From contig JAISTG010000018.1 in assembly GCA_031272705.1 (NCBI GenBank), positions 1-43,594 of the forward strand: a stretch of DNA of 43,594 nt, in the 5' to 3' direction. The notes beneath the pieces were generated by a model. It was not told where the DNA came from, made no database searches, and saw only the letters and a list, made by a program, of their open reading frames with translations. Positions 1-43,594 of this stretch are shown here, in pieces. The position numbers and the translations under genes are program-made. Within the stretch, counting starts at the first letter, position 1. Each line of letters opens with the position of its first letter. Source of the stretch: Bacteroidales bacterium. Lineage in GTDB: Bacteria; Bacteroidota; Bacteroidia; Bacteroidales; P3.

Positions 1-104
1 CGAAAAATAAATGACTTTCGCAAGTTTTTTGCGAATTATTTTTCACATTATTTTGTTTTATACTTCGTATCATTTGATTTACATTTTATTGTTTTTATCG
101 GCTG

Positions 105-134
105 CAAAGGTACAAAAAATATTAATGCCACCAA
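105..134 (-). promoter_or_regulatory. Leftward promoter for a gene beyond the window edge
   Basis: On the minus strand TTG (132-134) is followed by 19 nt and then TACCTTTG (105-112) and GCAGCC. This is the Bacteroidota sigma-ABfr promoter pattern. It would drive a gene to the left of position 1, so bases 1-100 are its 5' leader. A 7-bp hairpin (TTCGCAA at 17-23, TTGCGAA at 29-35) lies in that leader. No clear TAnnTTTG element is seen for the divergent porX gene. Confidence 0.7.
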
Positions 135-229
135 ATTATTTGTAATAAAAAGTTCAATTTTTTCTTTTGATATATCATTTTGTTCTTTTTTTACGTTTAT
201 ATTATTATTAACGAAAAAACACATTACAG

Positions 230-1786
230 ATGACAAAGATACTTTGGATAGACGACGAAATGGAATTGCTTAAACCGTATGTTATATTTTTGGAAACAAG
301 GGGTTATAGCGTTGTCCCTGCCATTGACGGCAACGAAGCAATGGAGGTATTGAACAGAGAAACCGTAGATATTATTTTTCTTGACGAAAATATGCCCGGA
401 ATGTCGGGCTTGGATGTTCTAATGATGATTAAAGAAAAGTATGCCACAATCCCTGTTATTATGATAACTAAAAGCGAAGAAGAACAGATAATGGAACAGG
501 CTATCGGCTCAAAAATATCCGATTATTTGATAAAACCCGTCAATCCCAATCAAATTCTGCTTGCCTTAAAAAAACATTTGGATTCGGGACAACTTATAAG
601 CAGCGTATCAACAATGACATATCAACAACAGTTCAGGGAAATAGATATGCGATTAAGGGAACGGCTTAACGCTTCCCAATGGATAGATATTTATAAAAAA
701 CTTGTGTATTGGGAGATAGAACTTGCCGATTCCGCCGACCAGAGCATATTTGAAGTATTGAAACAACAAAAAGACGAAGCCAATAATCTGTTTTGCCGTT
801 TTTATGAAAGGAATTATGAGGATTGGCTTAACGGTACTACCGAAGACCGTCCCGTACTGTCGCATCTTGCCTTAAAGGAGAAACTTTTCCCTTTGCTCAA
901 GACAGATAAGCGACCTGTTTTTTTAATAGTTATAGATAATTTCCGTTTTGACCAGTGGAAATCCCTGCAACCTTCCATAGAACAACTGTTACATACGGAA
1001 AGCGAAGACATTTATTATTCTATTTTGCCGACAACAACTCAATATGCACGGAATGCCTTTTTTGCAGGCTTAATGCCAAGTGAAATAAAAAAGAAATATC
1101 CTTCTTTGTGGTTGGACGAGGATGTTGAAGGCAATAAAAATGATAATGAGCATACTTTCCTGCAAGAAAATCTTAAAAGATATAGTTTGAACTTAAAGAC
1201 TTCCTATCATAAGGTATTGAATGTTAATTATGGTATGCGAATGATAGATATTCTGCCTAACTTCCTTCAAAACGATTTGAATGTTATTGTTTATAATTTT
1301 ATAGATATGCTTTCTCACGCCCGCACGGAAAGTGATATTGTAAGGGAACTTGCTGTTGATGAGAAGGCTTATCGTTCCGTAACACAGACTTGGCTTGAAC
1401 ATTCGCCGCTGATAGAAGTTTTGCGGTTTTTAAGTAACAAGGACTGCCACGTCTTTATAACTACCGACCACGGTTCGGTAAAAGTAGACAGACCGATTAA
1501 GGTAAAAAGCACCAAAGACGCATCTAATAATTTGCGTTACAAGGTTAGCCGCCTCCTTGACTACAATCCCAGAGAGGTTTATGAAGTTAAGGATTGCTCA
1601 AAGATTTATTTGCCTAAACTTTCCATTACTTCACCTTTTATCTTTGCACGTTCCAATGATTTCTTTGCCTATCCTAATAATTACAATTACTATGTTTCTT
1701 ACTATATGAATACGTTTCAGCACGGAGGAATATCAATGGAAGAAAACCTTGTTCCGTTCATACATCTTACGGGCAAACAGGATTAG
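230..1786 (+). CDS. porX: PorX-type response regulator with PglZ domain
   Basis: The product is a 518-aa cytoplasmic response regulator of the PorX family, which controls type IX secretion genes in Bacteroidota together with the kinase PorY and, in Porphyromonas, the ECF factor SigP. Residues 1-120 form a CheY-like receiver with an acidic pocket (D8, D9), a phospho-acceptor D52 in FLDENMPG, T80 and K102. After a helical linker, residues from about 220 onward form a PglZ/alkaline-phosphatase-like domain; metal-ligand motifs such as VIDNFRFDQW and FITTDHGSV are visible. Length and order match PorX, and no DNA-binding domain follows the receiver. PorY is not in this window. The gene stands alone and faces a convergent minus-strand gene. 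Confidence 0.93.
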   Translation: MTKILWIDDEMELLKPYVIFLETRGYSVVPAIDGNEAMEVLNRETVDIIFLDENMPGMSGLDVLMMIKEKYATIPVIMITKSEEEQIMEQAIGSKISDYLIKPVNPNQILLALKKHLDSGQLISSVSTMTYQQQFREIDMRLRERLNASQWIDIYKKLVYWEIELADSADQSIFEVLKQQKDEANNLFCRFYERNYEDWLNGTTEDRPVLSHLALKEKLFPLLKTDKRPVFLIVIDNFRFDQWKSLQPSIEQLLHTESEDIYYSILPTTTQYARNAFFAGLMPSEIKKKYPSLWLDEDVEGNKNDNEHTFLQENLKRYSLNLKTSYHKVLNVNYGMRMIDILPNFLQNDLNVIVYNFIDMLSHARTESDIVRELAVDEKAYRSVTQTWLEHSPLIEVLRFLSNKDCHVFITTDHGSVKVDRPIKVKSTKDASNNLRYKVSRLLDYNPREVYEVKDCSKIYLPKLSITSPFIFARSNDFFAYPNNYNYYVSYYMNTFQHGGISMEENLVPFIHLTGKQD

Positions 1787-1834
1787 GCAGCAATGACCTT
1801 TATTTTAATCTTTTATGGTGTTTAGTAAATAGGA

Positions 1835-1864
1835 AACTTGATTATAGCGTCATATAATTTGATT
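1835..1864. repeat. Two-unit remnant of the 21-bp phased array
   Basis: AACTTGATT (1835) and AATTTGATT (1856) start exactly 21 bp apart, with the 12-nt linker ATAGCGTCATAT between them. This is the same grammar as the larger arrays. The right unit continues as AATTTGATTTGGCTACG, a 17-mer found again at 22100-22116. The site lies in the 164-bp gap between the convergent ends of porX and the next gene. Nearby AACGCT (1899-1904) and AGCGTT (1920-1925) could form a weak hairpin. Confidence 0.6.
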
Positions 1865-1950
1865 TGGCTACGTAGACCTAAATGATCGGGAATGCAAAAC
1901 GCTATTTATGATGATCAAAGCGTTATAAAGGACTGACAATATCTGTTTTT

Positions 1951-2490
1951 TTATTTAAGCAAATCTATTTCCTGTTTAAGCAATTTTTGTGCCTGTTCTA
2001 CGGGAGAAACAGAGGAAGTCATTTTTTGAAAGACTATTGCTGAGAAATCAGTAGGTGTCAGCGATTTATCTGCATTGGAAGAGGCTACGGAATTGATTAA
2101 AGCAATGGTTTCTTCCTTTGCCTGCTTTACTAACGTCCATGCCTGCTCGGAAACATAGAGTTGCTGCGACAAATTGTACTCAAATTCATCTCTTATGTTC
2201 TTTAACATCACGTCTTTAAGCAATGACGTGTCCATTCCGTACTGATAACACCTTATAACCAAATTTTCAGGTTTTATTCTCTCCAAAAACATTACCAAAC
2301 GTTCATAAGCCTGTAATTTTACAGGAGTTAGCAACTTTGTTATCTCACTCTGTTGCGTTTTTTTCAACTCCAATAGTGAGCGTTTGGTGTTATCGTTAAT
2401 CATTTGTTGCGTAAGTTTGTAAAAATAATAGCCTGCACACGCCATTATCACAACTCCGCCAATGCTAATAATAATTGATTCTACTATCAT
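1951..2490 (-). CDS. Conserved membrane-anchored protein, function unknown
   Basis: This 179-aa protein has one N-terminal membrane segment (about residues 4-26) followed by a mostly helical cytoplasmic region rich in Lys, Glu and Gln. No catalytic motif is visible. It resembles an uncharacterised Bacteroidales family that I recognise only by general appearance. Its start is 12 bp beyond the lepA stop, so it is probably the distal gene of a lepA operon. The ATG is preceded by an A-rich stretch, as is usual for translation starts in this phylum. Confidence 0.75.
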   Translation of the reverse strand: MIVESIIISIGGVVIMACAGYYFYKLTQQMINDNTKRSLLELKKTQQSEITKLLTPVKLQAYERLVMFLERIKPENLVIRCYQYGMDTSLLKDVMLKNIRDEFEYNLSQQLYVSEQAWTLVKQAKEETIALINSVASSNADKSLTPTDFSAIVFQKMTSSVSPVEQAQKLLKQEIDLLK

Positions 2491-2502
2491 AATATATTAA
2501 AT

Positions 2503-4293
2503 TTAGTCTATTTTCAAAACAGCGAGGAAAGCCGACTGAGGAACTTCCACATTGCCTATTTGACGCATACGTTTCTTGCCTGCCTTCTGTTTTTCAAGCA
2601 ATTTACGCTTACGGGTTATATCTCCACCATAACATTTTGCCGTTACGTCCTTGCGAACCGCCTTCACGGTTTCCCGTGCAATGATTTTAGAGCCAATGGC
2701 AGCCTGTATGGCTATATCAAATTGCTGACGCGGAATGAGTTCTTTTAGTTTTTCGCACATTTTTCTTCCTAATGGATAAGCATTGTCAAAGTGTGTAAGG
2801 GTAGAAAGAGCATCAACAGGGTCGCCATTAAGCAATATCTCAAGTTTTACAAGTTTTGCGGGTTTGAAGCCGCAATAGTGATAATCAAAAGAAGCATATC
2901 CCTTTGATATTGACTTCAATCGGTCGTAGAAATCAAAGACAACCTCTCCCAAAGGCAACTCAAAATTCAACTCTACTCTGTCGGTAGAAAGATAATTCTG
3001 CCCTTGCAATTCGCCACGCTTGCCAATACAGAGAGTGATAATTTGTCCTATGTAATCACTCTTTGTGATGACGGAGGCTTTAATAAAAGGCTCTTCAATG
3101 AAATCAATATAGTTGGGTTCGGGTAAGCCACTTGGGTTATAGACATCAAATACTTCTCCTTTAGTATTATGAACCTTGTAATTGACATTTGGAACGGTGG
3201 TTATGACTTCAAGATTAAACTCACGAGAAAGCCGTTCCTGCACAATCTCCATGTGTAACAGACCAAGGAAACCGCATCTGAAGCCAAAGCCGAGAGCCGC
3301 TGACGACTCAGGTTCAAAGGTTAGCGAAGCGTCATTGAGTTGTAATTTTTCTATACTCGCCCTTAATTCCTCATAATCGTCCGCATCAACAGGATAAATG
3401 CCTGCATAAACCATCGGCTTTACGTTTTCGAAACCCTCAATTGCCTTTTCGCACGGATTTTCTACCGAAGTAATTGTGTCTCCTACCTTTACCTCGCTGC
3501 TGGTTTTGATTCCGCTTATGATATATCCAACATCGCCTGCCTCCAAACTCTCTTTGGCAATGAGATCCAAGCCTAATACGCCTACCTCTTCCGCATTGTA
3601 TTCCTTATTATTAGAGAAAAATTTCACCTTCTCTCCTTTACGCATCTTCCCATTGAAGACACGAATATAACCAATGATACCTCTGTAAGAATTAAATACG
3701 GAATCAAAAACCAAAGCCTGCAAAGGAGCATTGCTTTTACCTGATGGCGGCGGCACAAGAGTAACTATTGCTTCAAGGATTTGCTCTATGCCCAGCCCGT
3801 TCTTTCCACTTGCAGGAATAATATCTTCTTTTTTACAGCCAATGAGGTCAATTATCTGTTCGGAAACCTCTTCTGCCATAGCCGAAGCAAGATCCATTTT
3901 ATTCAAAACGGGTATTATAGTAAGGTCATTTTCTATTGCTAACCAGAGATTTGATATTGTTTGAGCCTGAATGCCCTGTGTGGAATCCACAACCAACAAA
4001 GCCCCTTCGCAAGCCGCAATAGACCGCGATACTTCATAAGAAAAATCCACATGACCGGGGGTATCAATCAGGTTCAAACAGTATTCCGTGCCGTTGTGTT
4101 TGTATTTCATTTGAATGGCATGGCTTTTTATGGTTATTCCTCGTTCTCTTTCAAGTTCCATATCGTCAAGTACTTGCTCTGCCATTTGACGTTGCGACAC
4201 GGTATTGGTATATTCCAGCAGTCTGTCAGCCAAAGTGCTTTTTCCATGGTCAATATGGGCTATTATACAGAAGTTTCGTATGTTGTTAATCAT
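2503..4293 (-). CDS. lepA: Elongation factor 4 (LepA) GTPase
   Basis: LepA is a ribosome-associated translational GTPase that promotes back-translocation or helps initiation and ribosome biogenesis. The 596-aa length is typical. Visible motifs are the P-loop AHIDHGKST (residues 12-20), switch [11 protein letters not shown]3 DTPGHVDF, G4 NKMD, and the diagnostic C-terminal stretch containing [20 protein letters not shown]. The gene begins with ATG and has its own promoter at 4341-4372. A small membrane protein gene follows 12 bp downstream. Nothing is truncated. Confidence 0.98.
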
Positions 4294-4340
4294 TGATTTG
4301 TCTCTTTATTTGCAGTTTTTTATCTATGTTTTCGGCACTG

Positions 4341-4372
4341 CAAAGATACACATTTTTCTAAAATTGATACAA
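4341..4372 (-). promoter_or_regulatory. Promoter of lepA
   Basis: On the minus strand TTG (4370-4372) and TATCTTTG (4341-4348) are 21 nt apart and are followed by GCAGTGCC. The element is 48 bp upstream of the lepA ATG. The phased array at 4410-4533 begins about 40 bp further upstream. Confidence 0.6.
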
Positions 4373-4409
4373 AACAACATAATAATCAACCAAAATGAGA
4401 AAAGAATTT

Positions 4410-4533
4410 CCTGAAATCAAATTCCGGCGCGCTAGAATTTGATTATAGAACGCTAGAATCAAATTACAGAATTCTATAATCAAATTCTAGCGTGCTGTAA
4501 TTTGATTCTAATTTTCCGTAATCAAATTTCAGG
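4410..4533. repeat. Phased 21-bp palindromic-word array (6 units)
   Basis: Six exact copies of AATCAAATT or its reverse complement AATTTGATT start at 4415, 4436, 4457, 4478, 4499 and 4520, in orientations F R F F R F. Every linker is exactly 12 nt: CCGGCGCGCTAG, ATAGAACGCTAG, ACAGAATTCTAT, CTAGCGTGCTGT, CTAATTTTCCGT. The array is bounded by CCTGA on the left and TCAGG on the right, which are inverted ends. It fills the divergent interval between lepA and the holin-like gene. It has no coding potential and no T-tract terminator form. Confidence 0.9.
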
Positions 4534-4599
4534 AAATTATAAGACAATTTGGGCATTATGTAAAAAAGTATTACTTTTGCAAACTCAAATTGTAAAAAA

Positions 4600-5079
4600 A
4601 TGAAAGAATACAAAATCAATTTCGGAGGAAATAACAACTCCCCAAAACAAAAAGGGTTTTGGACAAAAGTTATTGTTATGACGCTGGCTATTTGGATTAC
4701 CTGTCTGATATTTCCTTCCATAGTAACAGGAGATATATTGGGGGCGCTCCTTGCAGCAATCATTATCAGTTTATTAAATTCCTTCCTGCGTCCTTTGCTG
4801 ACTATGATTTTTATTCCGCTGATTGTGGTAACGTTTGGCTTTTTTTATGTAGTTATAAACGTAATAATAGTACTTTTAACGGCTGCTTTACTTCCCAATT
4901 TCAGCGTTAATGGATTCTGGGGTGCGGTAGGATTTATAATAATTGTAAGTGCTGTCAGTTGGTTGCTTGATATGCCTGCACGCTATAACCGTAAGAATGA
5001 ACCGAAACAGGAAAAAGAACCTGAATTTACTAATTATGAAGATGTCAGTAACGACAACGACAACGACAAAAAAGATTAA
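4600..5079 (+). CDS. Phage-holin-family 4-TM membrane protein (YvlD-like)
   Basis: The 159-aa protein resembles the PF04020 family ('Mycobacterial 4 TMS phage holin', YvlD in Bacillus). Four hydrophobic segments span roughly residues 22-45, 48-65, 68-95 and 100-125. A family-typical NSFLRPLL motif links segments 2 and 3. The C-terminal tail is hydrophilic and acidic, with Asn/Asp repeats. Despite the name these are host membrane proteins of unclear function. No prophage genes are nearby. panC starts 3 bp after the stop, so the two are probably co-transcribed. A TTTTGCAAACTC promoter-like element lies about 25 bp upstream of the ATG. Confidence 0.85.
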   Translation: MKEYKINFGGNNNSPKQKGFWTKVIVMTLAIWITCLIFPSIVTGDILGALLAAIIISLLNSFLRPLLTMIFIPLIVVTFGFFYVVINVIIVLLTAALLPNFSVNGFWGAVGFIIIVSAVSWLLDMPARYNRKNEPKQEKEPEFTNYEDVSNDNDNDKKD

Positions 5080-5082
5080 GCA

Positions 5083-5922
5083 ATGCTGGAAATAAAGACC
5101 ATCAATGAACTTATTGCATTTTGTGAAAACGTAAAAAAGGAAGGAAAAACCAAAGGCTTATTACCAACTATGGGAGCGTTGCATGAGGGACATTTGTCTT
5201 TGTTGCAGCGTGCCAAAACGGAAAATGATGTTGTTATTTGCAGCATTTTCGTTAATCCTGTTCAGTTTAACAACAGGGAAGATTTGGAAAAGTATCCGCG
5301 TGATTTGGAAAAGGATTTACACATCTTGGAAGAGAATGGCTGCGATGTTGCATTTACGCCTTCGGAAGAGGAAGTTTATGCGATAGAACCTGCTGAAAAA
5401 TATGATTTTGGCAAGTTGGAACAGGTTATGGAAGGCGTTGCACGTCCCGGACACTTCAATGGTGTGGCTACAATCGTAAAACGTCTTTTTGATTGGACAC
5501 AAGCCGACCGTGCTTACTTTGGAGAAAAAGATTATCAGCAGGTTATAATAATTAAAGACTTGGTTCGGCAGTTTGCAATCCCGACAAAAATAGTTGTCTG
5601 TCCAGTTTTCCGTGATGCGGATGGCTTGGCTACATCGTCAAGAAACCAAAGGCTGTCGGCAGAAAAGCGTTCCATTGCACCTAAAATCCATCAAATACTT
5701 CTCAAATCGGCATCCTTCACCGATACTCTTTCACTTTCGCAGATAAAAAACTTCGTTATAAATGAATTCAAAATGTATAAGGATTTTGAGTTAGAGTATT
5801 TTGAGATAGTAGATGACCAAAGCCTTCAACCCGTTTTGAACAAAGACAGCAATGGAATAGTAGGTTGCGTTGCCGTATGGCTTGATGGAGTGCGATTGAT
5901 TGATATTCAGCGTTATTATTAG
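5083..5922 (+). CDS. panC: Pantoate--beta-alanine ligase
   Basis: PanC condenses pantoate with beta-alanine using ATP, the last step of pantothenate synthesis, in the cytoplasm. The 279-aa protein shows the nucleotidyltransferase HxGH motif (PTMGALHEGHLSL, H34 and H37), FVNPVQF for pantoate binding, the GxxRPGHFNGVATIV stretch, and SSRNQRLS as the KMSKS-like loop. The usual partner panD is not adjacent. It lies 3 bp after the holin-like gene and 4 bp before a lipoprotein gene, an operon-like arrangement with no obvious metabolic logic. Confidence 0.97.
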   Translation: MLEIKTINELIAFCENVKKEGKTKGLLPTMGALHEGHLSLLQRAKTENDVVICSIFVNPVQFNNREDLEKYPRDLEKDLHILEENGCDVAFTPSEEEVYAIEPAEKYDFGKLEQVMEGVARPGHFNGVATIVKRLFDWTQADRAYFGEKDYQQVIIIKDLVRQFAIPTKIVVCPVFRDADGLATSSRNQRLSAEKRSIAPKIHQILLKSASFTDTLSLSQIKNFVINEFKMYKDFELEYFEIVDDQSLQPVLNKDSNGIVGCVAVWLDGVRLIDIQRYY

Positions 5923-5926
5923 TATC

Positions 5927-6580
5927 ATGTACAGATTTATTGTGGCGGTTTGCTTTATTTTGTTGCTTTTTGGCTGCAATGAAGAGGGCGTTTCAATTAA
6001 GGAAGGCGACCTTTTATTTCAGGCAAATGAACCTTCACAACTCACCAAAGCCATTGAAGGAGCGGGCGTTGGCTATAACGGACTTACCTTTTCTCATGTT
6101 GGGATTATATGTATTGACAATAGTGATACTAATGTGATAGAAGCCGTGCCTGAAAAGGGAGTTGTGATTACGCCTTTGCAGAAATATCTTTCGCAATCGG
6201 CAAAAAAACAGGACGGAACGCCATTTGTTTATGTTGCTCGCCTGTTACCTGAATACGAAAACCTTATTGACGATGCCATAACAAGGGCTAAATCGTTGGA
6301 AGGCAAGCCTTACGATAGTGTTTTCCTGCCTGATAATGATGCTTACTACTGTTCGGAATTGGTTTATAGCGTTTTCCTTGACCGAAACGGCAACCCGATT
6401 TTTGAATCTGCCCCTATGAGTTTCAAAAACAAGATTACCAATGAGTTTTATCCTGCATGGGTTGAGTTTTTTTCTCATTTGAATATGCCGATTCCCGAAG
6501 GTGTTATCGGCACAAATCCTAACGATATGTCAAGGTCAGGAATTATTGAGTTAAACCCTTTATTTACAGATACAAAATAA
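5927..6580 (+). CDS. YiiX/YebB-like permuted papain-fold lipoprotein
   Basis: The 217-aa product begins with a lipoprotein signal (lipobox LLFGC, C17). The mature part matches the permuted NlpC/P60-like YiiX family (PF05708): GDLLFQ, then SHVGI with the catalytic His (H57), then YYCSELVYSVF with the catalytic Cys (C142). Members are amidases or thioesterases, and the substrate is unknown. The ATG at 5927 is chosen because it gives the signal peptide directly; an in-frame ATG at 5900 lies inside panC and would spoil it. It follows panC by 4 bp. Confidence 0.82.
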   Translation: MYRFIVAVCFILLLFGCNEEGVSIKEGDLLFQANEPSQLTKAIEGAGVGYNGLTFSHVGIICIDNSDTNVIEAVPEKGVVITPLQKYLSQSAKKQDGTPFVYVARLLPEYENLIDDAITRAKSLEGKPYDSVFLPDNDAYYCSELVYSVFLDRNGNPIFESAPMSFKNKITNEFYPAWVEFFSHLNMPIPEGVIGTNPNDMSRSGIIELNPLFTDTK

Positions 6581-6618
6581 GGTTATCTGTTATGTTTTAC
6601 CTGTTTTGCGTTTCTAAA

Positions 6619-6757
6619 ATCAAAATTACAGCGTGCCGGAATCAAATTATAGAATTCTGTAATCAAATTACAGAACGCTAGAATTTGATTATAGAATTCT
6701 ATAATCAAATTCTAGTACGCTATAATTTGATTCTAATTTTCCGTAATCAAATTACAG
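6619..6757. repeat. Phased 21-bp palindromic-word array (7 units)
   Basis: Words start at 6619 (degenerate ATCAAAATT), 6640, 6661, 6682, 6703, 6724 and 6745, in exact 21-bp steps. The 12-nt linkers are ACAGCGTGCCGG, ATAGAATTCTGT, ACAGAACGCTAG, ATAGAATTCTAT, CTAGTACGCTAT and CTAATTTTCCGT. The last linker is identical to one in the 4.4-kb array, and ATAGAATTCTGT recurs in the 22-kb array. The array occupies the 342-bp gap before ccsA. The remainder of that gap (6760-6922) holds only a promoter-like TAATTTTGC around 6892-6900. Confidence 0.9.
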
Positions 6758-6922
6758 TTTCTTAAAGAACGATAAGCACTTTTTGTAAATGGAATAACCG
6801 TGAAATAAATTAGCGTTTAAACTATTCCTTGTCAAGAAATATAGTACAAAATCACTATTTTTGGGTATCTGATTGCTTTGATTAAAGCAATAATTTTGCA
6901 TTCTCAAATTTTGTTATAAGTG

Positions 6923-8404
6923 ATGAAGAAAATTATACGAAATACCTCCTTATTTATATTGATGTTTCTGTCCATTAATACTCTGGGACAGAAAACGGTA
7001 TCAAAGCAAACGGCTGATGCATTTAGCCGTTTGGCAGTTGAATATAACGGACGAATTTCTACAATCGGCACTCTGGCAAGAGATTTCACACAAAAAATAA
7101 CTGGAAAGACAGAATACAATAATTATAATGCCGTTCAGGTGTTTTGCGGGTGGCTTTTCTTCCCGCAGGACTGGGAAAATGAACCGATGATACACTTGAA
7201 AAACAAAGCGATACAAAAAAAACTCGGAGTAAAAAACCGTCTTGCTTTAACGGATTTCTTTTACCCTGAAGGGGCTTACCGATTGCCTTATTTGGGTTTG
7301 GAAATGACGGACAAGAGTGTTGTTGAGGCTGACGAAAAAGTAAATATAATCCTTGACGTTCAAAGAGGTAGGTGTCTTAAAATTTTCCCTTACAATAACA
7401 AATGGCTGTCGTTAGATGACAGATTAGAGGATGTGCAAAGCGAAGACACAATTTTCATAGCCAATATAATACCTCTGCTTGCCGAACAAATATATGAAGG
7501 AAATGAAATTGAGATTCAGCAAATTATAACAAAGATTGCAAAATTTCAAACTCAAAGAGTCAATAGCAAAATATCGGTTGCAAAAATCAAAATGGAGACT
7601 GCCTACAATAAATTAAACATAGTAGATATTATATTCAAAATCAACATTATTATTGCTTTAATTGCCTTCATTGATTTAATGTTTGCAAGGATAAAAAGCA
7701 GGAAACATAATCGCATAATAAAGTTTTTAGTAGCCTTAACCGTTATTGTATCATTTCTTTGGCTGACGGTAATGCTTGTATTTAGGGGTTGGATTTCCGG
7801 ACATTTGCCTATGAGTAATGGATATGAAACCATGATGTTTTCAAGTTGGATTATACTTCTTTTATCGTTGATTCTGCATAAACAGGAGGTTTTTTTTACC
7901 GGGGGGCTTTTTATTTCAGGGATTGCACTTTTAGTATGCTACCTGTCGGGATTAAATCCACAAATGACAAATCTCGTTCCCGTACTGCAATCTCCGTTAT
8001 TAAGTATTCACGTGAGCCTTATAATTATTTCCTACTCGCTTCTGGCTTTTTTAACTTTCAATTCCATTATTTCTCTTCTGCTGAAGGTTATCACAAAAGA
8101 ATATATCCACGATTTGAAATTAACAAAGACCATTTTGCTTATAGCCGTTCTTTTGCTTGGTTGCGGGATATTTGTCGGTGCAATTTGGGCTAATAATGCA
8201 TGGGGAAGGTATTGGGGCTGGGATCCAAAGGAAGTATGGGCGTTAATAACGTTCCTTGTCTATGGTATTGCGTTGTATGACAAGAGACTTCCCTTCTTTC
8301 GTGAGCCTTTCATATTTCATATTTATATGCTTTTAGCCTTCCTTACGGTATTGATGACCTATTTCGGCGTAAGCATATTCCTTGGCGGTATTCACAGTTA
8401 CTAA
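6923..8404 (+). CDS. ccsA: Cytochrome c assembly protein CcsA/ResC family
   Basis: This is the haem-handling protein of system II cytochrome c maturation. It presents haem at the outer face of the cytoplasmic membrane for attachment to CXXCH apocytochromes, together with a ResB/Ccs1 partner. The 493-aa protein has an N-terminal signal-like segment, a soluble stretch of about 200 residues (part of the ResB-like periplasmic region in Bacteroidota fusions), then about eight membrane segments. The WWD signature is WGRYWGWDPKEVWALI, around residues 425-440. The start is set at ATG 6923 rather than GTG 6920. A ResB-like gene lies four genes downstream, so the usual pair is separated. Confidence 0.9.
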   Translation: MKKIIRNTSLFILMFLSINTLGQKTVSKQTADAFSRLAVEYNGRISTIGTLARDFTQKITGKTEYNNYNAVQVFCGWLFFPQDWENEPMIHLKNKAIQKKLGVKNRLALTDFFYPEGAYRLPYLGLEMTDKSVVEADEKVNIILDVQRGRCLKIFPYNNKWLSLDDRLEDVQSEDTIFIANIIPLLAEQIYEGNEIEIQQIITKIAKFQTQRVNSKISVAKIKMETAYNKLNIVDIIFKINIIIALIAFIDLMFARIKSRKHNRIIKFLVALTVIVSFLWLTVMLVFRGWISGHLPMSNGYETMMFSSWIILLLSLILHKQEVFFTGGLFISGIALLVCYLSGLNPQMTNLVPVLQSPLLSIHVSLIIISYSLLAFLTFNSIISLLLKVITKEYIHDLKLTKTILLIAVLLLGCGIFVGAIWANNAWGRYWGWDPKEVWALITFLVYGIALYDKRLPFFREPFIFHIYMLLAFLTVLMTYFGVSIFLGGIHSY

Positions 8405-8419
8405 AAAATTATAAAAAAG

Positions 8420-9724
8420 ATGAAAAAGCAATTTCTTATTATTACAATTCTTTTGCTTGGCGTTTTGTCGGTATGCTCTCAAAACATAGTTCGGCAGGAC
8501 AGCACAGCAAACAAAGATAACAAAACCATCTTTTCGCGTCTGCAACTCGGCGGCTACGGAGAGGCTATTATGAGTCGTTTCTTTTACAGTGACAATTATA
8601 AACGTTACAGTAATGCCACATTGTATAAAGACGATAATGGCTACGGACAGGTTGATATTCCTCATGTTGTTTTCTATATTTCTTACGATTTCGGCAAAGG
8701 CTGGAAAATGTCTTCGGAAGTGGAATTTGAACACGGCGGAACAGAATCTGCGGTGGAGATAGAGATGGAAGAGACCGGCGAATACGAGAGCGAAATAGAA
8801 CGTGGCGGAGAAGTTGCTATTGAACAATTTTGGCTTGAGAAGTCATTTTCCAAAGCGGCTAATCTACGTATGGGACATATTATAGTTCCCGTTGGAATAA
8901 CCAATTCATACCATTTTCCTACGGAGTTCTTTACTACCTTTCGTCCTGAAAGCGAGAGTTCCATTTTGCCTTGCACTTGGCACGAAACAGGGATTAGTTT
9001 TTGGGGAAAGACAGATGGTTGGCATTACGAGGTACAATTTATCGCCGGTTTGGACGCCGACCGCTTTGGGAGTCAAAACTGGATAAAAGGAGGTGCCGGT
9101 TCGCCTTATGAATTCAAACTCGCAACAGCATACGCAGGTGCTTTTCGTATAGAAAACTATTCTCTTATAAAAGGTTTACGACTCGGCATCAGCGGTTATC
9201 TTGGCAATAGTGCCGCTAATAGCCTCAAAAAAACCAATTATGCAGATGTAAAAGGTACGGTGGCTATCGGGGATTTTGACTTTGAATACAAGAGCAGAAA
9301 TTTCATTGCTCGTGGGAATATTATTTACGGTCATTTAAGCGATTCCCAACGCATTACGGCAATCAATTTAGCTTCTCGCAATAGTTCGCCTTCGCCAAAA
9401 ACGCCTGTTGCTTCCGATGCGATGAGTATAGGAGTTGAATGGGGTTTTAACATATTCCGTTTATTGCCGTGTCTGCGTCATAGTGAGCATAAACTATTCT
9501 TTTTCAAACGTTATGAATACTATGATTCTATGTTCAAAGTTGCAAAGGGCGTTTTGGACAACGATTGTTGGGAGAGACAACAGATAACCATCGGGTTTAA
9601 CTACTTTCCAATCAAGGACATCGTTATAAAGGCTCAGTGGTCAAGCAGAATTTTCAACGATAAATACAATAACGAAAATACCATATCCGTAGGCATTGCG
9701 TACAGCGGTATGTTTATAAGATAA
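8420..9724 (+). CDS. Outer-membrane beta-barrel porin-like protein
   Basis: The 434-aa protein has a cleavable signal peptide (ends near VCSQ) and long amphipathic beta-strand patterns with aromatic ends. It contains LGGYGEAIMSRF near the N-terminus and an acidic loop (EIEMEETGEYESEIERGGE) around residue 115. It is a predicted outer-membrane channel of the phosphate-selective porin-like type. Its start is 15 bp after the ccsA stop. In similar Bacteroidota clusters such a porin accompanies imelysin and di-heme genes, which suggests uptake of iron or a related substrate. That role is inferred from context. Confidence 0.8.
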   Translation: MKKQFLIITILLLGVLSVCSQNIVRQDSTANKDNKTIFSRLQLGGYGEAIMSRFFYSDNYKRYSNATLYKDDNGYGQVDIPHVVFYISYDFGKGWKMSSEVEFEHGGTESAVEIEMEETGEYESEIERGGEVAIEQFWLEKSFSKAANLRMGHIIVPVGITNSYHFPTEFFTTFRPESESSILPCTWHETGISFWGKTDGWHYEVQFIAGLDADRFGSQNWIKGGAGSPYEFKLATAYAGAFRIENYSLIKGLRLGISGYLGNSAANSLKKTNYADVKGTVAIGDFDFEYKSRNFIARGNIIYGHLSDSQRITAINLASRNSSPSPKTPVASDAMSIGVEWGFNIFRLLPCLRHSEHKLFFFKRYEYYDSMFKVAKGVLDNDCWERQQITIGFNYFPIKDIVIKAQWSSRIFNDKYNNENTISVGIAYSGMFIR

Positions 9725-9757
9725 GACTATGAAAGACTTATATATATCAATAAAAAG

Positions 9758-9865
9758 TTTGGTAAGGTCTCTCGGAGTTTTGCGGTCTTACCAAAATGAA
9801 ATTCTGTCCTACCGATTTGAAAAATTGTCCTACCGATTTGAAAAATTGTCCTACCCGAAAGTTTT
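9758..9865. repeat. 21-bp direct-repeat array plus inverted repeat
   Basis: GTCYTACC words start at 9785, 9806, 9827 and 9848, in exact 21-bp steps. The two middle units, GTCCTACCGATTTGAAAAAT plus T, are identical; the outer two are diverged. TTTGGTAAG (9758-9766) is the perfect inverse of CTTACCAAA (9787-9795). The sequence differs from the AATCAAATT family but the period is the same. The site separates the porin gene from the imelysin gene. Confidence 0.85.
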
Positions 9866-9919
9866 AATATGTAATATGTAATAAATAAATAGATAAATAA
9901 TAATTAAATTTCACTTAGT

Positions 9920-11095
9920 ATGAAAAAAATAAACACAAACGGAAAAAACACAGAATCCCCCGCGAAATCCGTATTGAAAAATATGGTACTCGCAATGACC
10001 GTCCTTATGCTTGCAGCCACAGCCTCAAGTTGTAATGACGACGAAGAAGACATTGCAGATGTATCCTCTTCGCAGTTAAAGGCAATCGTGAATCAGTATG
10101 TCAATAACACGGTTATTGCTACCTATCGCCTTCTTGCCGACAACGCAATGGATTTACAGCAAGCATGCAGCGAACTTTATCTAAATCCAACGCAAACCAA
10201 TGCGGATTATGCTTGCAGTAAATGGATAGCAGCCCGTAAATACTGGGAAGAAAGCGAAGCCTTCCTTTATGGACCGGCTTCAACCTATAGCATTGACCCG
10301 CATATTGATTCATGGCCACTTGACCAGCAGCAACTCAATAATCTGCTTGCTAACCAGTATGCAATGTCGCAAATGAGTGCCGATTATCTTGCAGCCAACT
10401 GCGGGTATGGGTTATTGGGATTTCACGCTTTGGAATATGTACTTTTCCGTGACGGACAGCCCCGCCCGATTTCACAAATTCCAACTACAGAACTTAATTA
10501 TGCAAAAGCAGTTGCCGAAGACCTCTGCCGCCAATGTATAAGGCTTGAAGCAAGTTGGGCAGGAATGAGCAAAATATCCGTCGAAAAACAGCAGATACTT
10601 GAAGATTGCGAACTTGAACCCGATATGAATTACGGCGAAATCCTTATCAATGCCGGACAATCGGGCTATACTCTCTTCAGAACCCTTAATGCTGCTATAA
10701 GTCAGATATTGATGGGTTGTAGCGATATAGCGGACGAGGTTGGAAATACAAAGATTGCCGACCCTGTCGCATCAGGTAATGTACTTGATGTTGAGAGTTG
10801 GTACAGTTGGAATTCCATAGCCGATTTTGCGGATAACATAAGGGGCATAAGTTATGTCTATAACGGCGGACGACCTGAAAACTCCAACTCTTATTCGGTA
10901 TCTTCTTACATTTCGTTTATAGATCCTTCTTTGGATGGAAAGATACGTCAGGCAATTACGGATGCAATTTATGAGATAGAAAATATGCCCGCACCATTTA
11001 GAAATCACCTTACGGAAACGGAAACTAATGCTGCAAAACAAGCATGCCAAAAATTGCAAGCCTTATTGGATGATGCGATGGATATTATTAACTAA
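9920..11095 (+). CDS. Imelysin-family lipoprotein (iron-regulated IrpA/ICMP type)
   Basis: The 391-aa protein belongs to the imelysin-like family (PF09375, old peptidase M75), periplasmic or surface proteins tied to iron uptake; EfeO is a relative. A lipobox (ATASSC, C38) follows a positively charged N-terminus, so it is a lipoprotein. The family GxHxxE motif is GFHALE (G167, H169, E172). The next gene, 15 bp on, encodes a di-heme protein, a well-known neighbour of imelysins. Protease activity is not supported by the sequence; a metal- or haem-binding role is more likely. Confidence 0.9.
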   Translation: MKKINTNGKNTESPAKSVLKNMVLAMTVLMLAATASSCNDDEEDIADVSSSQLKAIVNQYVNNTVIATYRLLADNAMDLQQACSELYLNPTQTNADYACSKWIAARKYWEESEAFLYGPASTYSIDPHIDSWPLDQQQLNNLLANQYAMSQMSADYLAANCGYGLLGFHALEYVLFRDGQPRPISQIPTTELNYAKAVAEDLCRQCIRLEASWAGMSKISVEKQQILEDCELEPDMNYGEILINAGQSGYTLFRTLNAAISQILMGCSDIADEVGNTKIADPVASGNVLDVESWYSWNSIADFADNIRGISYVYNGGRPENSNSYSVSSYISFIDPSLDGKIRQAITDAIYEIENMPAPFRNHLTETETNAAKQACQKLQALLDDAMDIIN

Positions 11096-11110
11096 AACAA
11101 ATCTATAAAT

Positions 11111-12580
11111 ATGAAAAAACATCTTATTTTTGTAAGTCTGCTGAACATTTTTATTGCTACAGCCTGTCGTAATGACTCCGAAGATACCGCTCCTGATACC
11201 ACATCTCTTTCAGAGGAATACTATGCAGGGGGAAAACTCGGCACAACATTTAACGAAACCACCATGGCTTACGAACAGCCTACTCCTGCTGTTGAACGTA
11301 GCGGTATGATGGTTGATTTCCGCAGAGGAGAATCGCTTTTTGAACAGATCTTTGTTACGGATTCCGCAACGGGAATACCTGGTAAAGGATTGGGTCCTGT
11401 TTATGTACGGTCTTCATGTATAGCCTGTCACCCGGGATATGGACATGGCAGACGTGTAACAACTTTCAACAGCAATGAACAGGGTAATGGTTATCTACTT
11501 TGCATATATCACGATGACGGAACACTTTACAGTCAGTTCACAGGAATGCCTCAAACCCGTGCCGTTGCTCCTTATGTTGCTCCTATTAACGAAAGCGGCA
11601 TTAGCATCCAGTGGTTAAACTATACAGATGAGTATGGAAATCGTTATCCCGATGGAGAACAGTACGAACTCATATATCCGCAGGTGTCTATTGCACAAAG
11701 CGCCATATTATTTGACGATGTAAATGTTACAAACGACTTCAATGTTTCCATAGAATCCACTATTGGCATATACGGAACAGGTTTGCTTGATGCCATTGAT
11801 GATGCCGATCTGATAGCAGAGGCTACCGCTCAACAGGCACGAGGTTATTGCGTAGGACAACTTGGTAATATGATAACCGATCCGGATGGTACTACTCACC
11901 CCGGTCGTTATACTTACGGTTTGACAAGGGGTACTTTGCAGAATGGACCGGGTGCCAACGCAATATGGAATATCACCAACGTTACTCGCAACGACCGCCG
12001 CAGTCTTTACATTACCGGTGCATGGGCAACAAAGATGGAGCAACTTGGCATAGACACTTACGCCAACCTTATGCGTAATGATCATAACGTTGAACTGGAA
12101 CGTAGCGATTATGATGCGTTTATGATTTGGCATCGCGGACTTGCAGTGCCTGCGGCGAGGAATCTTGATAATGCTGTTGTGAAACGAGGTAGGCAAATTT
12201 TCTATGAAATTGGCTGTACGGCGTGTCATAAGCCTTCTTGGACAACCGGTGCCGACAATTACAAGGGAGACCCTAATCTTACCAAAGAATTACCACGCTA
12301 TCCTTATCAAAAGATATATCCTTATACTGATTTACTGAAACACGACCTTGATATGAAAAATCCGGGATTAAGAAAATGGTGTCGTACAACTCCTCTTTGG
12401 GGACGCGGATTGAGCCGGAAATGCACCGGAGCCTCAGATCATCTACACGATATGAGGGCAAGAAATTACGAAGAGGCTATTTTATGGCACTTTGGACAAG
12501 CATTGCAATCACGAGAGAAGTTTCGCAATCTTTCAAAGGCTGACCGTACGGCTTTGGTTAGTTTCCTTGAAGCAATATAA
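11111..12580 (+). CDS. Di-heme oxidoreductase-family lipoprotein (DUF1111)
   Basis: The 489-aa protein matches the di-heme oxidoreductase family (PF06537, formerly 'thiol oxidoreductase'), distant relatives of di-heme peroxidases. It is exported as a lipoprotein (C19, IATAC). Two haem-attachment sites are present: CIACH (C103-H107) and CTACH (C369-H373). Attachment would need the CcsA/ResB system encoded on either side, which explains the gene order. Substrate and electron partner are unknown. It is co-directional and closely spaced with the imelysin and ResB-like genes. Confidence 0.92.
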   Translation: MKKHLIFVSLLNIFIATACRNDSEDTAPDTTSLSEEYYAGGKLGTTFNETTMAYEQPTPAVERSGMMVDFRRGESLFEQIFVTDSATGIPGKGLGPVYVRSSCIACHPGYGHGRRVTTFNSNEQGNGYLLCIYHDDGTLYSQFTGMPQTRAVAPYVAPINESGISIQWLNYTDEYGNRYPDGEQYELIYPQVSIAQSAILFDDVNVTNDFNVSIESTIGIYGTGLLDAIDDADLIAEATAQQARGYCVGQLGNMITDPDGTTHPGRYTYGLTRGTLQNGPGANAIWNITNVTRNDRRSLYITGAWATKMEQLGIDTYANLMRNDHNVELERSDYDAFMIWHRGLAVPAARNLDNAVVKRGRQIFYEIGCTACHKPSWTTGADNYKGDPNLTKELPRYPYQKIYPYTDLLKHDLDMKNPGLRKWCRTTPLWGRGLSRKCTGASDHLHDMRARNYEEAILWHFGQALQSREKFRNLSKADRTALVSFLEAI

Positions 12581-12586
12581 TCAAAG

Positions 12587-13243
12587 ATGAGACACTTGTT
12601 TCGTACAATTTTCGTTTTGCTTTGCTTGATAATGATTCCACTTGCAACTGCTACTTTTTTAGAACCTGCTTGGGGTACTGAAAAAGTAGCCAAAGCGTTT
12701 TACCATTCTTGGTGGCTGATGGGTCTTTGGGCTGTTGTGAGTATTATAAGTCTTTATTTGATAATCAGAAATTTCAATCGAGATAACAGCATCTTTTGTT
12801 TGCTTCATTTGGCGTTGATAATAATTCTTGCAGGTGCTTTTATAACGCATTCTTTTAGCATTAGCCAAGATGTTCATTTGCGATTGAAAGAGCCTTGCAC
12901 AGGCTTACATAATCAACCTTTAACATTGGAATTACGAAATTTTGACATAGATTATTATCCTTTAACTATGACACCTCAAAACTACCATTGCACTCTGTCC
13001 ATATCTCACAAAAACAAAGTAGAAACAGGAACCATTTATGTCAATTCTCCGTTGATTATTGGCAAATATCGTATCTTTCTTTCATCTTATGATATTGACA
13101 AACAAGGGGTAAGCCTCATAGTAACCTCCGACCGTTACGGCACATTCATAACGTACATAGGTTATTTTCTGTTTTTCTTTTGTTCTTTGATTTTAGTCAT
13201 TCAACGCCTTGTATCAAAGTCTGTAATTTCTAAAATCAAATAA
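12587..13243 (+). CDS. ResB-like cytochrome c biogenesis protein
   Basis: The 218-aa membrane protein has hydrophobic segments at about residues 7-25, 43-60, 68-88 and 178-200, with a periplasmic loop of about 90 residues between the last two. The pattern and phrases such as ATFLEPAWGTEKVAKAFYHS match short ResB/Ccs1-like proteins of Bacteroidota, the partner of CcsA in system II haem attachment. It starts 6 bp after the di-heme gene. Its last codons (aaa atc aaa taa) lie inside the first word of the next repeat array. Confidence 0.8.
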   Translation: MRHLFRTIFVLLCLIMIPLATATFLEPAWGTEKVAKAFYHSWWLMGLWAVVSIISLYLIIRNFNRDNSIFCLLHLALIIILAGAFITHSFSISQDVHLRLKEPCTGLHNQPLTLELRNFDIDYYPLTMTPQNYHCTLSISHKNKVETGTIYVNSPLIIGKYRIFLSSYDIDKQGVSLIVTSDRYGTFITYIGYFLFFFCSLILVIQRLVSKSVISKIK

Positions 13244-13437
13244 TAATCATTCAAAATCAAAGAATAATAATCTGAAATCAAATAAGGTTGGTCAAAAGAT
13301 GGCATCTTTTTGATAGAAAGATGCCATCTTTCTGTGGAAAACATGCCATCTTTTTATCGGAAACATGGCATGTTTTGCTCAACCAAATCAAGTTTCAGAT
13401 TATTATTCTTTGATTTTGAATGATTATTATTTGATTT
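13233..13437. repeat. Long inverted repeat with 21-bp flanks and 22-bp centre
   Basis: The left arm carries AATCAAATA, AATCAAAGA and AATCAAATA at 13234, 13255 and 13276 (21-bp steps). The register continues into 11-nt words AGATGGCATCT, AGATGCCATCT, ACATGCCATCT and ACATGGCATGT at 13297, 13319, 13341 and 13363 (22-bp steps). The right arm resumes 21-bp spacing at 13386, 13407 and 13428. The outer arms match perfectly as inverted repeats for about 44 bp. The left end overlaps the ResB-like stop codon. The right end supplies the TTG of a TTG-N17-TACTTTTG element (13431-13458) that probably serves ychF. Confidence 0.9.
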
Positions 13438-13499
13438 CCATATTTTTTTATACTTTTGCACCCTTGTATAATTTAATTGTTTAATTTTAATTCAAAGAT

Positions 13500-14603
13500 A
13501 TGTCGTTGAAATGTGGCATTGTGGGACTGCCGAACGTAGGAAAATCCACTTTATTTAACAGTTTGTCAAACGCAAAGGCGCAAGCCGCCAATTTTCCTTT
13601 TTGCACCATTGAGCCGAATCTTGGTGTCATAAGCGTACCTGACGAAAGACTTAACGTATTGGCTCGTTTGGTGAATCCGCAAAGAATAGTGCCGACCACC
13701 GTAGAAATAGTTGATATTGCCGGATTGGTCAAAGGTGCGAGCAAAGGCGAAGGACTGGGGAACAAATTCCTCGCTAACATCCGCGAATGCGATGCTTTGC
13801 TGCACGTTTTGAGGTGTTTTGATGACGAAAACGTAGTTCATGTTGATGGAAATGTCAATCCGCTGCGAGATAAGGAGATTATAGATACCGAATTGCAACT
13901 TAAAGACTTGGAAACCATAGAGACACGTTACGCAAAGGCTGAAAAGTCGGCGAAAGTTGGAGGTAATAATGAAGCGAAAGTGCAGTTTGAAGTTTTGAAA
14001 TGCTATAAACAGGTCTTGGAACAGGGACGCAACGCAAGGGAAATAACCTTTGAGAAGCCGGAAGAACAAAAGGCTGCACGGGAATTATGTTTGCTGACGG
14101 CGAAACCTGTTTTATATGTGTGCAATGTTGATGAGGCTTCGGCAAAGTCGGGGAATGCGTATGTTGAAACGATACGTTGGCAGGCGGAAAAGGAGGATGC
14201 GGAAATTCTTATCGTGGCTGCGAAAATTGAAGCGGACATTGCGGAACTGGAAACTTACGAAGAAAAGACTATGTTTTTGGAAGAGTTGGGGCTAACGGAG
14301 AGTGGCGTTGTGCGATTGATAAAAGCGGCTTACAAATTGTTGAATCTGGAAACTTTTTTGACCGCCGGACCTTCCGAAGTGAGGGCATGGACATTTATAA
14401 AGGGCAGTAAAGCACCGGTTTGTGCGGGAGTAATTCACTCCGACTTTGAAAAGGGATTCATACGTGCCGAAGTAATAAAGTATAACGATTATGTGCGACT
14501 TGGAAGTGAGCAGGCGTGTAAGGAAAACGGCAAAATGTCGGTTGAAGGAAAGGATTACGTTGTTCGGGACGGAGATATAATGCACTTCCGCTTTAATGTG
14601 TAA
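13500..14603 (+). CDS. ychF: YchF/OLA1-family ATPase
   Basis: YchF is a cytoplasmic, ribosome-associated P-loop ATPase of the Obg family with a C-terminal TGS domain. It is conserved in nearly all bacteria and linked to stress responses. The 367-aa length is normal. Motifs are GLPNVGKST (residues 9-17), the DIAGLVKGASKGEGLG switch II region, and CNVDE in place of NKxD, the change that gives YchF its ATP preference. The C-terminus ends with GDIMHFRFNV. The last 57 bp at the gene end recur at 16125-16181 beyond the downstream islet. Confidence 0.97.
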   Translation: MSLKCGIVGLPNVGKSTLFNSLSNAKAQAANFPFCTIEPNLGVISVPDERLNVLARLVNPQRIVPTTVEIVDIAGLVKGASKGEGLGNKFLANIRECDALLHVLRCFDDENVVHVDGNVNPLRDKEIIDTELQLKDLETIETRYAKAEKSAKVGGNNEAKVQFEVLKCYKQVLEQGRNAREITFEKPEEQKAARELCLLTAKPVLYVCNVDEASAKSGNAYVETIRWQAEKEDAEILIVAAKIEADIAELETYEEKTMFLEELGLTESGVVRLIKAAYKLLNLETFLTAGPSEVRAWTFIKGSKAPVCAGVIHSDFEKGFIRAEVIKYNDYVRLGSEQACKENGKMSVEGKDYVVRDGDIMHFRFNV

Positions 14604-14606
14604 AAA
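14550..14606 (+). repeat. Direct repeat, copy A (functional ychF 3' end)
   Basis: This 57-bp segment holds the last 17 sense codons of ychF, its stop codon and AA beyond. It matches 16125-16181 at 54 of 57 positions. Two differences are synonymous (TAC/TAT, CAC/CAT) and one changes Arg to Gln (CGG/CAG). The two copies bracket the restriction/HrgA islet, with start points 1575 bp apart. Confidence 0.92.
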
Positions 14607-14650
14607 TTTATCTATCTTTGCACTCCATAAATTCGAAATATCATATAAAT

Positions 14651-14932
14651 ATGACAGGAAAAATTAAAATTCCAATAGCATTAAACGAAATTTGTTCGTA
14701 CTTACAGAGTGAGTGTGTTACGTTATCCAAATACTTTGAAGACGGAAGGGTAAATGCTTCCTTAAATGAAGATGAAATTATTAAAGTTATACGCAAACGC
14801 TACGATATATCTGTGCCTAAAATCAGGGCTTGGTATGATTTTGCCATTGAAGAAAAAGATTCTTTTATTCCTGTAAATATCAAGGTTACAGATACAACGC
14901 ACGCTGACAATCTTAACTGCAAATTAATGTAG
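14651..14932 (+). pseudogene. Truncated type II restriction endonuclease (N-terminal part)
   Basis: The 93-aa product resembles the first half of a family of roughly 200-aa type II restriction endonucleases: an N-terminal helical part, then AWYDF and the PVNIKVTDT...ADNLNCKL strand. The D of WYDF and the NIK triplet could be the PD-(D/E)xK-like active site. The reading frame stops right after CKL, where I would expect the fold to continue, so it is probably a deletion remnant. The stop is 1 bp before the next ATG. ATG 14651 is chosen because a TATCTTTGCACTCC promoter element (14613-14626) precedes it. No methyltransferase is nearby. Family assignment is from memory of the motif. Confidence 0.6.
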
Positions 14933-14933
14933 T

Positions 14934-15791
14934 ATGAAAAAAATAATTGATTTAATCATAGATGTGTTAGAACAAGCTGAACTGCCTCTCGTACATAAAA
15001 CAATATGTTATAGAATAAGCCAACACGCAGATATTAACAAATGCGAAGAATATAATAGAGTAAAAGTTCCAACTTCGGCAGTAGCAAGATGTTTAACTAA
15101 ATATACAACAGGTACAAATCCTATTATTGGAATAATGGACGAAGAGCATGCTTCTTTTAGAAAATATTATTTATTGAATAAAGATTATAATTATTCTATT
15201 TTAAGGGAAATAGATTTGCATCCTTGTTTAGTAATGTTTATTAGAAAAAAATTTGGCGTATATGCAAAAACTATTCAAGCAACAAAAATAATCAAGCGAA
15301 CTGAAAAGAGTATGACTTGGACAAATCCGGACATTGTTGGCATAAATCCTATTATATTAAATTGGAATCCTTTTTTTCAACAAGAAGTTGAAAAACTAGG
15401 TATATTTTCAAATAAAGTAATGCTATTTTATAGTTTTGAATTAAAGTTGAAGATAGATAAATCAACGTTAATTGCCAATTATTTTCAAGCAGTTTCAAAT
15501 TCAAGTTGGGCAAATTTTAATTATTTAGTTGTAGGAGATTTGGATAAGAGCGTATCATTTATTGAAGAATTAAAGAGATTAAATAAAGGTTATGGTATAG
15601 GAGTAATTAAACTTAATATGGAAAATCCAGTTGAAAGCGAAATAATTGTGGAAGCCAGAGAAAATGAGAATGTAGATATAAATTTTATGAATTTTTTATC
15701 TACTTATAATCAAGACTTTTTAGACTTTATGCAAGAATGTTTATCTATATTGAATACAAAAAAAATTAATTTGAAATCATTTGATAAATAA
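14934..15791 (+). CDS. HrgA-like protein with HARE-type HTH (restriction-linked)
   Basis: The 285-aa protein has an N-terminal winged-helix segment of the HARE-HTH type (residues 1-60, LPLVHKTICYRIS) and a C-terminal domain with WTNPDIVGIN, SFELK and FQAVSNSSWANFNYLVVGD. These phrases are typical of the COG2958/HrgA family; SFELK...AVSNSSWAN suggests a nuclease-like core. In Helicobacter, hrgA replaces a restriction gene at an R-M locus, and here too it sits against a truncated endonuclease. DNA is more AT-rich than the flanking ychF. Biochemical function is unknown. Confidence 0.6.
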   Translation: MKKIIDLIIDVLEQAELPLVHKTICYRISQHADINKCEEYNRVKVPTSAVARCLTKYTTGTNPIIGIMDEEHASFRKYYLLNKDYNYSILREIDLHPCLVMFIRKKFGVYAKTIQATKIIKRTEKSMTWTNPDIVGINPIILNWNPFFQQEVEKLGIFSNKVMLFYSFELKLKIDKSTLIANYFQAVSNSSWANFNYLVVGDLDKSVSFIEELKRLNKGYGIGVIKLNMENPVESEIIVEARENENVDINFMNFLSTYNQDFLDFMQECLSILNTKKINLKSFDK

Positions 15792-15793
15792 AT

Positions 15794-16100
15794 ATGACTT
15801 ATACTATTGTAGAATATATTGATGGATTTGTTATTTATTGTGGTTGTGAGAAAAATACTAATTTCTTTTGAGTATGATAAATATGATTTGATTGTTTATG
15901 CTATTTGTGGCTCAAATAAATTAAATGTCCAAAAGTGCAATTACAATTATTGTGAATGTGAATAAAAACTTGATAACGTTAATTGGTATGAGTTAGGCTT
16001 TGTTTGTGACGGACGTTACATTTTTTCGCAACGTAGTTTGGAAAATTCGCCTTTACCGAGTGCCTTTGTCAGTTATATTTATCAAAACATGTTATTATAG
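15794..16100 (+). pseudogene. Decayed ORF(s) inside the islet
   Basis: A frame starting MTYTIVEYIDGFVIYCGCEK at 15794 stops after about 25 codons. An overlapping frame then reads KILISFEYDKYDLIVYAIC on to NYCECE and a TAA. The same frame reopens as KLDNVNWYELGFVCDGRYIF and runs to TAG at 16100. Coherent, protein-like sequence across one frameshift and one stop suggests a single small gene that has decayed. I recognise no family. The rest of the interval up to 16125 shows nothing else. Confidence 0.4.
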
Positions 16101-16124
16101 TTGCTCAATATGCAAAAATTAAGT

Positions 16125-16181
16125 AAGGATTATGTTGTTCAGGACGGAGATATAATGCATTTCCGCTTTAATGTGTAAAAA
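16125..16181 (+). repeat. Direct repeat, copy B (orphan ychF 3' end)
   Basis: This diverged copy of 14550-14606 encodes KDYVVQDGDIMHFRFNV and a stop in frame, with no gene body upstream. It marks the right boundary of the islet. From here to the tRNA promoter (16182-16277) I see no gene. Confidence 0.92.
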
Positions 16182-16277
16182 CGGAAGTGAGTTTATAAAC
16201 CGTAAAGTAAAACATCCGGGAATACAAAAAAGAAAATACAAATTGTTTATAAAAATGGGCTATTGTAAAAATAAATT

Positions 16278-16307
16278 TTGTCAAATCAAATAAAAGTTAT
16301 ATCTTTG
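16278..16307 (+). promoter_or_regulatory. Promoter of tRNA-Arg
   Basis: TTG (16278-16280), 19 nt, then TATCTTTG (16300-16307) and CAAACTC. The tRNA begins 15 bp later, so the primary transcript has a short leader. Confidence 0.75.
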
Positions 16308-16322
16308 CAAACTCAAATAAAC

Positions 16323-16399
16323 GGCTCCATAGCTCAACTGAATAGAGTACCTGACTACGGATCAGGCGGTTGCAGGTTTGAATCCTGCTGGAGTCACCA
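16323..16399 (+). tRNA. tRNA-Arg (anticodon ACG)
   Basis: A 77-nt cloverleaf with encoded CCA. The acceptor GGCTCCA pairs with TGGAGTC (one G-U). The D arm contains AGCTCAACTGAATAGAGT. The anticodon stem CCTGA/TCAGG encloses CTACGGA with anticodon ACG, which would be read as ICG after deamination. The T arm is GCAGG TTTGAAT CCTGC. The discriminator is A, followed by CCA. It stands alone, 142 bp beyond the islet boundary. Confidence 0.97.
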
Positions 16400-16404
16400 A
16401 GCAA

Positions 16405-16440
16405 AAAAGAACTTGTAATTACATTTTACGGGTTCTTTTC
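16405..16440 (+). terminator. Terminator of tRNA-Arg
   Basis: AAAAGAACTTGTAA (from 16405) pairs over 14 positions, two of them G-U, with TTACGGGTTCTTTT (to 16439) across an 8-nt loop. It lies directly after the tRNA and ends in a short T-run. Confidence 0.65.
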
Positions 16441-16477
16441 CTTTTATGGTTACCTCAAAAGTTGATTATAGAAATAC

Positions 16478-16512
16478 AAAAGGGCATTCAGAAAGTTTCT
16501 AAACGCCCTTTT
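16478..16512. terminator. Bidirectional terminator between tRNA-Arg and rpoD
   Basis: AAAAGGGC (16478-16485) and GCCCTTTT (16505-16512) form a stem that has A- and T-runs on either side. It sits 23 bp beyond the rpoD stop and would work for both converging transcripts. Confidence 0.8.
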
Positions 16513-16535
16513 GATTAAATATAAACGAGAAAAAC

Positions 16536-17396
16536 TTATCCCAAATATGATTTGAGAACGCTGCAATCCGTGCGGCGTAATCTCTTTATTGCTCTGTCTT
16601 TTATTTGGCGAACTCTCTCTTTTGTCAAATTACATTCCGCACCAATTTCATCGTAAGTATAGCCGTGCGGAAAGCCAATACCAAAGAACATACATACGAT
16701 GTCGCGTTCCCTTTTGGTCAAAATCAGCAACGAACGTTTAATATCCTGTGTCAAAGACTCGTGCATAACTATATCATCGCTTCTTTCTCCATTCTCAGGT
16801 ACGTAAATATCCATAAAATTGATGTCTTCGTCTTCAATCAAAGGAGCATCTATTGACATTGAACGGCTGTTTATGCCAAGCGTATCTTTCATTTTCTCGT
16901 ACGACATGTCCATTGCTTCAGCCAGTTCTTCGGTTGTTGGGTTACGTTCAAGCCCTTGTTCGAGTTTAGCACGCTCTTTCTTCAGCCTGTTTAATGCTCC
17001 GACCTGATTCAATGGCAGACGTACAATGCGACTTTGCTCTGCAATCGCCTGCAAAATGGACTGACGAATCCACCATACGGCATAAGAAATGAATTTGAAA
17101 CCCCTTGTTTCGTCAAATTTATGGGCTGCTTTTATCAAACCAACGTTGCCTTCATTTATGAGGTCGGGCAGACTTAATCCTTGATTTTGATATTGTTTTG
17201 CAACTGAAATAACAAAACGCAGATTAGCCTTAACGAGTTTTTCCAACGCCATTTGGTCACCGTTTTTTATTCTTTGAGCAAGAACAACCTCTTGTTCTGC
17301 CGAAATTAAATCCTCTTTACTTATTTCCTGAAGGAACTTATCCAACGATCCAACATTGCGGTTGGTTATTGATTTAGTGATTTTTAATTGACGCAT
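16536..17396 (-). CDS. rpoD: Primary sigma factor RpoD (Bacteroidota short form)
   Basis: This is the housekeeping sigma factor that recognises the TTG/TAnnTTTG promoters seen throughout the window. The 286-aa form lacks region 1.1, as in Bacteroides and Porphyromonas. It starts MRQLKITKSITNRN and carries region 2 (ANLRFVISVAKQYQNQGLSL, GLIKAAHKFDETRGFKFISY, AVWWIRQSI), region 3, and region 4.2 (LTKERVRQIKDRAIKRLRR). It ends LKSYLG. Region 4 is less canonical (MFFGIGFPHGYTYDEIGAECN). ATG 17396 is chosen over an upstream ATG at 17429 because the promoter lies at 17427-17457. Confidence 0.95.
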   Translation of the reverse strand: MRQLKITKSITNRNVGSLDKFLQEISKEDLISAEQEVVLAQRIKNGDQMALEKLVKANLRFVISVAKQYQNQGLSLPDLINEGNVGLIKAAHKFDETRGFKFISYAVWWIRQSILQAIAEQSRIVRLPLNQVGALNRLKKERAKLEQGLERNPTTEELAEAMDMSYEKMKDTLGINSRSMSIDAPLIEDEDINFMDIYVPENGERSDDIVMHESLTQDIKRSLLILTKRERDIVCMFFGIGFPHGYTYDEIGAECNLTKERVRQIKDRAIKRLRRTDCSVLKSYLG

Positions 17397-17426
17397 AACT
17401 AATCTTTTTTTGTTTGTTAAGGTTTG

Positions 17427-17461
17427 CAAAGGTAAAACATAAGTTTGGAATTACCAAACTT
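17427..17461 (-). promoter_or_regulatory. rpoD promoter with overlapping palindrome
   Basis: On the minus strand TTG (17455-17457), 20 nt, then TACCTTTG (17427-17434). The -33 element is embedded in a perfect inverted repeat, AAGTTTGG-AATTA-CCAAACTT (17441-17461). A dimeric repressor or activator bound there would cover the -33 box. Confidence 0.6.
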
Positions 17462-17493
17462 TTCAATAAAAAAGTTTCAACGAGATGCCAACA

Positions 17494-18867
17494 TTAGAGG
17501 ATCATCATATAATAAACTTGCTGACCGTTAGGGTAAAAGCCTTCTATTACAACCTGTTGTCCTTTCTTTCTTTCCAAGCGTTTTATGCTTTCGGCGGTGG
17601 CAGGTTCGTTATCCACAGAAGTTATTATCAAGCCCGAACGGATACCAATGCGTCCAAGAGAGGAATTTTTTGTGCTGATCACCACTATCCCTTCGCCGTT
17701 TCGGAGGTTGTATTTGGCTGTTTCTTCGGCGGAAAGTCTGCGAAATGACGCATCAATTGCCTTAATCACGTCTCCGTTATCCACATTCTCGTCGGGAGTT
17801 CCTTCGGTGGAGAGGAGCGTAATGGTCTTTTTGGCGGGAGTATTGTTTCTTTCGTATGAGACTTCTACCGATTCGTCGGGAGAGAATTGAGCCATTAGCC
17901 CTGTGTATTCGGCATTCGTATGCACACTTCGTCCGTTGATGGCGGTTATTAGGTCTTTTTGCTTTAAGCCGGCTTTGTCAGCAGCACCGCCCTTAAAGAC
18001 ATTCTCTACGTATATTCCCCTCATATCCTCGGTGGTTTTGTCCATTTCACGAGTGGCGATACCAAGATATGCCTTTTGTGTTTGACCATATTTGATGAGG
18101 TCTTTGGTTACTTTACGCACGATATTTGAAGGAATGGCGAAGGAATATCCCGCAAAACTGCCCGTGGATGAGGCAATCGCCGTGTTTATTCCAATCAAAT
18201 CGCCGTCCAAATTGACCAAAGCCCCACCCGAATTGCCCGGATTGACGGCGGCATCGGTTTGAATAAACGACTGGATTGGCGTTTTGCTCATGGAGTTGCC
18301 GAGAATGTTGATGTCTCTTGCTTTGGCTGACACTATGCCATGCGTTACTGTGGAGGTGAGATTGAACGGATTACCCACTGCCAAAACCCATTCCCCGACC
18401 TTTACATCGTCGGAATTGCCGAAGGGTAGGGCTTGAAGACCGCTCACGTTATCAATTTTTATCACTGCCAAATCAGCCGAAGGGTCGTTACCGATGAGCC
18501 TTGCGGAGAATTGTCTTTGGTCGTTCAGCACCACTATTATGCTGTCTGCCTGTTCGGTAACGTGGTTATTGGTGATGATGTAACCTTCTTTTGCGTCAAT
18601 GATTACGCCCGAACCCGAAGTTTGATAGGCTCTTTGGCGGGGATTCATTTGAGCAAACGGGTTCATAAACAGGTCAAAGAAGTCCGCCATTGTGGGCGTT
18701 TTCATGGAGTAAAAGCACTGAATATGCACCACGGAATGCACACTTTTGTCGGCTGCTTGGGTGAAATTCGGCAGGGCATTGGCTGATTCCTGTGCGTGAT
18801 TACAGGAAGCGATACCCAGAATAACTGCAAATAAAGCAGTTGTTGCATTGATTCTTATCCTTTTCAT
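17494..18867 (-). CDS. degP: DegP/HtrA family serine protease-chaperone
   Basis: An envelope quality-control protease of 457 aa. The order is an N-terminal export signal with a possible lipobox (LGIASC), a trypsin-like domain with His in ITNNHV, Asp in PSADLAVIKI and Ser in GNSGGALV, then two PDZ domains (first containing YLGIATREM, second starting near IDASFRRLS). ATG 18867 is chosen because it gives a proper signal peptide; an upstream ATG at 18918 would add a charged extension. It follows rpoD in the same orientation, separated from it by about 100 bp that includes the rpoD promoter. Confidence 0.95.
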   Translation of the reverse strand: MKRIRINATTALFAVILGIASCNHAQESANALPNFTQAADKSVHSVVHIQCFYSMKTPTMADFFDLFMNPFAQMNPRQRAYQTSGSGVIIDAKEGYIITNNHVTEQADSIIVVLNDQRQFSARLIGNDPSADLAVIKIDNVSGLQALPFGNSDDVKVGEWVLAVGNPFNLTSTVTHGIVSAKARDINILGNSMSKTPIQSFIQTDAAVNPGNSGGALVNLDGDLIGINTAIASSTGSFAGYSFAIPSNIVRKVTKDLIKYGQTQKAYLGIATREMDKTTEDMRGIYVENVFKGGAADKAGLKQKDLITAINGRSVHTNAEYTGLMAQFSPDESVEVSYERNNTPAKKTITLLSTEGTPDENVDNGDVIKAIDASFRRLSAEETAKYNLRNGEGIVVISTKNSSLGRIGIRSGLIITSVDNEPATAESIKRLERKKGQQVVIEGFYPNGQQVYYMMIL

Positions 18868-19018
18868 CTTTATTTTATGTGTTAAGTTTGTAAAAAATTT
18901 TCTCTTAAAACGCAACAAACGCTCATTTATTATAAGGCAAACAAAAAATATATTTTAGCCTTTTGTTGAATGAGTTTCGGCTTTAAAAATCACGAATTTT
19001 GGGGTAATTTCCGACCTG

Positions 19019-19183
19019 TTTGTAAGTAACTGATAATGAGTAATAAAGAAATTCGGTTCATGAAACGCCGTTTCGTGAGTCACGAAACGCCATTTCATGA
19101 GTCACGAAACGCCGTTTCATGAGTCACGAAATGGCGTTTCATGAACCGAATTTCTTTATTACTCATTATCAGTTACTTACAAA
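19019..19183. repeat. 165-bp inverted repeat with 22-bp-period centre
   Basis: Perfect 51-bp arms (19019-19069 and 19133-19183) flank a centre in which GAAACGCC-type words start at 19062, 19084, 19106 and 19128, in exact 22-bp steps. The words are near-palindromic (GAAACGCCGTTTC), as are the linkers (RTGAGTCAC). The structure lies between the degP start and the stop of the substrate-binding protein gene, both on the minus strand. In RNA the arms would form a very stable hairpin, but there is no adjacent T-run. The flanks 18868-19018 hold only AT-rich leader sequence. Confidence 0.93.
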
Positions 19184-19216
19184 TGCTCTTAAAAAAGGCT
19201 AAAAATGGGGTTAAAA

Positions 19217-20110
19217 TTACCTGTGAATGATGTTGGAAATGTACTCAATGGCATCCACCGAACGAGGTGTTTGACAGTCCATTAACGCACTTTCAACGGG
19301 ATAAACCTGTCCTTTCCTTACGGCGTTCAGGTCATTGTAGGGCGGCGTTTTAATGAAAGCGGCGTAGTCTTCCTTACGAATGAACACATAATCAGGCTGA
19401 TGAGCAAACAGATTCTCCCGAGAGAACGACCAGTTTCTTGCATTCTCCGCCACGTTTTGACCGCCTGCCAAGGTGAGAATGTTATGAATGTAAGTGCCGT
19501 TTCCCGCAGAAAAATCGCCCGAAGTGCCGAAACCCACCACGTAATAGACCTTTGGACGAGGCGAATTTGGCTTTTTCATCTGTTCGGTTTTGGTTTTTAC
19601 GGCGGCGATTTTAGCCTTCATGTCGCTGACGATAGCGGCTGATAATGAGTCCTTTTGAAGTATTTTCCCGAGCAGTTTTAGGGTTTCGTACGTGCCTTCT
19701 ACCGTTTTGCGTTCGGGGAAAGAAACAATGGCAATGCCCGAACGCTCAATTTGCATCACAAGTTCTTTGGAAACCATTGAACCACAAAGCACTAAATCGG
19801 GTCGTAAAGCGATTATTCTCTCCGCCGAAACGTTGGAAATACCGCCCACAGATGCTATTTTTGAGACCTGAGGTTGAGGGAAAGAGCAGTAGTCGGTGCG
19901 TCCAACGAGTAGCGTATCTGCCTGTAAATCAAATATCATTTCCGTAATTCCGGGCGACAAAGAGACTATTCGCCGCAGGTCTTTTGGTATATTGACGTTG
20001 CGATTATAGTAATCTGTAATGGAGATTGAGGGTTTTATGTGTTGAGAATGAGGCTTTTCGCATCCGCAAAAGACCATAATCATTATTACAAAAGGGATAA
20101 AATGTTTCAT
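19217..20110 (-). CDS. Periplasmic/lipoprotein substrate-binding protein of an ABC importer (BtuF/FecB type)
   Basis: The 297-aa protein has a lipobox (MVFCGC, C17) and the class III binding-protein fold of cobalamin, siderophore and haem importers: RIVSLSPGITEMIFDL, TDYC, the GGISNVSAERIIALRPDLVL hinge helix, and FSAGNGTYIHNILTLAGG. It is the last gene of a three-gene minus-strand operon (permease, ATPase, this gene) with 3-bp gaps. The ligand cannot be decided; cobalamin is plausible from TDYCSFP-type motifs, and iron chelates or haem are alternatives. Confidence 0.9.
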   Translation of the reverse strand: MKHFIPFVIMIMVFCGCEKPHSQHIKPSISITDYYNRNVNIPKDLRRIVSLSPGITEMIFDLQADTLLVGRTDYCSFPQPQVSKIASVGGISNVSAERIIALRPDLVLCGSMVSKELVMQIERSGIAIVSFPERKTVEGTYETLKLLGKILQKDSLSAAIVSDMKAKIAAVKTKTEQMKKPNSPRPKVYYVVGFGTSGDFSAGNGTYIHNILTLAGGQNVAENARNWSFSRENLFAHQPDYVFIRKEDYAAFIKTPPYNDLNAVRKGQVYPVESALMDCQTPRSVDAIEYISNIIHR

Positions 20111-20113
20111 AAT

Positions 20114-20887
20114 TTAATTGAAAATGATGTGAGGTTTAAGGGATTCGTCGGTTATGATTTGTGCATCCACGCCAAAGAAACGCCTGATATTCAACGGAGA
20201 AAGTATGTTTTTGGTGTCGCCCTTTGCCACAAGAGAGCCGCCGTTCAGCACAAACAGATGTTGAGTATGTGCCAATGCGAGGTTGAGGTCGTGGAGAATG
20301 ACAACGATAGTTCTGTGTTCCAATCGGTTAATTTGGGTTAAAAGGTTCATTATTTCCTGCTGATGTTTGATGTCCAAAGAGGAAATCGGCTCGTCCAAAA
20401 GAATAAACGGCGTGTCCTGAACCAATGCTCTGGCAATGATAATTCGTTGTAACTCACCGCCGGACAGCACTTTCACAGACGTGTTTCGCAGATCCCACGT
20501 TCCTGTTTGCCTCATTGCCCTTTCCACTTTTGCTAAATCCTCCTCAGAATCCGCCATAAGCCATCGCTTCTGAGAGGCAAACCGACCCATCATTACGATT
20601 TGATGCGCCGAGAAATCAAAGAGAATGTCGGTATGTTGCGGCACAACAGCAATTTGTTTGGCTAATTGGCGTGCGGAGTATGAGGCAATATCCTTTCCGT
20701 TTATGGTTATTGAGCCGTCGGATTTTGTGTTAAGAGTGCCTGACATACAGCGTAAAAGGGTTGTTTTTCCGCTGCCATTGTTACCTATTATGCCGTAAAA
20801 TCCGCCGTCTTCAAGGCAAAGACTCACGTCATTTAACAGAATCTTGTGTCTGTTTGCTTTGTATGTGAGGTGTTTTACTTCAATCAT
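20114..20887 (-). CDS. ABC importer ATPase (BtuD/FecE type)
   Basis: The 257-aa cytoplasmic ATPase has Walker A GNNGSGKTT (residues 35-43), a Q-loop in VVPQHTD, signature LSGGELQR, Walker B FILLDEP and switch His in VILHDLN. It belongs to the FecCD-associated group that energises cobalamin or iron-chelate import. The spacing to the permease upstream and the binding protein downstream is 3 bp each, so the three are translated from one transcript. Confidence 0.95.
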   Translation of the reverse strand: MIEVKHLTYKANRHKILLNDVSLCLEDGGFYGIIGNNGSGKTTLLRCMSGTLNTKSDGSITINGKDIASYSARQLAKQIAVVPQHTDILFDFSAHQIVMMGRFASQKRWLMADSEEDLAKVERAMRQTGTWDLRNTSVKVLSGGELQRIIIARALVQDTPFILLDEPISSLDIKHQQEIMNLLTQINRLEHRTIVVILHDLNLALAHTQHLFVLNGGSLVAKGDTKNILSPLNIRRFFGVDAQIITDESLKPHIIFN

Positions 20888-20890
20888 CGT

Positions 20891-21940
20891 TTATCGGTTG
20901 AGGCGTTTTTTGGCGTTAAACAAAAGATATATGAATACGGGTGAACCAATCAGCGATGTGATACTTCCAATCGGTAACTCCGAAGGGGGCATCACCGTAC
21001 GGGAAATAACGTCTGCCGAAAGCATAAAGAGCATTCCGCCAAGCAAGGAATAAGGTATGATGCGTCTGTTATCAGCACCCACGAGCAGCCTTACAACATG
21101 TGGAACGACCAATCCAACAAAACCGATAACGCCTGTGAAGGATACAATGACCGCAATCATAAGGGTTGAAACAAGTAAAATAATTCTTTTTGTGCGTTCA
21201 ACGTTTATTCCTATTGTTTTGGCTGTTTGATTTCCAAGTAGTAAAGCATTCAAATCCTTCGCATAAAGTCCTGTAACCCCAATCCCAATGACCACAAACA
21301 AAGCCACTATTCCCGTATTTTCAAAAGTAGCAGAGGCTAATGAACCCATAGTCCAAAAGATTATCTTATCCATTGATTGATGATTTAGCACCATAAGAAG
21401 TGAAACAACGGCGGCAATAAGAAAGTTAAGACTTATCCCCGCAAGAAGTAAAGTCGTGGTATGCAAGCGGTTTCCTATGGAAGAGATACCAACGATGAGC
21501 ATCACGGAAGCAAGAGCCGTCAAGAACGAAAGCCCACTTATGCCCCAGATAAAACCGTTTAATCCGGTGATTATTGCGATTGCTGCCCCCAGAGAAGCCC
21601 CTGACGAGACCCCAAGTACGTAAGGATCGCTCAAAGGATTACGAAAAATAGCCTGAAACGCAACTCCGCAAACCGAAAGCCCTGCTCCCGAAAGTACAGC
21701 AAGCAAAGTGCGTGGCAGTCTTAAATTAAAAATTATATACTGCGTGTTTTCGCTAACTTGAGATGAGCCTTTGCTACCGGAAAAAACCGATAACAACGCC
21801 TTCCACGCCTCATCTATTCCTATATCCGCAACACCTATCAAACAACTGACAAACATCAAAAGCACAAGGGCAACGATTAGTAAAACAATTATAAAATTTC
21901 CGTATTTCAAAATCCTGTTTAATATTTTTAACGGCTGCAA
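20891..21940 (-). CDS. FecCD/BtuC-family ABC permease
   Basis: The 349-aa integral membrane protein has about ten membrane helices. Family motifs are LRLPRTLLAVLSGAGLSVCG, NPLSDPYVLGVSSGASLGAA, and the coupling segment GVIGFVGLVVPHVVRLLVG. It is the first gene of the importer operon. A CAAAGGTA (minus TACCTTTG) promoter element lies upstream (near 21948). No B12 riboswitch consensus is apparent in the short leader, so cobalamin control by a riboswitch is not supported. Confidence 0.95.
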   Translation of the reverse strand: MQPLKILNRILKYGNFIIVLLIVALVLLMFVSCLIGVADIGIDEAWKALLSVFSGSKGSSQVSENTQYIIFNLRLPRTLLAVLSGAGLSVCGVAFQAIFRNPLSDPYVLGVSSGASLGAAIAIITGLNGFIWGISGLSFLTALASVMLIVGISSIGNRLHTTTLLLAGISLNFLIAAVVSLLMVLNHQSMDKIIFWTMGSLASATFENTGIVALFVVIGIGVTGLYAKDLNALLLGNQTAKTIGINVERTKRIILLVSTLMIAVIVSFTGVIGFVGLVVPHVVRLLVGADNRRIIPYSLLGGMLFMLSADVISRTVMPPSELPIGSITSLIGSPVFIYLLFNAKKRLNR

Positions 21941-21994
21941 AGGTACAATTTTTTTATTGATTTACCGGCTTGTTGTAAAGTTCCGAAAATTTGT

Positions 21995-22108
21995 AATTTG
22001 ATTACGGAAAATTATAATCAAATTCTAGCGTTCTGGAATCAAATTATAGAACGCCGGAATTTGATTATAGAATTCTGTAATTTGATTCTAGCGTGCCGGA
22101 ATTTGATT
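21995..22108. repeat. Phased 21-bp palindromic-word array (6 units)
   Basis: Exact words start at 21995, 22016, 22037, 22058, 22079 and 22100, in orientations R F F R R R. The linkers, all 12 nt, are ACGGAAAATTAT, CTAGCGTTCTGG, ATAGAACGCCGG, ATAGAATTCTGT and CTAGCGTGCCGG. The right end runs into TGGCTACG, shared with 1856-1872. The array lies between the divergent starts of the ABC importer and the deiminase gene. Confidence 0.9.
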
Positions 22109-22156
22109 TGGCTACGCCGAGATAAAGTTTCTGATATACTCTTATGAACTTTTGGT

Positions 22157-22187
22157 TTGCGGGATTATAAAAAAAGTTGTACCTTTG
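22157..22187 (+). promoter_or_regulatory. Promoter of the deiminase gene
   Basis: TTG (22157-22159), 20 nt, then TACCTTTG (22180-22187). The element is 24 bp upstream of the ATG at 22212 and about 50 bp downstream of the phased array. Confidence 0.75.
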
Positions 22188-22211
22188 CAAAAATTTTAAT
22201 ACACAAAACGA

Positions 22212-24284
22212 ATGAAAAAAACATTTATATTCCTGCTTGCAGCCCTTGTTATTTCGGTTGCAGCAACAGGACAGACAAATAAGGCATTGTTAGACCGGAA
22301 ACGTGCCGATGCTTTGCAAAAAGCAGAAAGTTTAAGTGAAACACAAATCATTGAAAACTTTAAGAAATATCATCAAAGAAAGCCCGTACAGCATGATTTG
22401 AGCAAAATCAAAATACAAAAGGCTGAAACAAGTACAGCCGAGTCAAAAGCCGAACTTGCGGTGCCTGATAATATGATTTTCCCTAATGAGGCTGACGAGG
22501 TACAGGCTATTCTTATGACTTGGTTATACGATTCTTACACGGTGAATGGTGATAATTATGCCGAGCCAATGTTCGAAGGATTGGGCTTTGATTACTATGA
22601 CGCAACTTATACGCTGGTTGATATTTACAGTGTGCCTGATGTGGCTTCCAACAGCCCTTATGCCAAACTTTTTGCTTCACTTGCAAACGGTATTCAGCAA
22701 TATACACAGGTGTGGATTAACATTTGGGACGGTGCGGACTCAACTTTGATAAAAGATTATATGACTTCACGCGGTACTCCTTTGACAAACTATCGGTTCT
22801 TTATTTCTCCCGGCAACTCCTTTTGGTATCGTGATTGCGGACCTGTTGCTTTCTATTACGGCGAAGAAGACAGTATTGCCTTTATGGACTTTGAATACTA
22901 CGGCGGAAGACCAATGGACGATAAACTTCCTGTGTTTATAGGTCAGCAGGCAGGCTTCCCTGTTTATACCAATACGATTGAGTATGAGGGAGGTAACATT
23001 CTGCTTGACGGAGCAGGCTCTTTATTCACTTCTTCTGCGGTTTATGACTTGAACCAGGACAATTACGGTTTATACGTTCAAGACCCGAATAATCCTTATA
23101 ACTATTCCTTGCAATACAAACCTGCTCTGAGCAAAGCAAATGTTAATGATAGTCTTACACATTTGCTAAATCTCTCACGTTGTGTTGTTTTACCTGCTCT
23201 GAATTATGATGGCGGAACAGGACATGTTGATTTGTACATGGATATGTGGGATGAGAATACGTTCGTATCAACAAAGCATCCCGATGTAATGGCTAATCTG
23301 TCCGACCCTAAAAGAGTTGAAAGTAATATGGACAGCATTACGAAACTTACTTCAATGCACGGAGTCAATTATCACAACACCCGTATCCCTCTTCCTACAA
23401 AAGACGATGGTACATGGTACTCTTCGCAAACTCAATACAACAACTCTTACACCCGTTCTTACTCAAACCATACCTTTGTTAATAAAGGTATAATGCAACC
23501 CGTATTTCATACCGGAACAAGCGGATATGAGCAGGGTGATTCCGCAGCAATAGAGATTATGAAAGTTTGTTATCCGGGTTATGAATTTACGGAAATTGAC
23601 GTTAGAACTTTTGATGGTTATGGTGGAGCAATACATTGTATCACTAAACAGATACCTGCGGAAAATCCTGTAAGAATTTATCATGACCCTGTACGTACAT
23701 GGAATACGGCATCAGGCAATCCCGCTGTTGTAAGAGCTATCTGTCAAAACAAAAGTGGAATAGAATCTGTTACTCTTTACTATCGCAAGAAGGGAGAACA
23801 GACATGGAACAGCCAAAATATGTGGTATGATTCTTATAGTATGTGGTACGGCGCTCTTCCTTTGGAACAAAATACTGCTCAAACGATAGACACTATGGAA
23901 TACTATCTTTCAGCAACTTCAAACAACGGAAAAACAATAACAAAGCCCATAACAGCATCACAAGGATTTTATTCTACGGCTTATGCTTATAATGTAGATG
24001 GCGTAGGTTTGCAATCTGCTGCTTCGATTACCGATATGCACATCGGAGAGTTTTCTCCAAATCCGTCAAACGGCAAAACAGAATTACGAATTGAAGGAGG
24101 CTTGAAATCAGACCTCGCTGTAAGAATAGTAAGTGTTAAAGGACAGGTGCTTTATTCTGATGTACTGAAACAGGGAACTGATTCGTTTGAATTAAATACG
24201 GAAAACTTCCGTTCAGGTGTTTATTGGGCTATCTTCGGACAAAATGGAAATACAACGGCTCGCAAATTAGTTGTTGTAAAGTAA
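22212..24284 (+). CDS. Secreted peptidylarginine/agmatine deiminase-like protein with T9SS C-terminal domain
   Basis: The 690-aa protein has a signal peptide (ends near ATGQ), a pro-segment, then a guanidine-deiminase domain (PF04371, PAD_porph type) from about residue 80 to 500. Candidate catalytic residues follow the family order: D208 (WYRDCGP), H338 and D340 (GTGHVDLYMDM), and nucleophile C476 (GGAIHCITKQ). An Ig-like stretch (about 505-600) and a type A T9SS sorting domain (about 615-690, with PNPSNGKTEL, SGVYWAIF and KLVVVK) follow. The nearest named relative is the Porphyromonas enzyme PPAD, which citrullinates proteins, but domain spacing here is longer. Peptidyl versus free-amine specificity cannot be told. 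It probably acts outside the cell or on its surface. Confidence 0.88.
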   Translation: MKKTFIFLLAALVISVAATGQTNKALLDRKRADALQKAESLSETQIIENFKKYHQRKPVQHDLSKIKIQKAETSTAESKAELAVPDNMIFPNEADEVQAILMTWLYDSYTVNGDNYAEPMFEGLGFDYYDATYTLVDIYSVPDVASNSPYAKLFASLANGIQQYTQVWINIWDGADSTLIKDYMTSRGTPLTNYRFFISPGNSFWYRDCGPVAFYYGEEDSIAFMDFEYYGGRPMDDKLPVFIGQQAGFPVYTNTIEYEGGNILLDGAGSLFTSSAVYDLNQDNYGLYVQDPNNPYNYSLQYKPALSKANVNDSLTHLLNLSRCVVLPALNYDGGTGHVDLYMDMWDENTFVSTKHPDVMANLSDPKRVESNMDSITKLTSMHGVNYHNTRIPLPTKDDGTWYSSQTQYNNSYTRSYSNHTFVNKGIMQPVFHTGTSGYEQGDSAAIEIMKVCYPGYEFTEIDVRTFDGYGGAIHCITKQIPAENPVRIYHDPVRTWNTASGNPAVVRAICQNKSGIESVTLYYRKKGEQTWNSQNMWYDSYSMWYGALPLEQNTAQTIDTMEYYLSATSNNGKTITKPITASQGFYSTAYAYNVDGVGLQSAASITDMHIGEFSPNPSNGKTELRIEGGLKSDLAVRIVSVKGQVLYSDVLKQGTDSFELNTENFRSGVYWAIFGQNGNTTARKLVVVK

Positions 24285-24293
24285 TAATGCTTT

Positions 24294-25571
24294 ATGACAA
24301 GGGCAAGTCTTAATAACAAAATACTTTATTATGTGGTAATGTTTTGCTGCTTTGCAATAACATTACCACCTTTTTTTAAGACGCTTTCGCTCTTTCTGCT
24401 TTTTATTGCACTGATTGCAACGGGTGAGATAAAAAAAACAAAGATAGAAAAAGGTTTCTGGTCATTCTATAATCCTTTACTGATTTCAGTTTTGTTGTAT
24501 TTAATATATTGTATTGGTATGTTATACACGCAGGATTTGGCTTACGGCTTACAGGATTTACAGATAAAGTTACCACTTCTTGTTTTGCCTATACTAATGC
24601 TATTTTTACCAAAATCATTACTTGCAAAAGATAAATTATGGTCTTATGCCTCTGCATTTATGGCAGGTTTGATATTGATAATGCTTTGTTGCGTAGTAAA
24701 GGGTTTTGCCAAGGCTTTTTCCGGCGAAACCTTCAACATACAGCCTCTTACCTATGCTGCTCTGTCAGGCAAATTGGGCGTATCTCCTGCTTATATGGCG
24801 TTGGCAATAACAATAAGTATTTTGTTGTTATATAAAAAACCGATTGCAAAAATATTTAATATCACTCCATTACTTGCAAAAATCATACGGATATGTGTTT
24901 TTGGATTTTTAGTTCTTTTTCTGATATTTCTGAAATCAAAAGCAGGCTGGTTATGTTTTTATTTCACTAATTTAAGTCTTATTATTGATTTGATTATCAA
25001 AAGAAAGATGATACGATTCATTGGCTTTGTGATTGTATTATTAGGAATTATTTTTATTGTAGCAAATTTCAATATTTTAAGTGACAGATACAAAGCGTTT
25101 ATTGTTCAAAAGCACAATCATTCAGAGACATTTAATAATTCTATATCCGAAAGACAGATTATTTATTCACACTATCCGGAGTTGTTTGTGCAGAACTTGC
25201 CTTTTGGAGTTGGCACAGGAGACACCAGAGGGGAAATGTCGGACTGTTTAATAAAAAGATTTGGCGTAGAAAACATATTCTTAAATGCTCATAATCAGTT
25301 TTTACAGACAGCAATAGCCATAGGAACACCCGGATTACTTACTTTGCTTTGGCTGTATTTGATTTTTGTAATAAAATTCTGGAATAAGCAACAATGGTGG
25401 CTTATTTCTATTGTGGCAATATGCGGAATCAGCATGCTTTTTGAGTCAATGCTTGAACGTCAGCAGGGCGTTTTCTACTTTGTATTCGTCATTTGCCTGC
25501 TGTATCCTTTAATTCAAAATAACAAAGGAAACTATTCCGAAGACTCATCTGCTCTATCCACAGATGAATAA
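24294..25571 (+). CDS. O-antigen ligase/polymerase family membrane protein (Wzy_C)
   Basis: The 425-aa protein has about eleven hydrophobic segments and a large loop before the conserved NAHNQFLQTAIAIGTPGLL region, which defines the WaaL/Wzy_C family (PF04932). WaaL joins O-polysaccharide to lipid A-core. In Porphyromonas, A-LPS made this way also anchors T9SS cargo. It starts 9 bp after the deiminase stop, so the two are probably co-transcribed. Its last 40 bp overlap the 3' end of the convergent gene. Ligase versus polymerase cannot be decided. Confidence 0.82.
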   Translation: MTRASLNNKILYYVVMFCCFAITLPPFFKTLSLFLLFIALIATGEIKKTKIEKGFWSFYNPLLISVLLYLIYCIGMLYTQDLAYGLQDLQIKLPLLVLPILMLFLPKSLLAKDKLWSYASAFMAGLILIMLCCVVKGFAKAFSGETFNIQPLTYAALSGKLGVSPAYMALAITISILLLYKKPIAKIFNITPLLAKIIRICVFGFLVLFLIFLKSKAGWLCFYFTNLSLIIDLIIKRKMIRFIGFVIVLLGIIFIVANFNILSDRYKAFIVQKHNHSETFNNSISERQIIYSHYPELFVQNLPFGVGTGDTRGEMSDCLIKRFGVENIFLNAHNQFLQTAIAIGTPGLLTLLWLYLIFVIKFWNKQQWWLISIVAICGISMLFESMLERQQGVFYFVFVICLLYPLIQNNKGNYSEDSSALSTDE

Positions 25572-25900
25572 TCTCCGTGCATCAGCACAATTCGCTTTTT
25601 GTTTTCTCCACCTTCTTCTTCCGTGCTGACAGTTGTTTCTTCGTCATCGTCAGAAGTAAATAAATCCTTGTCAAACTCCTCATCGGAGATTCTTTCATCA
25701 ATTTTCACATCAACCTTAACCATATATGAAGTATCCTCTGTCTCAAAAGGAACAACAAAAATTTGACTTCCGTCAGGTTTTGTTATCTTTTGAATAAAGT
25801 TTGAGTAGCCTTCGGAATAGCAAAGATTGAATTTATTCTGCAATTCCTCACTAAGGTGCTTATAACTGATTATCAGGCGTTTTTTATCTTTTGATGTCAT
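25532..25900 (-). CDS. Small acidic conserved protein, function unknown
   Basis: The 122-aa protein has no signal or membrane segment. The first 85 residues look like a compact domain (SEELQNKFNLCYSEGYSNF, then beta strands around FVVPFETEDTSYMVKVDV). The tail is very acidic (FTSDDDEETTVSTEEEGG). I know similar short proteins only as Bacteroidales hypotheticals. Its 3' end overlaps the convergent ligase-like gene by 40 bp. Confidence 0.7.
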   Translation of the reverse strand: MTSKDKKRLIISYKHLSEELQNKFNLCYSEGYSNFIQKITKPDGSQIFVVPFETEDTSYMVKVDVKIDERISDEEFDKDLFTSDDDEETTVSTEEEGGENKKRIVLMHGDYSSVDRADESSE

Positions 25901-26025
25901 AAAATACTGTTTAATTTTTTTGCAATAATACGAACTTTGTACGTAATATAATCACATTTGACAAAAAAAAATTCTCATTTAAGCCCTATATTCAACAATT
26001 ACAATAAGATAAAGTTTCACAAAAA

Positions 26026-26886
26026 TTATCTCAAAACCTCTATCACACCTGCCTTAATTTCTTTTCCGTCTTCGGTTTTTAGCAATAATTTATAAAAGTA
26101 AGTTCCTGTCGGCAGATTCTGTGCATCCCAGTCGTTCTGATAATGACTTGCTGAAAAGATTTGCCTTCCCGACCGCGTCCAAATAACAAGTACGTTATCG
26201 GGATAAAGTTCCAGATTGCCAATAACAAAGAAATCATTTATTCCATCTCCATTAGGCGTTATTACATTAGGTATTTGCAGTTTTGCCGACAGATTTGGAG
26301 TTTCCGTTTTCTGCAAATGAGACTTTGGAGTTTGAACGGAAGAGTTTGTAGTTACTGCTTCGGAATTATTTTCCTTAGCAGTAACTTTCTCAATGTTTGT
26401 TTTATAATTTTGTGAGGTAGCAATAGGCTCACTCTTTGAAGGATTGCTAAACTCAATCTCTGTATTATTATTGTCCGGTTCTGTTATACAGTCGCTGAAA
26501 TCCGTTTTGATGTTTGCAGGTTCGGTTTTGACAATTTCTTTTGCCGAAGGAGTTATTTGTTCTGTCGTAACGGGTTCTACAACAGACTCTTTTGCCGTAT
26601 CATTCGCAACAATGGTACTGACAGCAGGCTGTTTCGCCTCACTATTAACGCTTTTCGCAATAAAATAACCGCCAACCGCAAGAGCCACAGCCGATATGCT
26701 TACAATTACTGCCTTTGTTGCTCCCGCTATAACCGAGCCGGCAGCCTGTGTTGCCGCAGATGCCCCTCCGCTTGCTGCAGAAGCATTAAGCCCTGCCTCA
26801 ATTCTGTTAAACAGATTGGGGTTTGCATTAACTTTTCTGTTAGTTAGCGTTTGCTTAAATATCCTGTCTATATTCATATTATTCAA
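26026..26886 (-). CDS. Anti-sigma-like membrane protein with type B (gliding-associated) C-terminal domain
   Basis: The 286-aa protein has a short cytoplasmic N-terminus with an anti-sigma-like opening (NIDRIFKQTLTNRKV...NLFNRIEAGL), an Ala/Gly-rich stretch, one membrane segment (about residues 57-78), a Thr/Glu-rich periplasmic linker, and a C-terminal domain of about 85 residues: ITPNGDGINDFFVIG, then WDAQNLPTGTYFYKLLLKT. That last domain is the type B T9SS sorting domain (gliding-motility-associated C-terminal family). It lacks a cleavable signal peptide. The gene lies 4 bp after an ECF sigma factor gene, so it is probably that factor's regulator. Confidence 0.8.
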   Translation of the reverse strand: MNNMNIDRIFKQTLTNRKVNANPNLFNRIEAGLNASAASGGASAATQAAGSVIAGATKAVIVSISAVALAVGGYFIAKSVNSEAKQPAVSTIVANDTAKESVVEPVTTEQITPSAKEIVKTEPANIKTDFSDCITEPDNNNTEIEFSNPSKSEPIATSQNYKTNIEKVTAKENNSEAVTTNSSVQTPKSHLQKTETPNLSAKLQIPNVITPNGDGINDFFVIGNLELYPDNVLVIWTRSGRQIFSASHYQNDWDAQNLPTGTYFYKLLLKTEDGKEIKAGVIEVLR

Positions 26887-26890
26887 TTAT

Positions 26891-27451
26891 TTACTTATTA
26901 TTCAATATATCATAAAGATATTGTTTCATTTTGTTTCTTGCCCTGTACATATTTACCTTCACGGCATCTTTACTTATCCGCAGAATATTTGCAATCTCTT
27001 CGTTGTTAAGTTCATCTATGGCACTCATATTAAACACCGACCGCATCAATGGCGGTAATCGTCTCATACAACCAATCAATTCCTCTGCCGAAAAGGCATA
27101 ATCCGTTTCCATTTCAATCATTCCGTCTGTCAAAGGCATTTTTACTTCTATCTCTTTGCTTTTTTTGTTGTGATGGAAAGAGTTTATGGCTGAATTGATG
27201 ATTACTTTCTTGAGCCAGCCTGCGAACATTTGATTACCTTCTTTGCCCAAATCGCGGTACAGATGAATGTTTTGAAATGCCCTTAAAAAGCCTTCCATAA
27301 GCATATCTTCCGCTTCTTCATCGCTTGAAGCGTAACGCTGACACAAGGCTAACATATAATCTTTATATTTTTCAAAAACAGCCTTCTGTGCCTTTCTTTC
27401 GCCGTTCTTACACTGCTCAATAAGCATATTAAATGCCGTATTATCTTCCAT
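26891..27451 (-). CDS. ECF RNA polymerase sigma factor
   Basis: The 186-aa protein has region 2 (YKDYMLALCQRYASSDEEAE, DMLMEGFLRAFQNI) and region 4 (LPPLMRSVFNMSAIDELNNE, then RISKDAVKVNMYRARNKMKQ). It resembles Bacteroidota ECF factors such as SigP, which couples PorX to T9SS genes in Porphyromonas, but the match to SigP specifically is not established here. The anti-sigma-like gene follows 4 bp downstream. A minus-strand TATTTTTG element (27520-27527) lies upstream. Confidence 0.93.
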   Translation of the reverse strand: MEDNTAFNMLIEQCKNGERKAQKAVFEKYKDYMLALCQRYASSDEEAEDMLMEGFLRAFQNIHLYRDLGKEGNQMFAGWLKKVIINSAINSFHHNKKSKEIEVKMPLTDGMIEMETDYAFSAEELIGCMRRLPPLMRSVFNMSAIDELNNEEIANILRISKDAVKVNMYRARNKMKQYLYDILNNK

Positions 27452-27573
27452 TACTCCTAATTAAACATTTTTTTTTGTCATTTGGTAACATCATTATCTG
27501 CTTTTTTTCTTTTGGAATGCAAAAATAGTATTTTTTTATCAACAAAAATTATATCCAAATCTGATTCCGCTTT

Positions 27574-27653
27574 CCTGAAATCAAATTACAGAAAATTAGA
27601 ATCAAATTCTAAAATGCTGTAATTTGATTCTAATTTTTTATAATTTGATTTCA
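27574..27653. repeat. Phased 21-bp palindromic-word array (4 units)
   Basis: Exact words start at 27579, 27600, 27621 and 27642 in orientations F F R R. The linkers are ACAGAAAATTAG, CTAAAATGCTGT and CTAATTTTTTAT. CCTGA (27574-27578) and TCA (27651-27653) bound it, as in the 4.4-kb array. It lies in the divergent gap between the sigma factor gene and the ncRNA. Confidence 0.88.
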
Positions 27654-27758
27654 AAATCCGATAAATTTATCATAATAAAATACTGCGGAATTTCCGTATT
27701 GTATAAGCGTTTTCTGCGGTGTTTATAACAAAAAAGCGAAAAAAAATATCAAAAAAAC

Positions 27759-27788
27759 TTGTTGATTAAAAATCTTTTTGTACCTTTG
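27759..27788 (+). promoter_or_regulatory. Promoter of the structured ncRNA
   Basis: TTG (27759-27761), exactly 19 nt, then TACCTTTG (27781-27788). The next 270 bp contain no credible start codon in frame with a protein, so the transcript appears to be an RNA. Confidence 0.75.
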
Positions 27789-27795
27789 TTGCCGT

Positions 27796-27987
27796 GATTT
27801 TGGAGTAAATTGTAAAGATTTGCAAAGAAATTACAATATATAATAGCGTTATGCTTTATTCTGCCTTGAAACTTCAGCAATTTCACGGTATTGCAAGAAT
27901 AAGTAACGTTCGTAGAAATGCGAGCTTACTTGTTTGTAATACGGTAGCTGAAGACCTCAAGGCGGACAATGTAAGTCCGCTGTTTTT
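27796..27987 (+). ncRNA. Structured RNA of about 190 nt, family not identified
   Basis: The transcript would start near 27796 and end at the terminator 27962-27987. A first hairpin is ATTGTAA (from 27809) with TTACAAT (to 27837). A long imperfect hairpin follows: GCCTTGA (27863-27869) with TCAAGGC (27957-27963), CTTCAGC (27872-27878) with GCTGAAG (27947-27953), GTATT (27888-27892) with AATAC (27938-27942), and AAGTAA (27901-27906) with TTACTT (27926-27931). An asymmetric internal loop lies between the second and third helices. Size and a single long hairpin with a bubble recall 6S RNA, but I cannot confirm that. It could instead act as a leader for the exported-protein genes at 28067 onward. 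Confidence 0.6.
27962..27987 (+). terminator. Rho-independent terminator of the ncRNA
   Basis: GCGGAC (27962-27967), a 7-nt loop, GTCCGC (27975-27980), then TGTTTTT. The left arm shares two bases with the ncRNA helix strand TCAAGGC, so the two foldings compete slightly. Confidence 0.85.
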
Positions 27988-28066
27988 ATATCAGGAAAAC
28001 AAGTCTGAATAAGCCGAAAAAAGACTTTAAAGAGGAGTAGGCACTTAATTTAATTTTTTTAATAAA

Positions 28067-28479
28067 ATGAGATCAAAAAAAACACACACAACGAAAAGAA
28101 CAATGCTTTTTCTTTGGGCTGCGACAGCGGTTTTTGTTTTTGGAATGAGTAGTGCTAATGCACACATAGATGGAAATGTTGCCGTAACAACAAATCCAAA
28201 TATGGAAAATAATGATGAGTTTATTAGTAATTTTACTGAAAATGCCGGCATGTCTCTATGTGGAGGAGGTTTAACTTTTTCCTTTTCTTGCGGACAATAT
28301 GGATGTGAATCTGGGAGTGTTGTTTTTACAATGTCTAATGGAACCACATTAAAAGGAACATATGCAAAAAAAGCAATGGAGATATTCGTATTTATTGGAA
28401 TACAGGGGAAGATAATACCTTAATTTACGTAAGTGATGGTATATTTAAATTAGGGAATGTTACTCTTAGAGAATGTTAA
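28067..28479 (+). pseudogene. Small exported protein, frameshifted in a poly-A run
   Basis: The frame opens with a signal peptide (ends near SSANA) and reads DGNVAVTTNPN through a Cys-rich middle (CGGGLTFSFSCGQYGCESG) to LKGTYAKK. At A7 (28366-28372) it shifts to an unrelated tail and stops at 28423. In the +1-base frame the sequence continues as SNGDIRIYWNTGEDNTLIYV and ends at 28479, 3 bp before the next ATG. That tail resembles the paralogue at 28482 (GSYSIDG...IYFTDNNT). Restoring one A gives a protein of about 136 aa. This may be a true mutation, phase variation, or a sequencing error. Confidence 0.75.
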
Positions 28480-28481
28480 TT

Positions 28482-28868
28482 ATGAAAAAAGGAATTGTTA
28501 TTTGTTTCGTCATAATGACTAGTTTATGTACCAACGCTAACATAGATGCAAATGTTGCAATAATAAAAAAAACGGCAACAAATTTTGCAGATGCAAATTG
28601 TATTTATGGAGACTTTTTTTATAAAGAAGATGGTGAAACTATCGGGAAAATAACACTTTCCGCTAATTGTTCGTTTAGTATAAAAAATTACGAAGATGGC
28701 GGAAGTATGCAAGGAAGTTATTCTATTGATGGCGAAATATATAATGGAGCAAGTATTTATTTTACAGATAATAATACGAACAAAACTTATTCTGGCTATA
28801 TATGGATGGATAGTGGGAAAATAAAAATTTCATTTGAAGGTCTAACATTTACATCAGGGAGGAGATAA
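28482..28868 (+). CDS. Small exported protein, paralogue of the preceding gene
   Basis: The 128-aa protein has a signal peptide (CFVIMTSLCTNA) and a mature part starting NIDANVA, close to the HIDGNVA start of the preceding gene. It ends in a beta-rich stretch (SMQGSYSIDG, SIYFTDNNTNKTYSGYIW). ATG 28482 is preferred over 28473 because the upstream one overlaps the corrected end of the preceding frame. No known family is recognised. Four closely spaced genes here look co-transcribed. Confidence 0.75.
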   Translation: MKKGIVICFVIMTSLCTNANIDANVAIIKKTATNFADANCIYGDFFYKEDGETIGKITLSANCSFSIKNYEDGGSMQGSYSIDGEIYNGASIYFTDNNTNKTYSGYIWMDSGKIKISFEGLTFTSGRR

Positions 28869-28872
28869 TGCT

Positions 28873-29250
28873 ATGAAAAAGATATTGTTTCTATCTGTTT
28901 TTATAGGTTTTGGTATTTGTGTTAATGCTCAGCAATGCACAATACAAAATTCAAATAATAGTCAAATATATGTGACTAATCAAAATTTGAAAGGATGTAC
29001 TTTGAATGTTACACTTGAAAGTGATGACCCAGTTAATCCTGCTCGTGTTACTGTTAACGTGGAAGCAACATATAAAAGAGGTAATAACACTGAAACAAAA
29101 CCTTTTAAGGGAGAACTCAAAGTAAATCCTAATTCTAGCGGAAATGTCAATATTTCTGTGGATTGTTCTATTGTGAAAAATAGTAGCAATTATGAACTTG
29201 TAAATGCAAAAGTAACAGACATTTCAGGATTAAAATGTGTTAGTTTTTAA
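28873..29250 (+). CDS. Small exported beta-rich protein, function unknown
   Basis: The 125-aa protein has a signal peptide ending near VNAQ. The mature part contains four Cys residues (QQCTIQ, KGCTLN, VDCSIV, LKCVSF), which could form two disulphides, and alternating beta patterns with Asn and Ser. It starts 4 bp after the previous stop. I do not recognise a family. Confidence 0.75.
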   Translation: MKKILFLSVFIGFGICVNAQQCTIQNSNNSQIYVTNQNLKGCTLNVTLESDDPVNPARVTVNVEATYKRGNNTETKPFKGELKVNPNSSGNVNISVDCSIVKNSSNYELVNAKVTDISGLKCVSF

Positions 29251-29270
29251 CAATTAAAATTAATTTAGTA

Positions 29271-29411
29271 ATGAAGAAAATCAAAAGAATCTTATTCGTA
29301 GCAGTAGTTATATCTACGTTAGCGTTTATTGCTGTTTCTTGTTCACCGGAATTCAGTCAAGGTTTCAGAGAAGGATGGAATAGTACCGCTCCTGCTGAAT
29401 ATCGTTATTAA
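29271..29411 (+). CDS. 46-aa lipoprotein
   Basis: A short frame beginning MKKIKRILFVAVV has a lipobox AVSC (C24) and a mature peptide of 23 residues, CSPEFSQGFREGWNSTAPAE and three more. It starts 20 bp after the previous gene and is followed 45 bp later by a strong terminator, so it closes the operon. The signal and lipobox make it credible despite its length. Confidence 0.65.
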   Translation: MKKIKRILFVAVVISTLAFIAVSCSPEFSQGFREGWNSTAPAEYRY

Positions 29412-29455
29412 GAGTAACTAAACTGCTAAAGGTAGAGAATTTTCTACCTGTTAAA

Positions 29456-29489
29456 AGCCCGATAATATATGTTGTCGGGCTATTTTTTG
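29456..29489 (+). terminator. Terminator of the small exported-protein operon
   Basis: AGCCCGA (29456-29462) and TCGGGCT (29475-29481) form a 7-bp stem followed by ATTTTTT. A smaller hairpin GGTAGA/TCTACC (29431-29448) precedes it. Confidence 0.88.
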
Positions 29490-29592
29490 CTAACATTATT
29501 TAACAAGGATTTATGAAGTAGTAGTCTCACTTTTATCTATGAAGCCTATAAGTAAAAAAAATTATATCTTTGCAGCCTCAAAATCAAACAAA

Positions 29593-29982
29593 ATGAACTT
29601 TAATATACCTGAAGGATTGGAAAATCAACGTGAAACGGTTGTAAAAGAAAGCAATACGGCTATTGCTTCTGGTTCGGGCTTGCTTCCCGTCTTTGCAACT
29701 CCAGCCATGATTGCCTTAATGGAAGAAACTGCACATCAAAGCATTGCAAAACATTTGCCAAGTGGCTTTACTTCTGTAGGAACCAAGGTAAGCATAAATC
29801 ATATAAAGGCTACACCACTGGGAATAAAGGTTATATGTCATTCAAAACTTGTAAAAGTTGATGGCAGGAGGCTTTGCTTTGAGGTGAAAGCCTGTGATGA
29901 AGCTGGCTTGATTGGTAATGGAACACACGAACGATTTATCGTTGAAGCCGAACGGTTTATGAACAAAATTCAAATAAAATGA
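29593..29982 (+). CDS. Hot-dog thioesterase (FlK-like)
   Basis: The 129-aa cytoplasmic protein has the pattern of fluoroacetyl-CoA-thioesterase-like hot-dog proteins: LLPVFATPAMIALMEETAHQ (catalytic Glu/His region), TSVGTKVSINHIKATPLG, and a C-terminal GNGTHERFIV. The physiological acyl-CoA is unknown. ATG 29593 is used because a TATCTTTGCAGCC promoter element (29565-29577) lies just upstream. It overlaps purN by 4 bp (ATGA), indicating translational coupling. Confidence 0.85.
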   Translation: MNFNIPEGLENQRETVVKESNTAIASGSGLLPVFATPAMIALMEETAHQSIAKHLPSGFTSVGTKVSINHIKATPLGIKVICHSKLVKVDGRRLCFEVKACDEAGLIGNGTHERFIVEAERFMNKIQIK

Positions 29983-30542
29983 CACGATTAGCATTGTTTG
30001 CTTCCGGCAATGGAACTAATGTTCAGCAGATTGCAGAATACTTTATTGGAAATCCAAATGTTAAGGTTGAAATTGTAATACTTAATAAGAAAAATGCTTT
30101 CGCCGGAGAACGTGCTGCAAGGCTTGGGATTGACAGCGTATATTTTAATCGTAATGATTTCTATCAAAGTGATAATGTGTTGAATTGTCTTATTGAACGG
30201 CGGATTGACTATATTATTTTAGCGGGATTTCTTTGGCTCGTTCCTGATAACCTTTTGACTCATTTTGAAAGCAAAATCCTGAATATCCATCCTGCATTGC
30301 TACCTGCTTATGGAGGCAAAGGTATGTACGGACATTATGTTCATGAGGCTGTTGTGGCTAATGGTGAGCGTATTTCGGGCATTAGCATTCACCTTGTGAA
30401 TAAGGAATACGATAAAGGACGGATTCTGTTTCAGGCTACCTGTCCTCTCTCTGCCGAAGATACGCCTGATGACCTTGCTGCAAAGGTTCATCTTTTGGAA
30501 AAGGCGTATTTCCCATCGTTAATTGCTGCCTGGCTTCGGTAA
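29979..30542 (+). CDS. purN: Phosphoribosylglycinamide formyltransferase
   Basis: PurN transfers formyl from 10-formyl-tetrahydrofolate to GAR in purine synthesis. The 187-aa length is normal. Visible motifs are FASGNGTNVQQI for phosphate binding and ILNIHPALLPAYGGKGMYG with catalytic N102 and H104; D145 lies in NKEYDKGRI. The last 107 bp overlap the 3' end of the convergent methyltransferase gene. Confidence 0.96.
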   Translation: MTRLALFASGNGTNVQQIAEYFIGNPNVKVEIVILNKKNAFAGERAARLGIDSVYFNRNDFYQSDNVLNCLIERRIDYIILAGFLWLVPDNLLTHFESKILNIHPALLPAYGGKGMYGHYVHEAVVANGERISGISIHLVNKEYDKGRILFQATCPLSAEDTPDDLAAKVHLLEKAYFPSLIAAWLR

Positions 30543-31725
30543 AATTACGTTTTTGTTTCTTTGCTTTTTTACTTCCGTGATACAAATCAAACTTACAGAA
30601 CCGACATTCAAGGCTTCCATTATACAGAGTTATCTTTTTACTCGGCTTTAAGCCTATTTTTTTCAATGCAAACAGGTCGGAAGATATAACCCAAGCCTCA
30701 TTGTGTGAGCCGTTAGCAGCATTCCCCGCATATCTTCCCTTGAAAACGTTACCCATATTTTCGTAAAGTTCAATTATATCTTCAACATGAAGTCGTTCTC
30801 CATAAGGAGGATTGGTTATAATGAGCGTTTTACCTTCGGGCAGTGTGCTTTCAAGAATATCTTTGCGACAAACGCTTATATCCTTGTGCAAAAGAGCATT
30901 TTTGATGTTTTCGGTGGCTACTGCTATTGCACGTTTGGAAATATCAGAGCCACAAATCTGATAGTCAAAATCACACATTGCTGCATCAGCCTGCTCTTTC
31001 ACTTTCCTAAATTCAGGTTTTGAATAATCGTTCCATTTTTGAAATGCAAAGCCTTTGCGATAATATTGTGCCGGAATGTTCATAGCATACATTGCTGCTT
31101 CAATAAGTAATGTTCCTGAGCCGCACATAGGGTCATAGAAATTGCAGTCCTTGTTCCATTTGCTTAAAAGAATAAGACCGGATGCAAGCACCTCGTTCAT
31201 AGGTGCTTCTCCTGTATCGGTACGATAGCCTCTTTTGAACAGGCTATCGCCCGAAGAATCAAGCGAAAGAGTAACATTGTCTTCAAAAATACGGATATTG
31301 AGTCGCAAATCAGCATCTTCTCTCACTACAGTAGGACGAATGCCGAACATTTTGCGAAGACGGTCGCATATAGCATCTTTTGCCTTCTGCGAAGCGTAGA
31401 GTGAATGTGTAAAAAGTTCGCTGTATATTGACGAATCTATGTAAAGTGTTCCTTCGGGATTGATATGTTTCTCCCATTTGATATTATAAACCTGTTGATA
31501 CAACTCTTCGGGGTTTGAAGCCTTAAAAGAGGCTATCGGTTTGAGGACGCATAAGGCGGTTCGCAGACAATAGTTAGCACGATACAGCATTTTCATATCT
31601 CCTTCAAAGCCTACAGCCCTGTGCATTAACTCTATATTATTTGCTCCAAGCGTTTCTAATTCCTGAGCCAGCGGTTCTTCCAAACCAAACATTGTTTTGG
31701 CAACCATTTTGAAGTCTTTGTTCAT
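30436..31725 (-). CDS. rlmL: THUMP-domain rRNA methyltransferase (RlmL N-terminal type)
   Basis: The 429-aa cytoplasmic enzyme has an N-terminal ferredoxin-like/THUMP region (about residues 1-155) and a class I SAM methyltransferase domain with FYDPMCGSGTLLIEAA and the catalytic ITNPPYGERL (N6/N2 methylation of purines). It corresponds to the RlmL/YpsC group that modifies 23S rRNA guanosine. The domain should end near CKFDLYHGSKKAKKQ; about 36 more residues are read antisense to purN. It is the third gene of a gldB, LtaS-like, rlmL order with short gaps. Confidence 0.9.
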   Translation of the reverse strand: MNKDFKMVAKTMFGLEEPLAQELETLGANNIELMHRAVGFEGDMKMLYRANYCLRTALCVLKPIASFKASNPEELYQQVYNIKWEKHINPEGTLYIDSSIYSELFTHSLYASQKAKDAICDRLRKMFGIRPTVVREDADLRLNIRIFEDNVTLSLDSSGDSLFKRGYRTDTGEAPMNEVLASGLILLSKWNKDCNFYDPMCGSGTLLIEAAMYAMNIPAQYYRKGFAFQKWNDYSKPEFRKVKEQADAAMCDFDYQICGSDISKRAIAVATENIKNALLHKDISVCRKDILESTLPEGKTLIITNPPYGERLHVEDIIELYENMGNVFKGRYAGNAANGSHNEAWVISSDLFALKKIGLKPSKKITLYNGSLECRFCKFDLYHGSKKAKKQKRNFTEARQQLTMGNTPFPKDEPLQQGHQAYLRQREDR

Positions 31726-31739
31726 ATTATTTTAGTATT

Positions 31740-33668
31740 TTATTTCGGTGTAAGTTTATTTTCTATCAGTCTATTGTTGTACTGCTGAATGATAGCACGG
31801 GTTATATTACAATGTTTCTTTGCTATGGATGGGTATTGTACCGCAATATCGTTTTTGAGGTAAGGATCGTTTGTTATATTGTATAATTCCAATGGTTTGT
31901 TCTCACAGTACTTGCTCATATAGTCCCCAATGGTTAGCATATATTCCTCATTCATATAATAGATATAAAACCTTGTTGCAGTATCAAAAGCAGAACGTCC
32001 AAAGGAAAAAACAGGTGTTGTAATGTGAAGTAAATCCGCTATGGTAGGAATAATATCTGTCTGTTGCACACGCTCATTGCTTTCAATACCATGCTTTAAG
32101 AGTGGCGAGTAAATAATCATTGGTATGCGGAAAAGCCCCATCTGTGTCCGAAATTCCTTACTTTGTGTCAGAGAAGAGTGGTCTGCGGTTATTATAAATA
32201 AGGTATTGTCGTACCAGTCGGTTTTTTGGGCGGCTTCAAAGAACTTTTGCAATGCGTAATCGGCATATCCAAGTGTTTCATGCACAATAAGAGTACCCTT
32301 TGGAAAACGATTGACGTACTGTTTTGGTATAGTATAGGGATGATGTGAAGAAATAGTGAATACGGCAGAAGCAAAAGGCTGACGAAGCGTGTCAAGACAA
32401 CAACACATATATTGAAGAAATGGCTCATCAAAAATTCCCCAGTTGCCATCGTAATCTTTACGGTTGTTATATTCGTTCATACCATAGTAGAAATCAAATC
32501 CTACCTTTTTCGTAAATACATTAAAATTCATAGAACCGTTATATCCGCCGTGGAAAAAGGCTGTCATATAGCCCTTGTCTCTTAATACCGAAGCAAAAGA
32601 GCCAAGCGTATTTTCACCATACTTTGCTGTGATGTAACTTTCTTCCATCAATAACGGCAAACCCGATACTACGGCAGGGATTCCGTCAATGGATTTCTTT
32701 CCATTAGCCATTCCCTGAAACACAATGCTTTTCTGTGCAAGTTTATCCAAAAATGGCGTGTATGAAGGGCAGATACCCTTGTTGTAAGTGCCAAGATATT
32801 CCGCAGAGAAACTCTCTAAAATTATTACAACTACATTTGTTTTTCCTGCCTCAAGTCTTTGTGAAAACAAAGTGTCTGCCCATATTTCCGTTTGCGGCTT
32901 ATAGATCGGTGTAAAGTAAGTTTGGAGAGTTGCTTCTTCAAAATAAATTTTCTTTTCTACGCCTTCTTTTCCCAAAGTGCGATAAAGAGTAAATGGAGTG
33001 TTGAGTACGAGTGCCGAATTTTGCGTTGTACTGTACAGAGAGGCTTGCATAAGATTCAAAGGTCGCACCTGAAAACCTCCCCTTATTGATATAAATATGG
33101 TACAGCAGGCTAAAATGAATACAAGAGCCTGTTTCACAAACCATTTCTTTGTGTAATACATTTCTTCAACGTTGTAACGGCGGTTTATTCTGCGGAAAAG
33201 ATAAATGAAAACCACGTTTAACGATACAAAAACGACTACAATAAGCCAGTAATCCCTTATAAACTGGGGTATCAATTCCCCAAAGTCTCCTCCAATACCA
33301 AGATAGCGTATGATGTCAGAGGTCATTCGTTTGAACGTAAAGCGATAATAACCCATATCAACACAGGAAACAAACATTATAAACTCTGTTCCAAGAATGT
33401 AAAAGAAGTTTGCAATGCCTCTGTAATAACGATTTTGTTTAATGGATACAGGTAATAACATAAGTAAAAGGTATGGCAACAGGTAGATACTTGTTGTTGA
33501 GAGTGCAAAACGCAAGAAGCCGAGTTTTATTTTAATCAAAGAGTCAAAGTCATCTATGTTAAAGAGATTGCGATTGACAAGATAGAAAATGACCTGCGTA
33601 AGTAAGAGCATCAGCAATGTTAGCAGATATTTCAGCGGGATTTGCATATACGATGGTGTTGTTTTCAT
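31740..33668 (-). CDS. LtaS-like membrane sulfatase/phosphotransferase
   Basis: The 642-aa protein has five N-terminal membrane segments (within residues 1-205) and an extracytoplasmic alkaline-phosphatase-superfamily domain starting at VVIILESFSAEYLG. The nucleophile is probably the Ser in NGKKSIDGIPAV, and metal ligands lie in FFHGGYNGSMNF and IITADHSSL. Relatives are LtaS and OpgB-type phosphoglycerol transferases; the acceptor in Bacteroidota is not known to me. It starts 5 bp after gldB. Confidence 0.9.
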   Translation of the reverse strand: MKTTPSYMQIPLKYLLTLLMLLLTQVIFYLVNRNLFNIDDFDSLIKIKLGFLRFALSTTSIYLLPYLLLMLLPVSIKQNRYYRGIANFFYILGTEFIMFVSCVDMGYYRFTFKRMTSDIIRYLGIGGDFGELIPQFIRDYWLIVVVFVSLNVVFIYLFRRINRRYNVEEMYYTKKWFVKQALVFILACCTIFISIRGGFQVRPLNLMQASLYSTTQNSALVLNTPFTLYRTLGKEGVEKKIYFEEATLQTYFTPIYKPQTEIWADTLFSQRLEAGKTNVVVIILESFSAEYLGTYNKGICPSYTPFLDKLAQKSIVFQGMANGKKSIDGIPAVVSGLPLLMEESYITAKYGENTLGSFASVLRDKGYMTAFFHGGYNGSMNFNVFTKKVGFDFYYGMNEYNNRKDYDGNWGIFDEPFLQYMCCCLDTLRQPFASAVFTISSHHPYTIPKQYVNRFPKGTLIVHETLGYADYALQKFFEAAQKTDWYDNTLFIITADHSSLTQSKEFRTQMGLFRIPMIIYSPLLKHGIESNERVQQTDIIPTIADLLHITTPVFSFGRSAFDTATRFYIYYMNEEYMLTIGDYMSKYCENKPLELYNITNDPYLKNDIAVQYPSIAKKHCNITRAIIQQYNNRLIENKLTPK

Positions 33669-33673
33669 TTGTG

Positions 33674-34720
33674 TTAGCGTTTTTTAGGTTTAAAGCCCGA
33701 TTTGTTTAATATGTCAGCGGCTTCTTTGCTTATATCGTTAGGATTTGTTGTGGTAAAAAGGTCAGGAATTGAAATGTCGTTTTTCTTTACGTATTCCGAT
33801 ACAATGCGATACCCAATATATTCCGCTATTCGTGCAGGTGAGCCGTCCATTCCCTTACTTGATGGGGCATCATAAAGCATTCCGCGAAATTGCATACGGT
33901 CTTTGCTGTAAAGTAACTTCTGTTGAATGATATAACCCCAAATAGTACTTTCGTTTTTTTCGCACCACGCTAATTCCTCATTTGAATATCGTAACACTTC
34001 CTGCTCACTGCAATCCAATAAAATCTTTGTTGCGTAATCATATTTTCCCAATTCAATCATCAGAGAAAGCAAATCGGCATCGGGATTTTGCTGTGCTAAC
34101 GGTACATTAAGCGTTGTTACTTCACGCAAATAAGTTTTCATAACATCGGCAGCAAGAAAAGCCGAATCCAAAACCTTATTCAAATACTTGGGTACTTGAT
34201 TATAAAACTCCAAACCGCTCAATTCCTTCATTGAAAACCAGTCCAAAGCAATCACAACACAGGAATCATCGGCAAAAACCCTTCTTACATAGCCGTTTTG
34301 ATAATCCACAGGACCGGCAATCATCGTATAAATCTTTGGTAACGCCGTTTCGGGATAATCTTTTTGCAGTTCGGCAAATCCAAAATTAAGTTTCCGTTCC
34401 AACCAGTCAAGGTTTGCATATTTCTTATTCACTATTTCCCACGCCTTTTGCAGCACTTTATCATTCACAAATTCGGTAAGATATTGACCCTGTTCCTCTT
34501 TCGTCAAGTCTGAAGAGAGCAAATAACCATAGTCTTTCTTCAAAGAATCAAGGTAGAGAGCCATATCAGAATGTTGTTTTTCAAATAAGGCTTTGTCAAA
34601 ACGCCATATCTTCACGGTCAAAGGTTGTCCTGTTGCCTTGTCAATAAATTTCTCGTTTTTCTTGCAGCCAACGGCAAGCAGCAAAGCAAATAAAGTCAGT
34701 GTAAAAATCTTTTTATACAT
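33674..34720 (-). CDS. gldB: Gliding motility lipoprotein GldB
   Basis: The 348-aa protein has a lipobox (LLAVGC, C19) and matches the GldB family, with phrases such as VKIWRFDKALF, LPKIYTMIAGPVDYQNGYV and ESTIWGYIIQQKLLYSKD. GldB is needed for gliding in Flavobacterium and is present in many non-gliding Bacteroidota; its exact role is unclear. It leads a minus-strand operon and has its own promoter at 34747-34776. Its presence fits the T9SS-related genes elsewhere in the window. Confidence 0.88.
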   Translation of the reverse strand: MYKKIFTLTLFALLLAVGCKKNEKFIDKATGQPLTVKIWRFDKALFEKQHSDMALYLDSLKKDYGYLLSSDLTKEEQGQYLTEFVNDKVLQKAWEIVNKKYANLDWLERKLNFGFAELQKDYPETALPKIYTMIAGPVDYQNGYVRRVFADDSCVVIALDWFSMKELSGLEFYNQVPKYLNKVLDSAFLAADVMKTYLREVTTLNVPLAQQNPDADLLSLMIELGKYDYATKILLDCSEQEVLRYSNEELAWCEKNESTIWGYIIQQKLLYSKDRMQFRGMLYDAPSSKGMDGSPARIAEYIGYRIVSEYVKKNDISIPDLFTTTNPNDISKEAADILNKSGFKPKKR

Positions 34721-34746
34721 AATACAAATCTTGTTTTAAGAACCTG

Positions 34747-34776
34747 CAAAGGTATAAAATTTCAATAGAATATCAA
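34747..34776 (-). promoter_or_regulatory. Promoter of gldB
   Basis: On the minus strand TTG (34774-34776), exactly 19 nt, then TACCTTTG (34747-34754) followed by CAGG. It is 27 bp upstream of the gldB ATG. Confidence 0.75.
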
Positions 34777-34817
34777 TAAAAATTACAATTCCGTCATTTC
34801 CGTACCACAAATGCCTG

Positions 34818-35711
34818 TCAGCATCCGTTATCTTCACACTGCAAAGTGGTTATTTCAAATTCCAAAGTGCTGTGATGTATTTCCAAGTCATTGAGAATAT
34901 GTTTTATATCGTGCTTAATCTGTTCCATATTACTAAAATCCTCTACGCAAATATGAGCGGTAAGAGCCGTTTCGTTAGTGCTTAAAGCCCAGATATGTAT
35001 ATGATGTATGCCCTGTACGCCTTCAACTTTCATTAGCATACTGCTTACTTTGTCAATGCTAATATCTTTTGGTACGGCATCAAGAGAAAGTTTAATACTC
35101 TCTATCAACAAATTCCACGTTGAATAAAGGATAACCAACGCTATCACAAGCCCAATCAACGCATCTACAATGTACCATCCGCTAATCATAATGACAATTC
35201 CAGCCACCACAACGCCAATACTAACTAACGCATCAGCCGCAAGATGAAGGTATGCACCCTTTATATTCAGGTCTTTATTTTGATGACGAATGAAAAGCCA
35301 AGCAGTGAAGCTGTTGATTACTACTCCAATAGCAGCAACTATAACTACATTTAAGCCATTCAAAATCTGCGGTTCATATATCTTTCTTATGCTCTCGCTG
35401 ATGATAAATCCAACGGTTACGAGTAGTATTATAGCATTGACAAGCGACACAAGAACAGTAGTTTTTCTATATCCATAAGTATATTTCTTTGTAGGACGCA
35501 GTTGCGACATCTTTACAGCGAAAGCACTTAAAGCCAACGAAATGACATCTCCAAGATTGTGTCCCGCATCCGAAAGTAAGCCAACCGAATTATTAAGAAA
35601 ACCAAAGACAGCCTCAATCAACACAAAAGCAATGTTAAGAATTATTGCCCGGAAGAATGCTTTATTGACCTCCGGTTCAACGTGATGATGATGTGGATGT
35701 TCATTTCCCAT
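34818..35711 (-). CDS. Cation diffusion facilitator (zinc exporter type)
   Basis: The 297-aa inner-membrane antiporter has six membrane helices and a C-terminal cytoplasmic domain. The zinc-site motifs are SDAGHNLGD (helix 2) and HLAADALVSIG (helix 5). The N-terminus carries a His cluster (residues 5-10), typical of zinc-selective CzcD/ZitB proteins. The C-terminal domain includes HHIHIWALSTNE. A minus-strand TAATTTTG element lies just upstream of the ATG. Confidence 0.95.
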   Translation of the reverse strand: MGNEHPHHHHVEPEVNKAFFRAIILNIAFVLIEAVFGFLNNSVGLLSDAGHNLGDVISLALSAFAVKMSQLRPTKKYTYGYRKTTVLVSLVNAIILLVTVGFIISESIRKIYEPQILNGLNVVIVAAIGVVINSFTAWLFIRHQNKDLNIKGAYLHLAADALVSIGVVVAGIVIMISGWYIVDALIGLVIALVILYSTWNLLIESIKLSLDAVPKDISIDKVSSMLMKVEGVQGIHHIHIWALSTNETALTAHICVEDFSNMEQIKHDIKHILNDLEIHHSTLEFEITTLQCEDNGC

Positions 35712-35822
35712 AATTATAATTATTTTTTACGGCGGCAAAATTACATTTTTTTCCCGTAATAGCCTGTTTCAATTCATTAAAATTTTGCTTTAATTTTTTA
35801 TGCTCAAATTATATTGGTCTGT

Positions 35823-35981
35823 TCTTTGATTTGGTTCATCTGAAATCAAAGAATAATCCCCCGGAATCAAATAAGGTTGAGCGTTTCCCCGCAGGAAAAC
35901 ATCATTATCCTGCGGGGAAACGCTCAACCTTATTTAATTATAGAGGAACTAAATCAAGTTTTAGACAAATATAATTTGATT
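35823..35981. repeat. Inverted-repeat array with 21-bp flanks and 11-nt central words
   Basis: Words TCTTTGATT, AATCAAAGA and AATCAAATA start at 35823, 35844 and 35865 (21-bp steps). The register continues to TCCCCGCAGGA (35886) and, 22 bp later, TCCTGCGGGGA (35908). After a 23-bp step it resumes at 35931, 35952 and 35973 with 21-bp spacing. The centre is a perfect 27-bp hairpin (35870-35896 with 35908-35934, loop 11 nt). It lies between the divergent CDF and rnfD genes. The remaining gap (35982-36169) holds a TATCTTTGCAGCC promoter element at 36056-36068 for rnfD. Confidence 0.92.
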
Positions 35982-36169
35982 CTATAAATACACAACAAAA
36001 TAATACATGTTTTCAATGGAATTAGAGACAAATTTTTTGTTAATAAAAAAAGTATTATCTTTGCAGCCTCTTAAAAGATAAGTTTCATACAGGAAAACTA
36101 TCTTAAAATGTAAAGCAAGAAATAGATGTTTTGGTAAATTTAATGAATAAATAAAAAGAACGGAATTAA

Positions 36170-37126
36170 ATGAATACATTAGTAGTATCAGGGTCGCCGC
36201 ACATACAGAGCGAACAAACAACAAACAAAATAATGTGGTCGGTTGTCATTGCATTGATACCCGCATTTTTAACGGGAATTTACTTCTTCGGATTTTCTGC
36301 CTTATGGGTTACGCTTGTCAGTGTAGCGGCGTGTGTTGTTGTTGAATGGGCAATACAAAAGTATCTTATAAAGGGAAAACTTACGATTAATGACGGTTCT
36401 GCAGTAATAACGGGTATGCTTTTGGCATTTAACCTGCCTGCAAACGTGCCTTTATGGATTGTAATCATTGGTGCGATTGTAGCAATGGGCATAGGAAAGA
36501 TGTCTTTTGGCGGTTTGGGGAAAAATCCTTTTAATCCTGCTTTGGTAGGACGTGTTTTCCTTTTTCTGTCATTTCCAACCTTTGTAGCAATGTCGCAATG
36601 GGTTGAGCCGCATCCAATCTTTGATACGGCATTAGCCGATGCAGTTACCGGTCCAACGCCATTATCAATGATTAAACGCGGACAATCACCCGATATTTTA
36701 ATGCTGTTTTTAGGCAAAACAGGCGGTTCGTTTGGGGAAGTTTCGGCTTTGGCTATATTGATTGGCGGTATCTTTCTAATGTTTCGCAAAGTTATCACGT
36801 GGCATATCCCTGTTGCGTTTATAGGTACGGCGTTTATTTTTTCTGCAATACTGTATTGGATTGACCCTGTGCAGTATGCAAATCCTCTTATCCACATTCT
36901 TGCAGGTGGAATGATGTTAGGAGCGGTCTTTATGGCAACCGATATGGCTACTTCTCCGACAACGAAGGTAGGACAACTGATTTTCGGGGCTGGCTGTGGT
37001 ATATTGACAATACTTTTCCGTTCTTTTGGACCTATGCCGGAAGGAGTTTCATTTGCAATCCTTATTATGAATGCCGTAACTCCGCTTATAAACAAAGGTA
37101 TAAAACCAACCCGATTTGGGCATTAA
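36170..37126 (+). CDS. rnfD: RnfD subunit of the Rnf/Nqr electron transport complex
   Basis: The 318-aa integral membrane protein has about nine helices and matches RnfD/NqrB: SGSPHIQSEQTTNKIMW, LTINDGSAVITGMLLAFNLP, GGLGKNPFNPALVGRVFL. The covalent flavin site is probably T163 in AVTGPTPLS. RnfD works in the Na+- or H+-pumping ferredoxin:NAD oxidoreductase with RnfA, B, C, E and G. None of those is adjacent here, whereas most Bacteroidota keep rnfBCDGEA together. The gene looks intact. Confidence 0.92.
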   Translation: MNTLVVSGSPHIQSEQTTNKIMWSVVIALIPAFLTGIYFFGFSALWVTLVSVAACVVVEWAIQKYLIKGKLTINDGSAVITGMLLAFNLPANVPLWIVIIGAIVAMGIGKMSFGGLGKNPFNPALVGRVFLFLSFPTFVAMSQWVEPHPIFDTALADAVTGPTPLSMIKRGQSPDILMLFLGKTGGSFGEVSALAILIGGIFLMFRKVITWHIPVAFIGTAFIFSAILYWIDPVQYANPLIHILAGGMMLGAVFMATDMATSPTTKVGQLIFGAGCGILTILFRSFGPMPEGVSFAILIMNAVTPLINKGIKPTRFGH

Positions 37127-37215
37127 CCAGAAGACACTTCCTGTTCAAGAGCATTTCTTTTTAGGATAGCAGGAGAACAAACCAATAAGAAAAAAACATT
37201 TTTTTTAATTTTTGG

Positions 37216-37245
37216 TTGCTCATTGATAAAAAAAGTATAATTTTG
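37216..37245 (+). promoter_or_regulatory. Promoter of the MFS transporter gene
   Basis: TTG (37216-37218), exactly 19 nt, then TAATTTTG (37238-37245) and CAGCC. The ATG at 37288 is 42 bp downstream. Its presence argues against simple rnfD read-through. Confidence 0.75.
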
Positions 37246-37287
37246 CAGCCTTTAATTAACGTATTTTTTAATTTAATTTTTATCAAA

Positions 37288-38910
37288 ATGAATACAACAA
37301 CAAAGTTAATGAGAGATGTTCCCGCCATACGCTGGACGGCTCTTGTATTATTGGCATTTGCCATGTTCTGTTCGTATATCTTTATGGATATACTGTCTCC
37401 TATTAAAGACCTTATGCAATCCACACGAGGCTGGGATTCAACTGCATTTGGTACTATGCAGGGGTCGGAAACGTTCTTGAACGTCTTTATTTTCTTCCTC
37501 ATTTTTGCAGGTATCATCTTGGACAAAATGGGAGTTCGTTTTACTGCTATTCTATCGGGTACGGTGATGTTGATTGGTGCTGCAATCAAATGGTATTCCG
37601 TAAGTGAAACATTTAAGGGAACAGGTTTGGAAACTTGGTTTAACAACAACTTAAACTATATTCCGGGATTTCAAGAATTAGGTATTGCTCCATTTTACAA
37701 AGGAATGCCTGCCTCTGCAAAACTTGCATCCTGCGGTTTTATGATATTTGGCTGCGGTGTAGAAATGGCAGGAATAACGGTTTCAAGAGGTATTGTTAAA
37801 TGGTTTAAAGGAAGAGAAATGGCTTTGGCTATGGGTTCGGAGATGGCTCTTGCTCGTTTGGGCGTTGCTACCTGTATGATTTTCTCTCCAATGTTTGCAA
37901 AGGCAAATATCTTTGGAGGACCACATGTTTCCCATTCTGTTGCCTTTGGAGTTATTCTGTTGATGATTGCATTGATAATGTTCATTGTTTATTTCTTTAT
38001 GGACAAAAAACTTGACGCTCAAACAAGCGAAGCAGAAGAAAAAGATGAGCCATTCCGTCTAAAAGATTTGGGAGGCATTCTTTCCAGTTGGGGCTTCTGG
38101 CTTGTGGCGTTGTTATGCGTTCTTTACTATTCGGCAATTTTCCCTTTTCAAAAATATGCGGTTAATATGTTGCAGTGCAATCTTACCTTTACAGCACCGG
38201 AAGAAGGTTCGTTCTGGGCTGGTAACAGTGTAACAATCATTCAGTATGTAATAATGCTGGTCGTTGCTGCCGCTGCGTTTATTTCTAACTTTTCAAAAGG
38301 AGCAATGAAAACTATTTATTTGGTAATTTCTGTTACATTCTTAATAATCTTTTGCTACATGGGCTATATGCGTCAATCGGCTGAAACAATTTTTGCAGTG
38401 TTCCCATTATTAGCAGTTGGAATTACGCCAATACTTGGAAAATATGTAGATAATAAGGGAAAAGCAGCGTCAATGCTAATGATAGGTTCTTTGTTGTTAA
38501 TTGCCTGCCATTTGACCTTTGCATTCATCTTGCCAATGGCAAAAGGAAGTGAAATAGGTGGAGTTATGATTGCGTACATTACTATTTTAGTTTTGGGAGC
38601 ATCTTTTTCACTTGTTCCTGCTTCGCTTTGGCCTTCCGTTCCTAAGCTTGTGGATAGCAAAGTTATTGGTTCGGCTTATGCACTTATCTTTTGGATACAA
38701 AATATCGGCTTATGGTTGTTCCCATTGTTAATTGGAAAGATATTAGACAAAACAAATGTTGGAGTAACCGACCCTACAAAGTTAGATTATACTATTCCGT
38801 TATTGATGTTAGCATTACTTGGAGTTGCGGCATTGATACTTGGATTTGTGCTTAAAGCATGGGACAAGAAGAAAGGGCTTGGCTTAGAATTGCCAAACAT
38901 TCAAAAATAA
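37288..38910 (+). CDS. MFS transporter, substrate unknown
   Basis: The 540-aa inner-membrane protein has about twelve helices and an MFS-type signature after helix 2 (FAGIILDKMGVRF). A loop of about 60 residues follows that region (SVSETFKGTGLETWF...), and a charged central loop (MDKKLDAQTSEAEEKDEPF) separates the halves. It resembles Bacteroidales nitrate/oxalate-like MFS proteins only in overall layout. ATG 37288 is chosen because the promoter at 37216-37245 overlaps an upstream in-frame ATG. A terminator follows 20 bp after the stop. Confidence 0.87.
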   Translation: MNTTTKLMRDVPAIRWTALVLLAFAMFCSYIFMDILSPIKDLMQSTRGWDSTAFGTMQGSETFLNVFIFFLIFAGIILDKMGVRFTAILSGTVMLIGAAIKWYSVSETFKGTGLETWFNNNLNYIPGFQELGIAPFYKGMPASAKLASCGFMIFGCGVEMAGITVSRGIVKWFKGREMALAMGSEMALARLGVATCMIFSPMFAKANIFGGPHVSHSVAFGVILLMIALIMFIVYFFMDKKLDAQTSEAEEKDEPFRLKDLGGILSSWGFWLVALLCVLYYSAIFPFQKYAVNMLQCNLTFTAPEEGSFWAGNSVTIIQYVIMLVVAAAAFISNFSKGAMKTIYLVISVTFLIIFCYMGYMRQSAETIFAVFPLLAVGITPILGKYVDNKGKAASMLMIGSLLLIACHLTFAFILPMAKGSEIGGVMIAYITILVLGASFSLVPASLWPSVPKLVDSKVIGSAYALIFWIQNIGLWLFPLLIGKILDKTNVGVTDPTKLDYTIPLLMLALLGVAALILGFVLKAWDKKKGLGLELPNIQK

Positions 38911-38930
38911 TAATATCTCATTATAAAACA

Positions 38931-38966
38931 AAAGGCTTTGGATATTTTGTCCAAAGCCTTTTTGTT
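38931..38966. terminator. Bidirectional terminator between MFS and XRE genes
   Basis: AAAGGCTTTGG (38931-38941) and CCAAAGCCTTT (38951-38961) form a perfect 11-bp stem with a 9-nt loop, with A- and T-rich sides. The two genes converge on it. Confidence 0.92.
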
Positions 38967-38968
38967 AG

Positions 38969-39175
38969 TTATTTCCAGTCTTTGTCTTCAAGTTCAAAAA
39001 CTTCATTAACCGATTTGCCGAAGATGTGAGCAATCTTCATCACCACCAAAGCAGAGGGAACATATTTTTCTAACTCAATGGCGTTGATTGTCTGCCGACT
39101 TACTCCCACTTTTTCAGCAAGTTCCTGTTGCGAAATGTTTAATACAGCCCGCTCTATTCTTATTCTGTTTTTCAT
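38969..39175 (-). CDS. Small XRE-family transcriptional regulator
   Basis: The 68-aa protein is a single helix-turn-helix of the Cro/C1 type (LNISQQELAEKVGVSRQTIN, then SALVVMKIAHIFGKSVNEVF), like YozG-family regulators. It has no ligand domain. It starts 21 bp after the stop of a membrane protein gene, a common pairing in which the regulator controls its partner operon. Confidence 0.92.
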   Translation of the reverse strand: MKNRIRIERAVLNISQQELAEKVGVSRQTINAIELEKYVPSALVVMKIAHIFGKSVNEVFELEDKDWK

Positions 39176-39196
39176 TTTTCAAAATAGATTAAGCCG

Positions 39197-39736
39197 TTAA
39201 ACACAATGACAATCATCACACTGACACTTCGTTTCCTCGTCTTTGCATTTGCACACCTGACGTTTAAGTCTCCACAACTCATAATTAAACTTGCAGAGGA
39301 AGAGAAGCAGAAACATATCTATGTCATAAAGAATAACATAGATGTAAGGCAAACCATAGATAAACAAAGTGAGCAGAATGAAAATTGAATAGCCCACAAG
39401 CATTGACCAAACCAACGACTGCTCTCGGATTTTACCGATGTATTCGTCCTCATCTTTCCTTCGTGCAAAGGAAATGAAGCAAACGCCAACTATTAACAAC
39501 ACTTGAAAAAGCGTTGCATTGAAAGTGGTTTTTGCCATAGTGAAAAGGAATGTTCCGTCTTCATTTTCACTGCCCAAACCCAGCACTCCATTATCGGAAA
39601 TAAAGGCAGGCATCTTCAAATCAAAGTCCCAATCCACTCCAAAGATAATTTGGATTAACATCCACGCCAAAACAGGCAACGTAATTATCCAACCGATTTT
39701 CTGAAAATAAGTTGGAAACAAATAAGATCTTTTCAT
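39197..39736 (-). CDS. Four-TM membrane protein with Cys-rich tail
   Basis: The 179-aa protein has hydrophobic segments at about residues 14-32, 65-85, 105-125 and 127-145. The C-terminus is strikingly Cys-rich (CKCKDEETKCQCDDCHCV; seven Cys in the last 18 residues), suggesting metal or redox binding on the cytoplasmic side. ATG 39736 is preferred over an upstream one because TTG-N20-TACTTTTGCAGCC (minus strand, about 39768-39798) sits just ahead. It is followed by the XRE regulator. Function unknown. Confidence 0.8.
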   Translation of the reverse strand: MKRSYLFPTYFQKIGWIITLPVLAWMLIQIIFGVDWDFDLKMPAFISDNGVLGLGSENEDGTFLFTMAKTTFNATLFQVLLIVGVCFISFARRKDEDEYIGKIREQSLVWSMLVGYSIFILLTLFIYGLPYIYVILYDIDMFLLLFLCKFNYELWRLKRQVCKCKDEETKCQCDDCHCV

Positions 39737-39895
39737 ACGAATTAAAAAATTAAATATTAACGGCTGCAAAAGTACAATTATTTTTCCAAATAGACAAATA
39801 AATTTTACATTATGACAAAACAATTTTTCATAATGTCGTTTTTACTTACTGAAACAAAGGAATATAAAGCATTAAATTTTATTTCAATTTTCTGA

Positions 39896-39946
39896 AACTT
39901 GATTACGGAAAATTAGAATCAAATTATAGAATGCCGGAATTTGATT
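39896..39946. repeat. Phased 21-bp palindromic-word array (3 units)
   Basis: AACTTGATT (39896), AATCAAATT (39917) and AATTTGATT (39938) are in exact 21-bp steps with linkers ACGGAAAATTAG and ATAGAATGCCGG. The array lies between the promoter of the membrane protein gene and the terminator of the OmpA-family gene, in a 304-bp gap that otherwise shows no gene. Confidence 0.85.
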
Positions 39947-39984
39947 CTAATTTTTGTCTATTAAGTTTTAGCCTGATGTATTGA

Positions 39985-40020
39985 ATAAAAAAACGCCGCT
40001 CTCATTACAAGAAGCGGCGC
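39985..40020 (-). terminator. Terminator of the OmpA-family gene
   Basis: On the minus strand GCGCCGCTTC, a loop, then GAGCGGCGTTTTTTT. The stem GCCGCT/AGCGGC with an adjacent mismatch is followed by a T-run. It is about 20 bp beyond the stop. Confidence 0.85.
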
Positions 40021-40040
40021 GTATTATAAACAATTAAAAC

Positions 40041-41216
40041 TTATTTTTCCTGTAAGATAATAACACAACGGTTAATAGAACCATTTCCAAGAGGTTGAAC
40101 GGTGTCTCCTTTGTAAGCGGTCTTTAATCTTCCTTCGTCAATACCTGCTTTCACGAGTGCTTTTTTCACTGTTTCAGCACGCTTTTTGCTTAGTTCCATA
40201 TTGGATTTTGAATCTCCTGTTTCCTTGTCCGCATAACCGGTAATAATGTATTTGGTATTGTTATCGGTCTTTTTCAAAAGTTCAACTATTGTATTGATGT
40301 TTGTTTTTGCTTCGTCGGTTAGAGTTCCCTCATTGCCATTAAAGAATATGGTGAAAGACACTTGTTCATTTATTGGAACGGTAGTTGGTTTGCTTTCATC
40401 TTTTGCTGCATTTCGTGCATTGTTTAACTCTTTTTGGAGTTGGTTGTTCTTGTCGCTAACGTCTTGAAGGGCTTTTTTGTAATTGTTATTGTCCTTTTCA
40501 AGGTCGCTTACGCGTTTTGCACAATTGTCATCCTGCTTACATTGAGGTAATGGTTGCCAATTGCGAGTAGGCAACTTGTAAGTAACTCCGACATAGGCTG
40601 CAATGCTTGTTGCAAACCTTGACCAGCCACCATTTGCTAACGAATGTGCGTTGTCTGTTTGGTCAAAATTAGATTTGGTAAGCATAGATTGCAATTCCAA
40701 ATCTAAATTCCAAGCATCACACAACCTGAATCTGTTTTGCAAACCAAGGGTCAAAGCATATTCAGAGTTGTCTTTGTCAAAGTTTATTGCATAACCCATA
40801 CCCGTTGTTACAACTGCGTTATACAGACGATCAACTTTGTAGCCGCAGATCCAGTTTGTTAAGTTCCATAATTGGTCGTAATGCACAAACATAAACTTGA
40901 ATCTGTTGTACTGTCCATCCACATCAATAGCGGCAGCCACAGGTCCCTGGAAATTGATGCGTGCTCCAACGATTGGATTAAACCATTTGTTTACAGAAAG
41001 ACTAAATGACAACTTTGCCAAATTTTCAAAGTCAGGATTGCCAAATTTATTGTCAAACTTTAAAAAAACGTTTGCTCCAACTCCTGCTGAAATTTCCCAA
41101 TTACTCCAAAAACCATTAGGAGTATAGTTTTTCCAACGTATTTTCTGTGTTTCATTTTGGGCATTGAGAGATGCTGCAAAAACCAATGCCATACTGATAA
41201 TAAGAATTCTTTTCAT
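40041..41216 (-). CDS. OmpA-family outer-membrane protein (Omp40/41-like)
   Basis: The 391-aa protein has a signal peptide (ends SLNAQ), an N-terminal eight-stranded barrel region (about residues 35-215), a Cys-containing linker and coiled coil (CKQDDNCAKRVSDLEKDNNN onward to about 275), and a C-terminal OmpA-like peptidoglycan-binding domain (ITGYADKETGDSKSNMELSK, KKRAETVKKAL). This layout matches the Porphyromonas Omp40/Omp41 pair, which tether outer membrane to peptidoglycan. Only one copy is present here. A minus-strand TATCTTTGCAGCC element lies at 41250-41262. Confidence 0.93.
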   Translation of the reverse strand: MKRILIISMALVFAASLNAQNETQKIRWKNYTPNGFWSNWEISAGVGANVFLKFDNKFGNPDFENLAKLSFSLSVNKWFNPIVGARINFQGPVAAAIDVDGQYNRFKFMFVHYDQLWNLTNWICGYKVDRLYNAVVTTGMGYAINFDKDNSEYALTLGLQNRFRLCDAWNLDLELQSMLTKSNFDQTDNAHSLANGGWSRFATSIAAYVGVTYKLPTRNWQPLPQCKQDDNCAKRVSDLEKDNNNYKKALQDVSDKNNQLQKELNNARNAAKDESKPTTVPINEQVSFTIFFNGNEGTLTDEAKTNINTIVELLKKTDNNTKYIITGYADKETGDSKSNMELSKKRAETVKKALVKAGIDEGRLKTAYKGDTVQPLGNGSINRCVIILQEK

Positions 41217-41635
41217 AATAACTGAATGTTAAATTTACTATTTTATTAAGGCTGCAAAGATATAAAAAAAATTTAATATGAATACAAAATCGCAAAAAAA
41301 TAAATTTTAATGCAGTTTATAGCAAATTATTTTTACTTGAAATTTCATTCTATTTTCATGAAACTTAATTGCAGAATTGTAGGTTCAATGGACAATAGTG
41401 AGGCTGCTACTTTTCATAAACTCTTGCGAAATAACCATTTCATATTCTGCTTAATACTAAAATATGCACTTTGCACACGTTTATGAACTTAATAAGTTTT
41501 ACCTTTATCTGTCTTACTTCGTTCGTTTATGAATGTTTGCCGCTAATTATACTATTGATTAAAAGAAATACCAAACTCGCAAACCAAAGGCGACAACAAT
41601 GATTTTTTAGGTGTTCTTTGAAATAACATAAAATT
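41217..41635. other. 419-bp intergenic region without a gene
   Basis: The left end holds the OmpA-family promoter. Near 41358-41388 the sequence TGAAACTTAATTGCAGAATTGTAG looks like a worn unit of the phased family, but it has no partner word at 21 bp on either side. I see no credible ORF, RNA or terminator in the rest. Confidence 0.5.
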
Positions 41636-43168
41636 TTATAGGGGAAAAGTACAAAAAAACGAATTGAAGCCTTTTATTATGTTTTTGTTTTCTTTTGCCA
41701 GAATTTCATCAATGTATTCCCTTGTATTGAAAAGACGTGGTATTTTGTGTTGTCCGCCAAGTTTATTTTTGCGTTTGAGCCAGTTATAAAATGTTTGCGG
41801 CGGTACTTGCTGTACGACAGGAAATTTTAACACCATATCTTTATAACGTTTTGCTTCATAATCACTGTTTATTGACTGCAAAGTTCTGTCCAAAACATCA
41901 GCAAATTGATGTAAATCATCAGGTTCTTTTTCAAATTCAATAAGCCATTGATGACAGTAAGTATCTCCAAACATTGGAGCAGCAGTATATTCGCTTATTA
42001 TGGCATTGGTAGCACGGCATGCAGCATCAAGAGCCTTTGTAGCATTATCCACAATTACTTCTTCTCCGCAAGCATTGATGAAATGTTTAGTACGTCCCGT
42101 AATTTTGAAACGATAAGGCGTTGTATGAGTAAAGGAAATTGTGTCTCCAATCTTATATCTCCACAGTCCTGCATTGGTAGATATTAACATTGCATAGTTT
42201 TTCCCCGTTTCAACTTCTGAAAGATTGATAACCTTTTGTTGAGGATCATCTGTGGCAATAAATTCATAGTAAATACCATAATCCAAAAGCAATAACAAAC
42301 TGTTATCATCTTTTCTGTCCTGTAAGCCAAAGAAACCTTCCGAAGCATTATATGTTTCCATATAATTTATGTGTTTTCCAATAATATGCTCAAATTGCGT
42401 ACGGTACGGAGCAAAACTTACTCCACCGTGAAAATATACTTCAAGATTTTGCCAGACTTCCATTATTTTTTGTTTTCCGCTATGTTCTAAAACGGCTTTC
42501 AATAAAACCATCATCCATGACGGAACTCCTGACAGACTTGCCACATTTGCAGTTGTAACCGATTGCACCATAAGTTTTAATTTCTCTTCCCAGTCAGGCA
42601 TCAAAGCAATATCTTTATTTGGCACACGATAAAGTTCCGCCCATAACGGCAGATTGTCAATAATTATTGCCGAAACATCACCGCAAAATATCTCATCATT
42701 AAACGGATTCTCCTGACGACTGCCACCGAGAGCCAGACTTCTGCCGTCAAACAATTTGTTTTCCGGGTAATTATGGCAATAAAGAGTAAGCATATCTTTT
42801 CCTCCTTTGTAATGACAGTCATTTAAGGCTTCTTCACTGACAGGAATAAATTTGGACTTGCTTCCTGTTGTGCCGGAAGATTTTGAAAACCATTTGATTT
42901 GGGAATTCCAGAGAACATTATTTTCTCCAGACCGTATACGATTGAAAAATGGCGTAAGAGACTCATAATCATTTACCGGAATACGCTGATTAAATGTTTG
43001 CCAGTTTTGGATTGAGGCATAGTCATAGTATTTTCCCCAGACCGTATCTTGCGAATCCTTAATCAAATTAATAAAAACCTGTTCCTGCACTTCTATAGGG
43101 TTTTTCATAAAGTTCTCTATTTGAGGCAGTCGTTTAGATACTATTTTTTGAATTAAAGTATTTATCAT
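41636..43168 (-). CDS. GH3 auxin-responsive-promoter-family adenylating enzyme
   Basis: The 510-aa protein belongs to the GH3 family (PF03321). The ATP-binding SSGTTGSKSKFIP motif is near residue 97, a second motif is YNASEGFFGLQD, and the C-terminal domain includes FKITGRTKHFINACGEEV. Plant members join amino acids to acyl adenylates; the role in Bacteroidota is unknown. The gene is monocistronic here, with the stop facing a gene-free gap. The start is an ATG with a TATTTTTG element upstream on the minus strand (43234-43241). Confidence 0.93.
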   Translation of the reverse strand: MINTLIQKIVSKRLPQIENFMKNPIEVQEQVFINLIKDSQDTVWGKYYDYASIQNWQTFNQRIPVNDYESLTPFFNRIRSGENNVLWNSQIKWFSKSSGTTGSKSKFIPVSEEALNDCHYKGGKDMLTLYCHNYPENKLFDGRSLALGGSRQENPFNDEIFCGDVSAIIIDNLPLWAELYRVPNKDIALMPDWEEKLKLMVQSVTTANVASLSGVPSWMMVLLKAVLEHSGKQKIMEVWQNLEVYFHGGVSFAPYRTQFEHIIGKHINYMETYNASEGFFGLQDRKDDNSLLLLLDYGIYYEFIATDDPQQKVINLSEVETGKNYAMLISTNAGLWRYKIGDTISFTHTTPYRFKITGRTKHFINACGEEVIVDNATKALDAACRATNAIISEYTAAPMFGDTYCHQWLIEFEKEPDDLHQFADVLDRTLQSINSDYEAKRYKDMVLKFPVVQQVPPQTFYNWLKRKNKLGGQHKIPRLFNTREYIDEILAKENKNIIKGFNSFFCTFPL

Positions 43169-43543
43169 ACATTTGCATAAATTAAGAGGTCAGTGATAGA
43201 TTTTTTTGCACTTCAACCCGCTTTTAGAGTTTGCAAAAATAAGAAAAAATTGTTTAATGGCTTACTTTTAACTTTTTTATTTATCATTTTTTCAATCGGT
43301 AAGGAGACATTTGGTATCTTTCCGGCTTTGGTACAAAACAGAAATACCCGGATATTTACAAGTATTTATTAAAGGTCATAAAAGAAAATCCAATTAAATT
43401 GTCATAAAAAGTGTGGTTAATTCAAAAAAAGTTGTATTTTTGCAATCGAAAAATAAGGTAAAAAGACACCTTAAATTGTCTTGAACCTAAAATTATATAT
43501 AAATTTAGAACCGAAGGCAACGGTATATAACGTCATAACAAAA
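43169..43543. other. 375-bp divergent promoter region
   Basis: It holds the GH3 upstream element (43234-43241, minus strand) and TATTTTTGCAATC (43435-43447) for the rightward gene, whose leader is then about 100 nt. No array of the 21-bp family and no ORF is visible. Confidence 0.55.
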
Positions 43544-43594
43544 ATGCAAACCATAAAATTATTTTCAAATTTCTTACTTGCAATTATTTTTTGT
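43544..43594 (+). CDS. Start of an exported protein, cut by the window edge
   Basis: Seventeen codons from ATG 43544 read MQTIKLFSNFLLAIIFC, the basic-hydrophobic start of a signal peptide, possibly with a lipobox at the final Cys. A TATTTTTG promoter element lies about 100 bp upstream. The remainder lies outside the window, so no function can be given. Confidence 0.6.
   Translation, partial: MQTIKLFSNFLLAIIFC

What the first reader, a model, noticed from the sequence alone, without database searches (positions are those of the whole stretch)
4410..39946. A family of intergenic arrays with an exact 21-bp grammar and a combinatorial linker vocabulary
Five arrays (4410-4533, 6619-6757, 21995-22108, 27574-27653, 39896-39946) contain 26 words of AATCAAATT or its reverse complement, 24 of them exact. 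All 21 linkers are exactly 12 nt. Linkers divide into 4+4+4: the outer blocks come from a small set (ATAG, ACAG, CTAG, CTAA, ACGG, CCGG and reverse complements) and the middle from AATT, AACG, CGTT, CGTG, CGCG, TACG, AATG, AAAA or TTTT. Two whole linkers recur between loci (CTAATTTTCCGT, ATAGAATTCTGT). Constant length with shuffled content means the spacing is under constraint. Twenty-one bp is two helical turns, so all words face the same side of the DNA. I know of no described element with this design. A nucleoid or regulatory protein binding cooperatively, or a slippage/recombination-driven repeat, would fit.
Basis: partly seen in the sequence, partly recalled or inferred. Interest (0 to 1): 0.93.

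Follow-up and report, generated by a model that had tools for sequence, protein, structure and literature searches.

The report
Genome-wide 21-base-pair DNA lattice
In this uncultured Bacteroidales bacterium the DNA carries a pattern repeated exactly every 21 base pairs (two turns of the helix), not only in the intergenic arrays first noticed but also in the silent third codon positions of most genes tested, and it is likely the imprint of a protein that coats the chromosome, which would be a new form of DNA packaging code.

Summary
In detail: 24 exact words in five arrays, neighbours 21 bp apart. It is the tip of something larger. The genome has 332 direct word pairs at this pitch, and 49 clusters in 409 kb sampled. 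Congeners nearly lack such pairs but keep the 21-bp pitch in intergenic DNA with other words. The pitch is also written into genes, mostly at third codon positions: 63% of 231 genes exceed a synonymous-codon shuffle by z>2, 83% of 230 in congener G001, against 6% of 186 in other families and 1 of 33 in E. coli. Register set by an array persists about 380 bp outward, into genes. A codon-corrected model prefers 21 among periods 18-24, and in G001 genes it learns a profile matching that genome's intergenic word. Indels of exactly 7 codons and 21-bp tandem repeats are over-represented. Best reading: a sequence-specific structural code, probably imposed by a chromosome-coating protein, one dimer per two helical turns, with arrays lengthened by slippage. 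The protein is inferred, not found. Closest known kind: the ~11-bp structural code of cyanobacteria.

The parts
4415..4528 (.). Array 1: 6 exact words at 21-bp pitch, divergent intergenic region (lepA on -, next gene on +); ends TTTCCTGA...TCAGGAAA
6619..6753 (.). Array 2: 6 exact words (6640-6753) plus an in-register inexact word at 6619, between two + genes
21995..22108 (.). Array 3: 6 exact words, divergent intergenic region; right edge TGGCTACGCCGA, whose TACGCCGA recurs at 5 array edges
27579..27650 (.). Array 4: 4 exact words, divergent intergenic region
39896..39946 (.). Array 5: 2 exact words plus variant AACTTGATT at 39896, between two - reading frames
9805..9855 (.). Exact 21-bp tandem duplication (2.4 copies, 100%) of an unrelated unit, between reading frames 8420-9724 and 9920-11095
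2506..4305 (-). lepA reading frame (stop to stop) carrying the 21/42-bp signal at synonymous third positions, z 4.0
6920..8401 (+). CcsB-like cytochrome c biogenesis gene (below NCBIfam cut-off) with strong synonymous 21-bp signal, z 7.0 (7.9)
5900..6577 (+). Reading frame with synonymous 21-bp signal, z 6.3
20117..20890 (-). Reading frame with synonymous 21-bp signal, z 4.5
22200..24281 (+). T9SS-tail gene with weak agmatine-deiminase match, synonymous 21-bp signal z 4.3
13491..14600 (+). Reading frame with synonymous 21-bp signal, z 4.3

Best explanation
The five arrays are the codon-free outcrops of a 21-bp-pitch sequence pattern that also runs through the genes and other intergenic DNA of the sampled genome, and it is likely imposed by an abundant DNA-coating (nucleoid) protein predicted to contact DNA once per two helical turns. 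Shown: pitch 21, dyad-symmetric unit (AT-rich arms around a short core, random core orientation), presence at synonymous sites, register continuing from arrays into genes, word turnover between species at fixed pitch. Inferred: a homodimer or filament reads the arms; neighbouring dimers sit on one face of the helix; weak selection (or a mutation pattern phased by the coat) draws silent sites and intergenic bases toward the word; where no codons interfere the lattice becomes nearly perfect, and slippage between in-register words adds or removes whole 21-bp units.
For: Arrays at exact pitch. Intergenic autocorrelation z at lag 21/42: G001 33.2/29.0, G000 with arrays masked 20.9/11.8, G002 15.7/11.4, G003 12.2/7.7, against 1.2/0.6 in 21 kb pooled from other families (20 loci fetched, 18 with usable intergenic DNA). 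Lag-21 excess by codon position G001 .0152/.0125/.0638, G000 .0195/.0169/.0485; synonymous shuffle cuts position 3 to .0026/.0033; other families .0045/.0069/.0036. Genes with z>2: 63% of 231 (G000), 83% of 230 (G001), 57% of 44 (G003); control lags 2% in each. Phase coherence above all control lags to about 300 bp in G001 and 210 bp in G000. Array register z 51.7, 20.5, 12.5, 8.2, 6.2, 4.0, 0.1, 2.7, 3.1, 0.4 in successive 63-bp bins. Codon-corrected model gain at period 21: 1.98 against .21-.37 at 18-24 (G001), 1.42 against .30-.44 (G000).55 against .24-.56 (other families); profile A W A C n n S n T W T learned from G001 genes matches that genome's intergenic AAACAGCCTTT. Needle-sharp third-position peak at 7 codons in G001 (.3258; neighbours .2605/.2616) argues for base recognition. 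Seven-codon indels 32, six-codon 17, eight-codon 7, summed over three overlapping comparisons; control 4, 5, 3. Proteins that read 21-bp repeats are known in principle: AraC-family rhamnose regulators, Bacteroides included, have predicted direct-repeat sites with 21-bp periodicity (PMC3870299, passage).
Against: No protein has been identified: no archaeal/eukaryal-type histone family in 12 genomes, and HU-family counts do not follow signal strength (G001 5, G000 11, G002 4, G023 14). Coding signal is weak in G002 (15% of 350 genes) and near background in G023 (11% of 92; means .82 and .28) although both have intergenic 21-bp signal. The profile learned from G000 genes (A W T C n n S n T W T) resembles the G001 one and only its first half spells that genome's own array word. 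Whether orthologous genes keep the same phase was inconclusive: most of the cross-species excess is what shared bases alone would give. 21-bp duplications of unrelated units would also arise from a purely mutational process. Selection was not separated from mutation.
Confidence: 0.55

Rival explanations
1. Pure structural code: the pattern only makes DNA curved or flexible with the helical repeat (phased AT-rich segments), with no sequence-specific protein.
For: AT/GC content at third positions has a strong 10.5-bp component (power 2.82, median 0.92 in G001), and intergenic spectra show 10.5, 7 and 5.25 bp peaks, in G000 above the 21-bp one. Genome-wide ~11-bp structural codes at third codon positions are known in cyanobacteria (passages of PMC4132750).
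Against: The strongest base-identity lag is 21, not 10.5, and the third-position peak is a single needle rather than a sinusoid. G/C-preferring core positions, a conserved 3-base core in either orientation and word turnover between congeners are not needed for curvature.
Confidence: 0.17
2. Mutational minisatellite process: replication slippage or duplication with a 21-bp quantum makes quasi-repeats everywhere; no function.
For: Period 21 is the commonest TRF period (12 or more) in G000-G003 and G023, lattice arrays included, and not among the ten commonest in other families; several near-perfect ones have unrelated units. Among copies at least 90% alike, period 21 is 14 of 45 (G000), 12 of 38 (G001), 8 of 59 (G002, where 12 bp leads), 3 of 7 (G003). 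Some arrays repeat a 42-bp pair almost perfectly (L017:17883-18059). Seven-codon indels are enriched.
Against: Duplication copies whole codons, yet in G001 amino-acid identity at lag 7 is only .0703 against about .062, while third-position identity is up by .064 and synonymous shuffling removes that. lepA, at full length in all four congeners, carries the signal in G000 (z 4.0). Random core orientation is not made by head-to-tail slippage.
Confidence: 0.15
3. Molecular drive: the word is an uptake or recombination signal that spreads by biased DNA transfer, and the receptor prefers sites spaced by two helical turns.
For: Word is orientation-independent, enriched genome-wide, differs between related species, as is recalled for uptake sequences of Neisseria and Pasteurellaceae.
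Against: A continuous register over hundreds of bp inside genes is not expected of discrete uptake sites. Competence genes were not examined.
Confidence: 0.06
4. Selfish interspersed element (REP/MITE-like arrays) that amplified in this species.
For: Few exact word pairs in congeners G001-G003; two near-identical arrays with shared flanks in G023 (L057 11481 and L058 6423); recurrent array edges.
Against: No REP-associated transposase family PF01797 in G000-G003; array edges grade into weaker in-register units rather than ending sharply; the same pitch lies in genes.
Confidence: 0.05

Closest known systems
~11-bp 'structural code' of cyanobacterial and other bacterial genomes (AT2/A-tract periodicity; PMC4132750, PMC7537859, PMC3431218: passages seen)
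   Same: Genome-wide, in genes and between them, mainly at synonymous third positions, strength varies between related species, tied by authors to DNA packaging or an unknown selected role.
   Different: Here the repeat is exactly 21 bp with a dyad-symmetric, base-specific word; coherence about 200-300 bp; it crystallises into near-perfect intergenic arrays; the word changes between congeners while the pitch stays; 50 kb of E. coli shows no third-position peak at 21.
Nucleosome-positioning periodicity (archaeal/eukaryal, 10-10.5 bp)
   Same: 10.5-bp AT/GC component; likely imprint of a DNA-wrapping protein.
   Different: No histone family PF00808 detected in 12 genomes; 21-bp base identity dominates; specific words.
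AraC-family rhamnose regulator sites with 21-bp direct-repeat periodicity (PMC3870299, passage seen)
   Same: A protein is predicted to read DNA as repeats 21 bp apart, in Bacteroides among others.
   Different: A single pair of repeats at pathway promoters; here arrays of up to 11 exact words, unit orientation random, no promoter preference, and the pitch continues through genes.
BrickBuilt MITE/minisatellite of Porphyromonas gingivalis (PMC4596501; abstract and passages seen)
   Same: Intergenic tandem repeats in a Bacteroidales genome.
   Different: BrickBuilt is a discrete element with terminal inverted repeats (19 elements in the passage seen); here arrays grade into a genome-wide pattern that enters genes.
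REP/BIME elements with RAYT transposase (recalled)
   Same: Short intergenic palindromic units, many copies.
   Different: No RAYT family member in G000-G003; fixed 21-bp pitch; presence in genes.

Membership tests
Bacterial ~11-bp structural code | Periodic signal in both coding and intergenic DNA | tested here: met
Bacterial ~11-bp structural code | Signal mainly at synonymous third codon position, lost on synonymous permutation | tested here: met
   definition from passages of PMC4132750
Bacterial ~11-bp structural code | Dominant period about 11 bp in A/T dinucleotides | tested here: not met
   Strongest base-identity lag is 21; an AT/GC component at 10.5 is present. Dinucleotides as such were not tested.
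Nucleosome-type positioning code | Histone-fold protein encoded | tested here: not met
   PF00808: 0 of 12 genomes, control rang in 3 archaea; other histone models not searched
REP/BIME | RAYT (Y1 transposase) in genome | tested here: not met
   PF01797 absent in G000-G003; present in 2 of 9 genomes (G032, G209)
MITE such as BrickBuilt | Discrete ends with terminal inverted repeats and target duplication | tested here: inconclusive
   8 of 98 array flanks begin TCAGGAAA and some arrays have it at both edges, but flanks grade into weaker units; no empty site found, 0 of 4 testable array junctions syntenic
Minisatellite (slippage) | Head-to-tail near-identical copies | tested here: inconclusive
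   True for some; orientation random and 90 distinct linkers among 162
Known RNA family | Match to an Rfam model | tested here: not met
   Only a tRNA at 16323-16396 at gathering scores
DNA uptake sequence | Biased uptake of word-bearing DNA | not testable with these tools
   needs transformation assay

The most novel reading that the evidence does not exclude
A bacterial chromosome written for sequence-addressed chromatin: a protein dimer every exactly 21 bp reads a species-specific dyad word along much of the chromosome, silent codon positions are used as its binding surface, insertions are kept in 7-codon quanta, and protein specificity and thousands of sites change together between sister species.
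Probability: 0.4. Interest if true: 0.96.

Novelty: new variant of a known kind. Interest (0 to 1): 0.9.

Why it matters
The cause and use of helical periodicity in bacterial genomes is an old open question because the signals are weak and sinusoidal. Here the period is exact, the word is explicit and differs between sister species, and the intergenic arrays are ready-made probes: a pull-down with array DNA against the same words at another pitch should name the protein. It would also show a DNA-level constraint strong enough to steer silent codon choice and indel length across most of a genome, which matters for codon-usage, selection and gene-calling methods.

Tried and rejected
Promoter/terminator role: of 43 arrays with three or more exact words and a reading frame on both sides, 23 are co-directional, 11 divergent, 9 convergent; all intergenic gaps of 150 bp or more: 69, 29, 20 (array gaps included), so no clear preference. 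Coding 7-residue repeats: excluded for the bulk by codon-position and synonymous-shuffle tests, though a few reading frames in G000 and G002 look like true 21-bp repeats. REP/RAYT, histone, HU expansion: no support. Empty-site analysis failed for lack of synteny; one search printed nothing, and the flanking genes mostly matched different stretches. The EM without codon correction was dominated by the codon period and is not used. Cross-species phase test inconclusive. Exact 6-mer recurrence at lags 21/42 in genes: 2011 against 905 in G001, spread over many words; in G000 and G002 a few tandem repeats dominate the list. Strength against codon-usage deviation: weak (rho -0.13, p .058 in G001; -0.19, p .008 in G000); against GC3 strong (rho .48 and .49). 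Of the 8 lowest-signal long genes listed for each of G000 and G001 I scanned 6 each: one phage-capsid match below cut-off next to a Clp-protease-like gene, a pyruvate:ferredoxin oxidoreductase subunit (POR_N plus PFOR_II) in each genome, an LRR protein, an S1-domain protein, RecA, a sub-cut-off radical-SAM match, and four (two in each genome) without family. Of the 6 highest listed for each I scanned 4 (G001) and 3 (G000): three tRNA synthetases, MutL, SufB, a patatin and a YfhO match. Too few for statistics.

Paper searches for prior reports: 'AATCAAATT' anywhere (191 papers, 20 listed), BrickBuilt, sequence periodicity with nucleoid and A-tract (20 of 24 listed), '21 bp' with periodicity, intergenic and Bacteroid (15 of 18), '21-bp periodicity' (one paper, on AraC-family sites), termite/Bacteroidales tandem repeats (10 of 11), synonymous periodicity with nucleoid proteins (5). 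In the listings and passages seen none describes a 21-bp genome-wide code; the library lacks most subscription journals.


Full report
WHAT IS IN THE WINDOW. The five arrays are real and the pitch is exact: 28 exact words in the window, 24 in arrays, 19 neighbour pairs at 21 bp; Markov sequences of the same dinucleotide make-up give 3.24 words on average and no 21-bp pair in 100 trials. NCBIfam places the organism among T9SS-bearing Bacteroidota (PorX, with LepA, PanC and others). The nearest named genomes are Bacteroidales MAGs: Md513_bin63, Hs463_bin99 and Hm464_bin103 have contigs of the same length as G002 C19, G003 C48 and G001 C1 (8,078, 47,080 and 432,554 bases). That these prefixes mean termite hosts is my recollection, not a call.

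GENOME-WIDE ARRAYS. The genome has 332 direct pairs (control 0) and 159 convergent pairs, and 247 overlapping matches of four AATNNNATT units at pitch 21 (reversed-pattern control 12). In 409 kb sampled there are 49 clusters, of up to 11 exact words; 481 of 489 word spacings within 130 bp are multiples of 21 and neighbour orientation is random. The sample came from contigs known to carry hits, so the density is not a fair estimate for the whole genome. The unit is dyad-symmetric: AAT-core-ATT with outward flanks mostly of the form N-Y-R-G/A on both sides, so pseudo-dyads fall every 10.5 bp, at word centres and linker centres. Arrays lie in every kind of intergenic gap. Their flanks are not random: position-specific preferences recur at +9, +30, +51 and +12, +33, +54.

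THE PATTERN IS OLDER THAN THE WORD. Congeners almost lack exact word pairs (direct: G001 1, G002 2, G003 0; convergent: 1, 1, 0), yet their intergenic DNA has strong autocorrelation at 21, 42, 63 and 84 (G001 z 33.2, 29.0, 22.3, 17.0; G002 15.7, 11.4, 7.5, 5.2; G003 12.2, 7.7, 5.1, 3.3 on 7.6 kb). G001 arrays read AAACAGCCTTT, AAACGCTGTTT and reverse complements; G003 AAACGCCGTTT, AAACGCCACTTT; other genera AAACGAAGTTTTA, AAACTTGATTTC. G002 also holds near-perfect 21-bp tandem repeats of unrelated text. Of 80 named loci, 79 were long enough for a third-position test: z at lag 21 was 11.3 in L157, 10.0 in L145 (G001), 6.6 L152, 5.1 L154, 4.9 L160, 4.5 L158, 4.2 L221, 3.7 L159, 3.1 L164, 2.9 L143 (G002), 2.7 L144 (G003), 2.6 L153, and 2.5 or less in the other 67; none of the 18 other-family loci long enough to test exceeded 2.5. 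Intergenic DNA pooled from 23 low-GC loci of that search: z 16.1 at 21; from the higher-GC ones 4.5, where 21 is not the top lag; from other families 1.2.

IT IS WRITTEN INTO GENES. Lag-21 identity in coding DNA is .3066 (G000) and .3015 (G001) against about .277 and .270 at neighbouring codon lags; G023 .2996 against .299 and other families .2849 against .281. The median reading frame carries it in G000 and G001. By codon position the excess is largest at position 3 and vanishes there on synonymous shuffling, while positions 1 and 2 keep a smaller excess through the amino acids (lag-7 residue identity .0753 and .0703 against about .063 and .062). By gene: mean z 2.78 and 63% above 2 in G000 (231 genes), 3.95 and 83% in G001 (230), 2.47 and 57% in G003 (44).82 and 15% in G002 (350).28 and 11% in G023 (92).21 and 6% in other families (186); control lags 1-4%. 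E. coli K-12, 33 genes: mean .11, one above 2. A periodic model with codon-position backgrounds, tried at periods 18-24, prefers 21 sharply in G001 and G000 and not in other families; the profile learned from G001 genes, A W A C n n S n T W T, matches that genome's intergenic word, whereas the G000 gene profile, A W T C n n S n T W T, is close to G001's and spells its own array word only in the first half. Register fixed by an array is detectable for about 380 bp outside it (z 51.7 falling to 4.0 over six 63-bp bins, then 0.1, 2.7, 3.1, 0.4); in 73 of the 86 flanks the next reading frame lies within 189 bp, so the outer bins are mostly genes.

INDELS COME IN THE SAME QUANTUM. Period 21 is the commonest TRF period of 12 or more in G000-G003 (98 of 216, 105 of 194, 84 of 274, 15 of 29 arrays, lattice arrays included) and G023 (27 of 65), and is not among the ten commonest in other families. 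Alignment gaps of 7 residues between orthologues are 6, 12 and 14 in three pairings, against 4, 7, 6 for six residues and 3, 1, 3 for eight; a control from loci without the signal gave 5, 4, 3 for six, seven, eight. The pairings share genomes, so events may be counted twice.

MECHANISM. Shown by calls: exact pitch, dyad unit, synonymous-site imprint, continuing register, word turnover, 21-bp indel quantum. Inferred: a protein. A base-specific but symmetric word whose core may point either way is what a homodimer reads; two helical turns puts neighbours on one face; a needle-like rather than sinusoidal lag profile speaks for base contacts and not curvature alone. That proteins can read 21-bp repeats has a precedent in predicted AraC-family sites (PMC3870299, passage). 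Signal missing from a probable prophage patch and from genes such as POR and S1 (few genes) fits either slow acquisition with competing codon selection, or exclusion of the coat from highly transcribed DNA. Signal rises with GC3 (rho .48.49), which may only mean that AT-saturated genes cannot show G/C positions. Selection versus coat-phased mutation is not resolved.

AGAINST THE READING. No protein was found; histone and HU searches do not explain it. G002 has arrays and intergenic signal but a weak coding signal, and G023 hardly any, so coding imprint is not universal among carriers. Orthologue phase conservation was inconclusive. Autocorrelation z values assume independent sites and are inflated by tandem duplicates; control lags wander by up to .010, so I claim coherence only to about 300 bp (G001) and 210 bp (G000). 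The per-gene shuffle tests are the safer figures. Reading frames were stop-to-stop heuristics, not curated gene calls.

COMPARISON. Genome-wide periodic 'structural codes' at third codon positions exist: cyanobacteria at about 11 bp (PMC4132750, passages) and a broader 10-11 bp set argued to be under selection (PMC7537859, passages); strongly periodic chromosomes were linked to nucleoid structure and fewer prophages (PMC3431218, passages). The present case shares the kind and differs in exact period, symmetry, base specificity, arrays and word turnover; hence 'new variant of a known kind', with a categorically new chromatin system as the bold reading.

On re-reading the calls I corrected: coherence length (about 300, not 400 bp), the later bins, the loci above 2.5, the meaning's count, the G002 figures, the G000 gene profile, and the paper, which I had called unrelated and then looked up.

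Noticed in passing
G000 intergenic DNA, arrays masked: A secondary autocorrelation at 22, 44, 66 and 88 bp (z 12.3, 8.1, 3.7, 3.9) and 15 TRF arrays of period 22: a 22-bp sister lattice or units with one inserted base.
   Followed up: no
window 22109-22120; L020 4892 left edge; L025 4006 left edge; L033 8115 left flank: Several arrays end in CGGCGTAGCCA, itself a GGC-core-GCC dyad placed where a linker would be.
   Followed up: no
L053, L079, L083, L049, L091 (G001): G001 arrays often border a unit like AATGTCAGTGCGACACGCAC, perhaps a terminal unit of the lattice.
   Followed up: no
L057 about 11481 and L058 about 6423 (G023): Two arrays 15 kb apart are nearly identical including 30-bp flanks; two more (L059 15376, L061) share one end. 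Dispersal or gene conversion of arrays.
   Followed up: no
L031 5105-9400 (G000 C20): Probable prophage patch: phage-capsid match below cut-off and a Clp-protease-like gene, with no 21-bp signal.
   Followed up: partly
G023 C1:102822, G209 C25:214759: Arrays of the same architecture with core GCC/GGC instead of CAA/TTG; core uniform within an array but flipping.
   Followed up: partly
G004: 25 HU-family (PF00216) matches at E <= 0.001, at least twice those of every other genome tested except G023 (14) and G003 (13).
   Followed up: no
array junctions in sampled G000: None of 4 testable gene pairs flanking arrays is adjacent in the fetched parts of G001 or G002; too few to say whether arrays mark rearrangement points.
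   Followed up: partly
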